A DNA stretch of 64,000 nt from Dysidea avara. Its lineage: Eukaryota > Porifera > Demospongiae > Dictyoceratida > Dysideidae. The notes beneath the pieces were generated by a model. That model worked only from the letters and a program-made list of their open reading frames with translations, was not told where the DNA came from and searched no databases. The position numbers and the translations under genes were made by a program. Below, piece by piece: positions 1-64,000 of the stretch. Location: contig NC_089272.1 of NCBI RefSeq assembly GCF_963678975.1, positions 9,122,408-9,186,407 on the forward strand. The letters run 5' to 3'. The number at the start of each line of letters is the position of its first letter. Position 1 is the first letter of the stretch.

Positions 1-532
1 TGATGAGGCTTTTCCCCAGTATGGGTTAGCGTATGACGTTTCAGCTTGCTCCTGGTTTGAAATGATTTACTGCAATATTTACAACAGTGTGGTTTTTCTC
101 CAGGTTGAGCTATCAGGTGTAACTTATGATGATTACACCTTGCAAGTGTCTTTCTACAACACAGACATTCATAAGGAGTGCCTCCATTATGAGTTCGTAG
201 GTGCTCCTGTAGATTATCATTTTGCATAAAAGATATACCACAGAATTCACATTGGAATTGTTCACTATCACCAGCTGGCAATAGTATCTGTGATTTTAAA
301 GAATATGTTACTTCATGAGGTCTTGAGAGCGTGGATGTGAGATGGTTATTTTGTTCATGTCTCCTGATATGTTGTTGAAGGTTGATCAGTGTAGTAAACA
401 CTTCTCCACATTTTCCACACTTGAACACTTGTGGATTAGCATCACAACAAGCTTGACTGTACTTCAAGTGAATATCAAAATCACATTTTTTCACAAACTG
501 TGCTTGGCAGTGAACACAAATGTAGTTGGCAT
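1..532 (-). CDS. Gene A zinc-finger exon, partial (cut by left edge)
   Basis: The acceptor TTTTGCAG|AT lies at 533. The frame is open from 532 to base 1 and encodes an atypical first finger with C2HC spacing (CVHCQAQF ... HLKYSQAC), a classical finger FKCGKCGEVFTTLINLQQHI, a linker with DSEQFQCEFC and further fingers up to a TGEKPH linker at the window edge. Two fingers in the middle are degenerate (CLCCRKTLARCNHHKLH). The array clearly continues beyond the window. The N-terminal part is closely similar to gene D at 55,900-56,166. Confidence 0.85.
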
Positions 533-584
533 CTGCAAAATTTACATTTTAATGATATTACAATTAGTATAGCTTAACGATATA

Positions 585-799
585 CAGTAAAGTAGGATCT
601 CGATTCTCACTTATCCTATAGCCCTCGATTATCCAAAGACTGTTCTATTAGAGTATTTTGTCAACAGGTGTATATTCTATTAGAATAGTTGAACGAAGTT
701 GTGTATATAAATGAATGGTATTTATTTATCTGCTTATCTAAACATGCACTCCTATGATTGAACTGGCACACAGGTCCTTGGATAATGGAGGTCCCACTG
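585..799. mobile_element. pogo/Tigger-like MITE
   Basis: The ends CAGTAAAGTAGGATCTCGAT and (reverse complement) CAGTGGGACCTCCATTATCC form imperfect terminal inverted repeats, flanked by TA at 583-584 and 800-801. The 215-bp length, TA target and CAGTnnnACCTC-type ends fit non-autonomous pogo/Tigger elements. It has no coding capacity. It contains one copy of the dispersed CTATTAGAGTAT word near 650. Confidence 0.55.
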
Positions 800-1689
800 T
801 AACATCCTTCTTAACGCAAGCCTGTACTCACATCTGAAAAGTGGTTTCTGAAATTGGTCTGGAGAAAATCAAGTGTCTGCATGTCTATCCATGTAAAAGT
901 TTTAAACAAACAAGTCAGCTACATTTTATGAACAAAACCTAGACTGTATCGAACACTCATATAGGTTAGCTAGTCATTTTCATTGGTGTTACTTAAACAG
1001 GGAATAATGTGGCCAGTCTAATGCAACCCACCCTACAAAGCTCAGCTACTGTCATACATTTTTGTGAATATTCTAACAATTTAGTGGATGCATGACCTTT
1101 GTGACTTGTGAGTAAGACTGGTACCAGTATGTAGCTTAATAATGGCATCTCCAGCCTTGCAAGAGATGGATAATGCTTACTATTAAGGAACTTAATTACA
1201 GAACACTCTGCTACAAACTGCATACAAGGATGTCATTAGGTTCCAGAGGTAACTCAGGCATGCATGATGTCGTCGCTAATAAGGCCACTTTGTTACACAG
1301 ACCACCTCTGTACAAAGACCGATTCTGTAGAAAGACTTCATTACAAACATGTATTTCATGACTTTTATGTGTCACAAAACTTAAGTTTCTTCGATACACT
1401 TCACTTGCATGGTCTGTTGCAAACTAACTGATTTACACCTAATGACTCTTAAGTGACTCAATTATGGTAGAATGATATCACAATGACCTTACTGTAGGGT
1501 CATAAAGTAGGCCATAAATTTTCTGAAGCCTAGATGTTTGATATGAAAATAGTCATAAGGTCAAGTCCTGTCATGACAGGAGTATGCACCTGAGACCTAC
1601 AGTAATTATACTTGTCATACTCATTATTACACATGGTCTTTGTAAAGAGATAGTCATTGTAAAATGTAGTCTTATTGATGATGTAATTA

Positions 1690-1790
1690 AGTATACCCTT
1701 AGCTAACTTTGGGACTTAATTACAATGTGGTCTTTGTAACAAGGTGGTCTTTAAGAGGTGGTCATTGAGCAAGGGTTTTATTGTAGCATA
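1690..1790 (+). repeat. Solo end of a TIR element (same family as 2345-3470)
   Basis: The stretch with ACAATGTGGTCTTTG and TTAAGAGGTGGTCATTGAGC is nearly the same as the right terminus at about 3,380-3,470 and the reverse complement of 2,345-2,400. It looks like a single remaining end of another copy. Confidence 0.5.
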
Positions 1791-1901
1791 CACAGTATGC
1801 TAGATGAATTTCATTTTCCGTTTCCAGCATCCATTTCTACTATTTCCAATTGTCTGCTCATGCTTGCCAGGAGACACACAATAACAAAATGATGCTCTTA
1901 C

Positions 1902-2139
1902 CAATAACATAGTCCACTGGTAGTCCCAATAGTTTGACATACTGCTCACCATACCATACTAATAGTTCTGTGCCTGGTAGAATATCCTTAATGGTGTAGC
2001 AGTAAATATTACCCTGGTATTGGAATGATAATAAATTCTGTTCTTCTTCATTTCCAGCATAATTGATAAATCTCAACCAACTAGCATGATCCTCATTCTT
2101 GGCATCAATGTAGTATGACTCAGAAACATTTTTCTTTAC
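1902..2139 (-). CDS. Gene A exon: second half of PR/SET domain
   Basis: The 238-bp exon runs from CTAG|GTAAAG to ATTG|GTAAGAG, phase 0 to 1. It encodes SYYIDAKNEDHASWLRFINY, then NEEEQNLLSFQYQGNIY and ELLVWYGEQYVKLLGL. In PRDM9 the matching segments form the cofactor and substrate pocket, including the VWYG tyrosine region, which is kept here. Catalytic competence is plausible from these motifs but unproven. The exon ends just after the domain, and the split Gly/Asp codon leads straight into the zinc-finger exon. Confidence 0.85.
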
Positions 2140-2344
2140 CTAGAAATGACAATTATACACAGTAAATTTTATTTGAGTAGAGACCATAGTAGAGAGAAAA
2201 GTAATGAACAAGGGATGATGCCTACACATGTAACCATAACAGTGTAAATTAGGATCTGTATATTTGTTTATCTACTTTTTATTCAAGGCACAATTGGAAA
2301 CACTGGAAACGGAAATGGTCAAATAGTTATATACGTGTATCCCA

Positions 2345-3470
2345 GCGTAAAAACCTCACTTAGTGACCTCCTCTTAAAGACCACATTGTAATTAGATTCT
2401 AAAAGATAGTTAAGGAATACTTGATGATCTAACGTTTTAGACCACTTCATGGTCACCTTTTATAAAGACCACCTCTTTACATGGTAATATTCAAATATGT
2501 ACTTTGTGACTCACAGAAAGGGATCACCAGAGTGGATTATAACGGTCGGCCATCAGACATTTACCAATCAATTAGCTGAACCAGTCAAGGATGGCCAACC
2601 ACTTTCCGCTGAAAAAGATCGATATACTTTAATAGAACAGTCAGTGATTCTAACAGAGCAGTCTAAAAATGTACTTAAAAGGTCTAAAAAAGCAAAAAAA
2701 AAGTTGTCTAGCTTGGAGAATCGAACCTGCACCTTGTTATCTGTACCATTCCACCACATGTTCATACACTGTTTAGGTGCTCTAAAAGGGGTTTAAATGT
2801 ACTGCAGTATATGACCATAATTGATATAGATACATGTCACAAAACATCGTATTGGATAATTTCATATCAAATCATTACAATGTAGATTATTATGTACGTG
2901 GCTTAACAATATGGCTGCTGAAGGAGTTTTGGGTGTCAAAATGCTCGCATCTAAGTTTTGAAAAACCAAAATTTTTCAGGGAGCATGCTCCAGCTTGGCA
3001 TGCTTACATCAGTTACACATGCTGCTAAGCATTGCCATACAATGTCAGATCATGTCAGATCAACTTTAACTTTGATCTGACATGATGTCATAATCCTCTC
3101 TGGGGGTCACCCATATTTTGGTCCACACTTCACTCAAGTCATCACTTAGTTTGTACCAGAATATATCACAGTCTATGTAAGTGAAATGTATCTAGTCACT
3201 ACAACCTACTGATCAATGAAAAAGAAGTCTCATAAGGAGATGATGACCTTTAGAGCCTAGCTGACCTAGCTGTTTTGATAAGTCATGAAATGATTGATGT
3301 TTGAAACTTAGGTATTATTACAATGTGGAAAGGTGGTCCTATAAAAGGTGACCATGAAGTGGTCTTATAAGGTAAGTATGCCATAGCTATCTTTGAGATC
3401 CAATTACGATATGGTCTTTGTACAGAGGTAGTCTTTAAGAGGTGGCCACTAAACAAAGACTTTACTCTAT
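2345..3470. mobile_element. TIR element with about 145-bp inverted ends
   Basis: The left end (2345-2490) holds CCTCACTTAGTGACC, AAAGACCACATTGTAATT, CTTCATGGTCACC and GACCACCTC in order. The same blocks appear as reverse complement, in mirror order, at 3313-3470. No long transposase ORF is present, so it is non-autonomous. It sits in the intron between the two PR exons of gene A. No clear target duplication could be fixed. Confidence 0.5.
2705..2762 (-). repeat. tRNA-like fragment (possible SINE head)
   Basis: On the minus strand a good B-box-like block GGTTCGATTCTCC follows an A-box-like TGGTGGAATGG. The spacing between the boxes is shorter than in a functional tRNA and no cloverleaf can be drawn, so this is a decayed tRNA-derived fragment rather than a tRNA gene. 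Confidence 0.35.
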
Positions 3471-3897
3471 AGGGTACATTTACATGACGATTTGACCATT
3501 TCTGTTTCCCATTTTTAGTTTCTATTTTCACTGTTTCCAATTTCCCTAACCTTACAAATCTGGTCAAGTACCTCTGGCCACACAGTCTGGCCACTAATTA
3601 GTTCAAAAACATCAAACAAAACCAAACACCAGACCAACACAGGAAGTCACAACACAAAGGTAGGTAAATACAGTGGACCCGGGTACCGAGGACCCGTGAG
3701 TATCCATCTCTTCTTGGAATTTTACATACTTCACAATCTCTATACTTGTACTAGGTACCTCTGCAAGTAGTCTTGCATAATCAATCCACTTCTCCCCTGT
3801 CATAGTGTCTCATTTAAATCAGTTAGAAATTATAAGCACCTCTGAAAAAGTGACTGCATTTATAGGCCACCCACCTGCTGCACAACGAGCATACTAG

Positions 3898-4264
3898 TAG
3901 TGATGTGTGATACGCCTGAAATGGTGTATCTGTATCTAATAGCTGTGTAGTCACGATACGATATCGATATGTGATACAGTACATCCTTTGTACAAAAAAG
4001 CCAAGTTTAATTAAGTGCGTGGGTGGCTGAAAATTATTTTATTGTTTAGTACCAGCCATTACACCATTGCAATATTATATAACAAGCTTAAGGAGTCTAG
4101 GAAACAGGTAAAAACCCCAGCTACACTCTTAACTTGAAGAAAGCCAGACCTTCATATTTCCGTGATTGTGCAATCAAAATATTGATACGTGTACGTGTGT
4201 ATCGGTGCGATACAGCTGGAGTATCGCAATATTCCGATATATCAATAAGTATCGCACATCACTA
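3898..4264. mobile_element. hAT-like MITE with 8-bp target duplication
   Basis: Terminal inverted repeats TAGTGATGTGTGATACG and its mirror GTATCGCACATCACTA bound 367 bp, flanked by perfect 8-bp direct repeats CATACTAG (3890-3897 and 4265-4272). Length, lack of ORF and target size fit a non-autonomous hAT element. Inside, GATAC/GTATC words recur. Confidence 0.85.
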
Positions 4265-5580
4265 CATACTAGTCTATTACGTCAACTTGCTACTAAAATT
4301 TAGAGACATTGTGCAAATACACCACGATGTAATGTGCCTGGTTGTGCTGGACTGAAACTTGCTTAGCTTGCCAATTGCTATTTCCCCCTGAACATTTTTT
4401 TACACAATGTTTCTAAAACTTAGTAGTGAGTCGAAATAATAGATTAGTATGCTCAAACTACAGCAGGTGAGTGGCCTATAAATGCAGTCAGTTTCAGATA
4501 CATTTTTTCAGGGGAGCTTATATTTTCTAATGGGTTTAACATCATGTGAGACACCATGACAGGAAAAGAAGTGGATTAGACATGCAAGACTACTTGCAGA
4601 AGTACCTAGTACAAGAGTAGAAGATTGTGAAGGGTATAAATTCCAAGAAGAGTCAGGTTCCCCTGGATCCTTGGTCCCCAGGTCCACTGTTTTTACATAC
4701 CCACAATACAAAGCTAATACATCAAGGACTGACAAGGAGGTAAATCACCCCGGAACGAATAAACACACAACACTGCACTCGTCTGAATAAAGAGAAGCAG
4801 TAAAACTGTTGGGTTGAGTCAGTATATCTGTATACCACATGCTCGTTCGCCAATAAATTAAGCTAACCAAGGCTATTATAGCGCTGCACCACTCAACAAT
4901 GAATATCCAACACTTCACCTGCACTCGTCTAAATGATGCTAAGCAATACAATTGTTGGAGTGATTGGCATAAATGATGGCAACTCACGCTTGTGCATGGC
5001 AAACGTGCTACCAATGAACAAACTAGCTAACAATGAATTAACCATCAAGACAGTAATTAGTCAGTAAAATCATTTCTTTGCACACAACGCTCAGTGGTAG
5101 CCAATATATTAACCTTGCTTTCTTGTTCCTTCCATGTTACAAATGGACGCCTTTGATCTGTGCACTCCCCACGTCACAAATCAGTTATACCACATCCATA
5201 TGGTTTGTCTCTGATTTGTGCCCATAGGTGTCATGTTTACAAATCCGATACAAACCTCATGGGTGTGTTACAACTATTACCTGTACACAATACAAATTAT
5301 ACATGTATTACCAGCTAATGTGCACACTGTAATTTATTCTCTGTAACAGAAATAAACATCAAATTTAGTGAAGTATTTGAAACTGGTCTCAGATTCAGCC
5401 TCACTGTGTTCCATTTTAAAAATGTCTGGGGAAATGCCCCCCAGACCCCTAGAAGCTTGTGCTTTACACTGCCATGCAATTTCACAATGGCCCATCAAAT
5501 GTACTTTTGATCGGCCATCTTGTACTACTGTAACAATAAATTTGCATTGTACTGTTCACTGTGCACAATAGAAAAATTAC

Positions 5581-5861
5581 CTCAAAGAAGTAACTTGTAT
5601 CAGTTTCATCAGTTACATCTTCTTTCTGTACCACTTCTCCCTTGTAGGGACCAATCCTAGTCCTTCTGGGTATTAACTCTTTGGCAAACACTCCCTTGCC
5701 AGCATTCATAATGGAGGACATCTTCACTGTAACTTGTAGTGGTACTGGTACACTGGTAAAGGATTTTGAGTCTTGGTCCCACCCCCGGGATTCATCCAAT
5801 GGTGTTAGAGGACCATGTACTGGACAGTCACCATGGTATGATTTATCACAAGTAACACAAA
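5581..5861 (-). CDS. Gene A exon: zinc knuckle and first half of PR/SET domain
   Basis: This 281-bp exon (phase 1 to 0) begins after CCAG and ends at TTTGAG|GTAATT. It encodes a C-x2-C-x7-C-x2-H zinc knuckle (CVTCDKSYHGDCPVH), then the start of the PR/SET domain with GKGVFAKELIPRRTRIGPYK and the segment up to DTSYFFE. The GPYxG element and the knuckle just upstream are hallmarks of the PRDM7/PRDM9 (and PRDM11) subgroup. The homologous exons of genes C and D are exactly the same length. Confidence 0.85.
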
Positions 5862-6144
5862 CTGGAAATGGTAAAACAACATTAATGTTGTTGTATAACA
5901 AACAGAATAATTATCTGGTCAAACTTAACCGACACCCTCACTGTTATATTAGAGTGTTTCGATTCTATGCATTGTATATTGAGTAGTATGGTATTATTAT
6001 TCATATCTAAACATTAGTCAAATATCACGGTATTCCAGCATATAGAAAAAAGTCACATGTATCATGCAGGATTCTGCCCAGGAATTCTCAAGTGTCGGCC
6101 TAAAATTTAACATTGACCCATATGCTGTGTGTTGTGTTAGACTG

Positions 6145-6434
6145 TAGTGATGCAACGGTATCACTTTTCACTACCAATCCGATACCAATACACTTGAAGC
6201 TGGAAATGGCCGATACAGTTTCAACTGTACTAATAATGGTAGCAACTGGCTTCTTTCGTGGGATCTTGCTTAACTCAGTGCGATGCGCTATGTACACCGC
6301 CATCTTGAAAAGTAATTACAGTAAATGACATCATTTATAGTATCAGTTGGTATCAGACATTTATAGCCTTACCGATACAAGTCCAATACTACCAAAATGG
6401 GGCCGATACTGATACTAGTATCAGTGAATCACTA
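6145..6434. mobile_element. hAT-like MITE with 8-bp target duplication
   Basis: A 290-bp element starts TAGTGATGCAACGGTATC and ends GTGAATCACTA. Perfect direct repeats TTAGACTG lie at 6437-44 offset on the left (6137-6144) and at 6435-6442 on the right. It shares the TAGTGATG start and GATAC-rich interior with the element at 3898, so the two belong to related families. Confidence 0.85.
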
Positions 6435-7128
6435 TTAGACTGTGTGTTATATTAGAGTATATCACAGCATTAGTGATGATATACGAACTAGATACTGGTT
6501 GTATTTAAGAAGGCAATGGTCAGATTTTTAGAGGCACTGGTTGTTTTGAACCACTGCTGAAGAGTGTGGGTAGAACTCAGACTGTGAAATATTGGTGTAC
6601 ACTCCAATTGCTTTGTATATAGAGAAACAAGACTCAATATCTGTTGTACCACTTGCTAGTAAAACACTTTTTTCCGATTTTCATCTGTTTGTTTACAAAT
6701 GTGATGGAAATAAAGTTTGTTTGTCTTTCAAATAGCCTTCTTGTTTGTGCATATGGATAGATTTAGGGCTAGCACTACACTATAATGGATTCACTACTGA
6801 AGTGCTGAACATGCTAAGTTGACTCTTGTCTTTGTACCCTTCTTCACTCATTAGTTATGATTTGATTAACTAATCACCTGTATTATATTTTCAACTATAA
6901 CTGCTCTACATATCAATTTTGTGGCTGTTCCAACTGTCTAGATCTATAACACTTTTATACTCCTGACATAACTCCAAGAGTATTGAACATATTAGGCTGA
7001 GCACTCCACTCCATTATTACTCTAGAGTAACAAACACTTTAAACATGGCAAGTTTCGCTCAGCCATTTGGTCAAATATAATAAATGTAACACTTGTAAAT
7101 ATGTACCATATATGGTAACTTCACTTAC

Positions 7129-7236
7129 AGATTACATCGTCAATACTAGTGTCATTGCTACTCCCAGAAGTAGCATAATTCAATGTCTCCATCCTTGTCA
7201 TATTTTGTTTCAGTGGAGCGACCACTACACTGCCGT
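7129..7236 (-). CDS. Gene A linker exon before the zinc knuckle
   Basis: Acceptor TTTGCAG|ACGG and donor ATCT|GTAAG bound a 108-bp exon, phase 1 to 1. It encodes an acidic, Ser/Thr-rich linker ending NDTSIDDVI; the split codon with the next exon gives Phe, then the knuckle begins FCVTC. The last residues resemble the acidic stretch before the PRDM9 knuckle. Equivalent exons lie at 39124-39222 (gene C) and 59510-59590 (gene D). Confidence 0.65.
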
Positions 7237-7288
7237 CTGCAAATAAACAAGTACACTTACTAACTTCATAAACAAGATAAATAACATA

Positions 7289-7946
7289 CCGTATAGTAAA
7301 AAAACTTTGGCAGTAAAAAAGTGTGACGAAACCCCACTGTTGAATAAATTGGCAGAAAAAACTTTGGTGATTGAAATAATATTCGCCAAAGTTTTTACTG
7401 TACAGTACGTAAGGATAAGGTGTCAACTCATCAGTTAAGTAGTGTATAAGTAGCTAGCATTGTTTTTGTAGCTGTACTTTAGTAGCTACTGGTCTAATGA
7501 CGTGCTAGCAAAGACATGCTTCTCTCGCGGCTTCTCTATCTCCTGCGATGCCGAGAGCAAGTGTATTTGTATTTTCAGTGAACTCCAGTAGCAGAGGTTA
7601 TCACGTATATCAAACTATTTGATATACGTGATACAGAATATACTGGCCGGTAAACAAAACAAAAATAATAAAATAAATTGGCCAAATCCATCACAAGACG
7701 ATGAACCATAGCTGAAAAGCAAATGGGAAGCCGGTTGGAAATGCTATCCCAAGGAGTGCTTACAACTGTGGGACACATTCCTAGGAAGATCTCCAAAGTC
7801 AGCTCGATCTTTATTACATGGTGGTACGCCTGACTACGAGCTAACCTTCATCTCAAGTTTTAGGGTGCTCGTGTGATCATCTAAAATAATTGGCAAAAAA
7901 ACTTTGGCGAATTGAATGCCATTCGCCAAAGTTTTTTACTATACGG
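7289..7946. mobile_element. CCGTATAG-ended TIR element, copy 1
   Basis: Inverted ends CCGTATAGTAAAAAAACTTT and the mirror ending ACTATACGG bound 658 bp, flanked by TA on both sides. Each end also contains an internal short hairpin around ACTTTGG/CCAAAGT. A second copy lies at 57141-57775. No transposase ORF. The TA target suggests a Tc/mariner-type mobiliser. Confidence 0.7.
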
Positions 7947-8164
7947 TATTATGCACATTTACGGTACTGGTTCACTACTGCTGACCCACTGACCCAAATA
8001 GCAATCCGACCTAGGATTAATATAAAACCGAGGTGTGCATATAGCTATTTTGGGTAGTCTCATGTGAAAGAGATCGATTACAGGAAATTTTCCTTTCCCT
8101 ACCTTTCTTGAAATGTAAAATTTGTGATTTTATGCTAATAATCATTTAAGTTTGAATAGGGATC

Positions 8165-8435
8165 ATAGAAAATTGAATAATTTTAAAAAATTGCATCGAC
8201 CTATTGAAAGCATTTTATTATTGTTGCTGTACTGAAGGCATTTTTAGACTTGGATATACCTAAACAATACTGCCAAGGTACCATGAAGGTATTGTGAGGT
8301 GGTTTCTGGGTGATACTTTTTGGCCAAATCTCCATGATCCCTAATATTACTATGTACCATGCTGTATGCTTGGGATATATCACAGAATTACGCACACCAA
8401 AATTAATACTAGAGGTCTGGTCATGAAAGGTTAAC
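8165..8435 (+). repeat. R1 family tail fragment
   Basis: This stretch shares the order ACCAATACTGCCAAGG-like, then CATGAAGGT, TTTCTGGGTGATACTTTTTG and CTCCATGATCCCTA with the distal part of the composite repeat seen at 22,000-23,400 and near 61,250 and 62,800. No gene seen. Confidence 0.45.
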
Positions 8436-9012
8436 ACAAAAGGGTAGTGTTATGCATTCCAAGTTATTGTCTACTGCCTATAGTGCTGGCCTATAGTTTA
8501 TTTTTGATCACAGTTGGTACTAACAGGAACTTTGGCATTTATAAGTCTCATATTCACCAACAACCAACAACTGTAATATAACACATAACATGAATATTGT
8601 GGCAGCACAGTTGATGAAAACTGTAGCTAAGAGGCCATCAGTACCCGGAATACTGAGATAACTTTTGAAGCAACCCACGAGTCTGAAATACAAAGTTTCC
8701 TCGGTGCATGCCCTAAACCTTCTCCCAAGTCTCACAACACTTTGTTCCCCCGAGTCATTGCTAGATGAAGACCTGCAACACTGTACTGTATGCCAAATAG
8801 ATGAGACTTACTTTACACAGCCCTGGACCATAGCCACACTACCACATCCTTCTAATACATCATTGTATTACTTAATAGAATAATCAATGCATTAACTTCT
8901 AGTCAGTGTCATAGGAATACAGGTGTAGCTATTCATAGGGTACATCAGAAAACAACTATTGTTGACCGCTCTATTTGATCAAATCGGTACAAGGTTCTGC
9001 TACCATAAAAGG

Positions 9013-9771
9013 CTATTGGTAAAAGCGGAAATTCGGGATTCCACACTGATTAATTTTATCACGTGAGTCATATACGTATTTGAGTCTTTGGCATGGCGTG
9101 TCAAGCTGGAATCAATAAAGACATGTTGGAATAAACAGAGGTCAATTCTTCAGTAGTACAGAAACACAAATTTACTGGAAGTGAAACATACGTAGCTGCA
9201 GTATTGACAACAATTAAACAAAAGAGACATTGTAGCAGAAGGAATTAACCAGTGGCAATTAGACTGGCGAAGCTATTTGCTTAAGGATTTGCTGCCCGCC
9301 ATCCACCCATTACACTTCACAATACTCTCACCTGGCATGGTGCTCAGCACGATTAAGGTGGAGTCAGTAAACAACACATTAGCTCTGTTAAAAAAGTCCT
9401 GCAACACTGGCACACGTACAGCAACAATTCAGTGATGAGTAGCATAGAGCTAGCTACAGTGTGCCATTCTTGCTATCATGTTCACTAATGGCACTTAGCA
9501 ATTAAGCCAGGATTTTGCCAAGGGAGTAGCTCGGGGAGTACTGTAGCAGTCACTGACCAGCTTCCTATCTGGTTCATCTGCAGCGAGGTCCTCTGTGTCG
9601 CTGTTTTCATCCATATATAACAGGACACTGTTTTACTGTAATGTAGTATGCTAGAATGAAGTTACTGCTAGATGCAAATGTCTTCACTCTGTCAATGCAT
9701 CATGCTAAGACTCAATAATAAGAATCACGTGATGAAATTGAAAGATGTGGAATTCTGCGTTTTACCAATAG
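9013..9771. mobile_element. TIR element with about 55-bp imperfect ends
   Basis: The ends begin CTATTGGTAAAA and carry GGAAATTC/GAATTCCAC and ATCACGTGA blocks in mirror order (left about 9013-9075, right about 9712-9771). No target duplication is evident. Inside on the minus strand is a short, unusually gene-like ORF (9495-9614). Confidence 0.55.
9495..9614 (-). CDS. Small ORF inside the 9013-9771 element (39 aa, unknown)
   Basis: It starts with ATG at 9614 and ends TAA at 9495. The peptide begins MDENSDTEDLAADEPDRKL and is acidic, then changes to STPRATPLAKSW. It lies wholly inside a terminal-inverted-repeat element, so it may be the remains of a transposase N-terminus or a captured host exon. 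No family is recognised and expression is unknown. Confidence 0.25.
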   Translation of the reverse strand: MDENSDTEDLAADEPDRKLVSDCYSTPRATPLAKSWLNC

Positions 9772-10049
9772 CTGTACTTTCCATTAACTTTATATGATTA
9801 GCTCCATTAGTCTGTTCCTAAACACTTTCTAATCTAGCACTCTACTTGTCCTTTTACATACTAGAATAGAATTAGTCACGTAATCTCCCACTCCCTCATC
9901 ACAGTTTGTTCTATTCTTGTCCTATTCATAAGCTCCATTACAGTAACAGTTTTTCACATTGATGACAACCAGGTAGCTAGGGAATGCTTACATAATATCA
10001 AGAGGGGAAGGAATAACATCCAGACACTCAGATTGCTTAGATGTCTGAC

Positions 10050-10212
10050 CATACAGTAGATTGCAAGATAGCTGTCGTTAGAATTTCTTTCACTGGTGAT
10101 GTCACGTGAAAAACAGCCAATCTGATACTTTGTAAGAATTTGAAATAGTCCAATTGTTTATCATTGGCTGGTTTTCACGCGAGTCCCATTCAAATTTTTT
10201 GTACGACAGCCA
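10050..10212. mobile_element. Palindromic MITE, copy 1
   Basis: The arms CTGTCGTT ... GTCACGTGAAAA ... AGCCAAT and ATTGGCTGGTTTTCACG ... ACGACAGCC are mirror images over about 160 bp. A second copy with the same plan lies at 13040-13200, on the other side of gene A exon 1. Confidence 0.6.
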
Positions 10213-10610
10213 ATTCATCGGGACACAGTGTCCATCCAATGTAGTAGAGCAGCTAAGCAACAAATTTGATGAAAGCGTTCACTTTGTGATAAAAGCACCA
10301 AATTTTCTGTAGAAGTTGAGTAGGGTATACTATATCATTTGAGATATGGTGCCATGTCAAAATCACTGCCTTAGGGCATGTTTTAGAACTTTAAAGTTAA
10401 TTTCTAGCTGGTCAGGAAACCATACAGGTGCATTTGAAATCTGCATTTTTGCTTAAATAGTATAAATGTATCTCAAATTTACAGTGTAATCAGAAAATGT
10501 TTCAAAATAATCTGTTATTAAACACTTCTAATGGAGCCAATACTTCAGTGTTAAAAGTACAGACATGATCCAATAGAAATAATATATTGTACATCTATAG
10601 CTTCACATAC

Positions 10611-10789
10611 CTTGACCCGCCCTGCTTCTTAACATAATGACCTGGATGGTCACTTCCCTTGACCAGCTTTTGGATATGACCATCCGTTGCTTGTCTATTC
10701 AGATGCAAAGTTTCAGTATATTTACGATTGAGGCAGCTCAGAATACTTTTAATGGCTCCCCCAATACATTTTCTATTGATTGGCACCTG
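10611..10789 (-). CDS. Orphan internal exon, unknown product
   Basis: A 179-bp segment is open between an acceptor (AACCACAG|CAGG) and a strong donor (TCAAG|GTATGTG), phase 0 to 2. The peptide contains INRKCIGGAIKSILSCLNRK and ends KKQGGSR; it is basic and soluble. Neither phase fits the neighbouring exons of gene A, so it may belong to an unrecognised nested gene or be chance. Confidence 0.3.
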
Positions 10790-11059
10790 CTGTGGTTAGT
10801 CATAAAATGACCACGAACACTAAAACCTTTGATATAGGAAAACAAAAAGATATGCTAGCCTTGTAAACAGCATGTTTTTACAGGTGTTAGTGGTTGTCTA
10901 CTCATCATAGGTTATGTGGTTGGCTGTTACAAGCTGCTGAAGTTGAAAAGTTCTGGCAAAAAAAAGTGTTCTAGTATCAAGGAATGCAAACAGATGCTTG
11001 TTTCTATGTCTTGATCGAAGAACAATACAAGAACAAGCATTAAGATCACCTGGATAGTG

Positions 11060-11775
11060 GTCTGCTATTTATTTATCTAATTTGTCAAAATGACAGGGTA
11101 ACACCAAAAAGCATAGCCTGTATGAGGGTGCTTCCCTCAACATACATACATAACAAGACACATAACAAGAACAGTACAAAACATAACTACAGCAGAACCT
11201 TAACAGGACACTTGAAAATGAGTACACCTGCATAATCTGGACATGTGGTGAATACTAATGGTCCAAAGTATCCCTTACCATGTAACCTTGACAATTAGGA
11301 CACTTCCGTTGGTCCCAAGGTGTCCATAATACACAGCTTTCACTGTATAACACAATTACAAGAAACACTAAATACAAAACAGACGATATAGGGCACGATG
11401 AAAAGAGCTCACAGGTTTGATACTCAGTATATCAAAAGACACATTGTTCAACAGGAATACAGTATTCACAAAAAACGAGAACTGGTAGCTGTTGATGGAA
11501 GATTGTAAAGGTACAACTGTTAGATCGTGAGCTCTTGTAGGAGACATGTTATGATGGTAATAATCAGAAAAGTTCAGGGATGTTCTACTATTGAAGATGT
11601 CATATAGTGTTCATACAGATACATAGATAGCTCAGTGATCAGTAAGCTTAGGCCAACGTAGCATATCAACACAATCATCAGGGGATTTATTCCACCTCCT
11701 AGAAGTAGGATCCCACCGGCTTCCACATGCCCATCTAACAGCACGATGTTGTACATTTTCTAATGTATTCCATAG
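11060..11775 (-). mobile_element. LINE 3' end: reverse transcriptase C-terminus plus 3' UTR
   Basis: From about 11,775 down to a TAG at 11,368 one frame reads LENVQHRAVRWACGSRWDPT, then RTSLNFSDYY ... SPTRAHDL ... INSYQFSFFVNTVFL and a final SSFHRALYRLF. This is the typical C-terminal tail of animal non-LTR retrotransposon reverse transcriptases. Two in-frame stops (after LTDH and after IYVSV) make it inactive. The 3' UTR runs to an AATAAATAAATA tail near 11,070. It lies inside the first intron of gene A and is 5'-truncated, as usual for LINE copies. Confidence 0.7.
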
Positions 11776-12599
11776 AATCAATAAAATTATCTATTACCAA
11801 GCTTTGCAATCAGTTCTGAGTGGTTTTCAAGTAGAACTCATGGGTATCAATCATGGAAAGTGGTTTTGTAAAATCCTCAACTTCACGGCTCCATAACTCG
11901 CCAACCATTTATCCTATTAACAGCAGACAACAACAAAACGAAAGAGAAATCAGTGTAGTGTCTATCTATGTACAGAAAAATGGAACATACCATATACTTT
12001 GTAAGCAAAGGAGGTTTTATTGTCAGTTATCATCACTTTCCCAATGGCTTCAATACATTTTTATGGGCATCCAGTGGTTGCACAATATGCAATTAACTCA
12101 AATTGCATACCCAGACACTTATACTAGACTCCACTATTGAATTTGCCACTCTAACAATTGAATCTGTCAGGTCACTTTCGACAAAATTTGTTGCTTATTA
12201 TTCCCTGTAACAAGATTGGCTGCTGGAGAAAACACAAAAACAAGATGTAGCAGCTGCTACAAGACCTTATCCAGGTACAATTATAGTAAACAACTCTTTA
12301 TGAGGTTCCACTACACAACATTCCCAACTATACAAACTAATTAACTACTTGCAGACAGCCACCAGCTTCAGGTACAACCACCTTCTAGTGTCTCAAGCGT
12401 AACTCTCCATGGTGAAAATGATTCACTTTCGTGATGAATAAAAATTTTTTTTGAAGACAATTTAAGTGACAAATTATTGTGCCAACTCGATGCCAAAACC
12501 TTTAAAGAATAAATAATTGTATTAGGTGGCATCTGAACATCTATTTAATGCACATTACATACCCACTTCATTTCATTTTGTCACATTTCTTTTCCACTG

Positions 12600-13030
12600 A
12601 CCTCATCAATTACAGGCTATAAAACTTGCAGCGAAACATTTCAACACATACAGCTTGTAAAACCGTTCTTTATACACAGACATACACGTGTCTCGAACCG
12701 AAATGGCCTAGTTACCTGGATTCGAGACTATCAACGGCGTTTGATCTCACCATAGATATTGTATTAATGCGCACACTAGCTATTAAGAAACTCTAGTCAT
12801 TCACTAGCCTAGGCTACCTGCTGAGTACCGTACCTTCGCCTTCATGCGAGCCTTCATGTGGCGTCTTTTGAAAAGTAACATGATCCATATCGTCTATCAC
12901 TCCACCTCACACACCTCTTCACGTTTCAATCACGTCTCCAGTAGTTGTTAATCGTCCTCGTCGTCCGCTCCAACTTATCTGAGCATGATCTGAAGGAGTC
13001 ACGTGCTCTCGCATTAGACGCACGTGTTAT
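12600..13030. promoter_or_regulatory. CpG-richer patch around gene A start
   Basis: CpG pairs are clearly denser here than in the flanks, and the patch spans the gene A start codon at 12888. In animals with methylated, CpG-depleted genomes such patches mark promoters. No TATA box or defined motif was identified; the call is by composition and position only. Confidence 0.4.
12834..12888 (-). CDS. Gene A exon 1 (start codon)
   Basis: The ATG at 12888 opens MDHVTFQKTPHEGSHEGE and ends at a GAAG|GTACGG donor in phase 1. The 55-bp length and donor context match the first exon of gene C (GTGAAG|GTACAG), and the surrounding 400 bp are richer in CpG than the flanks, as expected for a promoter. No KRAB-like sequence is present. 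It was chosen by homology of layout; transcript support is lacking. Confidence 0.55.
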
Positions 13031-13039
13031 ACAGTACAG

Positions 13040-13202
13040 TAGATTGTAAGACGGTTGTCAGTTACGATTTATTTTGCTGGTGATATCACGTGAAAACAAC
13101 CAATCAGATACTTCGAAAGAATTTGAAAATGTTTGTTCGTCTATCATTGGTTGCTTTTCACGTGATTCCTATTCAGAATTTTGTGCAACTGACAACCGAC
13201 AT
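13040..13202. mobile_element. Palindromic MITE, copy 2
   Basis: It has the same arm plan as 10050-10212 (GATATCACGTGAAAAC, CCAATCAGATAC, then ATTGGTTGCTTTTCACGTG), about 160 bp. It lies between the end of the unknown gene at 13.3-13.8 kb and the start of gene A. Confidence 0.6.
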
Positions 13203-13310
13203 GTATCATGTTACATTTGTGAGGTTACGGTGATCCAGAAGTACGTCCTATGTCCGAGTCCCTCTTAAAATGGACTGTACATCAGAGCAGTGTGAAAAGG
13301 AACAGCAGGA

Positions 13311-13327
13311 ACATTTATTTATTTAAT
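13311..13327 (-). terminator. Poly(A) signal of gene E
   Basis: The minus strand reads AATAAATAAATG about 30 bases beyond the TAA at 13354. This supports a real 3' end about 420 bp upstream of the gene A start codon. Confidence 0.45.
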
Positions 13328-13353
13328 GGACAAGAAAAATAACATTAATTAAG

Positions 13354-13476
13354 TTAATAGGGCATTGGCCTCTCAGCATGAAGGTATATGTTGTCACGTA
13401 CACTCTTTGTGGTTGGTTGTGGCTGAGGAATTTTATCACCAGTAAACAATGCAGATGGTTTTCGATACTTTCTAAC
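13354..13476 (-). CDS. Last exon of unidentified gene E
   Basis: From an acceptor near 13,472-13,477 the frame reads RKYRKPSALFTGDKIPQPQP and on to a TAA at 13354, closely followed by a poly(A) signal (AATAAATAAA, 13311-13327). The tail is Pro/Gln- and Lys-rich. The exact acceptor (CAAG|GTTAG or GTTAG|AAAG) depends on which upstream donor is used. No family recognised. Confidence 0.45.
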   Translation of the reverse strand, partial: VRKYRKPSALFTGDKIPQPQPTTKSVRDNIYLHAERPMPY

Positions 13477-13600
13477 CTTGAGTCAACAAAACCATGCCAA
13501 TTAATCGTAGCTTTGTAAAGCATGGGGCAATCTTTGTAGACAAGTTGAACAAAAAAAAATACATGGTCACGAGGACATACCACGTTTTATTGCTGTTTAC

Positions 13601-13837
13601 ATCATTAACAATGGTTTTCTCTCTTGTATCAACCTGTACTACCCCTCCCACCACGTCAAATATCTTCACTTCCCACTTGACTTTCCATACACCAGACTGT
13701 TGCGAGGTCTGCTGTCCATATATATGTTGATACATGTGCTTGGTACTATGAGGAAAATGTGTGGATTCAATCAAAATTTGACTCACTGTATGTCTCACAA
13801 TGGATAATTGTGATTGTTGAGCTGTTGTAGTACTCCA
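13601..13837 (-). CDS. Internal exon of unidentified gene E
   Basis: The acceptor CTATTTCAG|TGGAG opens a frame reading HTVSQILIESTHFPHSTKHM, then QQSGVWKVKWEVKIFDVV and DTREKTIVND. A phase-0 donor GAT|GTAAAC at 13601 or a later ACGTG|GTATGT at 13581 could end it. The intron to the last exon would be about 100-125 bp. No signal peptide or membrane segment is seen in this part. Upstream exons were not found before the repeats at 14 kb. Confidence 0.45.
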
Positions 13838-13962
13838 CTGAAATAGGACAACATAAAGATGATGACATCAAAACCTAAGCAGTCTAGTGGCAGAAACAGT
13901 GATGGTGTGATCTGTAATTGTCATATTAGTCTATACAGACTACACTGTATCTGTACATGTAC

Positions 13963-14234
13963 CAGGGGCGGATCCAGAGTTTGGAAAGAAGGGGGGGCAC
14001 TTTGCTGAAAAAAGTTTAAGAGCAAAAAAAAAAGGTCACGACAATAATAGCTATAGGTATCCTTTGCCAAATATATATTACATCATGTATGTTATGTAAA
14101 ATAAAATCCTTATAGCTTTATAGGTAGGCTACACTGCTTTATTAGAGTAATTGACTGTTCTATTAGAGTATCTCGATGTTGTATGCAATTTTTTTGAAGG
14201 TGGGGGGGAATGCCCCATCCTGGATCCGTCATTG
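13963..14234. mobile_element. Short TIR element with GGATCCAG ends
   Basis: CAGGGGCGGATCCAGAG at the left and the mirror CCTGGATCCGTCATTG at the right bound 272 bp, with TGTAC directly on both sides. Ends of this type occur on many animal hAT-like MITEs, though only five bases of duplication are seen. It carries two copies of the CTATTAGAGTAT word. Another such end (GTGGATCCAGGAG) is at the right edge of the window. Confidence 0.5.
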
Positions 14235-14813
14235 TGTACTGCCATGTCCATACGTATACAATACTTCTATAACTAAAATACTGCTTTACATACTGTTTGC
14301 ATGTATGTAACATCTATGGTACGTTATAGCATCAAATTCTTCAAAATGAAATGACTTAATTTTGCTATAAAGAGGTGATTTACAGTGGAGTAAGAAGCAA
14401 TCTTAGACTGGTCAGGCAAGTAAAACCTTTAGAGAGATTGTTGTGAGTTGCTAAAGTATTGTCTTTAAATTGGTAATCTTCTACTTGTCTTCTTGAATAA
14501 ATTATATAGTTGCATCAGTATAATTTATTAATATACAAAAATTTTGACTATTGTAATAGAGTGTTTGACTGCTCTATTTGAATATCTTGATCTTGCTGTG
14601 CCGTGCAGATCTTCCAGATCTACTCAGATGCCCCTGGATTATAAATTTAATTTATTGCACAACTTGAAGAGGTTACAATACTCCAATAATCTACACTTTG
14701 AGTCACATGGGAATTGTGCATGCAAGGTATTTTGCATGCTACTAAATTATATTAATTATGATGAAACTAGTATTTTGGTGATTCAACTTGTAAAGTACAT
14801 GGGCACTTTAAAA

Positions 14814-14816
<3 letters not shown>

Positions 14817-14879
<63 letters not shown>
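14817..14879. repeat. (TG)n microsatellite
   Basis: About 60 bases of uninterrupted TG dinucleotides, decaying into TGCG/TGTG variants to about 14,905. Any ORF across it is an artefact. Confidence 0.98.
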
Positions 14880-14882
<3 letters not shown>

Positions 14883-15076
14883 GGTGCGTGCATGCGTGTG
14901 TGTGTAGTTTTCCTCTTACAAATTGTTGGTGAACTAACTCAACAGTGTTAAATTACTAGCTCTGGTAACTTAGCACTGTTGAAAATTTTCTTTGCAGAAA
15001 ACTACCCAACTACTTTACAACAGCATGCATACTACTGTAAATAGCACTTATTAACTAACAACCATTAACTACTAAC

Positions 15077-15576
15077 TAGTGTTGGGCGGTATGGCATTTT
15101 TGATCCCAGTATTTGGTATTGAGAAAATACCCTGGTATGTGGCATTTCATGGTATCCTGACAGTCAACTAATAACACACTTTAATCAACCTGGTATTGCT
15201 TTATTTGTGACAAAAACAGCCAAGTGTTAATCTGCATTACTATCCAATATACATGCTGGGTATATACGTACCACATGTAAAAGTTACTCATGGCTAACAG
15301 GTTATAAACGCATCTTACTAACATCTATATATACAGTTAATACTGTAGAGGCAAGCTGGAATTAGGTTGTAATCTGAAACCTCACAGTTTATTGTTAGGC
15401 TGGTCTTGTGGTCACATCCAAAACATTAACACATTACTTGACTAAATACAATACCTGATGTCTGGCTTCCCTCATAGCACAATACACTCATTCCAATATT
15501 AACAGTATATTACATTCCAAACGGTTCAATGAAAATACTGCGGTATATGGTATTATCAGTATACCACCCAACACTA
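15077..15576. mobile_element. hAT-like element with 8-bp target duplication
   Basis: Inverted ends TAGTGTTGGGCGGTAT and ATACCACCCAACACTA bound exactly 500 bp. Perfect direct repeats CTACTAAC are at 15069-15076 and 15577-15584. There is no ORF, so it is non-autonomous. Confidence 0.9.
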
Positions 15577-16955
15577 CTACTAACCAACTAACAAACATTG
15601 AGAAACAGTGGTTTTTCAGTTACTGCAGCTTTGTTTTTAGAGTACGTAGGACAACACTCCAGTTTCTGCTGGAGATTAATTGGACAGTTTCTAAAGAATT
15701 TTCACTTCATACTGTACCTAACACCCATGCACTATAAACTCTACTTGTTGCAAACTATTGTGTAACATTTTAACATATACCTCTTAACTACGTACATTTC
15801 TGTTGCTGTAGCAGCAAAACTACAGTGCTTAACCCTTCATATGCTTTATAAACCAGAGATCTAATGTATAGCTATTCACATGTTATTAAACAAGCACCTT
15901 TGTTAGTCGCAGGCCAGTTTACCATGACCCATGCACCTGATTTCAAATGTTAGAAGATTATGTATATAGCACAGTAACATACAATTTTAATAAATCAAAA
16001 TGGTCAAACTTGTTTACTTGCACAGTGTACTATATAAAATTGCACAGTAGATCATCAGTGAGACAATACTCTTAATCAGTGCATGGTGTGAGGTTCCACC
16101 TCATGTGTCACAAAAGGTGTTCTAGATAACTGTACAATCTATATTGAACTACTCTACAACGTACACTAGATAGCAAAATAGCAGAACAGTCCATTTACTT
16201 GACAGTTTAATGAAAATTTTCTCCTCACAAGTTCTACAACGTATTAACCACATCAAGTAGACGCTTTCTGTGTACTGTTCTTCATGATTCAGCTTGAGTA
16301 TATACAGACGTAACAGTTGAAACTGAGCCGAAATGGCTACAGAATCCTTGTTTTCAAAAAAATGTGAATGTAATTATTATAATATTATATAGTTATCTTC
16401 TTCCCTTGCTCTGGGCAACATAATCATGTTACAAAAGCTAACAAACAAGCATAACTTATTAATGAAAGTAACTAGTAACTATATACTTAATTACATTATA
16501 TACTAAATTACATGGGATAAAAGTAACTAGTTACTTTTCTGAATTAACTACCCCATCTCTGCTCATTATTTCATTTGAGTTGTCTTTCTGCTGTTTTTCA
16601 ACTATCAAGTAGCTACACCATTATGCATTGTTTAAAGTCCGAAGGAAATGGGATTTGTGAAATTTTGTTTAATTTTGTTTTATGATATCGAAAACTCAGG
16701 TTATGGATTTTACAATGAAATTTGTTCACAGCCACCTTTTCTAAAAATGTGGTCTGAGACATTGCAAACACAATAAAACAGTAAATTATGAAATACTAAT
16801 GAGTAGAGCAAGGCATGAAAGCATAATGAACATTGTAGAGTGGGATATAGAACAAATGAGTGGGCAGACAAGTAAAAAATTTTGAAAGTTTATGCCTGGT
16901 TGCACTATATCAATTCTGATGGGAACTTGCCGGTATCTTAGGTTATGATCATGTG

Positions 16956-17401
16956 TAGGGACCCGCCGATTATGCTCATTATTTTACCTATTATGCTATG
17001 CTGCACTGTTCAAAATTTTGCCTATTATGCTTAAATTAATGCTCAATATTTACCTATTATGCTCAAATTATGCTCAATATTTATACCTCAGTTCTCATGT
17101 TTTTCTAGTAAATTTGCACTTTATGGGAAAACAGTAAGTTGCTGAAGCATAGACTCTAAATCCCTGCTTGTCAAAACCCAAGTCACGGAAAAGATCGATA
17201 TACTCTAATAGAACAGTCAGCTGTCTATTATTTTCTGACTGTTCTATTAGAGTATATCGATCTTTTTCTGTGATATATATTTTGATAAGCAAGAATTTAT
17301 GGTAATGCACAAGTGTTCTGCCTATTATGCTAGCATTATGCTCAATGCTTTCAGGCACCTATTATGCTCATTATTATGCCAGCATAATCGGCGGGTCCCT
17401 A
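16956..17401. mobile_element. hAT-like element rich in GCATAATAGG words, 8-bp duplication
   Basis: The ends TAGGGACCCGCCGATTATGC and its mirror bound 446 bp, with perfect 8-bp direct repeats ATCATGTG (16948-16955, 17402-17409). Inside are many CCTATTATGCT words and a central inverted pair of the CTCTAATAGAACAGTC motif (about 17190-17270). Confidence 0.9.
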
Positions 17402-17408
17402 ATCATGT

Positions 17409-18477
17409 GTACTGGTTGGATGCAGATATATCTAGATTAACGTGACCAGGTATTCATAGTAGGCCTACATCAAATATATCAGCATAATATTCAAGCATAA
17501 TAGGTTGGAGTGCTATGCCAGCATATTAGGGCTTAATTCCATGGAAATAGACCAATACTCCCTAATAGAGCAGTCAGCGGAAACTGCAAACTGCACTTAG
17601 ATCATTGCTCTCTAATAGAAAAGTCACTTTATAGTGAAATACTCTAATAGAGCATTCACTGATTAAAATGTTCCAAGATAATTGAAACAAATGTTGCTAA
17701 CTTAGGAGCATAACGCAAGCATAATAGGAACACTGAAAGAGCATAATGGGTGAAAATCTTGGGAAATTCCTGAAAGCATTTTGGGCAAAAATTTGAGCAT
17801 ATTTGACTCAAGCCTACCAGGTAGCATTTTATAAAACATTATTAACATCTCTTCAGTGTAGAAGTGTTATCCACTCTAGCTTGGTAATCATACTAGCTAG
17901 TTACACTGGTATATCATGAGAATTCATTAAAAATGAAATGAGCAGCTCTATGCTGTATCGCCCCAAGTTTCTGAATATCTGTCATGGTGTGTTTGGAGAC
18001 CATACCATGGATACATACTCAATAATTGATCTGATATACGTATATGGAAATGAAGTATGCTTGTGTTCTTGAGGCATTAGAGCATTGTTTAAAGTTTCTT
18101 TGCAGGAAAGCAAGTATGCATAGATCTAGCTTTATTGCAAATGCATGCAACATGGTCTGACCAGGAGAGGATACAATTATTAAATGCCTAGGTATTTGGT
18201 ATGTCACTTTCTTTATGGTGTTACTATAAATTTTGTATGTCGAGGAAACACATTATACATTAAAGAAAACACCGAAACCTTGTATACGCTGTGCTATTCG
18301 CACCCAGACCAGTCTACAGAGCATTATTTGATGACTTTGTGATATTGTTTAGAACCACAGGTAAATGTGCTTCCCAAAAAATATATACCATCTCAAAAAA
18401 ATTTATGGGAAGGCATATTATTTAGCCGAGGCTATCTTTTATAGCATATTTAACCTCCTTTTTCTACCTACAGCATT
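17409..18477. other. No gene seen; GCATAATAGG-rich remnant at its left part
   Basis: From about 17,465 to 17,815 there are scattered GCATAATAGG and CTCTAATAGAGCAGTC words like those of the neighbouring element, without definable ends. The rest up to 18,477 shows no exon with convincing splice borders. Confidence 0.5.
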
Positions 18478-18719
18478 TGTGACTGGATTTGCGAAAAGTC
18501 ACACATTTGACATATCAGCAAATAAAAAGATGCAACACTTGACGTCTTATACTGATTAACTTGCTCTTAGTATCAAAATGTAGCCAGATACTGTAGCTAC
18601 ATTTATTGACAATTTCAAGCAATTATATGCCATGATCAAAAAGTTATGAAGCTTTAAAGTTCAGAAAATGGGTCAAATTTTGTGTGTGAAAAAGGTACCT
18701 TTTCGCAAAACCGGTCACA
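18478..18719. mobile_element. TGTGACTGG-ended MITE, copy 1
   Basis: TGTGACTGGATTTGCGAAAA and the mirror TTTTCGCAAAACCGGTCACA bound 242 bp. The same end type marks the elements at 38286-38693 and 53608-54285. Non-coding. Confidence 0.75.
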
Positions 18720-19550
18720 TTTAGTGTAACTAAGAATGCATGTATGTGCTTCCTCCGCAGCATATGACCCACCATTGTAAGATTTCTAACCAAAGCAACA
18801 GTGAGGTGGTCATATTAACCAACACATTATCATAATAACACCACAAGTCATTCACATTACAAAATAAAGTCGTTAATGCTGTAATATGTATATGATCAAC
18901 TTTTGTTGAGAAACCAGCCTAAGGACATTGGTTCTTGTACAAAGTCTACAGGCGCATGGTGCAATTTCCAATCAGGTGGGGGGTATTATAGTCTTGTGTA
19001 GACAGACCACTACTTTTTCTTCTTTGTGTGGGTGGGAACATACACACAAAAGTTGTGGTCTGGCTTTGCTAGACTAGGGGGGTATATTATTTATGGCTAA
19101 CTCAAATGCTCTATACCATACATCCTGCAAGCAAACATTTAGATTATAAACTTCCGACAAAAATTGTTAGTCTTAAACCTGTTTCTGCTCTGGTTCATGT
19201 AAAATAACAGACACTACGAAATGATGCATGATTATTAGAAGAGCAAGCAGATGTAATGACTGTCACTACCATGGTAGCCTTAAAAGACAATGACAATATC
19301 ACCCTTAATCATGCAACTATATAATGTTAAAGACATACATCCACAAAGCAAAAATTTGTTCATGAAATTATTTAAAGTATCTTTGATTCCACACACAAAG
19401 TTACACACTATAGAATATTATGCTGTAACTAAGTATAGCCAATTGTGTTATACAACACTGTGGATGCATGCAGGTATAGTTAGTAAAGTTCTTATTGTTG
19501 TGCAACATAATATGCATTGACACTCCTGGATCTCTTCAATGTACTGTTAG
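18720..19550. other. No gene seen
   Basis: The stretch contains an imperfect inverted pair around GGGGGGTAT and AGACCAC at 18,960-19,085, probably a small MITE. Nothing else is supported before the zinc-finger relic at about 19,550. Confidence 0.5.
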
Positions 19551-19657
19551 AAAAACAGGTGCTGTAAATGCTTTACTACAAACTTGACATGGATAGAGCT
19601 ACTTTAGATCTCTTGTATGGGTTTTCAAATGTCGCCAATTTGGGCAAAAGCTTTACT
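19550..19657 (-). pseudogene. Relic zinc fingers beyond gene B stop
   Basis: After the TGA, the minus strand still reads SKAFAQIGD, HLKTHTRDLK after a frameshift, and PCQVCSKAFTAPVFL. These are decayed fingers of the same array, showing that it was once longer. Confidence 0.6.
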
Positions 19658-20751
19658 TCAATGTTGACAATGATATGGTCTCTTCTCTGTATGTGTCTGC
19701 AAATGTATAAGTAGGCTACCAGATGTTGTAAATGCTTTACTACAATATTGACAGTGGAAGGGTTTCTCTCCTGTATGAGTTCTCAAATGTATCTGTAGGC
19801 TACTACATTGTGTAAACACTTTACTACAATACTGACATTGGTATGGCTTCTCTCCTGTATGAATTCTTAAATGTGTATGTAGATTACTAGATGTTGCAAA
19901 TGCTTTACAACAATATTGACACTGGAAGGGTTTCTCTCCTGTATGAGTCCTTAAATGATTCCGTAGGTCACCAAGCTGTGCAAATGCTTTACAACAATAT
20001 TGACATCGGTATGGCTTCTCCCCTGTATGAGTTCTTAAATGCATTTGTAGACTACTAGACATTGTAAATGCTTTACTACAGTATTGACAGTGGAAAGGCT
20101 TATCTCCTGTATGGGTTCTTAAATGTTTTTGTAGGTCACCATGCTGTGCAAATCTTTTACTACAATATTGACATGGGCATGGTTTCTCTCCTGTATGGGT
20201 TCTAATGTGTGTTTGTAGATTACCAGGCTGTCTAAAAGCCTTACCGCAATATTGACATTTGTATGGCTTCTCTCCTGTATGAGTTCTTAAATGCACACGT
20301 AGACTACTAGACGTTGCAAATGCTTTACAACAATATTGACATTGGTATGGCTTTTCTCCTGTATGGGTCCTTATATGTGCTTTTAGGTTATAAGATTTTG
20401 CAAATGCCTTCCTACAATATTGACACCGGTGTGGCTTCTCTCCTGTATGAGTTCTTACATGTCTTTGTGGATCACTGGGTTTTGTAAGTGCTGCACTACA
20501 ATATTCACATTGGCAGGGCTTCATCTCATTAGATTGTTTGGTAAGCGCCTTTGCTGTATTGCTCAGAACCACACACTTTCCCTCATGTTTCCTGATATGA
20601 TGCTGAAGGTTGATCAGTGTAGTAAATGCTTCGCCACATTTTCCACACTTGAACACTTCTGGATCACATTCACAACATGATGGACTATGCTTCAAATCAA
20701 TATCTTCACTCAGAAACTCTGTTTGACAGTGAGTACAATTGTGCCTAGGAG
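19658..20751 (-). CDS. Gene B zinc-finger exon (ten canonical C2H2 fingers)
   Basis: The acceptor CCACTTAG|CT opens the phase-1 frame APRHNCTHCQTEF, an atypical C2HC finger, followed by FKCGKCGEAFTTLINLQHHI. A C2H2 array with TGEKPY/TGEKPF linkers follows: one degenerate finger (SAALTKPSDPQRH), then about nine 28-residue units on a nearly constant backbone (CQYCxKAF...L..HLRTH). Units differ mainly at the DNA-contact helix positions (for example SYNLKAH, PGNLQTH, HGDLQKH). The stop TGA at 19658 falls where a Cys is expected (HCQH then stop), so the last finger is cut; relic finger sequence goes on to about 19,550. At the DNA level the array is an 84-bp tandem repeat. Confidence 0.93.
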
Positions 20752-20920
20752 CTAAGTGGAAACATGTGAATAAGTACAGTAATATGCACAGCATAACATG
20801 AAGTTTAGTAAATGAAGTAGAGATCCAAGCAATGAAGAGATATGTATGATTCCAACATATGTACTTAGCTACGTATGTGGTAAACAATCCCAACATTGGC
20901 ATGTTATTACAGTTTGTTCT

Positions 20921-20939
20921 GGGGCGGGGGGGGGGGGGA
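20921..20939 (+). repeat. G-rich run
   Basis: Nearly continuous G (GGGGCGGGGGGGGGGGG) in the intron upstream of the gene B finger exon. It could form a G-quadruplex. Confidence 0.8.
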
Positions 20940-21059
20940 TCTCACAAAGCTATGTCGTCCACAACTTTTCTTTCACTACCTCCATATCACTTTAATCCAA
21001 GTTTAATATTTCTAAATACAGTTTGTTACAATATCAATTAACATGCTGTATGCTTGTGG

Positions 21060-21990
21060 AATGTATGAGTCGGTATTATAATATTAAGAGAAAATAATTT
21101 GCTTTGGATTCCAGAGGACGAGTCATCATGACAGGAAGCTTGGATTAAAGTGATTATTATAAATGGGTTCACTGGATGCCCAGTGATCAGTTGCTCTTCA
21201 CAATGTAGTTTTTCCACTGTTCGTGAGAAAAGTAATACCGATAGCTTATAAGCTAGGAGGGGAAAACAATTGCAGTATCACTCTGAACACCAAGAACAAC
21301 GTGAAGAAAGTTGAAAAAGAAATACCATGCAGATTTATGCACTGGAAGACCAAGTCTTAACTTTTATCCTAAAAATCATAATGTCGAGCTGCTACATGTA
21401 TTATACTGATGATGTGGAGCTTCCAAAGGATGATATAAAGCTACCAAGACATGACATCAACGTTGAGCTTCTAGAATCTAGAACTTACAAGAAAAGCTGA
21501 AAATGTGCTAAGGAGGATGCACACGAGATAATCACCATTTTAGAAGAATGGTTAAAATCAACCAATGAAAAGGCGCTCGCCCTCCCTAAGCAAAGCCTCG
21601 CCTCCTTTAAATTTTAAGTAATCGAAAGTGTATCAAAATGCATCAGGAACAGTAATAACCTGTTCTGGTCATTTTCAGGTGCCAGAGAATACACCAGAAG
21701 CAATCTGACAAAGCCTATAAATGCAAAACTTTCCTGAAGGGGAATGTCCTTCACAAGAACCTGAGAGTGCACCAGAAGATTTAAAATACTTTGCTTTCCT
21801 TCCCCCTCCACTTCCCCACCTCTTTGGACCATTTGATGAAGACCTGGAAGCTGTAAGATGAGTGATGTAAAATGTAAGGAAGTGGATAAGAAGTAGAGAA
21901 GAGGAACCCTGAATTTGTGCATAGTAGCAAGCTGCCAAGTAGCAAACAGCAATGCTTCTTGTTTAAACTATTGTAGTGCATTACTTAAAA
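21060..21990 (+). other. Possible decayed coding sequence, plus strand
   Basis: Short open pieces look coding-like on the plus strand: VELPKDDIKLPRHDINVELL near 21,420-21,480, ILEEWLKSTNEKALALPKQS near 21,535-21,600, and at 21,690-21,780 KAYKCKTFLKGN followed by LRVHQKI, which resembles a broken zinc finger. Stops interrupt all frames and no consistent exon model can be made. It is recorded as a possible relic only. Confidence 0.2.
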
Positions 21991-22004
21991 CATTAAATTT
22001 CATC

Positions 22005-23405
22005 AATAAAAAGTAGTGAAACATACGAATGATGGTAGCATTACAACATGGGGAAATCCCTATATAGGTTTTTTACCACCATCTGTTTAATGCTAGAGTA
22101 CATAGTAGGGATTTCCTACGTATATACATGGCTTTGTGGTATAATGTATCTTGTTTTACTACTATTGGTTGCTGGAATTTTTAGCCAAATAACTAGTCAA
22201 AAATTATGGTAAAAGCATTACTTGGGAATGCAGCAAGACTGAATGTAAAACATGAGTTGGTACATTATACTTTAAACTCTTTGTTGATTCAAGTTAGGCA
22301 AGTAAGGGATTGAGGAATTTTAAGTTCGATTAGGTATCATAGAAAATGGTTGGGAAACAAGGGAGGTCGCTTACACCTGCAGATATACTAGTGGACATTT
22401 AATCCTTACCTCAGTCTATGCACAAGATTGAATTATGCATTTAACGTCCACTAGTACATCTGCAAGTGTAGGAAACTTCCCTTGTTTCCCAACGTTTTCC
22501 ATGATCTCTCACTGAACTTAAAATTACTAATTTTTAATTATAATTGCTTGTTTACCTTTTTTGTAACATTATTATGACTGGTGAACCAACGCATACCGCA
22601 TCAAAAGAAAGGATGGTGCTAGAGTTAATATTTTCATCTGATTGCATGCCCCAGCTATCAATTGCTGACTCTAAAGTGAAATGGCTATTATGAACACTTT
22701 GCTTTCAGCCCATTATATAGCACTACATATGAAGAACAGTAAGAAAAACTTCTCTGCAATCAATCCAGTCATTGCGAAAAATACGGATGCTTATTCACGA
22801 GTTTGAAAGTGAAATGGCCAATATGTTTGGCTTTCACCTATGTTCAGCCTGTTACACAGTGTTACAAACAAAGAACAGTATAAGAAGCCTCTGCAATCAA
22901 TCCAGTTGCTAGGAAAATATGGGCGAATAGCATAATAGCCAACAAAAGGTGCATCATGCCATTGCAAATTGACACCTTGCATTGTCAGCGAAAAGAACTG
23001 GAACACAAGGAAAACAAAGGAAAGGCACGTCTTGGGATGAAGCGATGTCAAATAGTGAAGAAATCAAGCCCATAATGTTATCCATTGTTGAGTTATGCTT
23101 GGCTGGAGGCATCAGTTAGTCAGTCAATGTAAAATTCTGCTAAATAACAATTAAAATTCCATAGACGCTTTTTGGAAGGGTTTGAGGTTGGTCCGAAAAC
23201 ATTTTAGTACGGGCAGTAGAATATTCAGTTAAATACACATACATTTTTGTCATTTCATAGCATTTCATTGTAAAGGTTTGGGGTACATTTGTGCACTTAG
23301 TTATGCCTAAAAAATGCTGCCAAGCCGTACATAACTGATTTTTGGGTGATACTTTTGGGCAGGAGAGCCCATGCAATCTCCATAGATCACTACTTCAACA
23401 TGGTA
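22005..23405 (+). repeat. R1 composite repeat, longest copy here
   Basis: It has two foldback blocks (22,005-22,190 imperfect; 22,305-22,530 with AAACAAGGGAGGTCGC, CTGCAGATATACTAGTGGAC and their mirrors). A tail of about 900 bp follows, with the words ATGACTGGTGAACC, CAGCCTGTTACACAG, CCTCTGCAATCAATCCAGTT, TTGTCAGC and GGGTGATACTTTTGG. The same order recurs near 60.0-61.3 kb and 62.1-62.85 kb. No ORF. It fills the intron of gene B where the other paralogues have PR exons. Confidence 0.6.
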
Positions 23406-23531
23406 AGAGATTTTTCCACATATGTAGGCACTTATGTTGTAATGACTGATCTACTGTTTCATTACCTTCTATCACTTGGATCCCTTCTTTATTTAATATA
23501 ATATTAGAGTATATAATATGTACGTAGTCAC

Positions 23532-23608
23532 CTTCATCTGGTATAACTGGTTCCTCATGATGAGTAGTTCTCTTCTTAGCTAATCTCTTCGATCTCCTAC
23601 ACTTTATC
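23532..23608 (-). CDS. Gene B exon 3 (basic linker)
   Basis: From acceptor TTGGATTAG|G to donor GATGAAG|GTGACT (77 bp, phase 2 to 1), it encodes IKCRRSKRLAKKRTTHHEEP followed by VIPDE. The dense basic cluster suits a nuclear localisation signal or an SSXRD-like basic region; the acidic end matches the position just before the knuckle in genes A, C and D. The open frame continues past the donor (DYVHIIYSN), so the end point is inferred from phase. Confidence 0.45.
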
Positions 23609-23661
23609 CTAATCCAATAAGACACATGTACATATTGTAAATGACAAGAATATATACAAAC

Positions 23662-23773
23662 CTTTTGTCCACAGCAACCTTATCTGCTTTACTCCTCTTT
23701 GGTGTACTAGTGATAGCTTCATCATTATCACATGAAGGTCTACTCCTTTTGGTTGAACATGTCTTTGTAACTG
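23662..23773 (-). CDS. Gene B exon 2 (Lys/Ser-rich)
   Basis: Minus-strand frame VTKTCSTKRSRPSCDNDEAI, then TSTPKRSKADKVAVDK, ending at donor AAAAG|GTTTGT in phase 2, which joins exon 3 to give Arg. The start could be at 23780 (TTTCAG|TCAG, phase 0) or 23773 (CAGAAG|CAG, phase 1); only the second fits the proposed exon 1. It contains two short basic clusters typical of nuclear proteins. The cognate exons of genes C and D are also basic. Confidence 0.5.
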
Positions 23774-23999
23774 CTTCTGACTGAAATAATAGTCACATGT
23801 GATATAGTCTCCAAACAAGTAATGCATATAGTGGTGGATAAATGGGATTTAATATACGTTGTTTGATTACAAGGTCGCTTTTCAAATTGTACTACATACA
23901 TACAGTAGCTTAGTACCGGCAGGAACTCATAAGGCGCTTATATGAATAAGCTCCTGGCGCCGGTGATATGCAACTTTTGAAAAATTTCTTTATAAAAAA

Positions 24000-25075
24000 A
24001 AGAATCCAATAGCTCTATTTTATACTTGCTCAAATGCTGGAAAACCAGACTTAGAGATAATCGCTTCAATTGTAAAACTGGTTAGTGATGTCTATTGAAT
24101 AATTATAAACAGTGTTAGCCTGTAAAGTAGTGAAATTTCACGTTTTGTTTTGCTTAGATCGATTTTTGTACTGAAGTTATATAATGGATTTGTAGTTGCT
24201 CTTGTGTAAATAACAACTTCATAATCAAATTCCTTGTTCTACAGCGAGTAATTTGATATATAGTTTTATAGGATTATATGGTATGGTGTGAATGTTATGG
24301 CAGTTTAGAAATGTGTTCAGCAGATTTGAGCCTCTACAAACTTGGCGGTGAAGGGGTTAGGGTTAACTCATATGGAAAATTCCTAAATTTTTCTTACACT
24401 TGTTTGTGTACTTTTTTTGTAAATTTTATTGAACAACTGTATTTAGTAATTCACCCCACCTGCAGCTAAATGTTCCTAAGGATGCGTAAATTTAACAAAC
24501 CGCTTTAAACAACACATTACCCACAGAAGTATCTTTTCAACTGTTTTATAGTGTGTCTACAGTATTATTTTCCACTAATTCTCTCAACAAAGCCTCAGGG
24601 CTGCACTTACTTTTAGTTTGCGTAAGTATGGGTCACGCCCACTTTCTACACAATGAGATACGCGAACCTATGAGGCCTACTACAGTGTTTTTTAGTTGTA
24701 GTACGCCTGAAAAGTGCTCTGGGAAAGCTACCCATAGAATCTGTAGAGAGGCGCTATATACACCTGGTTTTTAAACTTGGAAAAGAAACCACCTTCGAGC
24801 CAAAGCAAACACTCTAATCCTTATACGTGTAGTTTCTCAACCGGTGATGTTGAACAGGCAGCAGCATATCCCAACATTAAAATCATGTGCTTGCTACAAT
24901 TATGCTACACGTTTATTCCAATATGTTGGGGCGCTGTGGCGTGTGTGCTTTGATGGAAGTTGTACCCATGAGAGATGGCCACGAAAAGAAGGATCAAAGA
25001 TAAAACAGTAAGACAGTAGCACACACATCGTAGGTATTTAATATTGTGAAAGGTTCTTCACTACAAAATTCTAAG
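24000..25075. other. No gene seen
   Basis: Low-complexity AT-rich sequence with scattered short ORFs on both strands but no exon borders or repeat ends that could be defined. It forms part of the first intron of gene B. Confidence 0.5.
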
Positions 25076-25079
25076 TGTT

Positions 25080-25350
25080 TCAGCCAAAGAAGCAAGGCTG
25101 TAGCCAATTTTCCGCTATGCTTTACTGAACGCATCAGTGAGGCAGGCAGTGAGGCAGTAGAAAATTCGCTAAAATAATTTTTTTTTAAAAATTTCGTAGC
25201 ACCTCATTGGAAACATTTCGGGTCATTCTGAAGATACATTTGGGCTTGTTTATACCTGACCAATATTGTAAAGTGGCCGTGAAGGATTTCTGAAGATGAT
25301 TTTTGGTAGACTTTCTTCGTGGACCACGCCCACACCTTCATCGTCCCTAC
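25080..25350 (+). repeat. R1 tail fragment
   Basis: CAGTGAGGCAGGCAGTGAGG, GTAGAAAATTCGCTAAAAT, ACCTCATTGGAAACATTTCG and ACCTGACCAATATTG follow the order of the R1 3' part (compare 62,690-62,830). Confidence 0.5.
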
Positions 25351-25431
25351 TATACAGTACTATTGTACTGTATGATACAATAGGAACGACTAGAGTACTT
25401 ATACTTAGGTATATATAAATATATACACATA

Positions 25432-25710
25432 ACTAGTATATTAAAAATTATAAATTTAAAAATAAAGTAGGAATCCAAGCGATAAAAAGTAGTGAAACAA
25501 GAGAAGAACGATGGTAGCTATTACAGCATAACTCGGTGGGAAATCCCTAATTTAGCATGGTATAGCCATTATTTTTGTGTTCAATGCCAAAGTAGGAATT
25601 TCCCACCGAGCTATGCTGTAATAGCTACCATCGTTCTTCTCTTGTTTTACTACTTTTTATCGCTTGGATTTCTACTTTATTTTTAAATTTATAATTTTTA
25701 ATATACTAGT
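25432..25710. repeat. Long foldback, arms about 117 bp nearly perfect
   Basis: The left arm from AACTAGTATATTAAAAATTA through AAGTAGTGAAACAAGAGAAG to GGTGGGAAATCCCTA is mirrored almost base for base by the right arm ending TTTTTAATATACTAGTT. The loop is about 45 bp. The AAGTAGTGAAACAAG block is shared with R1 and the foldback at 36,712. Transcription would give a long hairpin RNA. Confidence 0.9.
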
Positions 25711-27793
25711 TTGTTTAGTTTGGCATACAGCTAGCTATAAACATGTGACTGTTCTATTAGGGTGACTGCTGTGTTAGAGTATCTCGAGGCAGCCTGCAAG
25801 ATGTGCGCTTGCCCAAAAAGGGCGTGGTTTCGATCGATAATAGAGTATGTCGAATCAGCCTTCCAAACTGAAGGTGTGTGGTCACTGAAATACAGCTAGT
25901 GCAAAAGGGGTGTGTCATCGTGGTTTCAATCGATAGATCGATAATGCGTACAATGAAGAATGGGTGTGATCTTGTGACCTATCGTGAAGCTATCTAGCTA
26001 GTACCAGTACCTCCGTACAGTACCCTCCGTCATAGATTATATCAGTAAGGAATATAATCTATTCCTCTGTACTCTTGTGGCGTCTATTATGCTGCTTAAA
26101 GAAAGTGTTAATACGGAAAATTTACGTCTTGATATGGTTTTGTTGGATGAAGAAGAAGACAAGCAGCCTGATTGAAGATAAAAGAAAAGACAAGGCGCAG
26201 AGGGCACACACTCGTCGGAACCCCAAAAGGCACATCCCACTGGTGAGTTTGCTATTGTTGCGTAAAATGGTAGCCATGCACTGCTTCGTTTGGCCTCTAG
26301 GCTTGCGACTGTGATCAGGCAGTCAGACAGTCAGTCTAAAATTCAAAGTTTTGGCGATTTTTAAAATTGTGTATCCGGCCACCTGTAAGAGTTTTGTTGT
26401 ATTTAATGCTGTTTTATGTATTATATGGACTAGTACTATTCCGTAAAGGTGATTTTCGTCTCGTAAGATATCTCTAGGATGATTTTTAAAGGCGCGATTT
26501 TGGGCAACGCACGAAAATTTCACATGGATTCCTACTTAAACGGTACGAATCGTACCGTTTGATAACAAGTACACATACGTAGTACTTTCTAGTGTAATTG
26601 GTCCCATCCTAAGTGTGGGACTAAGTACACGAGTACTCATATTATAGTAAAAATTGTCAAGTACATCTTTGGAGTACTTGTGGTTCAGTATAAGTATTTC
26701 TAATGTACTTGACCCCATGTTTGAGTACAAAACAAAACACATTCAACTTACAGCTCAAGTTAATTGTTCTACCACATACGCACCTGTGGATCATGTGATG
26801 TCATCCTCAAGCTGTCAGGAACACTCTCAACATCACGATCTACACATAACAAACAATTCTATATCACACTATATAACAATGTGTGCAAAACTGTCAAAAA
26901 CACTGTTGCATTATTACTAGCTAAACTAAGGGGACCAATTATTGACTCCCACTTATTATCGACAAAGCATGTATAACATGTAAATGTAATAATCAGTACA
27001 GTAATCCAATTAAATTAAACAAGGAGTACTAGTAAGTGCTAGAAAATACGTACTCTCTATTAACACTAAGGCAAAATGTTGCTATAGTTTTGCCATTTAA
27101 CTGTAAATACCGGTAATGTCATTACAAAACTCTAATGGAAGTGCAGACAGCCAGGAACAGGCCCCCCTCTCATTGCAGCACTCACTCAACAACCCAGTGC
27201 AAAGGTGGAAAACAATCAGATAAGGCCACTATTTGATGATAATATGTTTTTCATCAGCGCCCACATGTATTTTTACTACCACGCATATTTCTCCATTATT
27301 AAAGATTTAATCATTATTTCATCTGATTAACCAAATAATGAAGATGAGCAATTCAATTTTCAAGATTGCTGCACAGTAGCTACCTTGCATTGTATCAAAG
27401 AAAATGTGAAAGATTAGACTGTAGTGATGCTTACTGATCCTCGAGTGGAATTGTGATCACGTGACGAAGGACGACAGGATATGGTTGCCAAACTGGCTGT
27501 GTTGAGTTAAGCTAAGTTAGCAAATTGTCTGTTATGTAGACAGTATCAGGCCCTGGAGAGTAGAGGTATGAAAATAAGTCTAGCTAGCTATATTCAAATA
27601 CTAGGAATAATGGATAATGGTAATAACCTGCCCGCCCGCACTATAAATTTGGAATTTTTTGATGAAAGACATGATATCACCAAATAGTGGCCTAATATCT
27701 CCTTATTCTCGTATACTTTCATTAATAATAGGTTGTCTGACTACTTGTACCAAGAGCAGGTTTCAAGAGTTCACATAGTTCATGTAGCTCATT

Positions 27794-28311
27794 AGGCCAT
27801 ACCTATTTGATCTTATGTTGCGCGGGCCCGACCAACTGTATTTTTCTTCAAATGAAATAATTTTGAAAATCATGTGTACGGATCACGCGTTCTTAATTAA
27901 AGATAACACGGCATTAACATTGCTATGTTGTAGTCATAAATGGACCATTGAAGATCGTCCAACACTCTAAAATTGTGCAGATACGATGGGAAAGCTCTTT
28001 TGGAGATCTGATACTACATTAGAAGTGGAGATTTCACAGGCTGACCAATTTCTGAATGCTCACGAGGTTAGTATAATATTAATTCTACCTTTTGATATAT
28101 TAGAGCCTTGCAACCAGGCAGTCTAATAATATGAAACCTATATTTTAACTGTGTATGTAAAATATTGTACCATTATAGCTACATTAATTGTTTGCATTTT
28201 GTACGCTTTTGTTTAAAATTTTTATCGTTTTCATTTTCAAACCGACCTAGCTACCTACCCAAATTTAGAATAATTTTGCCCGCGCAACATAAGATCAAAT
28301 AGGTACGGCCT
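27794..28311. mobile_element. TIR element with 34-bp ends, carrying a plus-strand exon-like ORF
   Basis: AGGCCATACCTATTTGATCT continuing to TTGCGCGGGC at the left is mirrored at 28278-28311 with one mismatch. Length is 518 bp and no target duplication is obvious. The interior contains an ATG-led open segment followed by a splice donor (27986-28066). Confidence 0.7.
27986..28066 (+). CDS. Exon-like ORF inside TIR element, unknown
   Basis: ATG at 27986 reads MGKLFWRSDTTLEVEISQAD then QFLNAHE, directly followed by GTTAGT, a fair donor, with TTGTGCAG, a fair acceptor, five bases before the ATG. The peptide has good amino-acid balance. It is enclosed by inverted repeats, so it may be a captured exon or part of a lost transposase. 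No family recognised. Confidence 0.3.
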
Positions 28312-28397
28312 TATATGAACTCTTGCCACTTGTCACGTACTATAAATCTCGCCCCCAAACCATTTTGTCTGCACATAGAGTATTAAATTAAACTCAC

Positions 28398-28425
28398 TTC
28401 GTAGATTGTACTTTATGTTGAACAT
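28398..28425 (-). CDS. Gene B exon 1 (tentative)
   Basis: ATG at 28425 reads MFNIKYNLR and ends at donor CGAA|GTGAGT in phase 1, as do the first exons of genes A, C and D. It lies in a small CpG-richer patch, and a block upstream (28545-28690) is shared with the gene C upstream region. It is very short, so the call rests on position and phase. Confidence 0.35.
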
Positions 28426-28690
28426 CTCCGCTATGTACGAGGCTACGTAGTACGAGACGCAGTGTTTTCCGAGGTGATTTCTGCACCACTAAAATAATTA
28501 AAGCACACCATGAATCACGTGCACCAAACCTTACTAAATATTTCTAGGGGGCGCTGATTTCGCGGTTTTAAGCGAAAATTTTAGCCTTGAAATAGACCTC
28601 CGTATAGTCTAATACATGCATTTTGGGACTGTTTGCAAATTCGCGAAATTTTTATTTTTAGCAACACTGCTCAACCTCTAAATATTTTCC
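28400..28690. promoter_or_regulatory. Putative gene B promoter region with block shared with gene C
   Basis: CpG is denser around 28,400-28,560. The block 28545-28690 (GATTTCGCGGTTTT, GCGAAAATTTTAGCCTTGAA, TGTTTGCAAATTCGCGAAA, TTTTAGCAACA) recurs at 47575-47705 in the same orientation, 5' of gene C exon 1. It may be a duplicated promoter segment or simply a repeat. Confidence 0.4.
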
Positions 28691-29526
28691 CCTAGCTAGC
28701 CAAGATTTTTTTTTCTGCTTCATCATTTTAAATTTTTTAAAAAAATTTACATAAGATAAAACAGTACAGCCAGGATTTTTTGAAGCGGGATTCCAACAAA
28801 AGTATTGAGTTACCAGGTCTGGGAGCTGCCCCCCAGCTGCTGAGAGACTTTCAATATTTTAATGAATCAAAACTCTATATTTTATGCAAAAAATAGTACA
28901 TAATTATAATGCATAGCTATATATATAAGTGCCCCTGGGATGAAGTTTGAACAGACAGCATAACACATAGAGACACACATAGACATCTGTAAGTGATAGT
29001 TATCCAACTGGTAGCTAGCTATGGGAGCCATGAATCCAGATAAAAATGGAACGACTTACAATCAAAACATTATAATTACAAAATATGCATAGCATGGATT
29101 CATTCTGCATGCCCAAGTGATAAAGTACTGGCATTCTATATCTTTAAACACTGCGTACCAAAGCTATAGCAGTATAAGGTCATGTTTATAGTTTTGCATT
29201 TATTAAAAGTTAGAATGTCTAAAAAACTCCACTAATGAAGTTCCTTAATATAATGGGTACTTACATGCATGTTCTATCAGAGTATACGTGACTGCTCTAT
29301 TAGAGTATATCAATTTTTTTTACAAGCTTTCAAGAGGGTTCATGTTACCTCTGTAAATCCTTCCCTGAGAGATGAATGCAAGCTTTATCAATGGTTGTGC
29401 TGTGCCATATACTATTACTTACTCATTTTGTCCTGCCACACTAAATGGTGTGTTTATACTCAGGGTCTTGCATGCTGTAAACTCAAAACTCTAAATTTTA
29501 CAGGGGGGTTTCTGAACCCCTGGGAA

Positions 29527-29869
29527 CAGGGCCTCCCACAGGGGGGCATTTTGTCCCGGGCCCCAGCCTGAAAGGGGCCCCAGGAGGCCCAATGAAGGGC
29601 TGCTTGAAATATTCAAAGATCGATATACTCTAATAGAGCAGTCAGATCTAGATACTCTAATAGAGCAGTCACGGTATTTTTGAGAGGAGCAGTGTAACAA
29701 GCTTATAAAAATAAGGAGATACAGTATGGTAGCTATTGCTATTGTCAGCATGTAATGACCTTTTTTTTGTCTTCAACTTACAGCTTGGGTGAATTTGTGA
29801 TTCAGAATGGAAACCTCTTTGCCCCTTTAACTCTTGCCCTGGGCCCCTTAATTTCTCTGGGCGGCCCTG
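29527..29869. mobile_element. Probable hAT-like element with CAGGGCC ends
   Basis: CAGGGCCTCCCACAGGGGGG at the left and, as mirror, CAGGGCCGCCCAGAGAAATT at the right bound about 343 bp rich in GGGGCCC. These ends resemble those of many animal hAT elements, but no 8-bp duplication was found. Two direct copies of CTCTAATAGAGCAGTC lie inside (29,617-29,675). Confidence 0.4.
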
Positions 29870-29877
29870 AATCAAGT

Positions 29878-30335
29878 TTCAGTTACAAACAAATCACCCA
29901 CTGTAGAAAAATCAGCTACAATCAAATCATCCAGTAGAGAGATCAGCTACAAACAAATCACCCTGTAGAGAGTTCAGCTACAAAAAAATCACCCTGTAGA
30001 GAGATCAACTAGAAACAACTCACTGTGTAGAGAGTTTAGCTACAAAAAATCACCCTGTAGAGATCAGCTAGAAACAAATCACATTGTAGAGAGTTAAGCT
30101 GCAAACAAATTACCCTGCAGAGAAATCAGCTACAGGCAAATCACCTTGTAGAGAATTCACTTACTAACAAATCTACCGGTAGAGATATATCAGTTACAAA
30201 CAAATCACCCCCTGTAGAGAGATCAGATCACCCTGTAGAGAGTTCAGCTACAATCAAATCAACCTGTAGAGAGTTCAGTTACATTTCAAGTCTTTTAGTA
30301 GAGAGATCAGCTGTGAACAAGTTATCCAGTAGGGA
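29878..30335. repeat. Minisatellite, unit about 31 bp
   Basis: About 14 imperfect copies of a unit built on CAGCTACAAACAAATCACCC followed by TGTAGAGAG. Units vary by small substitutions and truncations. No coding frame persists, and there are no unique spacers, so it is not a CRISPR array. Confidence 0.9.
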
Positions 30336-30510
30336 ATAATAGACATGTAATAAATAATTATATGTATATAATTACTGATAAATCAAAAACAGTTGAAGTA
30401 TTAAAAATCTGCTTTGTCATTTTATTCTTCCTGTGGTAAAGAAAAAGGATAGGTTAAAAAAGCCCCAAAGCTGGCCTATGGCTGGCTTTGGGGTAAAAAG
30501 AAGTGATATC

Positions 30511-30819
30511 TAATCAAAAACAGCCAAGCTGTAAAAAAAGGTGCAGCCCCTAAAAGGCCATGGTGAAAAAAGATGTGAAATCCAAGGTGGCGGCCAAGAA
30601 ATGGCTGTGATGGTAGGTTAATGGTAAAAATTTTAATAGCAACAATCCAGGTGAATTTGGTGCCAAAACACAAATTCACATGAATTGTTATTATTAAAAT
30701 TTTTACCATTAACCTACCATCACAGCCATTTCTTGGCCGCCACCTTGGATTTCACATCTTTTTTCACCATGGCCTTTTAGGGGCTGCACCTTTTTTTACA
30801 GCTTGGCTGTTTTTGATTA
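30511..30819. repeat. Long foldback, arms about 145 bp nearly perfect
   Basis: TAATCAAAAACAGCCAAGCT through GGTGCAGCCCCTAAAAGGCC and AAGGTGGCGGCCAAGAAATG to GGTAAAAATTTTAATA is mirrored almost exactly by the right arm ending AGCTTGGCTGTTTTTGATTA. The loop is short, so it would form a very stable hairpin if transcribed. Confidence 0.92.
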
Positions 30820-31740
30820 CATAATATAAAAAGAGAGGAGAATGCATGTCCTACTGCAGTATAGCCTGTACAAATGCAAATCTCAAAGTTATGATGCAAT
30901 ATACCAATACTCCAATAGTCACTTTCAATGTACTAGCTTGGTACTAAAATGTTAAGGGTGGTTTGTGGCAGAATAAAGTGATTCAGGTGGTGTTGCCTTG
31001 TGTGAAATTGGGTACGTTGGTAATGTGCGGGAATAGAGATAGGTAGTACAATTGTTCAGATTATTCTGTAGAACAATGTTAGCCTTGATGATTGATGGTG
31101 CTGTTGTAATGTGGGTATGTTAAGAGTGGATAATAATGATGCAACACTGCAGAGGCAGTGATGGCTGGAGCTCCCATATTGATTTTATGAAATACTTTAA
31201 TAGAACAGTCAGTTGTTCTACTATGTAGTAGTAGTAAAAAGCTTTACAGTGCAATGTTAAAAATACATAATGAATACAAGCAGTAAGTTATAGCTGCATG
31301 AGTAAGTTGCACTAAAGGAATCTGGTAACAAGTAACAGACCCTGAAGTTATGTACTTAATTACTTATAATAACTAATTATTGTGCACATTAGAGTTCGGT
31401 GGCTTGGGGTGTTTAGAACAGATGCTGCAGGGACAAGAAAAATGAAGACTGTAGAGTACTATACTAGTCAGTGCACAAAATTGTCCTCAGAATTGATCTC
31501 GGAAGGCTATACATATATATAATTCTCCTGTAGGGCATGCATGCATGTCCCCAGATTCCCCTAGAGAGATCATGTTAACAAGTGATCATGATCATGAGCT
31601 GCAAACTGTGCTTTGCACATTGCTGTGCCTCGCTTATCCCCTGTTAAAAATATTTTGCTATTCCTATATGACAGGCAAGGCAAATCAAATGACTCAAAAT
31701 TCAAATTGGTTGATAATAATCAATATTCTGGAATTTCTTT

Positions 31741-32508
31741 TATGCCCCGGCCGATTATGCCAGCATTATTTAATGCCATAGGTGACCAAAAGCATCAAAC
31801 ATAATGCTAAGTTGATATAGGGAAGCAAATAATCAGTATTAGTAGTAGGGATGCGGTGATTATGCCGGCACAATTTCAGGCATAATAGGTATGTGTGGGA
31901 ATCAGGAATCATGCTAGCATTTTGAGATGATTATAAAGCTTTAACAGTAGGAAAATCTGCAGATTGCACAATTCCGTTAAAAAAGATTGAGATACTCTAA
32001 TAGAGCAGTCACTTACTCTAATAAAGCAGTCACATTGAAATGAAATACTCTAATACAGCAACCAGCTAAAGAATTCAAGGCTATTTGAAGCTTAAACATC
32101 AATGAAAATGGCCTGATACAGTAATAAATTGGCATTCTTAGCTGTATATGGTGGAATAATTTTGGCAATTCTCAAAAGCATAATAGGTGATTTTTTGAGC
32201 ACTGCTCAAAAGCATAATGCTCAATTTTTGGAGCATAATAGCCTCATGCCTAATTATTAGTGCATTTCATAGTTAAAAACACGTATATATAACTTCACTA
32301 ACCGTTTCTTTTTTGGCTTTCCACACTTTAAGATCGAGATACTCTAATAGAGCAGTCAGGCCAAAGACTGATATACTCTAATAAAACAGCCAACTTTAGA
32401 GCATAGTCTTGATTTTAAAAGTATAATTTTGAGCATAATAGGCTTAATTTTTGAGCAATGCTTTAAAGTATAATAGGTAAAATTTTGGGCATAATGGGCC
32501 GGGGCCTA
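31741..32508. mobile_element. hAT-like element rich in GCATAATAGG words
   Basis: Ends TATGCCCCGGCCGATTATGC and (mirror) TAGGCCCCGGCCCATTATGC bound 768 bp, flanked by ATTTCTTT (31733-31740) and ATTTCTAT (32509-32516), an 8-bp duplication with one mismatch. Internal TTATGC/GCATAA words and four CTCTAATAGAGCAGTC-type motifs link it to 16956-17401. A nested end (TAGGGATGCGGTGATTATGC) appears at about 31,850. Confidence 0.8.
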
Positions 32509-32844
32509 ATTTCTATATATTCACAACAAAAACCATTAAAACAGTCACACCTTTCAAATGCCATATGTATAATATTGTATACTGGAGCTGTGATGTTTCG
32601 GCTCCCTGGAATAATATTAGCCAAAGCTGTACCAAATCAATCAATCAACGAACTACACACATGAGGTATTATACAAGTAACATGAATGCTTAACTGTATT
32701 ATTAACATTGGTACTATACAGTTTTAGCACATATGCTGTATATAATTATATAGTGTGCATGTGAGTTATAAAAAGATGTTGATAACTGTATAGGGATATT
32801 GTACTCTTACAGCAATGTTAACACATGTACATAAGAGTTCTACC

Positions 32845-33778
32845 TTGTATGGGTTCTTAAATGACGTTATAAATGGCTAGACTGAACGAATGCTTTACTA
32901 CAATAATGAAATTGATAGGGTTTCTCTCCTGAATGGATTTTTAGATGACGTTGCAGACTGTATGATAGTGCAAACGATTTACTATAGTGCTCACAATGGT
33001 AGGGCTTCTCTCCAGAATGAATTCTTAAATGACAACGTAAACTGCTTGCCCGAGTAAATACTTTTTTACAATATTGACATTGATGGGATTTCTCCTCTGT
33101 GTGGGATCTTTAATGATGATGTAGACTGCTTGACTCTGTAAATGTTTTATTACAGTGTTCACAATGGTAAGGTTTTTCTCCTGTATGAATTCTTATATGA
33201 CGGCAGAGACTACGTGAATTTGAAAAGGTTTTATTACAGTGTTCACAGTGGTAAGGCTTTTCTCCTGTATGAATTCTTATATGAGAACGCAGACTGGTTG
33301 AATTTGTAAATGCCTTACTACAGTGTTCACAATAGTAGGGTTTCTCCCCAGTATGAGTTCTCACATGACGGTGTAGGTTACTTATTGAAGTAAACGCTTT
33401 ACTGCAATATTCACACTGGTGTGGCTTCTCTCTTGTATGAGTTCGTAAATGACCAGGCAAGTTTTTTTGGGAGAGAAAAGACTTACTACAGTACTGACAC
33501 TGGTAGTGCTTCTCTGCAGTATGGCTACGTAAGTGATCATTTAGCTTTGAGTTGGTTGTGAATGTTTCACTACAATAAGAGCATTGGTAGAGCACTTATC
33601 CTGAATGACTCTGTAAATGATATTGCATTTCATCAGATTTTGTAAGTACCTTACCAAAACATTTACAATGGTGAGTGTGGATTAGCATTACGACAAGCTT
33701 GACTGTACTTCAAGTGAAGATCAAAATTGTACTTTGCCACAAATTGTGATTGGCAGCAAGCACAAGCGTAGTTGGCAT
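32845..33778 (-). pseudogene. Gene C zinc-finger exon, disrupted
   Basis: After the acceptor GCTGTAG|AT the frame reads DANYACACCQSQFVAKYNF but stops at 33663-33665. A second frame resumes at HCKCFGKVLTKSDEMQYH and stops (TAA 33596-33598) just before VLYQCSYCSETF. From 33595 to 33110 five full fingers are open (for example YYCEHCSKAFTNSTSLRSH), then a TAA replaces Leu in SSLHHH. Three more fingers follow with lost zinc ligands (CEHYSKSF, YQFHYC) and another stop at about 32,870. The segment corresponding to FKCGKC...LINLQQH of the paralogues is deleted. The array is therefore dead in this haplotype unless there are sequence errors. Confidence 0.85.
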
Positions 33779-34005
33779 CTACAGCAAGGAAAATATGAAT
33801 GTAATATTGCACTCTACACAAAGAATGCAATTACATACTGATATTTGTATTGAAAACAACATACAGCATGTGTTGCAATGCATATACAGTAGATCAAGAG
33901 TAAATAATGGAAGATTATTTACTCTTGAGTAGATGTAATGGTATAAGCACACCAAAATGGTATAAGCACACCAATTTTGAAAAACTGATTTTCTTTGGCA
34001 CATTG

Positions 34006-34304
34006 CAGGGCTCAACCCAGAACATTAAGCTAGGAGGGGGCAAAGTAAGCTGCTTCGGATTCTAGGGGGTCTGGGGGCATGCTCCCCCAGGAAAATTTTG
34101 AAAATTTAGGTGTAAATATACTCAATTTTGGTGAAATTTTATTGTGATGCCATTGAATATTGACTATTCAATTATACAGCTTTGGGATCAATTAAACCTT
34201 TCCATTTCTTAAGGCTTTAGGTATAAACCTGGAGAGGGGGGCAACAGCTAACCCAGGGGGGCCTGTGCCCAGGTCTCTCACCCCCCTCTCTAGATTAACC
34301 CCTG
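34006..34304. mobile_element. Short TIR element with GGGGGCATGCTCCCCC core
   Basis: Ends CAGGGCTCAACC and (mirror) CAGGGGTTAATC, with CATTG directly on both sides, bound about 299 bp. The block GGGTCTGGGGGCATGCTCCC next to GAAAATTTTGAAAAT is also found, worn, at 46,005-46,040. Confidence 0.5.
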
Positions 34305-36710
34305 CATTGCTAACATTAACATTAGCATGAGACTACTATATCTGGCTAACACTTTACCTTATAAGGTATGATTTCTGGATAGACTTCTAGTCCTTTGTAG
34401 GCGTGTGAAAGCCAACACAGCAGTCAGTCAACACAGCAGTCTACCAGTCTTGACCAAGTCATTGGAGTTAATAGTGGGGGACAATGTTATTACCTTGGGG
34501 TGCCTGCATGACAAACTCAAGCGAATGTGAAATATGTGCATTTGTGTATTTTATGACATCACAGTTCATCCACAGCTCACAGAGGTGTGTAATCAAGTCT
34601 GGAGCTTGCTATTGAAGCCTTGACTAATTTTTTGAACTCTACCTGGTGCCCACCTAACCCCACCAGCACTCACCCTCTACTCATATCTGAATGCTAGCAA
34701 TGTTGAAGGTTTCCACTTTCAGAGGTAAAAATGTACATATGGAGCAAGACATGAAATCTTTGTCTATAGTACAGAGAGTTTCTATTGTGTCCTAAATTCA
34801 GGTCTACACACACTAGGAAACTCATCACATAAACATAATGCTATCAAAAAAATCAATGCACCCACTATTTTTACTGATCAAACAGCTTAGGTTGCATAAT
34901 AATCTCTGCTACTGGTGTGTATAGAACTTATCCTAGTGACAGCATCTAGGAGGTATGAAGAGCTCTGGAAACTTGAAACTTTACACAGATTATTGCATAT
35001 ACCCTATAAGCAGAAATTTTGGCATGGAATTAAAATTGGTGATTTGGCAGATGCTTACAAAATAACCAAATTAAAATCTTGCCAATTTTATTATTAGTGT
35101 TTGAACATTTAAACAGATTGACCGTGCAGGCATGACATTAAAGAAGAAGCAAGGTGCTATATCTAGATGTACTGAACCACAGCCTGTGGTTAATCAATAT
35201 AGGCTTGCACCAATTATGCTGGTGTAATTTCAAGCATAATAGGCTAAAAAAAGCATTAAGCATTATGCCAGCATAATAGGAGGATGTTCAAGATTTTTAG
35301 TTAAATGCACAATGCGTGTGCCAAAACTACAGCAAAACATGAACACACTATACACCTTAATACTGCATTTCATATCAAGAAAATGTGTAGTGTTATTTCT
35401 TGATTGATCATTCACACTTCGTGGAGATACTCTAATAGAGCAGTCACTTACTCAAAATACAACAGTCAGGAAAGGCTGATATACTCTAATAAAACAGCCA
35501 ATGCTATACCATAATTCTGAGCATAATAGACTGGATTTTTGCATAGTAGGCTATTTTCATAACATATTTGGCAGCATATTAATCAAACAATTCTATGATT
35601 GCCCATAAACATTAAGGCCCTATGTACCTCATGTGCTACTCTTTGGGCAGAGATCATACTTGCACAGTCACACAGAGAATGTTCCCAATAATCACTTCAT
35701 ATCCTTTTGCTGCACTGGCTATGTGTATGGATTGAATAAAATCTCTGTCCTCAGGGTCATTTTACATGCTCCAGTGGGCCAATGAGGTAATGAAGCATCT
35801 ATACATCTTTGTAAACATGGTGAGAAATGAGAAGCCACATAGCTAGCTTGACAGAAATGATTTACTACCATGTCGGACTCCACTTTATTAGAAATAGATT
35901 TCTTCAAATTAAACTCTCGCAAAATGCAAATTATTAAGTAGCAAATATTCTGCTCACCAAAATTTCTGCTTGTACGGTAGCTTAAAGGCTTTTAACCATG
36001 GTACAATGTACTATATGCAGTGAGGTGTATGCTTTACATGACCAGCAGTTATTCATCACATTTCTGGTCAAATAATATCACCCTAAAACCAGCCTTATAA
36101 TACTTTCGTGGCACCTTGAATATTGGTTAGGTACAAACAAAGTCCAAAAATACAGTACATTCAGTGTGATCCAAATAGCTTCCAATAAGTTGCTATTTTT
36201 TTAAAGTTGGGATGAGCCTTAGTGAGCCCCAGGGTTGTCAGTTGAGCATGGTACATACGTTACATGCGCAAAAACTTCCTGGAAAGCCCCACACTTGGTA
36301 GTTGATATACTATATACATTGTATCCACGAAAATTACCTGAAAAACACATGGATCATTATGGAAAGGGAAGAGAAATTAAGGAGAAGAGAACATGACAGC
36401 TACAAGTAATCAACGACAAACAAAGTTAATCACAAAATAAGTAGTCATTGATGCTTTATTTCTATAATGGCACTCTATATAGATTGAGTAGTTTCCTATA
36501 GCCAGACCACTTTTTTCTTTTTATCGCCCTTTTTTTTGCCACACATGCACAAATGAAAACAAGTAGTCTAGCTATGCAAGACTACTAGATGTAAAATTAT
36601 TTTTATGGCATGCCTAGTTCCATATAATTTTTTCGTTTGTTTGATGCAGTATGGGTGGGTTCATTAGTTTTGTAAGGGTAAGCAATAAGGAAGGAAATTT
36701 ACGTTGGATC
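34305..36710. other. No gene seen; GCATAATAGG remnant at 35,190-35,600
   Basis: A stretch from 35,195 repeats ATTATGCTGG, AAGCATAATAGGC and two CTCTAATAGAGCAGTC-type motifs, like the hAT-like elements at 16,956 and 31,741, but with no clear right end. A piece near 34,710-34,800 resembles the inside of the pogo-like MITE at 52,077. Otherwise only scattered short ORFs. Confidence 0.5.
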
Positions 36711-36711
36711 A

Positions 36712-36926
36712 GGGATTAAAGAAAAAGTAGTGAAACAAGGGACTGGAATAGCAAAAAAAAATAGTGAAACAAGAGAGGTTGCCTATACCTGCAGATATAC
36801 TTAAACTATAGTGGACATTTAATCCCTATACCTGTATAGTATATCTGCAAATATAGACAACTTCTCTTGTTTCACTACTTTTTAGTTTGTTTCAGTGCAC
36901 TTTTCTTTGATCCCTGATACAACTTA
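36712..36926. repeat. Foldback of the R1 type
   Basis: GGATCAGGGATTAAAGAAAA, AGTAGTGAAACAAG and CTGCAGATATACTTAAACTA are mirrored by TATATCTGCA, CTTGTTTCACTACTTTTT and TTTGATCCCTGAT. The arms are about 90 bp and imperfect. It has the same blocks as 22,305 and 62,105. Confidence 0.75.
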
Positions 36927-37693
36927 AAATGCCTAATATTTCCTCTACTTGTATTATGATATAGAAAGAGACATGATGAACAACATAGAACTTGGAGTTA
37001 CAACATGAATACATAACACATTATATATAAAGCGATTGCACCCTTTTACATGCTGAATAAAAGTGAGGCAAAACCCAATACTGTAACAGCAAATCCTCAG
37101 TTGTCCAACCATGCACCCTTGTTTACTAGAAATTGAGAGAACTGTTGTTTTCAACAAAGTATATAAATGTATTAATTTAACAATTCATTTATCTGAACAC
37201 TTTTTCCATTGCCAGAGACCATTGAAGTTCACACAACCAAGTGTCCACTGTACCAAAATTATACAACATAATGCTTTGTGGTGCTCTGCCACAACAGAAA
37301 CATGGACAGCTACTTCACACCATGGTGAAATAATCATCAATATAGGCATTATAACATACTAGCATAGCTAGTCTAGTTCCTAATATATATATACGTACTT
37401 ATACAATGTCCCATCTGTTTGGTGCACAAGCATAGAAAATGTGTAGAGGAGGATCACATTGTATTGCAATATCAGAAAACTAGACAAGCTCTCCACCTGT
37501 ACAAACATGTTACATGTTTTTGCCACATGTTAATTGCTGCAACCTCTATAATATACATGTATAACTGCAGAAAGTCTATATACAAAGCAAAACAACTACA
37601 TACAACAGTATGTACACGCAAGCCAATACTATCATATGCAGTCAGTAATATTCATTGTTGTTAACACTTGTATTTACTGTAGCAGTAATTTAC

Positions 37694-37928
37694 CAAAAAT
37701 GTGTTCCACTGGTAGTCCCAATAGTTTGACATACTGCTCACCATACCATACTAATAGTTCTGTGCCTGGTAGAATATCCTTAATGGTGTAGCAGTAAATA
37801 TTACCCTGGTATTGGAATGATAATAAATTCTGTTCTTCTTCATTTCTAGCACAATTGATAAATCTCAACCAACTAGCATGTTCCTCATTCTTGGCATCAA
37901 TGTAGTAAAATTCTCTACCTTTCTTAAC
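37694..37928 (-). CDS. Gene C exon: second half of PR/SET domain
   Basis: From TTTAG|GTTAAG to TTTTTG|GTAAAT, 235 bp, phase 0 to 1. It encodes VKKGREFYYIDAKNEEHASW, LRFINCARNEEEQNLLSFQY and ELLVWYGEQYVKLLGL. The INCAR-EEQN block is even closer to the vertebrate PRDM9 form (NCARDDEEQN) than the copies in A and D. The frame is intact despite the broken finger exon downstream. Confidence 0.88.
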
Positions 37929-37982
37929 CTAAACAAAAAGAGTAATATGTTCTACTGACACTAAAACTATAATAGTATGTAC

Positions 37983-38263
37983 CTCCCAGAAGTAACTTGT
38001 ATCAGTTTCATTAGTTACATCTTCTTTCTGTACCACTTCTCCCTTGTAGGGACCAATCCTAGTCCTTCTGGGTATAAACTCTTTGGCAAACACTCCCTTG
38101 CCAGCATTCATAATGGAGGACATCTTCACTGTAACTTGTAGTGGTACTGGTACACTGGTAAAGGATTTTGAGTCTTGGTCCCACCCCCGGAATTCATCCA
38201 ATGGTATTAGAGGACCATGTACTGGACAGTCACCATGATATGATTTATCACAATCATCACAAA
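37983..38263 (-). CDS. Gene C exon: zinc knuckle and first half of PR/SET domain
   Basis: A 281-bp exon, phase 1 to 0, from CTCCAG|TTTG to GGGAG|GTACAT. The knuckle is CDDCDKSYHGDCPVH, followed by GPLIPLDEFRGWDQDSKSF, AGKGVFAKEFIPRRTRIGPY and TNETDTSYFWE. The only differences from gene D are scattered substitutions, and no stop or indel is present, so this half has stayed under constraint or diverged recently. Confidence 0.88.
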
Positions 38264-38285
38264 CTGGAGACAAGAAAACAATATA

Positions 38286-38693
38286 TGTGACCCAGACTCA
38301 CCCAGTCTGGGAAAAACGCTCTTATTGTGTATTTAATAGTATCAAGAAATGTCGGTTTTAAGTATTTATAGTGTGTGGTAACTTGCTAATGGTTGAAGCT
38401 ATGTATACCAAATTTTCACACGTTTTACACCAATTCCTTACCTTTCAGAGCATCCACTACAAAAGTAGCCAACAGCAGCCAACCCTAGGCTGGCCAGAGC
38501 TCCATTAGGGCCCCAGACCGCTCATACGGATTGCCACCGTGCTTGGGAAAAGTAGCCAGCAAAAGCAGACCACTCAAGTCTAACTGATTTTGGTAATGAA
38601 ATTTGATAGTTTATTCATGTAGCTTCGTGTTAATGGTGAAAAATCAAATCTGCTGACATGGGTGATAAGACCGGTTTCCCAAACCCAGTCACA
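38286..38693. mobile_element. TGTGAC-ended MITE, copy 2
   Basis: TGTGACCCAGACTCACCCAG at the left and the mirror TGTGACTGGGTTTGGGAAAC at the right bound 408 bp in the intron just upstream of the gene C knuckle exon. Flanks read TATA/TAATA. Non-coding. Confidence 0.65.
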
Positions 38694-39123
38694 TAATATT
38701 ATGTTAGTGGAACTACACAACTATACTATACAGATATACATGCACCACACAATGTGTGTTTGATTGCAAACATGTATTCTATCAATAACTGGTTACTTTA
38801 TATACACTAAGTTGCATATTATACAAGTCCATACACTGTCAGTTTCATAGTCTACACATGTGTATTATCATCATTCTCAGGGTTCTGTCCCTTGAGTGGC
38901 AGATAAAATTGATCAAAGTAAAGAAGGTTTCTGTTTTGTTTACGTAAGTGAAAACACATCAATTATTGACAGTTTTGTAGCAATTGTGTCAGGTCATTTC
39001 AAGTAGTGGTGGCTATTTTGGCTACTGCATGCTGACCAGCATTGGCAGAATCCTGTATTGTCATGAATTACAAACTACTATGAACTCTTGGTGATTAGAT
39101 TTCCATACACAATCTTCACTTAC

Positions 39124-39222
39124 AGATAACACCATCAATATTTTCATCACCAGTGTTCCCAGAATGACGAGTTTTCAGTGTGGTAGGAATATCTTTTAAT
39201 GGAGTCAATCTTATACGGAAGT
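39124..39222 (-). CDS. Gene C linker exon before the zinc knuckle
   Basis: 99 bp, phase 1 to 1, from ATTGCAG|ACTTCC to TATCT|GTAAGTG. It encodes FRIRLTPLKDIPTTLKTRHS and an acidic end GDENIDGVI leading to the knuckle. Highly similar to 59510-59590 in gene D. Confidence 0.75.
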
Positions 39223-39224
39223 CT

Positions 39225-41480
39225 GCAATAGACATGTGTATATACTGAACAATTCATTGTCACCATAGCTACTATTGGACATGCATGACTATGTGATGAA
39301 TGCACAATATACACATATAGTATGTAGAATCCTATTTCTTTGAAATAATCTGCACTTTATTCATTACAGTCAGTCTCCTTTACTACATAAATCTTGTAGA
39401 AAAGACCATCAAGTATCACTAAAGGTTACCTTTACAGTAAACTACACCCTGTAGTATTAAAATTATTGTGAAGTATCAGTGGTGGATACAGGGGGTTGCA
39501 TTGGTTTTAACTGAAACTCCTTTGAATATGGTGTGGGTGCCGAGATCAGTGTATGGAGTGGTTAGGTAAACAGTGATACTACATGTACTGTATACTAGTG
39601 ATGGACAATATTGATATTTTGCTTTACAATTATTGTCAGAAACAAATATTGCAAATATTTCCCACTCAACTTCAGTAATAAATAACACTAAAGAATAAAG
39701 ACATTATGAAATGTCAACTAAACTAGCAAAAATTATGACAATTCCATACAATCGGTACAAACATTTCTGTGATTATCACGATTATACTGTAACAAAACAG
39801 TCATTGCGCCTGAGGCTGTTATACCAAAGAAAATGCTCCATGCATGCCTGCAAAATTCCTGGCTTCCTTCCCTCTGGAATCATAGCTGGAATAAACACAG
39901 TATATGTATAGACAGTGTTAGTCCAGACACTACTTGAGAAAATATAGTATGGAGGCATTTTGCAGCATAGTTTACATGTTGAAAAAGTTATTATCTTTCA
40001 ATACCATTGTAGAAGTAGCTGCACGACATGTAGATGGCTTAACTGCACACATGGTAGTCTGGGGTGAGCTATAAATATTAAAGTATTTCAAAAGTAGGGC
40101 AATAACACAAGACTATCACAACAAGCAAAACTACAATTTTATTCAACAAAAGTCAGCCAAAATTGTTACCAAATACAATCTCAGAAGGTTAACTTTTTAA
40201 AACTTAAAGGCCAGGATTATCACTAAGTGACCATATTTGTATAGCGTTCATTGTTGGCAAGGTGATTGAGTCAGTGACATCCTCTGAAGGGCAATGATAA
40301 ACAAGTATCATACTCTCCCCTCATCAAAGAAGCATTCATTAACATGTGGGAGACGTCTTAGAAAAAACTGCAAAACAAATTTACACTTTCCTTCTTGGAA
40401 AGTTGTGTCCCAGAAAAACTTGACCTACGGCAATACTGTATGATTTCATTAGTGAGTATAACTACTGTCAACTACAGCGTGAGCTTGAAAGAGCTAGTGA
40501 ACATAAGCAACAAATTTGTTTATGTGATTTATAATCCATTAAGTACAGTTGGGTGGCTTTGTAGACTTGTCAACTTTAATAAAGCACAAGGTAGAAGCAG
40601 AATCATGCAAACATTTACAGCTTTTTGCATGCAAAGTACAGTACACCAAATTAAAAAGAGAATTACTTAAGTGTATGCAGAGATATTAAGCAGCTACAAA
40701 TCAGCTTGCATTCCTTACAACTAAAACACAATACAACAGCTTAAAAACTGAAGACAGTAAGATTATTTCACCAACACATTACTTCTTCTTTGCAGCATCC
40801 AAGATTGCTATCACAACAGTGTCTACTTTAATTTGTCCTGACAACAGAATGCCATCAACTTTTGGATCTGAGGTTACAAGCTGAAGACTGAGGGAATGAG
40901 CAAATGATCACATGTCTTATCAACAAATTTGTCATCAGCTCTTTCAAGCTCTAGCTGAAGTTGATGGTATATAGTTAAACTTGCTAGTAAAATTATACTT
41001 TGTATTGCCGTAAATGTATTTCTGGGAGACACAGTAGAGCTTGCCAGCAGTCAAGTGTTGTTAAGGATCTGTTGGTGGTGGTGGATAATGGTGGAGTGGT
41101 GTCATCACAAGAGAAAATAATGCCATACCCACCAGTGGCAGATTGTGGAAGTCAAAAAACACAGATCTGTACAAACAATTCAATGGATATTGCAGCAAGC
41201 TTGGTTGGTCACTAAAGTCATAGCATTGTGCCTCATTCTTGTAGACAAGATTATACACAGAGAAACAGGTAAAAAGAATATGTCAAAATATCATCATCAT
41301 ACATGCAGGTGCTATGTTAATGTGATTACATGCTCATGATCAGGTATGAATATTTACCACTGAATTTGTTACTGAATACCACCTGGATGATTACTATTCC
41401 CAATATCTGGTTGTTTGTTTTGAGCATTCAAATAATATCACCATAATAATTATTATCTTATTTCACACCTTTTTATAATA
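39225..41480. other. Intron of gene C, no exon seen
   Basis: No splice-bounded open segment in phase was found. Around 39,590-39,680 a TAGTGATGGACAATATTG stretch resembles one end of a hAT-like MITE, without a clear partner. Confidence 0.45.
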
Positions 41481-42104
41481 AAGCAGCCACCCTAATACAA
41501 CAGCCATGTACAGTAATCATTGCCAGTCACACTTGTATATCACAGTTATGGAACCAAGGGAGTAGTGCACAAATAAATGTGCTACATTCGATCAATGGTT
41601 CAAAGGATGCAAAATTCAAATGGTGTAAGTGATGCTCGAATAAGCAAACTAGTTCACTTTAACGACTGAAATTTTATTACAGAAAATTAAATGGTCGGCA
41701 GGGATTCAATGGTTTATCATGAGGTGAACCATTTTCGCCATGGAGTGTAATGTTTAGAAAGTGATTGAAGCTAGTTGTACACAAAGCCACCTGCTGTCTG
41801 ACTAGCTTGCACCACAAGTGATCATGCCTATTGTTAATGGAGAAGTAGGTTGGGAAAGCTGCATATGTTGCTTAAGAAGAGCATTCTTACCTAGTAAAGC
41901 ATAGTTTAATACTTGAGTAGAACCTTGTAGCAACAGTTAAATCAAGGGTTTCTAATGTGGTAAGGTTAAAACATCGTCACTGTTGGTTTGTTTTTATGTT
42001 TTCTTCAGCTGCCAATCATACAAAGTCTTTAACCAATGGGAGTGAAAATGACAATTTAATATCAACCATAACTCTTAATTGCTATTGCTTTATAAAGTTA
42101 CAAT

Positions 42105-42564
42105 TAGGGATGCACCTATACCTTGAGTGGTATCATATCAGTATTGGTTATGTTCAATTGTCCGATACTATAACCAATACTTTATTTCAGTTAAAGATGG
42201 CGGCATACCTAGATAGTGGAATGGACTGTTACAGAAGAACATATATACCCATATGAAGCCTGTGATTATGGTTGTTAGTACAGTTGAATGGGTAGTGAGC
42301 TAGAAAACATGATTTACTGAAGCCAATGATCATTATGGTTCAATGCTTGATGGCCACAAAACCAACAAGCAGTGTTATAAGACATTAGCAAGTATTTATT
42401 TGGCTTATTAAACAGAAGTGCAGATACATTACTGGCTGTTTCTTGCAAATAATGCCTCTATGACAATGTATTGAGTCAAATTAAAATGACCAGATGGCCA
42501 GATTTCCACCTAAAATGTACCAGCATCCGATCAGCTGCTAAAAAGTGGTATCGATGCATCCCTA
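42105..42564. mobile_element. hAT-like MITE with 8-bp target duplication
   Basis: Ends TAGGGATGCACCTATACC and GGTATCGATGCATCCCTA bound 460 bp. Flanks GTTACAAT (42097-42104) and GCTACAAT (42565-42572) are an 8-bp duplication with one mismatch. It lies in the intron between gene C exons 2 and 3's upstream region and is non-coding. Confidence 0.8.
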
Positions 42565-42987
42565 GCTACAATAAATTATTTCATAACAACTACATAATAA
42601 CTATAGCTACATACAAATCTGTCAAAGCTTCAAAGGTTGTATCTGAACCTTAAAGTTGGTATTAATTTATCTATGTGGTTTCATTGCATCAATATGATGA
42701 CCAGCATGATGCTGAGGTAAAAGGAAAAGCAAGGCACAGAAAGCAGACACTCATCGGAACCCCAACAGGCACATTCCAGAAATGAGTTAAGTATTGTGGT
42801 ATATAAATTAATGGCCATAATTTATGGTCCATTGCTTAGCCTCTAGTCTTGTGGTTGTGGCAGGAAGGCAGGCAAACCAAATTTAGGGCATTGATATTTA
42901 TATATTTGTTCTTCTAAAAGAGTTTTCTTGTTCTAAATAGCAGATTTAAAGATTAAAAAGAAATATATGATTTAGACATATTCTTAC

Positions 42988-43074
42988 CTTTTATCTTTAT
43001 ACATTTAGGAATTTGCTTGGTGCCGTTATCAATCCTCTTCTGCTTCTCCACTGGAGAGTACTCCACATCAATAT
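42988..43074 (-). CDS. Gene C exon 2 (basic linker)
   Basis: 87 bp, phase 1 to 1, from TTAGCAG|ATATTG to AAAAG|GTAAGAA. It encodes DIDVEYSPVEKQKRIDNGTK then QIPKCIKIK. The same length and motif (DID..SPV.K.KRID) occur in gene D at 61901-61987, so it is a genuine homologous exon. The KQKRI cluster suggests a nuclear signal. Confidence 0.75.
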
Positions 43075-43169
43075 CTGCTAATGTACAAAAAGGAAATGCT
43101 CAAATAGAACATACAGTAACAACCAGAAACCTCAATAAATATGTCTCTGGTCTCATCATACAGTACAGC

Positions 43170-43385
43170 GTGTAACAGTAGTATTGTAAAATAGGATTAT
43201 AAATTTTGCATTTTCTCAAGAAAACTTCTAACCAAAATCCAGCCTCAATGGCCCTTTGGAAGTATTGGTTAGCTAAAAATGCCTCCATTGTGATGTGGCA
43301 TGCTTCCATAAAGTTTCTATGAATTAAAATGGAATTTTCTACTAACTGACTGACTGACTTACTAATGGCTTCTAAGCAGCACAAC
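43170..43385 (-). repeat. R1 tail fragment, reverse orientation
   Basis: The reverse complement reads TCAGTCAGTCAGTTAGTAGA, AAATTCCATTTTAATTC, CTAACCAATACTTCC and other words in the R1 tail order. Confidence 0.45.
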
Positions 43386-43389
43386 TAAT

Positions 43390-45575
43390 TTTATGGCTAA
43401 GTCTATGTGGTAGCAGATCTGTGATGTTTAAAAGAAGGTTTCTCACACAGGTTAACAAATTTAACCATGCACAAGTTTTCGTCAGTCTCAGGAAGCTAAT
43501 AGAATTATCTTTGCATCTTACGGATCAAGAGAACTGTGCTGTGTGTGACAGTAATGACATGTGACTTTTCAAATCATATACAAATCACAAATCAGATTTC
43601 AAATCTCAAATCTGGTTTTAAATCGTGTACAGATTGCGAAGGTGTCATACCCCTAAGCCAAAAAGAAAACAATCATACACATACAAATTGATACAATGTC
43701 ATTTGCTCAATCAAGACAAGAGACTCAGCACTCATGAAGGGTATATAGGTAACAAGCGAAAGTCTTTTATGAACTTTCAAAGATAGAGAGTTAACTGCCC
43801 TTAATTTCAACTTTCAAGGCATATTAGTTCATCTTTCTCCTAAATTCCAGTAATTCCATGCACATTTCGGATCACATGCACTGTCATATTACCTTCCCCT
43901 CAAGTAAGTACTCACCCATCTCACACCCAGACCACAAGACCTGTGGGGCTCAAAATAAATTCACGCACTAAGGATCACAGCTAAGCTGCTGAGACCTTTA
44001 TCAGTAGTTTGACAGTGAACAGTAGCTTAAAAATTTTTCTCAAGGCATAAGTAACAAGCCAAAATTGTCACAAAAGTGCCCATATTTCATCCTTCAAGAA
44101 CATCATATAGTTTTGGTTCATCTTCTCCATAAAATTCAGTAGTAATTTCAAAATAAGAAAATCCATAAAATTGAGAAAAAAAACCAACATAAATCAGCTA
44201 CAAAATAGCAACAAGCTACTAAACCAAACTACAAACTAACTTACATATAACTACACTATAACTGTTATAAATACAAAGCTACACATTAAGAAATAAAAGG
44301 GATGTCAGAATCTTCACACTGCAGAGCCCAATATCATAAAATCATTCTAGCATCACTTATCCAAAGTGACACTGGAAGGTGTTGAAGCAAGTTCTTATGA
44401 GCCAGTCGAGCAGAAGCACCACTTCTATGGTACTGTATGTACAAATTGAGCTGGAAAAAAAACAGGTAAAGCTGAAAACTGGACTTTTCTCAATAACAAT
44501 TCAGCTAACCAGGTGAGTAGTGATGACAGTAAAAGTGCCAACAACAGACATGTGTGATTTGGCTACATCACAAGCTCGAGAAAGGTTTGTAATGGACACT
44601 GATTTCCCCATAGTGAAAATTTGATTGACTGTAAATATTGTGTCGGGATTTGAACAAAAAGGTTTTGAAATATGTGTAGCGGGTCAAACAGTGCTACAAA
44701 TAAGCTAAATTTCAAGATCGTGTGTAATTGCATCCAGCTCAATACGTTCATACTTTAGCTGTGGTGCAATCAGCAGTAGAGTGTACATCTTGAAGAGGAA
44801 ATGGAGAACACATGCCAAATGATTCTACAACATGGGGGAAAAGTCACACCCTACTTCCTTTACAGTATCACGATGTCTTTCATCCTTTACCAACTCCCCA
44901 GCTGCAGCAGCTACTCCAACACAAGAAGAGGAGGATGAATTTTGTGAAGCCTGAGTAGTGCTACAAACTGAAATGTTAAAATATGCAGATAATCTGGAGA
45001 ATAATCATCACCAGAAACTCTCTACTCCTTATAGAACTCTGAGACAAAGCATGGTAGACAATGTCAACTAGTGTATTATGTCGACAGATACATGTAAGCC
45101 TATATGCACACGTTCCAGAAGATGATCATCACAGCGGTCAATGGTAGAAAGGCACACACAAAGTGGTGACAATGGAAATAAGGAAATTTCTAGCCATAAG
45201 CAAAGACCGACTACTAACTCAGGACCAAGGCCAAGTGATACTTGAGGAATAACCGGCCTTAAGCTACCCACTACTGGAACCAGATGAGTCAGACAAAGCT
45301 GTGAGACGAGCTTGTTCTCAAATGTTTGATAATCATGATGAAGCAAAAAGCTGGTCATTTTGATGTTGATCTAAAACAACCTGTAAGTCATGCTGAGAAG
45401 CAACAGAAATGGAATGATTGGAAGAAAAGTTCTCAAAGACAATTGCAGCAACATCTTCATCAGGGAAGGGCTAACTCATGAAATTCTAGTGATGGAATTA
45501 GGAAAGCCAGTAGACAAATGCTACCAAAACAGAATGGTAAGAAGAACGCAAACCTAGACCACCTAAATGAAATGG
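43390..45575. other. Intron of gene C, no confirmed exon
   Basis: Mostly unique AT-rich sequence. One splice-bounded open piece (44825-44967) is listed separately. Nothing else could be supported. Confidence 0.45.
44825..44967 (-). CDS. Orphan exon-like segment in gene C intron 1
   Basis: A good acceptor (ACATTTCAG|TTTG) opens a phase-1 frame, CSTTQASQNSSSSSCVGVAA, then GELVKDERHRDTVKEVG, to a TAG at 44825. In phase it could follow gene C exon 1 as an alternative last exon. The Ser-rich and charged composition is coding-like, but there is no homologous exon in gene D and no recognised domain. Confidence 0.25.
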
Positions 45576-45579
45576 TTAA

Positions 45580-46529
45580 CAGTGGTGTAGCCAGAATTTT
45601 TTTTTTTAACCGAGGCAAAGTTTATACACTGACATAATTGAGAGGGTCTGCTTCTGACTCAACTGATTCACACTTTCAAGCATGGGTGGTACAGCATTTG
45701 TGGGTTGACTCTCTGGTTGGATGCAAGAAACTGTTTCAGGAGACTCTGAGCGTTTTTCTACATTTCATAAGTAATGCTTCAGCTTAGTCAATGCTACAGT
45801 ATACCATGCTTCAATTATTAGACTAGTTTAATTGTACTCAACACAAAATACTGACTTACTCTGGAGATATTTTGAATGGTCAAGCCATCCCTGAACTGCA
45901 ATGAAGGTCACACTATACTTTTTATTGATCTGATGTGATATTTAAGTCAAAGATTATCTCTTTCATGTAATACTCAACTGCATGTGCTAAGCATGTCAAT
46001 CTAGGGAGTCTAGGGGCATGCAGAAAATTTTGAAAATATAATTATGCTTTGAAATGGCATGTGGAGGCTATTTTTTTTATTGTAACTGCTAATGCATGAT
46101 ATGCATTATCAATTAGCTCAATGCAATGCCATGCAGATGACTCACTGGAACTTTTGAAAAGTAATTTAAAGGCAATTAACATAAAATTAATGTTAATGAT
46201 TCAGACCAAGCAGTGTAATGAGAACAGCGGCTATAATCTGTAGTGAATGCTCTATTAGAATTATTACGATGATTGCTCTATTAGAGTATCTCGATCTTTT
46301 TCATACAAATTCAAGTAGCTGAAAAGTGGTCCAGTCATACATGTCACTGTGGGCTCCAACCCTGCTTAGTACCACAGCCATAGATTCTATTATGTGTGGT
46401 ACAGTAATGCTGTCTAATAACATTTGAGTAGAAAATCCGGGGTGCCAAATCTCAGGTCTGCTCAGGCTGTTGTCAAGCATTTTTACCGAGGCAGCTGCCT
46501 CGGTTTCCTCAATGGTAGCTACACCACTG
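45580..46529. mobile_element. TIR element with CAGTGGTGTAGC ends
   Basis: CAGTGGTGTAGCCAGAATTT at the left and the mirror CAGTGGTGTAGCTACCATTG at the right bound about 950 bp; both are followed inward by an AACCGAGGCA block. GGTTAA flanks both sides. It contains TAGAGTATCTCGATCTTTTT (about 46,275-46,300). No transposase ORF was found. Confidence 0.65.
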
Positions 46530-47119
46530 GTTAAGTAGCTTGACACCATGAATTACATGGAAGGGTACACTGTAGAATACGACTCAAGCAGGTTTTAAGA
46601 TTAAGATCAAACTGTTCAAGCCCAATAATATAGTGAATGAAACTGTTCAAAGATGGACAATTTTACAGTTACCCAAACAACACCCAAGATGGAAATGCTA
46701 TCTTAAGCAGCCACAACTCTTTCTAAGAGCTCTAAACCCTTCAGTGGTCACACGTTTTGTGTTGGTTGGGAATTCAGGAAAAGAGTCACCTGATGGCTAA
46801 CAAAACTCACATTTGGACAGATTTAAGTGAAGGCCAAATAGGACCATGAGAAGTAAAAGTGTCCGAAAAGCTGCAGTAAGGAATGTAGATAAGCTTTGCC
46901 CCCCTGGCCTTCTCTTTCCCCCTTGGACTTTAATGCAGGACTATATTGGCACCAGAAAGAGGAATCATCCATTCACACTGTATTCAGAAGTACAGAAAGC
47001 CAACAGGCAAAGTGCACCTTCTGTAAATTTTAAATCATAAAATCCGTAATTTTATATCAACTTTCAAATGTACAAAATTTCAGGCATTATTTTATATTTC
47101 AGAAATAATTTCAGAGGGG

Positions 47120-47500
47120 ACATAGGAAATTTCAGCCGCGTCGTTAGCTACCTATCCCTCGATTACTTTAGTTCCATAATTTAAAAAAAAAATATTCTCC
47201 TCATTACAGTAGCTACCCGATACAGTTACTGTACCTTCACGTTCCTGCGCCCTCTTTCTATGATGAACTGCAACCAACTCCATTTACCACCTATTATTCC
47301 ACGATACATACTTCCATCTCGCTTCACAGCAGCTGCTACGTGCACCTGGCGTACTCAGCTGTAGTCGCCGAGGTAGGCGCATTATCGGCGAAGCGCATTA
47401 CGATTAAAATTTTATTAGCATAGATCCTAAGGTGTCCACCGAGCAGGAGCAACACGAAAAGGACAGCAGGAGCATAAAGGTCGATGTTATCACTTGTGTT
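47120..47500. promoter_or_regulatory. CpG-richer patch around gene C start
   Basis: CpG is clearly denser than in the introns (for example GTAGTCGCCGAGGTAGGCGC near 47,360), spanning the start codon at 47283. A promoter role is inferred from composition and position. Confidence 0.4.
47235..47283 (-). CDS. Gene C exon 1 (start codon)
   Basis: ATG at 47283 reads MELVAVHHRKRAQERE and ends at donor GTGAAG|GTACAG in phase 1, joining exon 2 to give Asp. Same phase and donor context as gene A exon 1. An earlier ATG in another frame (upstream, MEVCIVE) stops at once, which supports this choice. Confidence 0.6.
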
Positions 47501-47574
47501 GTAGCGTAAGCTTATAAAAGAAGATGTTTTTAAAATGTAGCTAGGGTGCTACTCGAACTGGTCCGGTCGAGGTA

Positions 47575-47705
47575 GCTGATTTCGCGGTTTTGGGTGTTAT
47601 CAGCGAAAATTTTAGCCTTGAAATATTAGTACCTCCATATAGCTAGTCTGCGAACATTTTGGGAGTGTTTGCAAATCCGCGAAAAAATTTTTTTAGCAAC
47701 ATTGC
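47575..47705. repeat. Block shared with the gene B upstream region
   Basis: GATTTCGCGGTTTTGGG, GCGAAAATTTTAGCCTTGAA, TGTTTGCAAATCCGCGAAA and TTTTAGCAACA recur in order and orientation at 28545-28690. It lies 290-420 bp upstream of the gene C start codon. Confidence 0.6.
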
Positions 47706-47822
47706 CATGCCCAACCTCGAAATCTCACGTTGCCATGCAGACCCTATTTCTCCGCACGGCGCTTATCGATCGGAAATTATAAACGCCAGCTCCATCGATA
47801 AGCGCCGTGCGGAAAAACAGGG
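47700..47822. repeat. Foldback with CAGACCCT ends
   Basis: GCAGACCCTATTTCTCCGCA and CGGCGCTTATCGAT are mirrored by ATCGATAAGCGCCG and GCGGAAAAACAGGGTCTG around a short spacer. A single similar arm occurs at 50,208-50,250 (ATCGATAAGCACCGTGCAGA). This points to a MITE family with these ends, or to a larger element spanning both. Confidence 0.7.
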
Positions 47823-47929
47823 TCTGGCAACGAGACTAGGCGCGTCGGGGAGTGGCCAGAAAATTTTTATATGTCCTGTTATAGCTATACACTAGAAACA
47901 CACTCCCATCAATGAGAGGTATTATCAAA

Positions 47930-48910
47930 AACTCAAAGTGTACGCACACAAGATCTACAATTACTGAGTTAGCTATGCTATAGTGTTGAGCTGCATGCGG
48001 GCCACTTAAGAGGCCATGACCTATAAGATATGGAGTGACTTCCCATGGTCGCTGACCCCAACAATGAAAAAGATAGATGCAGCGAAGCCACTCCAAAGTA
48101 CTAGTGTGGGATGAGACATTGCGTTTTGAGAGGAGATCGGCAAACCAATGATAGAAAGTGATTGCTTCTTTTCCCATGCTCCCAGTTGTTGCAAAAACCA
48201 ATGGAGTAAAAGAAGCAAACTCCACCTCAAAGACACGATCACCATATATATTCCCTCTTCTTCTGCACCTTGTGACATCTATACACAGTTGGTATTGATA
48301 CATTACAGTAGCTCTGTGCATTTGGATGAAAAGCCCTTCTATCAAAAAGGGTATTTTGCTGTCGCACGAGCATGGATGTCAGCTCTAGCATCATCTTGTC
48401 AGTTAGCTGATCCAGGAGTATTTTTCCACTGAGAGGTTGAAGAGGTGGCTTGATAGCAACATCATTACAAACATTTGAAAGCAACTCAGCTGTAATGTCA
48501 CGCAGGTCATATAACAAACAAAAGTCAAACCATCATGTTGACATATCATTGTATGATCATTAGTGAAGTTGTGCCACACACACTAGAGTATTCAGCAATG
48601 TCCATCCATAGTGTAAGTGGAGCACATCCCAAAACTCCTGCTTATTAAGATGGAAACCCTGGTCCTGTAATGCTAAAGCCAAGAAGAGGCCCCAGATTCA
48701 CTATTCAAGTCAACAGCTCATTGAGTTGTGGAGAAAGATTGCTTCTGATCTCAACAGCACATTCCTTAGAGGACTCTCGTCAGTATTGGTGAACCTGAGC
48801 CTTGATGGATCTAGGAGTATCTGGGGGATGAGCAAAAACAGACTGGCTAAAAATAATCAAATCTTTTTAAGGTGCAGTAATCTTCATAGAAGCATCAAAC
48901 TGAGGTCACA
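47930..48910 (-). pseudogene. Decayed retroelement ORF (reverse-transcriptase-type, C-terminal part)
   Basis: Across several frames the minus strand reads SGASSWL, then ALALQDQGFHLNKQEFWDVL and HLHYGW, then NDHTMICQHDG, YDLRDITAELLSNVCNDVAI, KPPLQPLSG, FHPNAQSY and FASFTPLVFATTGSMGKEA. This block order is that of the C-terminal region of reverse-transcriptase-like retroelement proteins abundant in cnidarians and sponges (GASSWL...DQGF...YGW; DH..C..GG; RHNE.RD; EPPLQPL; FTPLVFS..GGMG). Frameshifts and stops are frequent, so it is an old relic. It lies between genes C and D. The family assignment is from memory of the motif order. Confidence 0.6.
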
Positions 48911-48914
48911 AAAT

Positions 48915-49510
48915 TAGTAGAAAAATAGAAAAATTCTGTTCATGACTCACCAGCAGCATAGTTGGAGATTCTTCAATTGTCTCTACTTGTCCTGCATTTC
49001 GATGCACTTTGTCGTTTTCTATTAACTTTTTTTTGTATATGTTTTTATCTGTTGTAGTTGTTAACTTGTTTTTGATGTGTATTATGTAGTTTGTTTGGGG
49101 GGGTTAGCAGGCTATAGCTATATGTGCCTGTTGTGCACCCTTGTCTATTTATCATAACTCTTGTTCTGGAGATGGTATCAGTTTTGTTCAGCCACCACAT
49201 AAGCGTCCTCTATCTGATGATATCAAAGTTAAATCAATATTAAAGCATTAACAAGCAATTTTATAACAAATGGTAGTAAGTAGCAACTTCTGCAATACCA
49301 AATCTATTGGAGAGGTCAATTAAATAGTGGCATCTCGCCATTATCATACTATAGATTTTTTTTTCTGGTAGAATCATATAGAGCAATTCATAAGAAGTTG
49401 AGTTTTATGATGTTTGTATTGATCATGTCTAGTTCTTGCAATTATTGAAAAAGTAGGAGTTTGTATTGGAGAAATCAAAGAAGCGGTCCATCCATCCTGA
49501 GACCTTTCCA
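48915..49510. other. No gene seen
   Basis: AT-rich sequence with no splice-bounded exon. It may still belong to the decayed retroelement. Confidence 0.4.
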
Positions 49511-49514
49511 ACAA

Positions 49515-49735
49515 TCATTCAGTCCATTTATTATTTATTTATTTAGGCTTTACAGCACAAGTGCTGAAGGTCTGTAGGACACCTGGTCGTACAGCCTGTT
49601 TAAAGTTGTTACATAAAGTGTGCTTGAAAAGGTGGAGAAAGGAGAAAAAATCCACCTCGAACCTGCAGCCACCTGATCAATGCTTGAATGCTTACAAGAG
49701 TCTGCCAGGCAGTCAGGATGTTTTCTCCTTGTCAA
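49515..49735 (-). repeat. SINE-like or LINE-tail retroposon
   Basis: On the minus strand a B-box-like CAGGTTCGAGGTGGA is followed by a body and an end AAGCCTAAATAAATAAATAA, as in retroposons with a poly(A)-signal tail. The tRNA-like head is weak, so a LINE 3' tail is the alternative. Confidence 0.4.
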
Positions 49736-50253
49736 TTTTAATGTATATGTATCAATAAGAACTTATTTCATGATCTAACGACAGAAAACAAGCAAAGGAC
49801 TGATTACTGACTGTAAATTAGCTATAGATTTTGGCAATTTTGACTTAACAAATCCCAATAACATGTTTTGTCTTGTATATAATCTAAGTGAGGTACGCAT
49901 TCATTGCATTGTAAATTGTATAGCATTTGGCATAAATTGTGTTCTAGCGTTTGTGTTCTCTATCTTCATAACTGCACCAACAAGAAACTTAATGTGCGTT
50001 TGTGCACAAAATAAAGAGAAAACATGTACAGTTGATAGTGCTTCATTTAGTATGCCACAAGCAGCGTTTACAATGCAATGGATACATACCTCATTCGTTG
50101 ACACTTCTTCAGTTTGGGGCCAAAGCTAATCAACAACAGCCTGCCGCTGAACATGATTTTTCTATTGTAAGAGTCACCAGATTCTTTTGGAGCAGGCACA
50201 AATAATTTCCAATCGATAAGCACCGTGCAGAGAAATAGGGTCTGGCTAAGTGA

Positions 50254-52070
50254 GACTATAGTACCAGATAGTTACTAAGTAGTTGATAAGTGCCCCACAT
50301 GAGGTTGGAAGTGATTCAAGTGCTACTTGAAAAATAATGGCATTTTGGCTTAAAATCTCATATCTTCTAGCACTAAATAACCAGTATGACCTAAAATTTT
50401 CACACAATTTCACAACACCAGTCAAAATTTGAAAGTGATAGGATACTCCTACGTTGTGTTATGGCCCTTTCAAGTCACAAATCTGGATATGTGTGGAAGC
50501 CTGGTTTTGAAATCCAGTGACAATTATGCATGTGCTATTATGTTGGGGTTTTGAAAATCCAGTTATCCAGCCATTGACTATCTGAGCATTCTCTTATCCA
50601 ATTGCAAACTGTAGAAATGACTGTTCTATTAGAGTATTTTGTAATTTTGTTTGTCATTTTCAGGTGAACTCTATCTGTGAACAACTTGAGATCTGGAGAT
50701 GAAACTTTAATATTGTGACAACATGTAGTAATCATCTATGATATGGTAACTGGACAATTGCAAGAAGTACATGTGACCAAATTTTGGATATGGGCACATG
50801 TGACATGTAAAATATTTAACGATTAAGTAATAAGCTTCTTGGTGTAAATCCACTTGTTAATGATTCTCAATTCCTTGAATTATAAGAAATATTTTTAAAT
50901 ACTGTACCCTTCTAAACAGTGTCATTCTAAGCATTTAAATTCTAATCATTTCATAGAAGACAATATGGGTGATTTTCTAAAATTCGGTCACAGATGTACA
51001 TATGCAGTTTATTTTAGTATGTTTCTTTGCTGCAGGAATCAGACATATATGGTATAGTAGTACACTCTAGGTATCCATATACAGTAGTTGCAATTGTGCA
51101 TAAAGAAACTAGTTAGCTAGATTATATTATATATATCGATAGGTGTAGTCATTTCATTTACATGTGATCTACAGTGTTATGTGTAGTTATGCTGGGAAAC
51201 TAAATATGTATACCTTGTAATATAACTTAAGCTTGTTACCTGTATAGACACAATTGCAAGTGCAAGGAAATTTCATGTTTCCAACAAGTATAGAAAACTT
51301 TATGTTTCATTGAGCTCATAGTAAGTATAGGATTGTTCATGTTTCCTGTAGCTACAGGATACATTACATTTCCTGTACACGTAGTACATAACATGTATAG
51401 GAAACTTCATGATTCAATACAGGACTCATCACATTTCCTGCTTTTTGCAGCACTCCTTAATATCATGTTTCATATGTTTTTCCATCATTATGTGAAATCT
51501 CATGTGTTCTGTAGTGCAGGGGTATCATGAAATGGGGTCTGTAGGTTTCAGGAAATCCAACATGAAACACCATGTGGTGGTAACAATTATATCATTATGT
51601 CGGAATCCTGTATAGGTTTCCTGTATTAGGAAATACCAATACTTTTTGCTGTGATATATAAACACTTAGTTACTTGTGGGTACTGTATATAGTCCAGGTG
51701 CAATCAGGTGACAGCTTCACTGCATGGGATATACAATTTTGAAACACAATAGTCATAAATATTACCCATATTCGGCTTTACCTTGTCCTACGTTCTTAGT
51801 TTGTAGTATCTCTCTTTCAACTCACTGGGCAATAACTATACCAAGCAGTTCCTCTAAACCTATGGCTTCACTGGAATATATAATCATGCATACGCAGGGA
51901 AACACACACATGAAATGATCGATGTTATCATGCAACACTGTCATGTTAGCAAGTATGATGTTGTGATGAATGCCAACATATGCATGTTAATAGGAAATTA
52001 GCTGAGTTACACCTGAAAGCACAATCATCACCGCATAACATATGCATGGTTAGGTGTTGACAAACTATGA
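50254..52070. other. No gene seen; low-complexity GGAAACTTCATG-type repeats
   Basis: From about 51,235 to 51,640 short words such as TTTCCTGTA, GTATAGGAAACTTCATG and CATGTTTC recur in both orientations, without regular period. Two TGTGACATGT-type ends occur near 50,760-50,800. No exons found. Confidence 0.45.
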
Positions 52071-52076
52071 AGTATA

Positions 52077-52277
52077 CGGTGGAACCTCTCTATTACGGAC
52101 ATTTTGGGACCCAGAATTTTTGGCCATTTTTTGCTGTAATATAGAGGTTTTCCTCTTTCAGAGGTAAAAAATATATTAACCAGATCTGTTGGGTCCCAAA
52201 ATTTTGTCCTTATTATGGAAGTTTTTTTCTATTGTGTCCTTAATTTGGCGGGGAGTTTGTTAAGAGAGGTTCCACTG
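52077..52277. mobile_element. pogo/Tigger-like MITE
   Basis: Ends CGGTGGAACCTCTCTATTAC and (mirror) CAGTGGAACCTCTCTTAACA bound 201 bp, flanked by TA (52075-52076, 52278-52279). Internally GGGACCC/GGGTCCC and GGACA words are mirrored too. Non-coding. Confidence 0.8.
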
Positions 52278-52783
52278 TACCATAGTAGTTATAGTTACAC
52301 AATACACATATACAATTAAGAATTGGCTGCAATATAATGTCAACTTTTCACTAACATTAACAACACTAGCTAGGTGCTAAACTGTATGCTCATTGATATC
52401 CACTCTTTTTAGTTACGTCTGTTGACTGTTGAACATTCTATCAGGGTTACTAGAGTAACTGGATTGTTGCCAACATGCTCTTTCTAGTGTTTGAGGGCAT
52501 GCCCTTACAGCTAGGACATTCAGTATTTAAGATCAAATTTGGTGTATAACAAGTTTTATTGTGATCACGGGTCATTTTAATCTAGACATCTCCAGCAGTG
52601 GTAATACCACTTTAAAGCCATCATACAGAGGTTCAGCAGTACGGTATATATAAGTTTAATTTACAATTGAATTTCAGAGTTTGAATTGATGCACTATAGC
52701 CAGCAATGTGGCAAGTGTTCTGAAAGAGACTTTCCAATTATTAATTTTTACCTGGGAGGAGGTTAAAATGCCCACTGGTATAT

Positions 52784-53041
52784 CACAGTAAAAACAAACT
52801 AGTGAAGGTCACTACTAATTTCTGTCACTAACTCACTATTTTTGAGTAGTGACGTTCACTACTTTAGTGAGATTCAAAACTCAATCTTTTGTAGTGACCC
52901 TCACTATGTAGTAGTGAACATCACTGCATGGTAGTGACATTCACTACAAAATTAGTAGTGAACATCACTACACAAAAATAGTGAGTATTGTGGCAGACAT
53001 TAGTAGCTTATAGTGACCTTCACTAGTGCATTTTTACTGTG
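52784..53041. mobile_element. TIR element filled with palindromic AGTGAnnTTCACT units
   Basis: CACAGTAAAAACAAACTAGT and the mirror ending TTTTTACTGTG bound 258 bp. The interior is a series of short near-palindromes such as TAGTGAACATCACTA and TAGTGACATTCACTA, about ten in all. Non-coding. Confidence 0.7.
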
Positions 53042-53607
53042 TAAGATCACTTATGGTAGGGAATTCTATTTGTACCAGCTGCAGCTCATGCACACAGATA
53101 ATTATTTCCCTGATAGTTTATGAATATTCAGTTTTCGATGTTTTATTAGAGTATTAAGTTTTATTAGAGTAGTTCACTTCAGTTTAATCCTTACTCCCTC
53201 CATTAGTCCAAAATTAGTTAACGTTCTTCCCTTCCTTTTTTAAAATTTAGATATGCTTAAAATTTAGTTGCTTCCAATCACTCCTAAAATAAAATAAAAA
53301 TTACCTCAAGCTTTAGAGAAGAGATCTGCATTTCTCCTAGCTCTTTCTACTGTATTGCCTAAATAATTATTTTGACAAGGATTTTTTTTGTTGATTTTTA
53401 AGGTTTGTGGGCCACAGTTAACAGAAAAATATTTTTGAAAAATTATTTAGGTCTCCATAATTATAATGAATGCATTCAGGATTGTTAGCAAATTCAAAGA
53501 TATTTTTTGCATTGCCTAGCCTCAAAAATATTACCCCTCAAAATATTTAGGCTATATGGTAACATTTACATATTTATGAAAATACAATTACACCTCAATC
53601 TTCTATA

Positions 53608-54285
53608 TGTGACCAGATTTTACAGAACCGATCCAAATCGCACATCAGGCAAAATCAAACTAACACCACCAGTGGATAGCTACACTATCGTACTACACGT
53701 TTTGACCCTCAGCACTCAGTAAAACTACACGTGGCTGGTTTTAACAGACGTCTTTTCTGGGTGGTGTGGAGTGCTTAAATGGCGGTTTTGGGCCTTGTGA
53801 GGGACCTGGCTTGGCAAGAATCAGTGGTTTACTGGTGGACAGTCTTATAATGTTGGCCAGGCGTGTTCTCTGTTGATTTTGCTACATATCAGCCGCTAGG
53901 GAGCCAGTACAGCCCTGCAGTCTCGTGTCTGGACTCCAATTGTGGTCTGCCTCCATTTTGAGGTCTATCTCTTGCCCTCCCCGCCACCCCCCAGCTTCCA
54001 CCCCCCCACCCCCCAGCTTCCACCCCCCCACCCCCCAGCTTCCACCCCCCCACCCCCCAGCTTCCACCCCGATTTTCTATCTTATTTGGCGGGAAACTGT
54101 ACTGTGACAAGCAGCTACAAGTACTGGAAGTGGCTTGAAAGGTAACAGATTGATGCATCTTTTGTGTAAATTTCATACGCGTGCTTGCTATCCTTGGAGA
54201 GTTTTGCTGGTTTCAATTCTTTAAAACCGTTTATCTCGAAACTTCTAATGTGCGATTTGGATCGTTTTTCCAAAATCCAGTCACA
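53608..54285. mobile_element. TGTGAC-ended element, copy 3, carrying a minisatellite
   Basis: TGTGACCAGATTTTACAGAA then GATCCAAATCGCACAT at the left is mirrored by ATGTGCGATTTGGATC and ending CAGTCACA at the right; 678 bp, TATA on both flanks. It holds the C-rich minisatellite at 53,984-54,068. Confidence 0.75.
53984..54068. repeat. C-rich minisatellite, about 23-24 bp unit
   Basis: About four copies of CCCCCAGCTTCCACC with CCCCACC between. The minus strand has repeated GGGG runs and could form G-quadruplexes. The Gly/Trp-rich ORF across it is a by-product of the repeat. Confidence 0.9.
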
Positions 54286-54649
54286 TATATAGTTTCCTAG
54301 CTAGTACATAGTACACTAAGTACAAACAGTAGAAGAAATTTGCCCTTGTACTATACTCACATGCACTATGGTGCACAGTGTAAATTAAGCATCAACTGGC
54401 AGTTTTTAAAAGCATAAATTCTGACTGCTCTATTAGAGTATCTTGAATTTTGCTTCATAGCAACCTTTGGCTTTCCCCCTACTCTGTTTCCTCCTCCCAA
54501 GTTAAGTTTCATTAGTAGCATCAGCCTATGGCAGTAAATATTACACACTAAAGAAATGATCAATCTAATATCAGTAAATTTATGTGTATGCATAGTACAA
54601 GTTTTAAATGTTTCCTGAGATAATCCAATTGACAACTGTTATGTTATAC

Positions 54650-54740
54650 GTATAGTAATTCTTACATGACGTATGCAGCAAATAATTAGACCATATGAAA
54701 GCTTTACTGTAGTACTAACATTGATAGTTTTAGTAAATGG
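54650..54740 (-). pseudogene. Relic finger beyond gene D stop
   Basis: After the gene D stop the minus strand still reads YQC-stop-YYSKAFIWSNYLL, a worn C2H2 finger. It parallels the relics after the gene B stop. Confidence 0.5.
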
Positions 54741-54754
54741 TACATATAGGACCT

Positions 54755-56166
54755 CTACTTGGCATGGGTTTTTAAATGAGTTTGCAAATGAGTTGCCCGG
54801 ATGAACCCTTTACTACAATGTTGACATTGATGGGGTTTCTCCCCTGAATGAGTCATTAAGTGACGACGTAGAGTAGTTGAATCAGTAAATGTCTTATTAC
54901 AGTGTTCACATTTATATGGCTTTTCTCCTGTATGAATTCTTAAATGACGCTGCAGATTAAATGATTCGAGAAAAGATTTACTGCAATGTTCACAATGGAA
55001 GCGTTTCTCTCCGGTGTGGGTTCTTAAATGCTTGTTTAGCTTTGAGTTGCTTGCAAATTTTTTGTTGCAGTGACTGCACTGATAAAGCTTTCCTCCTGAG
55101 TGAGTTTGTAAATGACAATGTAGGTCATAAGGTCTTGTGAATACCTCACTGCACTGTGTACACTGGTGCTCTCTTGTATGAGTGGGCAAATGACGTTGTA
55201 AGCTGAAGTTATCCCTAAATGATTTTGTACAATGTTGACACTGATGTCCGGTATGAACTAACATATGGCGCTTCAATTTGCTTTCTTCATAAAATGACTT
55301 ATTGCAATCATGGCACTTATAAGACTTTCCCTCTTTGTGTGTTTTTAAATGACGGTATAGACTACTAGAATATGAAAATGATTTACTGCAAAGATGACAC
55401 TGATGAGGACTATCTTCTGTGTGAGTCCTTAAATGATGCTGTAAACTGTCCGAGTCTGCAAATGATTCACTGCAATGTTGACATTGACGAGATTTCTCTC
55501 TTGTGTGAACCCACAAGTGACGTTGTAGATATCGTGAGTCGGCAAATTGTTTGCTACAATGATGACATTGGTAAGGCTTCTCTTCACTATGAGTACTTAA
55601 ATGCTGGCGTAGAGTACTTGAATCCGCAAATGATTTGGTGCAATGTTGGCATTGGTGTGGCTTCTCTCCTGTATGAATTAAAAGGTGACGTTTCATGTTA
55701 AATTTTGTCTTAAATGATTTACTACAATACTGACACTGGTGGGGTCTTTCTTCAGTAGGAGCTTCTACGTCTGACTCCAGACTACTTTGCTCAACACTTT
55801 CTTCATTGAAATATTCATCTTGACTTTCATAGTGAATTTCTACATGGCTTTGTAGGTCTTCATTTTGTGTAAAACACTCACCGCAAAACTCACATTGAAA
55901 GTGTTCACTATCACCAGCTGGCAATGACTTTAAAGAATAGATAACTTCACGAGATCTTGAGGATGAGGATGTGGGATGGTTATTTTGGTCATGTCTCCTG
56001 ATATGTTGTTGAAGGTTGATCAGTGTAGTAAACACTTCTCTACATTTTCCACACTTGAACACTTGTGGATTAGCATCACAACAAGCTTGACTGTACTTCA
56101 AGTGAAGATCAAATTTACTTTTGTCCACAAATTTTACTTTGCAGTGAGAGCAAGTGTAGTTGGCAT
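54755..56166 (-). CDS. Gene D zinc-finger exon (about 15 fingers)
   Basis: The acceptor GTTGCAG|AT opens DANYTCSHCKVKF, a C2HC finger (C-x2-C-x12-H-x6-C). Then come FKCGKCREVFTTLINLQQHI, a Ser-rich linker, FQCEFCGECFTQNEDLQSHV, an acidic linker (ESVEQSSLESDVEAPTEE) and twelve fingers in tandem with TGEKPH-like linkers, ending GFIRATHLQTHLKTHAK. Contact-helix residues differ between fingers (SSTLRQH, SRYLQRH, SDSLQHH, PYDLHCH, FNLQRH and others). Some linkers are shortened (TGHQCQH, TREHQCT). The open frame continues upstream of the acceptor only through intron. Confidence 0.95.
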
Positions 56167-57140
56167 CTGCAACAAGAACAAATAAATACCACATTACTTT
56201 TAAGAACCCAGATGTCTATAGTTATAAGTATTGAATTAATGGTTAATTGTACTGTAAAGTAGCCAATGAGTTGTCAGAATCACAAAAGCCATTTAAATAC
56301 AAAGGTGATGAGATAATTGGCCAACCAGATTGGCTGATGTGGAAATTAGTAGCAGATTTTGTAACAAATTAGGTATTGAAAGAATGATGATTTCAGGTTG
56401 CTTACAAAATGTAAATGAAAATTTTGCACATGTGAGTTGTGAACGTGATCATGTGAATGCTACTCCCAATATTTAAATGTGCTGAATAACTAGCTCAGTA
56501 TTCTCCTGGCATTGTCTGTCAATCTAAGGCGACGAATAATTTTCTAAAAGTAACTTGTAAAGAAATAGCTCACCTGTGTAAATATCACAACGTCTGAATT
56601 GTTCGATTACATTCACAAGCAACCTGAAATCAACTGTATCACCAATTAGAGGTTAATTGCCACACAGAACTGCACTAAAACACAGAAGGGTGGTCACTGT
56701 GTGATTATTGGGCAATCACACACATTTTGGGAATAATTGTACGTGTAACAGTCAAAATTTTACTTGGCTTTGCTTCATGCAATTTTGGCTATTACTCGTA
56801 TAATTATTCCCTGATTACACTCAAATGTGTGTGATCACCTACACACTAGTTATTTTTGTGATGCTAAATTGTAAATGAACAGACATCATGTATTTAGTAA
56901 TTTTAGAATCATTTAGCCATTCATAAATTATTATTTTAATTGCATAATCACATTATTTATACGTATGCATACATAAATTTTTGGCTAAGACTGTCTGATC
57001 AAATCTCAACTAAAGAACTCAGGGTCTATATAAACATACTAGAAATCTTTAAAATACTAGAAATGCATACCAATTGTGATTTGGAATTTCAAATGACAGA
57101 CCTTGATTCAATACTGTTACAGGAGTACTCATACCAAGTA

Positions 57141-57775
57141 CCTATAGTAAAAAGCTTTGGTGGTAAAAAAGTGTGACGAAACCCCTCTGTTGAAAAAATT
57201 GGCGGAAAAAACTTTGGCGATTGAAATAATATTCGCCAAAGTTTTTACCGCCGTAGTTTTTACTGTAGCTACGGTACGTAAGGATAACAACAAGGTGTTA
57301 ACTCGTCAGTTAAGTAGTGTACTAAGTGTATAGGTAGCTAGCGTTGTTTTTGTAGCAGTACTTTTGTAGCTACTGATCTAACAATGTCACGCTAGCAAAG
57401 CCGTGCTTCGCTATCTCCTGCAATACTGAGGGACCGTATTTATTTTTTCAGTAGCAGAGATTAGCACATATATCAAAGTATTTGGCCAATCCGTCGCAAG
57501 ATGATTAACTAGCTGATGTGTGAATGGGAAGCCTCGGGGAAGCCGGTTGTAAATGCTATCCAAAGGAGTGCTTACAAGTGTGGGACACGCTTTGAAGATC
57601 TCCAAAGTCAGATCGATCTTTATTGTGTGGTGGTATGAGCTGACCTTCATCTCAAGTTATAGTTACTCACTATGCTTGTATGATCATCTAAAATAATTGG
57701 TGAAAAAAACTCTGGCGAATTAAACACTATTCGCCAGATTCGAGTTTTATACCGCCAAAGTTTTTTACTATACGG
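57141..57775. mobile_element. CCGTATAG-ended TIR element, copy 2
   Basis: Ends CCTATAGTAAAAAGCTTTGG and the mirror ending TTTTTTACTATACGG bound 635 bp with TA flanks. The interior aligns along its length with 7289-7946 (AAAGTGTGACGAAACCCC; ATTCGCCAAAGTTTTTACTG; GTGTGGGACAC...). It sits in the intron between PR and finger exons of gene D. Confidence 0.75.
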
Positions 57776-58010
57776 TATATCCTGGTCTAAAACAACAGTC
57801 TCTCCTTCAAACACATGCTATTACAGATACAAGCCGTGGCTGTTATTTGAGGGTGGCTGTTATTTGAGGGTGGCTCTTATGACAAGGTTCAATTGTGGCT
57901 ATATATACTATGCTGGGGTCATTATTAAGCAAGCTACAGCTTTTACCTGGTGTACAGTAAAAGTACATATATCTGATGCATATATGTTGTCACTCATAGC
58001 AGTAAGTTAC

Positions 58011-58248
58011 CGATAATTTGATCCACTGGTAGTCCCAATAGTTTGACATACTGCTCACCATACCATACTAATAGTTCTGTGCCTGGTTTAATATCATCAA
58101 TGGCATGGCAGTAAATATTACCCTGGTATTGGAATGATAATAAATTCTGTTCTTCTACACTTCTAGCATAATTGATAAATCTCAACCAATTAGCATGTTT
58201 CTCATTCTTGGCATCAATGTAGTAAGACTCAGAACCATTTTTCCTTAT
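58011..58248 (-). CDS. Gene D exon: second half of PR/SET domain
   Basis: From TCTCTAG|ATAAGG to ATCG|GTAACT, 238 bp, phase 0 to 1. It encodes IRKNGSESYYIDAKNEKHAN, WLRFINYARSVEEQNLLSFQ and ELLVWYGEQYVKLLGLPVDQ. The VWYG segment and the EEQN loop are kept. RSVEEQ differs from RNEEEQ in gene C. Confidence 0.9.
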
Positions 58249-58300
58249 CTAGAGAACAATGAATTATTATTTACAATAACACAGTCAACCATATACCAAC

Positions 58301-58581
58301 CTCCCAGAAGTAACTTGTATCAGTTTCATCAGTTACATCTTCTTTCTGTACCACTTCTCCCTTGTAGGGACCAATTCTAGTCCTTCTGGGTATAAACTCT
58401 TTGGCAAACACTCCCTTTCCAACATTCATAATGGAGGACATCTTCACTGTAACCTGTAGTGGTACTGGTACACTGGTAAAGGATTTAGAGTCTTGGTCCC
58501 ACCCCCGGGATTCATCCAATGGTATTAGAGGACCATGTACTGGACAGTCACCATGGTATGGCTTACCACAATTGATACAAA
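58301..58581 (-). CDS. Gene D exon: zinc knuckle and first half of PR/SET domain
   Basis: 281 bp, phase 1 to 0, from TTGTAG|TTTG to GGGAG|GTTGGT. The knuckle is CINCGKPYHGDCPVH; then come GPLIPLDESRGWDQDSKSF, VGKGVFAKEFIPRRTRIGPY and DETDTSYFWE. The knuckle lines up with the CxxC...C..H motif before the PR domain in vertebrate PRDM9. Confidence 0.9.
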
Positions 58582-58639
58582 CTACAAACAGCAAAACAGC
58601 GTTAGTGGATCTCCATGCTACCAACAATGCATAAACAAA

Positions 58640-59505
58640 ATGTACATTATATAGAGATGGGACGATACATCAAGTATATTGCCATATCAGAAATACAAGT
58701 ATCAATAAATGATTTGACTATATATATCATGTATCGCAATGTACATATTGGGTGAATCAACATGAATATTATTACCGTAGCTGTTTTTGTTTATAAATAA
58801 ATTTTTTTTGGAATTGTTGAAATGCAGATGTCAATTTACAATGACCAAATTATTGAGTTAACATTGTCACAGAGTTAGAAAACAAAAGATATTCTGTTTC
58901 TGTTTTAGAAAACACACTGCTTTGTATATAGCAATTCTATCGTTGTATTACGGTATTTTCAGGACAATGTATTAAAAAGTACTTTCAATCTTGATATTTC
59001 TGGTACATTATTATACGTATATGTACCCGTTGCACTATTGAGTGTTTGATTATAAAGAAAAATGGTTGTTTTTGGCACACAAACTTTCTGCATTCTAAAG
59101 ATGGAGGTTAATGGTATCAGTTTGTGACAATTACAACCTGCATGCTAGCTACATCACAGGCAGTTTAGACATTTCAGATTCAAGATTTCCTTAAATATAG
59201 ATCACTAAGTAACAAATCTATTCTGCATGGCTAATAGGCTATGTGTATAAATTATGTATTTCAAGATGTATGTCCAGGTTTAGAGAATAGTGGTGGCTAC
59301 AAAATGCCACAAAATGGAAGTAAGGAGTGTGCATGTACTGGCTATATCTCAAAGAAATGTATTTTCTGGTGGTTATCACACATGAACACCGCATGTGGTT
59401 ACATCACAACCTCACATGACACATGGTATATAAGGGAGGGATAGCGTGCATTGATTCAATATATGTCAACCTCTTGGTGATTGGATTTCCATACACAATC
59501 TCCAC
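58640..59505. other. Intron of gene D, no exon seen
   Basis: A GGGACGATACATC ... ATGTATCGCAATGTAC stretch at 58,655-58,745 resembles worn hAT-like MITE ends. No exon-like segment was found. Confidence 0.45.
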
Positions 59506-59509
59506 TTAC

Positions 59510-59590
59510 AGATCACATTGTCATCACCAGTGCTCTCAGAATGATGAGTGGTAGGAATATCTTGTAATGGAGTCAATCTTACACTGAAGT
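59510..59590 (-). CDS. Gene D linker exon before the zinc knuckle
   Basis: 81 bp, phase 1 to 1, from ATTACAG|ACTTCA to GATCT|GTAAGTG. It encodes FSVRLTPLQDIPTTHHSEST and the acidic GDDNVI, which joins FCINC of the knuckle. Closely similar to gene C 39124-39222 but six residues shorter. Confidence 0.78.
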
Positions 59591-59998
59591 CTGTAATAGA
59601 CATGTGTACATACTGAACAATTCATTGTCACCATAGACTAATGGTATGTACAGTAGTATATAGTATAGTCACTATCCACTAGGGATCTGCAAGAAGGCTA
59701 CTTTGTAGCAGGGAGTCACAACCATGTTACTAAAACTCAGAAAAAAATCCCAGACAAGCGTCTGAGTAGCCACACAGCCTGGGATCCTGGATTTCCTCTG
59801 CATTCAATGTACAATTACTTTAAAACTGGCACAATCTACATTAACTACAAGTGTCAAAAGTTTACAGTTGATCATACAATAGCAATCCACTAGCTAGTAT
59901 AGCTGCAGGAATAAATGACCTGCATTGCTTTTTTATTTCTATGATCCCTACTCACAAACATACTTTCTTACACTTGTTTGCTTAGTATACAAGTACGC

Positions 59999-60236
59999 AA
60001 AAATTTCCAACTAGAGTATACGGACCATAGCACATTGATAAAGGTACTGAAACAAGCTGGAGTAGTGCATCATAGTAAAACAATAAGAAGCGTTATATCC
60101 CTACTGTGCTCAATATACCATAATGGAAATGCACAGTAGGAATATAACACTTCTTATTGTTTTACTATCATGCACTACTCCAGCTTGTTTCAGTACTTTT
60201 TATTGATGTGCTATGATCCCTACTCTAGTTGAAAAT
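59999..60236. repeat. Foldback at the head of an R1 copy
   Basis: CAACTAGAGTATACGGACCA, AGTACTGAAACAAGCTGGAG-like and AACAATAAGAAG blocks are mirrored by CTTCTTATTGTT, CTGGAGTAGTGC-type and GTGCTATGATCCCTACTCTA. The arms are about 100 bp, nearly perfect. Confidence 0.85.
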
Positions 60237-61350
60237 TCCAATTATTTTGTGTACTTGTTTGCTAATTTTTTTATAAACAATTTTTATGACTGGTGAACCC
60301 ACGCATACCACATCAAAAGAAAACAACGGCACCGTGCGTCCCAGCTATATCAATTATCGTCTGAAAAGTGAAGTATCCATTGTCAGTGTTGGGGGTAACG
60401 TGTTACTTATGTAACGCGTTACATAATAGTTATTACTTTTGTGGTAACAAAGTAATATAAAAAAACAGGCTATAAAACAGGAAATATAACTCAAGTTACT
60501 TTACTTACAAATGTAACGTGTTACCTAAGTAATGAAGTTACTGTAACGAGTAGAATATTACATAATATTATTACTACACGTAACAAAGTTACTAATCTTG
60601 TTAGCAATCCACTAAGTAATGCCTAGCCACAACGAAGTAACGAAGCCTACTGAATGAAGCATAGTCACCAGCTTCTTACTTATAACCAAGATTTGCACAT
60701 TGTCCAACAACACAATCATGTCACGTGGTGATAAGGTGATAGTTTCATATGTGACAGCTTAAGGCTGTGGAAACAAAGTATTATGATATTTAATATTATT
60801 ATAGTTACTTTATTTTATGGATAATATGTATCTGTAACTAAATAGTTCAGTTGAAAGTAATACTCTATGTAACGAGTTACTTTTAAAAAGTAATTGCCCC
60901 AACACTGTTCATTGTCAACTATGTACAACCCGTTGCACAGCATTACGAATCAAGAACTGTTTGAAAAGCACCTCTGCAATCAAAGTAGCCACTAACAGAC
61001 GATCTCCATTACGAAGGGAAGCCATCATGTACTACCACCAAATCGACACTTTTTGTTGTCAGCAAAGACGAATGGGACACAAAGGAGGATACTGGTAAAT
61101 CCATGAATGCATTGTACATACTGCAGTATGCCAAAAGCCACCTCTCGGGCCAAAGCAACGTCAAACAGTGAAAAAATCAAGTCCGTAGCCTTAGCCGTTA
61201 TCAAGAAACTTGTTGCAAGCATTTTGGGTCGATCTGAAGGCTTGTTTGGACTTAGTTTTACCTAACCAATACTGCCTCATCATCATCTGGGGAAAAAAAA
61301 GTGAGGCTGGTTTTTGGTGATTTTTCATGGCACGCCTTTGTGGTCCCTAC
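60237..61350 (+). repeat. R1 tail, interrupted by a hAT-like element
   Basis: ATGACTGGTGAACC, GCATACCACATCAAAAG, CCGTTGCACAGCATTACGAA, CCTCTGCAATCAA, TTGTTGTCAGCAAAGACG and TACCTAACCAATACTGCC follow the R1 order. The hAT-like element at 60384-60907 splits the repeat, so R1 is older than that insertion. Confidence 0.65.
60384..60907. mobile_element. hAT-like element with GTAAC-rich ends, 8-bp duplication
   Basis: Ends CAGTGTTGGGGGTAACGTGT and (mirror) CAGTGTTGGGGCAATTACTT bound 524 bp. TCCATTGT (60376-60383) and TTCATTGT (60908-60915) are an 8-bp duplication with one mismatch. TAACGNGTTAC words recur inside. It is inserted in an R1 copy. Non-coding. Confidence 0.88.
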
Positions 61351-61389
61351 TATACAGTACTATCGTACTGTATGATACAGTATTTTATG

Positions 61390-61720
61390 TCAACCAACAT
61401 GTACCACATCAAAGGAAAGAATGGTACTGGCCAGACATTATATTAAAATCAATTGAGCAAGTCAATGCATGCCCTTACTATACAATACTGGAAAGTGCAT
61501 GATGTTGCCATTCTGCTTTGTTTTCAGCTTTGTTCCACCTAAACACAGCATTACAAATGAAGAGCAGTATGAGAAGTGTCTCTGTATTCAAAGCAATCAC
61601 AGAAATCGGAAAACATGTGGCCTGACTATCAATTATACAGAGAAGTGAAGTGGCCATTTCACTTCATTTTCAAGTATGTTTACAAACAAAGAACAGTATG
61701 AGAAGTGCCTCTGCACTCAA
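61390..61720 (+). repeat. Partial R1 copies in tandem
   Basis: CATGTACCACATCAAAGGAA, CACAGCATTACAAATGAAGA and, at 61,680, ACAAACAAAGAACAGTATGA then CCTCTGCACTCAATCCAG repeat R1 words twice at short distance, suggesting local duplication. Confidence 0.5.
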
Positions 61721-61900
61721 TCCAGCCACATCATTACACATGTTATCCATACAATTTACTTACTATACAATAAACCAGCGAATAGCAAATCGGCATGCTT
61801 AGAATTTGAGTTAATGTATACTGGGACAGACAGCACAGCTGATGTGGCTGAACTATCAGTCAGGAATAACGTTCAGTAAATCAGTACTAGAAGTCCTCAC

Positions 61901-61987
61901 CTTTCTTCTTAACACCTTCAGGAGTCTTCTCCATGTCATTGTCAATTCTTTTCTGCTTCTTATTCACTGGAGAACACTCATCAATAT
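61901..61987 (-). CDS. Gene D exon 2 (basic linker)
   Basis: 87 bp, phase 1 to 1, from GTGGCAG|ATATTG to AAAG|GTGAGG. It encodes DIDECSPVNKKQKRIDNDME then KTPEGVKKK. The two Lys-rich clusters look like a bipartite nuclear signal. Same length as gene C exon 2. Confidence 0.8.
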
Positions 61988-62104
61988 CTGCCACTAAAGA
62001 ACTATTCTAATAAAACACACAGCAACAACCAACACAAAATACTAAAATATAACTAGTATGAAAGTGAACACTTCGATAATTCAGTATTCAGTCCATTTGT
62101 ATAC

Positions 62105-62835
62105 GAAGAATTTAAGTTCAATCAGGGATCAAAGAAATAAAGTATAGTGAAACAAGGGAGGTCGATATACCTGAAGATATACTAGTGAACATTGTAATTC
62201 CTAATTCAGTCATGGGTCCACTAGTACTGTATATCTTTGTTTCACTACTTTTATCTTTTGATCCCAATCTAATTTAAAATTCCTAATTTTTCCTTTTACT
62301 ATGAAAATCCACACATAACACATTAAAAGAAATAATGGTTCCTGGCTTATTGCTTTTTTCTGAATGCGCATTCCAACTATTGATTACTGAAACAGTAAAG
62401 TGACCAATATGTATTGTTTCAGCCTGTTACACAGCATTATAAATGAAGACCATTGTGAGAAGGGCCTCTGCAATCAATTTAGTTGCAACAGAAAATTCGG
62501 ACGGCTCCTGCTGCAAATGTAGGGAAGCCAACACTTGGCACTACTATGAACCAACACCTGCGCTGTCAGCAAAGATAAATGGAAGATACTGGTAAGTCCA
62601 CAAAGCATGCACAGCCCAAAAGGCACCTACCTGTTGGGCTGTCAACACTGAAAAATTAAGCCTGTAGCCTTAGCCATTATCAAGTTAAGCCTGTCAGAAG
62701 GCATCAGTCAGTTGGTCAGGCAGTCAGTAGAAAATTCCACTGGATACTTTCTTTTAAATTTTGTAGCAACCTATCAGGTTGGTACTTTGGGCTTCTAACC
62801 AATACTGTCAAGGCACCATAAAGCTGGTTTCTTGT

Positions 62836-62850
<15 letters not shown>
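62105..62850 (+). repeat. R1 copy with foldback head
   Basis: The foldback head (62,105-62,285: GGGATCAAAGAAAT, AGTGAAACAAGGGAGGTCG, GATATACTAGTG with mirrors) is followed by the R1 tail: CAGCCTGTTACACAGCATTA, CCTCTGCAATCAATTTAGTT, TGTCAGCAAAGATAAATG, GTCAGTAGAAAATTCCACT and TAACCAATACTGTCAAGGC. Confidence 0.65.

Positions 62851-62870
<20 letters not shown>
62838..62870. repeat. (TA)n microsatellite
   Basis: About 16 TA units. The Tyr/Ile-repeat ORFs across it are artefacts. Confidence 0.95.
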
Positions 62871-62873
<3 letters not shown>

Positions 62874-62884
62874 CACTCTGCGTG

Positions 62885-63100
62885 GGCAGTTCAAAGGCAC
62901 CGCCAGTGCCATAATTTGTATATTGCACTGCTGCAGACCGCAGCGAGTGCATTATAACTTATAACGCACTGGTTGTGGTTTTGTAGACCACAACGAGTGC
63001 ATTATAAGGTATAATGCACCGACCGCAGTGCAATATACAGATATTGCACTGGCTGCGGTTTTGTGCAGCATAGCACAAGTGCCGGTGGCGAAGACCACTA
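62885..63100. repeat. Foldback/palindromic repeat with GAGTGCATTATAA units
   Basis: CACCGCCAGTGCC and TGTATATTGCACTG are mirrored by CAGTGCAATATACA and AGTGCCGGTGGCG. In the middle GAGTGCATTATAA occurs twice and is itself near-palindromic with TTATAACGCAC. It lies just downstream of gene D exon 1, in intron 1. Confidence 0.65.
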
Positions 63101-63109
63101 CGACACCTC

Positions 63110-63800
63110 ACCTAATAGGTGGAAAGACACTTCACAGATCACTCGAATTCTTTTATAGCCTGACATGAAAAGGTCGATTGTGGGCCATAATGTCACCAAT
63201 ACGTATAATGTTTACAAGCAGCCAATGGCGATCGAAAAAGCCAACGCGGGTGGCCACAACTCTAGTCTACATATATATAAACGTACTTATACACCTTACT
63301 AGTCTGGTGCCATCTTAGCCCAGATTAAACTGTAGTCCACTTCGACAATGACTCAATAAAACAAATATATTCTAAAAAATACTAACCTTTACGTTCGATT
63401 GTGGTAACCAGTTTTGTCATGCCACTAGATTCGAGTTTAGCCAGTGTGAATAGTAAGAATTATACTAGTATCGTTTAGTAGTTAGGTTTCGTTTACTTAA
63501 ACCGTCTATTTAGCAGCTTTTTTTCGCTCGAGAGAATCACTATGGCGATTAGTCTGGTGCTTAGTCTATATGGGACGCTGAGCACTACATGATGAGAGTC
63601 GAACAGCGAATGCAGGTTAGTGATATAACCCATAGCGTACTAGCTTTCAATATCTCAGGTGGCTGCAGTACTGCAAGGGGAACGTCATTGCAACGTCCGG
63701 CTTGGTTACCCACAATCGATGTTAGAAACCTGGCCTTTATAAGTGTTACAGCTGTCTTGTGAGACTCTCCCCACCTATTAGGTGAGTGGTACATAACAGT
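63110..63800. promoter_or_regulatory. CpG-richer region around gene D start
   Basis: CpG is denser than average, especially 63,160-63,260 and 63,500-63,720. A CTCACCTAATAGGTGG block at about 63,108 recurs inverted at about 63,772, bracketing the region. A promoter is inferred from composition and position relative to the start codon at 63420. Confidence 0.35.
63387..63420 (-). CDS. Gene D exon 1 (start codon)
   Basis: ATG at 63420 reads MTKLVTTIERK and ends at donor AAAG|GTTAGT in phase 1; the split codon with exon 2 gives Asp. Very short, like the first exons of A and C. It lies in a CpG-richer stretch. Confidence 0.55.
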
Positions 63801-63911
63801 TATACAACGTGCACTCGTGCTCTGCCTGTATAAATGCACTTGCCTTCGGGCCTAACGGCCCTCAGGCTTGTGCGTTTATATCAGGCAGAGCACTCGTGGC
63901 CGTTGTATAAC
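63799..63911. repeat. Foldback hairpin, arms about 52 bp
   Basis: GTTATACAACG, GCACTCGTGCTCTGCCTG and CACTTGCC..GGGCC are mirrored around TAAC by GGCCCTCAGGCTTGTG, CAGGCAGAGCACTCGTG and CGTTGTATAAC. It is a strong hairpin about 400 bp upstream of the gene D start codon. Confidence 0.85.
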
Positions 63912-63933
63912 TATATAATATATATATATACAG

Positions 63934-64000
63934 GAGTGGATCCAGGAGCTGGCAAGGGGAGGGGCACAAACAGGCTAAGTTGTAGGAAAGCGAGATTTTC
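63934..64000. mobile_element. Left end of a GGATCCAG-type TIR element, cut by window edge
   Basis: CAGGAGTGGATCCAGGAGCT followed by a G-rich stretch (GGCAAGGGGAGGGGCAC) resembles the left end of the element at 13963. The rest lies outside the window. Confidence 0.45.

Follow-up and report, generated by a model that had tools for sequence, protein, structure and literature searches.

In mammals the PRDM9 family decides the sites of chromosome recombination, and the tetrapod KRAB zinc-finger genes (KZNF) are a large group of array genes in which splicing joins a conserved 5′ exon to the exon with the fingers. In the literature drawn on here, the number of PRDM9 copies in salmonids ranges from 6 to 14, with many incomplete (PMC11703093), and fish PRDM9-β and partial PRDM9 have a complete SET domain with changed tyrosines, no KRAB and no recognised SSXRD, with rapid finger turnover not evident (PMC11703093, PMC6116924). 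For invertebrate Prdm9, the sections used describe concerted finger evolution in Nematostella, Lottia and Capitella and positive selection at contact positions in Nematostella; Nematostella and Lottia are each credited with one predicted Prdm9, and Capitella with three sequences that may be alleles or paralogues (Oliver et al. 2009, PMC2779102). Judging by titles and the beginnings of abstracts, none of the papers listed for PRDM9 and Porifera deals with this subject.

The window, a 64,000-nucleotide stretch of contig NC_089272.1 (C1 below) of the sponge Dysidea avara, is filled by four minus-strand finger arrays that belong to PRDM9-like genes A, B, C and D, which bears out the four same-strand paralogues described in an earlier sequence-only reading. 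The layout common to the family consists of an upstream exon, an exon at the SSXRD position, a zinc knuckle plus PR/SET domain in two exons, and one terminal C2H2 exon. Three knuckle-plus-PR units were expected and are present, in A (58011-58581), B (37694-38263) and D (1902-5861). All three have the knuckle C-x2-C-x7-C-x2-H together with GPYKG, EEQN and ELLVWYG, but the motif given earlier as NxxEEQN is actually spaced N-x5-EEQN. Long C2H2 arrays are found in A, C and D only; that of B is short and broken. The features of the window are:

61893 to 61994, minus strand: gene A, further upstream candidate exon (beginning ADIDECSPVNKKQKRIDND), matching B 42980-43081 and weakly C1:9225404-9225454
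59510 to 59590, minus strand: gene A, degenerate exon upstream of the knuckle exon, in the SSXRD position (...GDDNVI/F-C), from paralogue conservation, splice sites and phase
58301 to 58581, minus strand: gene A, zinc knuckle and N-terminal half of the PR domain, from Pfam, tblastn and splice phase
58011 to 58248, minus strand: gene A, C-terminal half of the PR domain with Cys at the PRDM9 Tyr341 position, preceded by a 52-nt intron
54755 to 56166, minus strand: gene A, terminal exon with 14 regular C2H2 fingers, including the conserved leader finger, and stop
42980 to 43081, minus strand: gene B, upstream candidate exon, from its match to the gene A exon
39124 to 39222, minus strand: gene B, exon preceding the knuckle exon, from paralogue conservation and splice sites
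37983 to 38263, minus strand: gene B, zinc knuckle and N-terminal half of the PR domain
37694 to 37928, minus strand: gene B, C-terminal half of the PR domain with Cys at the Tyr341 position, preceded by a 54-nt intron
33017 to 33764, minus strand: gene B, broken array with a damaged leader (33675-33764) followed by 6 regular fingers, with stops between the pieces
23521 to 23604, minus strand: gene C, SSXRD-like exon (KCRRSKRLAKKRTTHHEEPVIPDEGDYV) with an unclean splice donor
19658 to 20751, minus strand: gene C, terminal exon with 11 regular C2H2 fingers and a phase-1 acceptor
13832 to 13912, plus strand: stop-containing remnant, similar to the exon that precedes the knuckle, on the strand opposite to the genes
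7129 to 7236, minus strand: gene D, exon preceding the knuckle exon, from paralogue conservation
5581 to 5861, minus strand: gene D, zinc knuckle and N-terminal half of the PR domain
1902 to 2139, minus strand: gene D, C-terminal half of the PR domain with Cys at the Tyr341 position, preceded by a 3.4-kb intron
1 to 532, minus strand: gene D, start of the terminal finger exon, which has 21 regular fingers in all

Genes A (669 aa) and D (934 aa) each give an intact PR-plus-finger model of four exons by predicted joins, with a 5′ end that is not fixed; the array of D runs 1.65 kb past the left edge of the window, to genome position C1:9120760. The A exon at 59510-59590 is conserved between paralogues, whereas most of the flanking intron sequence is not. 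Local gain and loss, suspected from the first, is real: in B the PR domain is intact beside its broken array, and in C tblastn gave no match to a PR domain. Mere local decay of PR was considered for C and rejected, as C has an SSXRD-like exon as other PR-less arrays do, albeit with the unclean donor. Searches of the window with Rfam and of four other open reading frames in it with Pfam returned no matches. Nuclear copies of mitochondrial DNA were also noted, one locus having apparent cox1, nad1 and cob in a row (by eye, with TGA read as Trp); ARAGORN found no tRNA in four such loci. These features hint at a non-bilaterian animal, perhaps a demosponge.

By sequence comparison, the PR/SET domain of the least derived copies is closer to PRDM9 than to the other PRDMs compared. 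Against the PDB, the copy at 2.98 Mb of C1 scores 137.8 bits with PRDM9, followed by PRDM12 (115), PRDM11 (91.3), PRDM4 (69.8) and PRDM10 (65); with its predicted SSXRD-like exon included, the PRDM9 score is 151.9 and the alignment passes through isDDDDYIFC/MSqDDDYLYC. A relative on C12 scores 123.3 bits with PRDM9 versus 99 for the next. Gene A alone gives 100.4 bits each for PRDM9 and PRDM12, and in one first-exon query PRDM12 is just above PRDM9 (30.7 versus 29.8 bits). The first PR exons of A, B and D have Pfam E-values of 4e-10 to 1e-8. A tree of 34 of the 40 PR loci in the genome, which leaves out 9.024, 9.234, 9.896, 9.937, 8.467 and C4 42.557, puts all 34 copies on the side of PRDM9/PRDM11 and away from PRDM1/12/14, at modest support (88/75); it was built without PRDM4/5/6/10/15, and the program warns of long branches. 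Within it, the group that contains B also has the 9.02- and 9.66-Mb copies plus four more, and the pairing of A with D is weak (91/73). The PRDM9 likeness first claimed for these domains is thus upheld. It is very improbable that they belong to another knuckle-bearing class (PRDM4, 6, 10, 11 or 15) and resemble PRDM9 by convergence. In favour of such a class are the Pfam knuckle model, which takes its name from PRDM4, the equal PRDM9 and PRDM12 scores of gene A, and the position of PRDM11 next to PRDM9 in the tree. Against it, PRDM9 clearly leads in the scores of the less derived copies, and the DDDYxxC junction lines up with PRDM9. The knuckle model (PF18445) scores above cut-off for D and below it for A and B, searched as single exons; the CCCH knuckle itself is present in 32 of 38 first PR exons, including those of A, B and D.

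The cluster is far larger than the four genes first described. The 550.8-Mb genome holds 40 PR loci and 52 array leaders, and 30 of the PR loci (9 on the plus and 21 on the minus strand) lie in a 1.6-Mb cluster around the window, so a self-contained tandem of four was rejected. At 35 of the 40 PR loci an array leader follows within 20 kb downstream on the same strand; it is missing from the C12 locus and four others. Conversely, 17 of the 52 leaders lack a PR domain, and nine of these, C among them, have an SSXRD-like exon upstream. Ordinary C2H2 turnover, with PR as a passive leftover and most of the cluster as decaying, functionless duplicates, would account for the stops or fragments in the PR copies at 9.896, 9.234, 8.467 and 9.937 Mb, the broken array of B and the PR loci with no leader nearby. 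It is an unlikely explanation overall: the PR exons are under coding constraint (mean pN/pS 0.45 and 0.38) and keep their phases intact, open arrays reach 740 codons, and two of the window models are intact.

A shared exon structure had been claimed, and the phases indeed agree among A, B and D: phase 1 into the exon with the knuckle and first PR half, phase 0 between the PR exons, and phase 1 after the second. The finger exons of A, C and D share a phase-1 acceptor. The PR exons form a phase-1/phase-1 cassette that could be lost or skipped without a frameshift. That PR and finger exons make up one gene, as the sequence-only reading assumed, is very probable rather than settled; they are 86-102 bases apart in the four dispersed C1 copies with intact tyrosines, and their splice phases match, by predicted joins, in A, D and the 2.98 copy. 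Instead of being genes in their own right, the PR-less arrays could serve as alternative terminal exons of a PR gene nearby, as would be the case if the PR of B were joined to the array of C. Phase 1 is shared by the donor that follows the PR exons of B and the acceptor of C; B has a broken array, and C has neither a PR domain nor a clean donor on its SSXRD-like exon. Yet each of nine PR-less arrays is preceded on its own strand by a separate SSXRD-like exon, and four of the nine lie on C6, where there is no PR match among the matches listed, leaving this arrangement with only a small share of our confidence.

The catalytic tyrosines separate the copies. Among 37 readable second PR exons, the Tyr341 position is Cys in 30, Tyr in 6 and Phe in 1, whereas Tyr357 is kept in 36 of 37 and Tyr276 in all 35 readable cases among the 38 first PR exons. 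Genes A, B and D keep Tyr276 and Tyr357 and have Cys at Tyr341. All three tyrosines are kept in four dispersed C1 copies (2.98, 4.31, 4.385 and 5.02 Mb) and in C12; the 4.31 copy has a short deletion just after VWY. These counts leave out L002, L014, L026 and L027 (duplicates of the window or of other loci) and every PR piece with an aligned length below 56 residues (9.024, the second exons of 9.937 and 8.467, and small first-exon pieces of 9.896, 9.234 and 8.467).

The SSXRD-like exon, the upstream part of which we take to resemble SSXRD, is not recognised by the Pfam SSXRD profile (PF09514). It has 15 matches, 12 of them with an array leader within 20 kb, and nine of the 12 are PR-less. It is present in three of the four intact-tyrosine C1 copies, and in the 2.98 copy the predicted join to the knuckle gives the DDDYxxC junction; no match was found for the 4.31 copy beyond a possible remnant. 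A degenerate exon occupies the same position in 9 of 11 Cys341 copies with at least 1 kb of upstream DNA examined, and none was seen in the ~1.4 kb upstream of the Cys341 copies at 9.717 and 9.662. The most 5′ exon was found only with three of the intact-tyrosine copies. Across the whole genome the KRAB profile (PF01352) gave no match; its sensitivity is unproven, because it was also silent in all 14 control genomes. Nor was a ZCWPW-like gene with CW and PWWP found in the genome, which weakens the case for a PRDM9-style recombination pathway. With Cys at the catalytic Tyr341 position of A, B and D and KRAB not found, the recombination role once suggested for the window's own genes is doubtful. 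Such a role is more plausible for the four copies elsewhere on the same chromosome.

The finger arrays divide along the same line. Identity between fingers of an array, counting only regular fingers (H-x3-H spacing), is 0.81-0.90 in the four intact-tyrosine copies versus 0.52-0.76 in 12 others, and none of the window arrays is homogenised to the degree of the former. With the four intact-tyrosine arrays pooled, pN/pS at DNA-contact positions is 3.30 versus 0.72 at other variable positions, and the contact set ranks 3 of 1365. Taken singly, the 2.98 and 4.385 arrays have contact ratios above 1, while the intervals for 5.02 (1.53 [0.57-3.02]) and 4.31 (1.25 [0.83-3.20]) include 1; in 4.385 the other positions exceed 1 as well (3.67), since there is next to no synonymous change. 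The contact ratios of the window arrays are 0.79 (A), 0.85 (B), 1.21 (C) and 1.02 (D), and not one of their intervals lies entirely above 1. A general claim of positive selection for the arrays in the window was rejected: when A was compared finger by finger with the 9.213 and 9.219 arrays, the contact ratios were 0.82 and 0.92, both with broad intervals. A value of 2.79 obtained early on for D was based solely on pairs of fingers with 65% identity or more and is superseded by that over 19 fingers (1.02). When the 14 arrays with four or more regular fingers are pooled (in most cases without the first finger or the first two), the contact set ranks 8 of 1365, though the pool includes two intact-tyrosine arrays; the 9.955 array has the reverse pattern (contact ratio 0.34).

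If all classes, the window cluster included, were meiotic PRDM9s, the sponge would have a polygenic hotspot system with dozens of arrays. The near-universal Tyr276 and Tyr357, the constrained PR exons and the rank of the contact positions in the 14-array pool are in line with this idea. We nevertheless hold it to be improbable, given Cys341 in most copies, fingers that are not homogenised outside the four intact copies, the absent KRAB match and the degenerate exon at the SSXRD position. For partial PRDM9s of vertebrates, moreover, there is no evidence that the fingers evolve rapidly (PMC6116924).

The reading we favour, and consider reasonably likely, is that a PRDM9-type gene has undergone a lineage-specific expansion, of which the window shows one part, and that the copies fall into three classes of differing role. 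The first comprises the four dispersed C1 copies, with intact tyrosines, homogenised arrays and pooled fingers that vary mainly at DNA-contact residues. Their arrays would bind changing DNA motifs, and histone methylation would mark the bound motifs, as PRDM9 does at recombination hotspots. The second, to which A, B and D belong, consists of about 30 PR copies with Cys341, most of them located in the 1.6-Mb cluster, and the third of array genes without PR, C among them. Proteins of both would recognise specific DNA sequences by means of arrays that are old and strongly diverged, would have little or no methyltransferase activity, and may act as regulators or repressors, possibly of transposons. 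We take the window cluster for a PRDM9-derived DNA-binding family that has probably lost hotspot-setting, in parallel to the origin of the KRAB zinc-finger genes.

Set against vertebrate PRDM9 (mouse and human), the family shares the knuckle, PR/SET and single terminal C2H2 exon. The least derived C1 copies add the three catalytic tyrosines (as does C12), the SSXRD-like exon in three of four cases, and homogenised fingers that vary, when pooled, at contact residues. It differs in that KRAB and a CW+PWWP partner were not found, in its many copies, and in the Cys341 and diverged arrays of the window copies. The changed tyrosines in a complete SET domain, together with a KRAB that was not found, an SSXRD that is not recognised and finger turnover that is not evidently rapid, recall fish PRDM9-β and partial paralogues. 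The expectation of one or two such genes in vertebrates was a loose comparison, given the numbers in salmonids; here there are 40 PR loci, 30 of them in one cluster, and PR-less sister genes. The homogenised fingers of the intact-tyrosine copies, which when pooled vary at contact residues, resemble the concerted finger evolution of the invertebrate Prdm9 genes noted above and the selection at contact positions in Nematostella, but here the copies number in the dozens. As in KZNF and cyprinid FiNZ, there are large array sets and PR-less members beside a PRDM9-type relative. Unlike KZNF, the genome gave no KRAB match, at unproven sensitivity, and the common exon, upstream of nine PR-less arrays, is SSXRD-like.

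Tentatively, and with less assurance than we give the expansion itself, a PRDM9 gene in an early-branching animal may have independently repeated the supposed route by which KRAB zinc-finger genes arose, a few catalytically intact copies of the hotspot type keeping fast-changing arrays while dozens with a blunted (Cys341) or dropped PR domain became a large family that binds DNA sequence-specifically. Intact, altered and PR-less forms stand side by side in one genome, and all but one of the four least derived C1 copies combine the tyrosines, the SSXRD-like exon and homogenised arrays. Two questions thereby become testable in a single animal: whether PRDM9-type hotspot control predates the vertebrates, and how a recombination gene turns into a large zinc-finger family.

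The minus strand of the window, positions 9122408-9186407 of contig C1, carries four C2H2 arrays, which belong to the PRDM9-like paralogues A to D. Their exons are as follows (window positions; PR1 and PR2 are the N- and C-terminal PR domain exons, with the zinc knuckle in the PR1 exon).

54755-61994, minus strand: gene A, upstream candidate exon included
58301-58581, minus strand: gene A, knuckle/PR1 exon
58011-58248, minus strand: gene A, PR2 exon
54755-56166, minus strand: gene A, terminal finger exon
19658-20751, minus strand: gene C, finger exon
5581-5861, minus strand: gene D, PR1 exon
1902-2139, minus strand: gene D, PR2 exon
From 532 leftwards past the window edge, ending at genome position 9120760, minus strand: gene D, finger exon

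Four in-phase exons give gene A a predicted product of 669 aa, with the 5' end not placed, and the predicted product of gene D is stop-free over 934 aa. Gene B has both PR exons intact and a broken array, with stops and a damaged leader (the conserved start of the finger exon); gene C has no PR match in the neighbourhood of its finger exon. Splice phases are 1 into the knuckle exon, 0 within PR and 1 leaving PR, and the finger-exon acceptors of A, C and D are all phase 1. The intron within PR spans 52 nt in A and 54 nt in B (from exon ends) and 3.4 kb in D. Between paralogues, exons are conserved; intron sequence is mostly not alignable. Elsewhere in the window, a long (GT)n run at 14532-14951 appears as a VCVCVC open frame, and the intergenic translations LFADNARCQF, LFVTLCNRLN and DCSIRV recur (22794-23115, 60918-62626 and other places), by eye resembling an interspersed mobile element family.

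These genes belong to a far larger family. Across the genome (550.8 Mb, 108 contigs), the Pfam PR model gives at least 67 exon-level matches grouped into at least 40 loci, counts that are lower bounds, with a few of the 40 being fragments. Thirty lie at 8.37-9.96 Mb on contig C1, the cluster that surrounds the window (9 plus, 21 minus). The remaining ten are split among other parts of C1 (four), C4 (five) and C12 (one). The leader query has at least 52 genome matches, 37 inside the cluster; a same-strand leader follows within 20 kb downstream, with no PR intervening, at 35 of the 40 PR loci, and 17 of the 52 leaders are without PR. The C12 copy has an array, but with a different leader. The 250 kb surrounding the window hold 12 arrays and eight PR domains (one partial). 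The cluster span also contains a nuclear copy of mitochondrial cox1 (C1:8896847-8898038), one of 21 cox1 matches on nine contigs. PRDM9 has been reported from invertebrates (PMC2779102), and duplicates are described in salmonids, with 6-14 copies (PMC11703093), and in ruminants (PMC5351255); for a set of some 40 PR loci accompanied by PR-less sister genes, we found no precedent in the titles and abstract openings that searches of one open-access library listed.

Against the PDB, the knuckle and PR of gene A score equally with PRDM9 and PRDM12 (100.4 bits each), and a first-exon query places PRDM12 (30.7) narrowly above PRDM9 (29.8). By the same score, the less derived copies are clearly nearest PRDM9: the copy at 2.98 Mb on C1 gives PRDM9 137.8, PRDM12 115, PRDM14 103.4, PRDM1 101.8 and PRDM11 91.3 bits, and the C12 copy PRDM9 123.3 and PRDM12 99 bits. 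In a PR tree of 40 rows (34 of the 40 genome copies and six references, PRDM4, 5, 6, 10 and 15 not included), all genome copies used form one group (support 92/76), with C12 branching first, the C1 2.98-5.02 clade next (89/86) and the remainder last. The neighbours are PRDM9 and PRDM11, with PRDM1/12/14 beyond a branch of support 88/75; the tree program warned of long branches, including PRDM11.

Catalytic positions were set on the PDB sequence by counting from Tyr 357, which we take to be the tyrosine of VWYG, through a region of gap-free alignment with PRDM9. A salmonid study names the catalytic tyrosines Tyr 276, Tyr 341 and Tyr 357 (PMC11703093). Tyr 276 is retained in all 35 readable cases among 38 first PR exons and Tyr 357 in 36 of 37 second PR exons; at the Tyr 341 position the latter have Cys in 30, Tyr in six and Phe in one. 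Genes A, B and D each have Cys there. Tyr 341 is retained at C1 2.98, 4.31, 4.385 and 5.02 (the intact-Tyr copies), at C12 and at 8.366, which has lost Tyr 357. The C12 gene (C12:11814033-11816683), the sole PR match on its contig, keeps all three tyrosines and has an acidic linker and about eight diverged fingers; no CCCH knuckle was seen in its first PR exon. The PR exons are under constraint overall, since mean pN/pS is 0.45 in the 38 first and 0.38 in the 37 second exons, damaged copies counted in.

Judged by finger identity and contact ratios, PRDM9-type finger turnover appears in the intact-Tyr copies and is not seen in the window genes. Finger DNA identity is 81-90% in the four intact-Tyr copies; the 12 arrays compared with them reach 52-76% (p 0.001 by Mann-Whitney test, although related arrays are not independent). 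With pN at the DNA-contact positions (-1, 2, 3 and 6) taken relative to overall pS, the four pooled arrays reach 3.30 at contacts and 0.72 at other variable positions, and the contact set ranks third among 1365 four-position sets. Individually, the contact ratio is 3.18 [1.63-14.4] in the 2.98 array (0.41 elsewhere), 20.4 [7.8-21.3] in the 4.385 array at a pS of only 0.02 (3.67 at other positions), 1.53 [0.57-3.02] in the 5.02 array and 1.25 [0.83-3.20] in the 4.31 array. The window genes give 0.79 (A), 0.85 (B), 1.21 (C) and 1.02 (D), with no interval entirely above 1; the 9.105 and 9.955 arrays give 1.33 [1.05-1.75] and 0.34.

The 2.98 copy has a further exon ahead of its knuckle exon, YGKRRKSKRLAKKGTTHYEEPVISDDDDYI, with a phase-1 donor leading to FCDDC. 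Its upstream part presumably resembles the SSXRD motif, with no Pfam call. Including it raises the score against mouse PRDM9 from 137.8 to 151.9 bits and extends the alignment (isDDDDYIFCDDC / MSqDDDYLYCEKC). This SSXRD-like exon has 15 genome matches, 12 of them with a same-strand leader within 20 kb downstream: three with intact-Tyr copies and nine with PR-less arrays, including gene C and four on contig C6. The C6 genes (C6:35482627-35578697) have open frames of 423-583 codons over the leader; the three matches lacking such a leader are at C1:7779890-7779970, 7827409-7827489 and 4426509-4426571. Further 5' in the 2.98 copy lies another exon, which is matched at that copy itself and at the 4.385 and 5.02 copies, three matches in total. 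Copies with Cys at position 341 have instead a degenerate exon ending DDxxI-F-C or similar, present in nine of the 11 examined with at least 1 kb of upstream DNA (A, B, D, 9.009, 9.020, 9.029, 9.234, 9.896 and C4 47.57) and not found upstream of 9.662 and 9.717. One exon of this kind also precedes the PR-less 9.213/9.219 arrays. The PR exons form a phase-1/phase-1 cassette, and therefore the frame survives their loss; the PR-less genes would have arisen by such frame-preserving loss.

No KRAB was found genome-wide, but the profile gave no match in any control genome, so its absence is unproven. No ZCWPW gene is visible, because the four PWWP matches sit on contigs other than that of the one zf-CW match (C13). 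In vertebrates, ZCWPW1/2 absence is described as commoner where the PRDM9 catalytic tyrosines are changed, an association entangled with KRAB and SSXRD loss (PMC8892340), and partial vertebrate PRDM9s are reported to give no evidence for fast finger evolution (PMC6116924). By this vertebrate analogy, we regard the intact-Tyr copies as the strongest candidates for a hotspot-type role and the cluster genes as putative DNA-binding proteins with another job. KRAB zinc-finger genes themselves probably descend from a PRDM9-type gene. With KRAB and fish FiNZ zinc-finger genes as the basis for comparison (PMC10547256), transposon control by the cluster genes is plausible.
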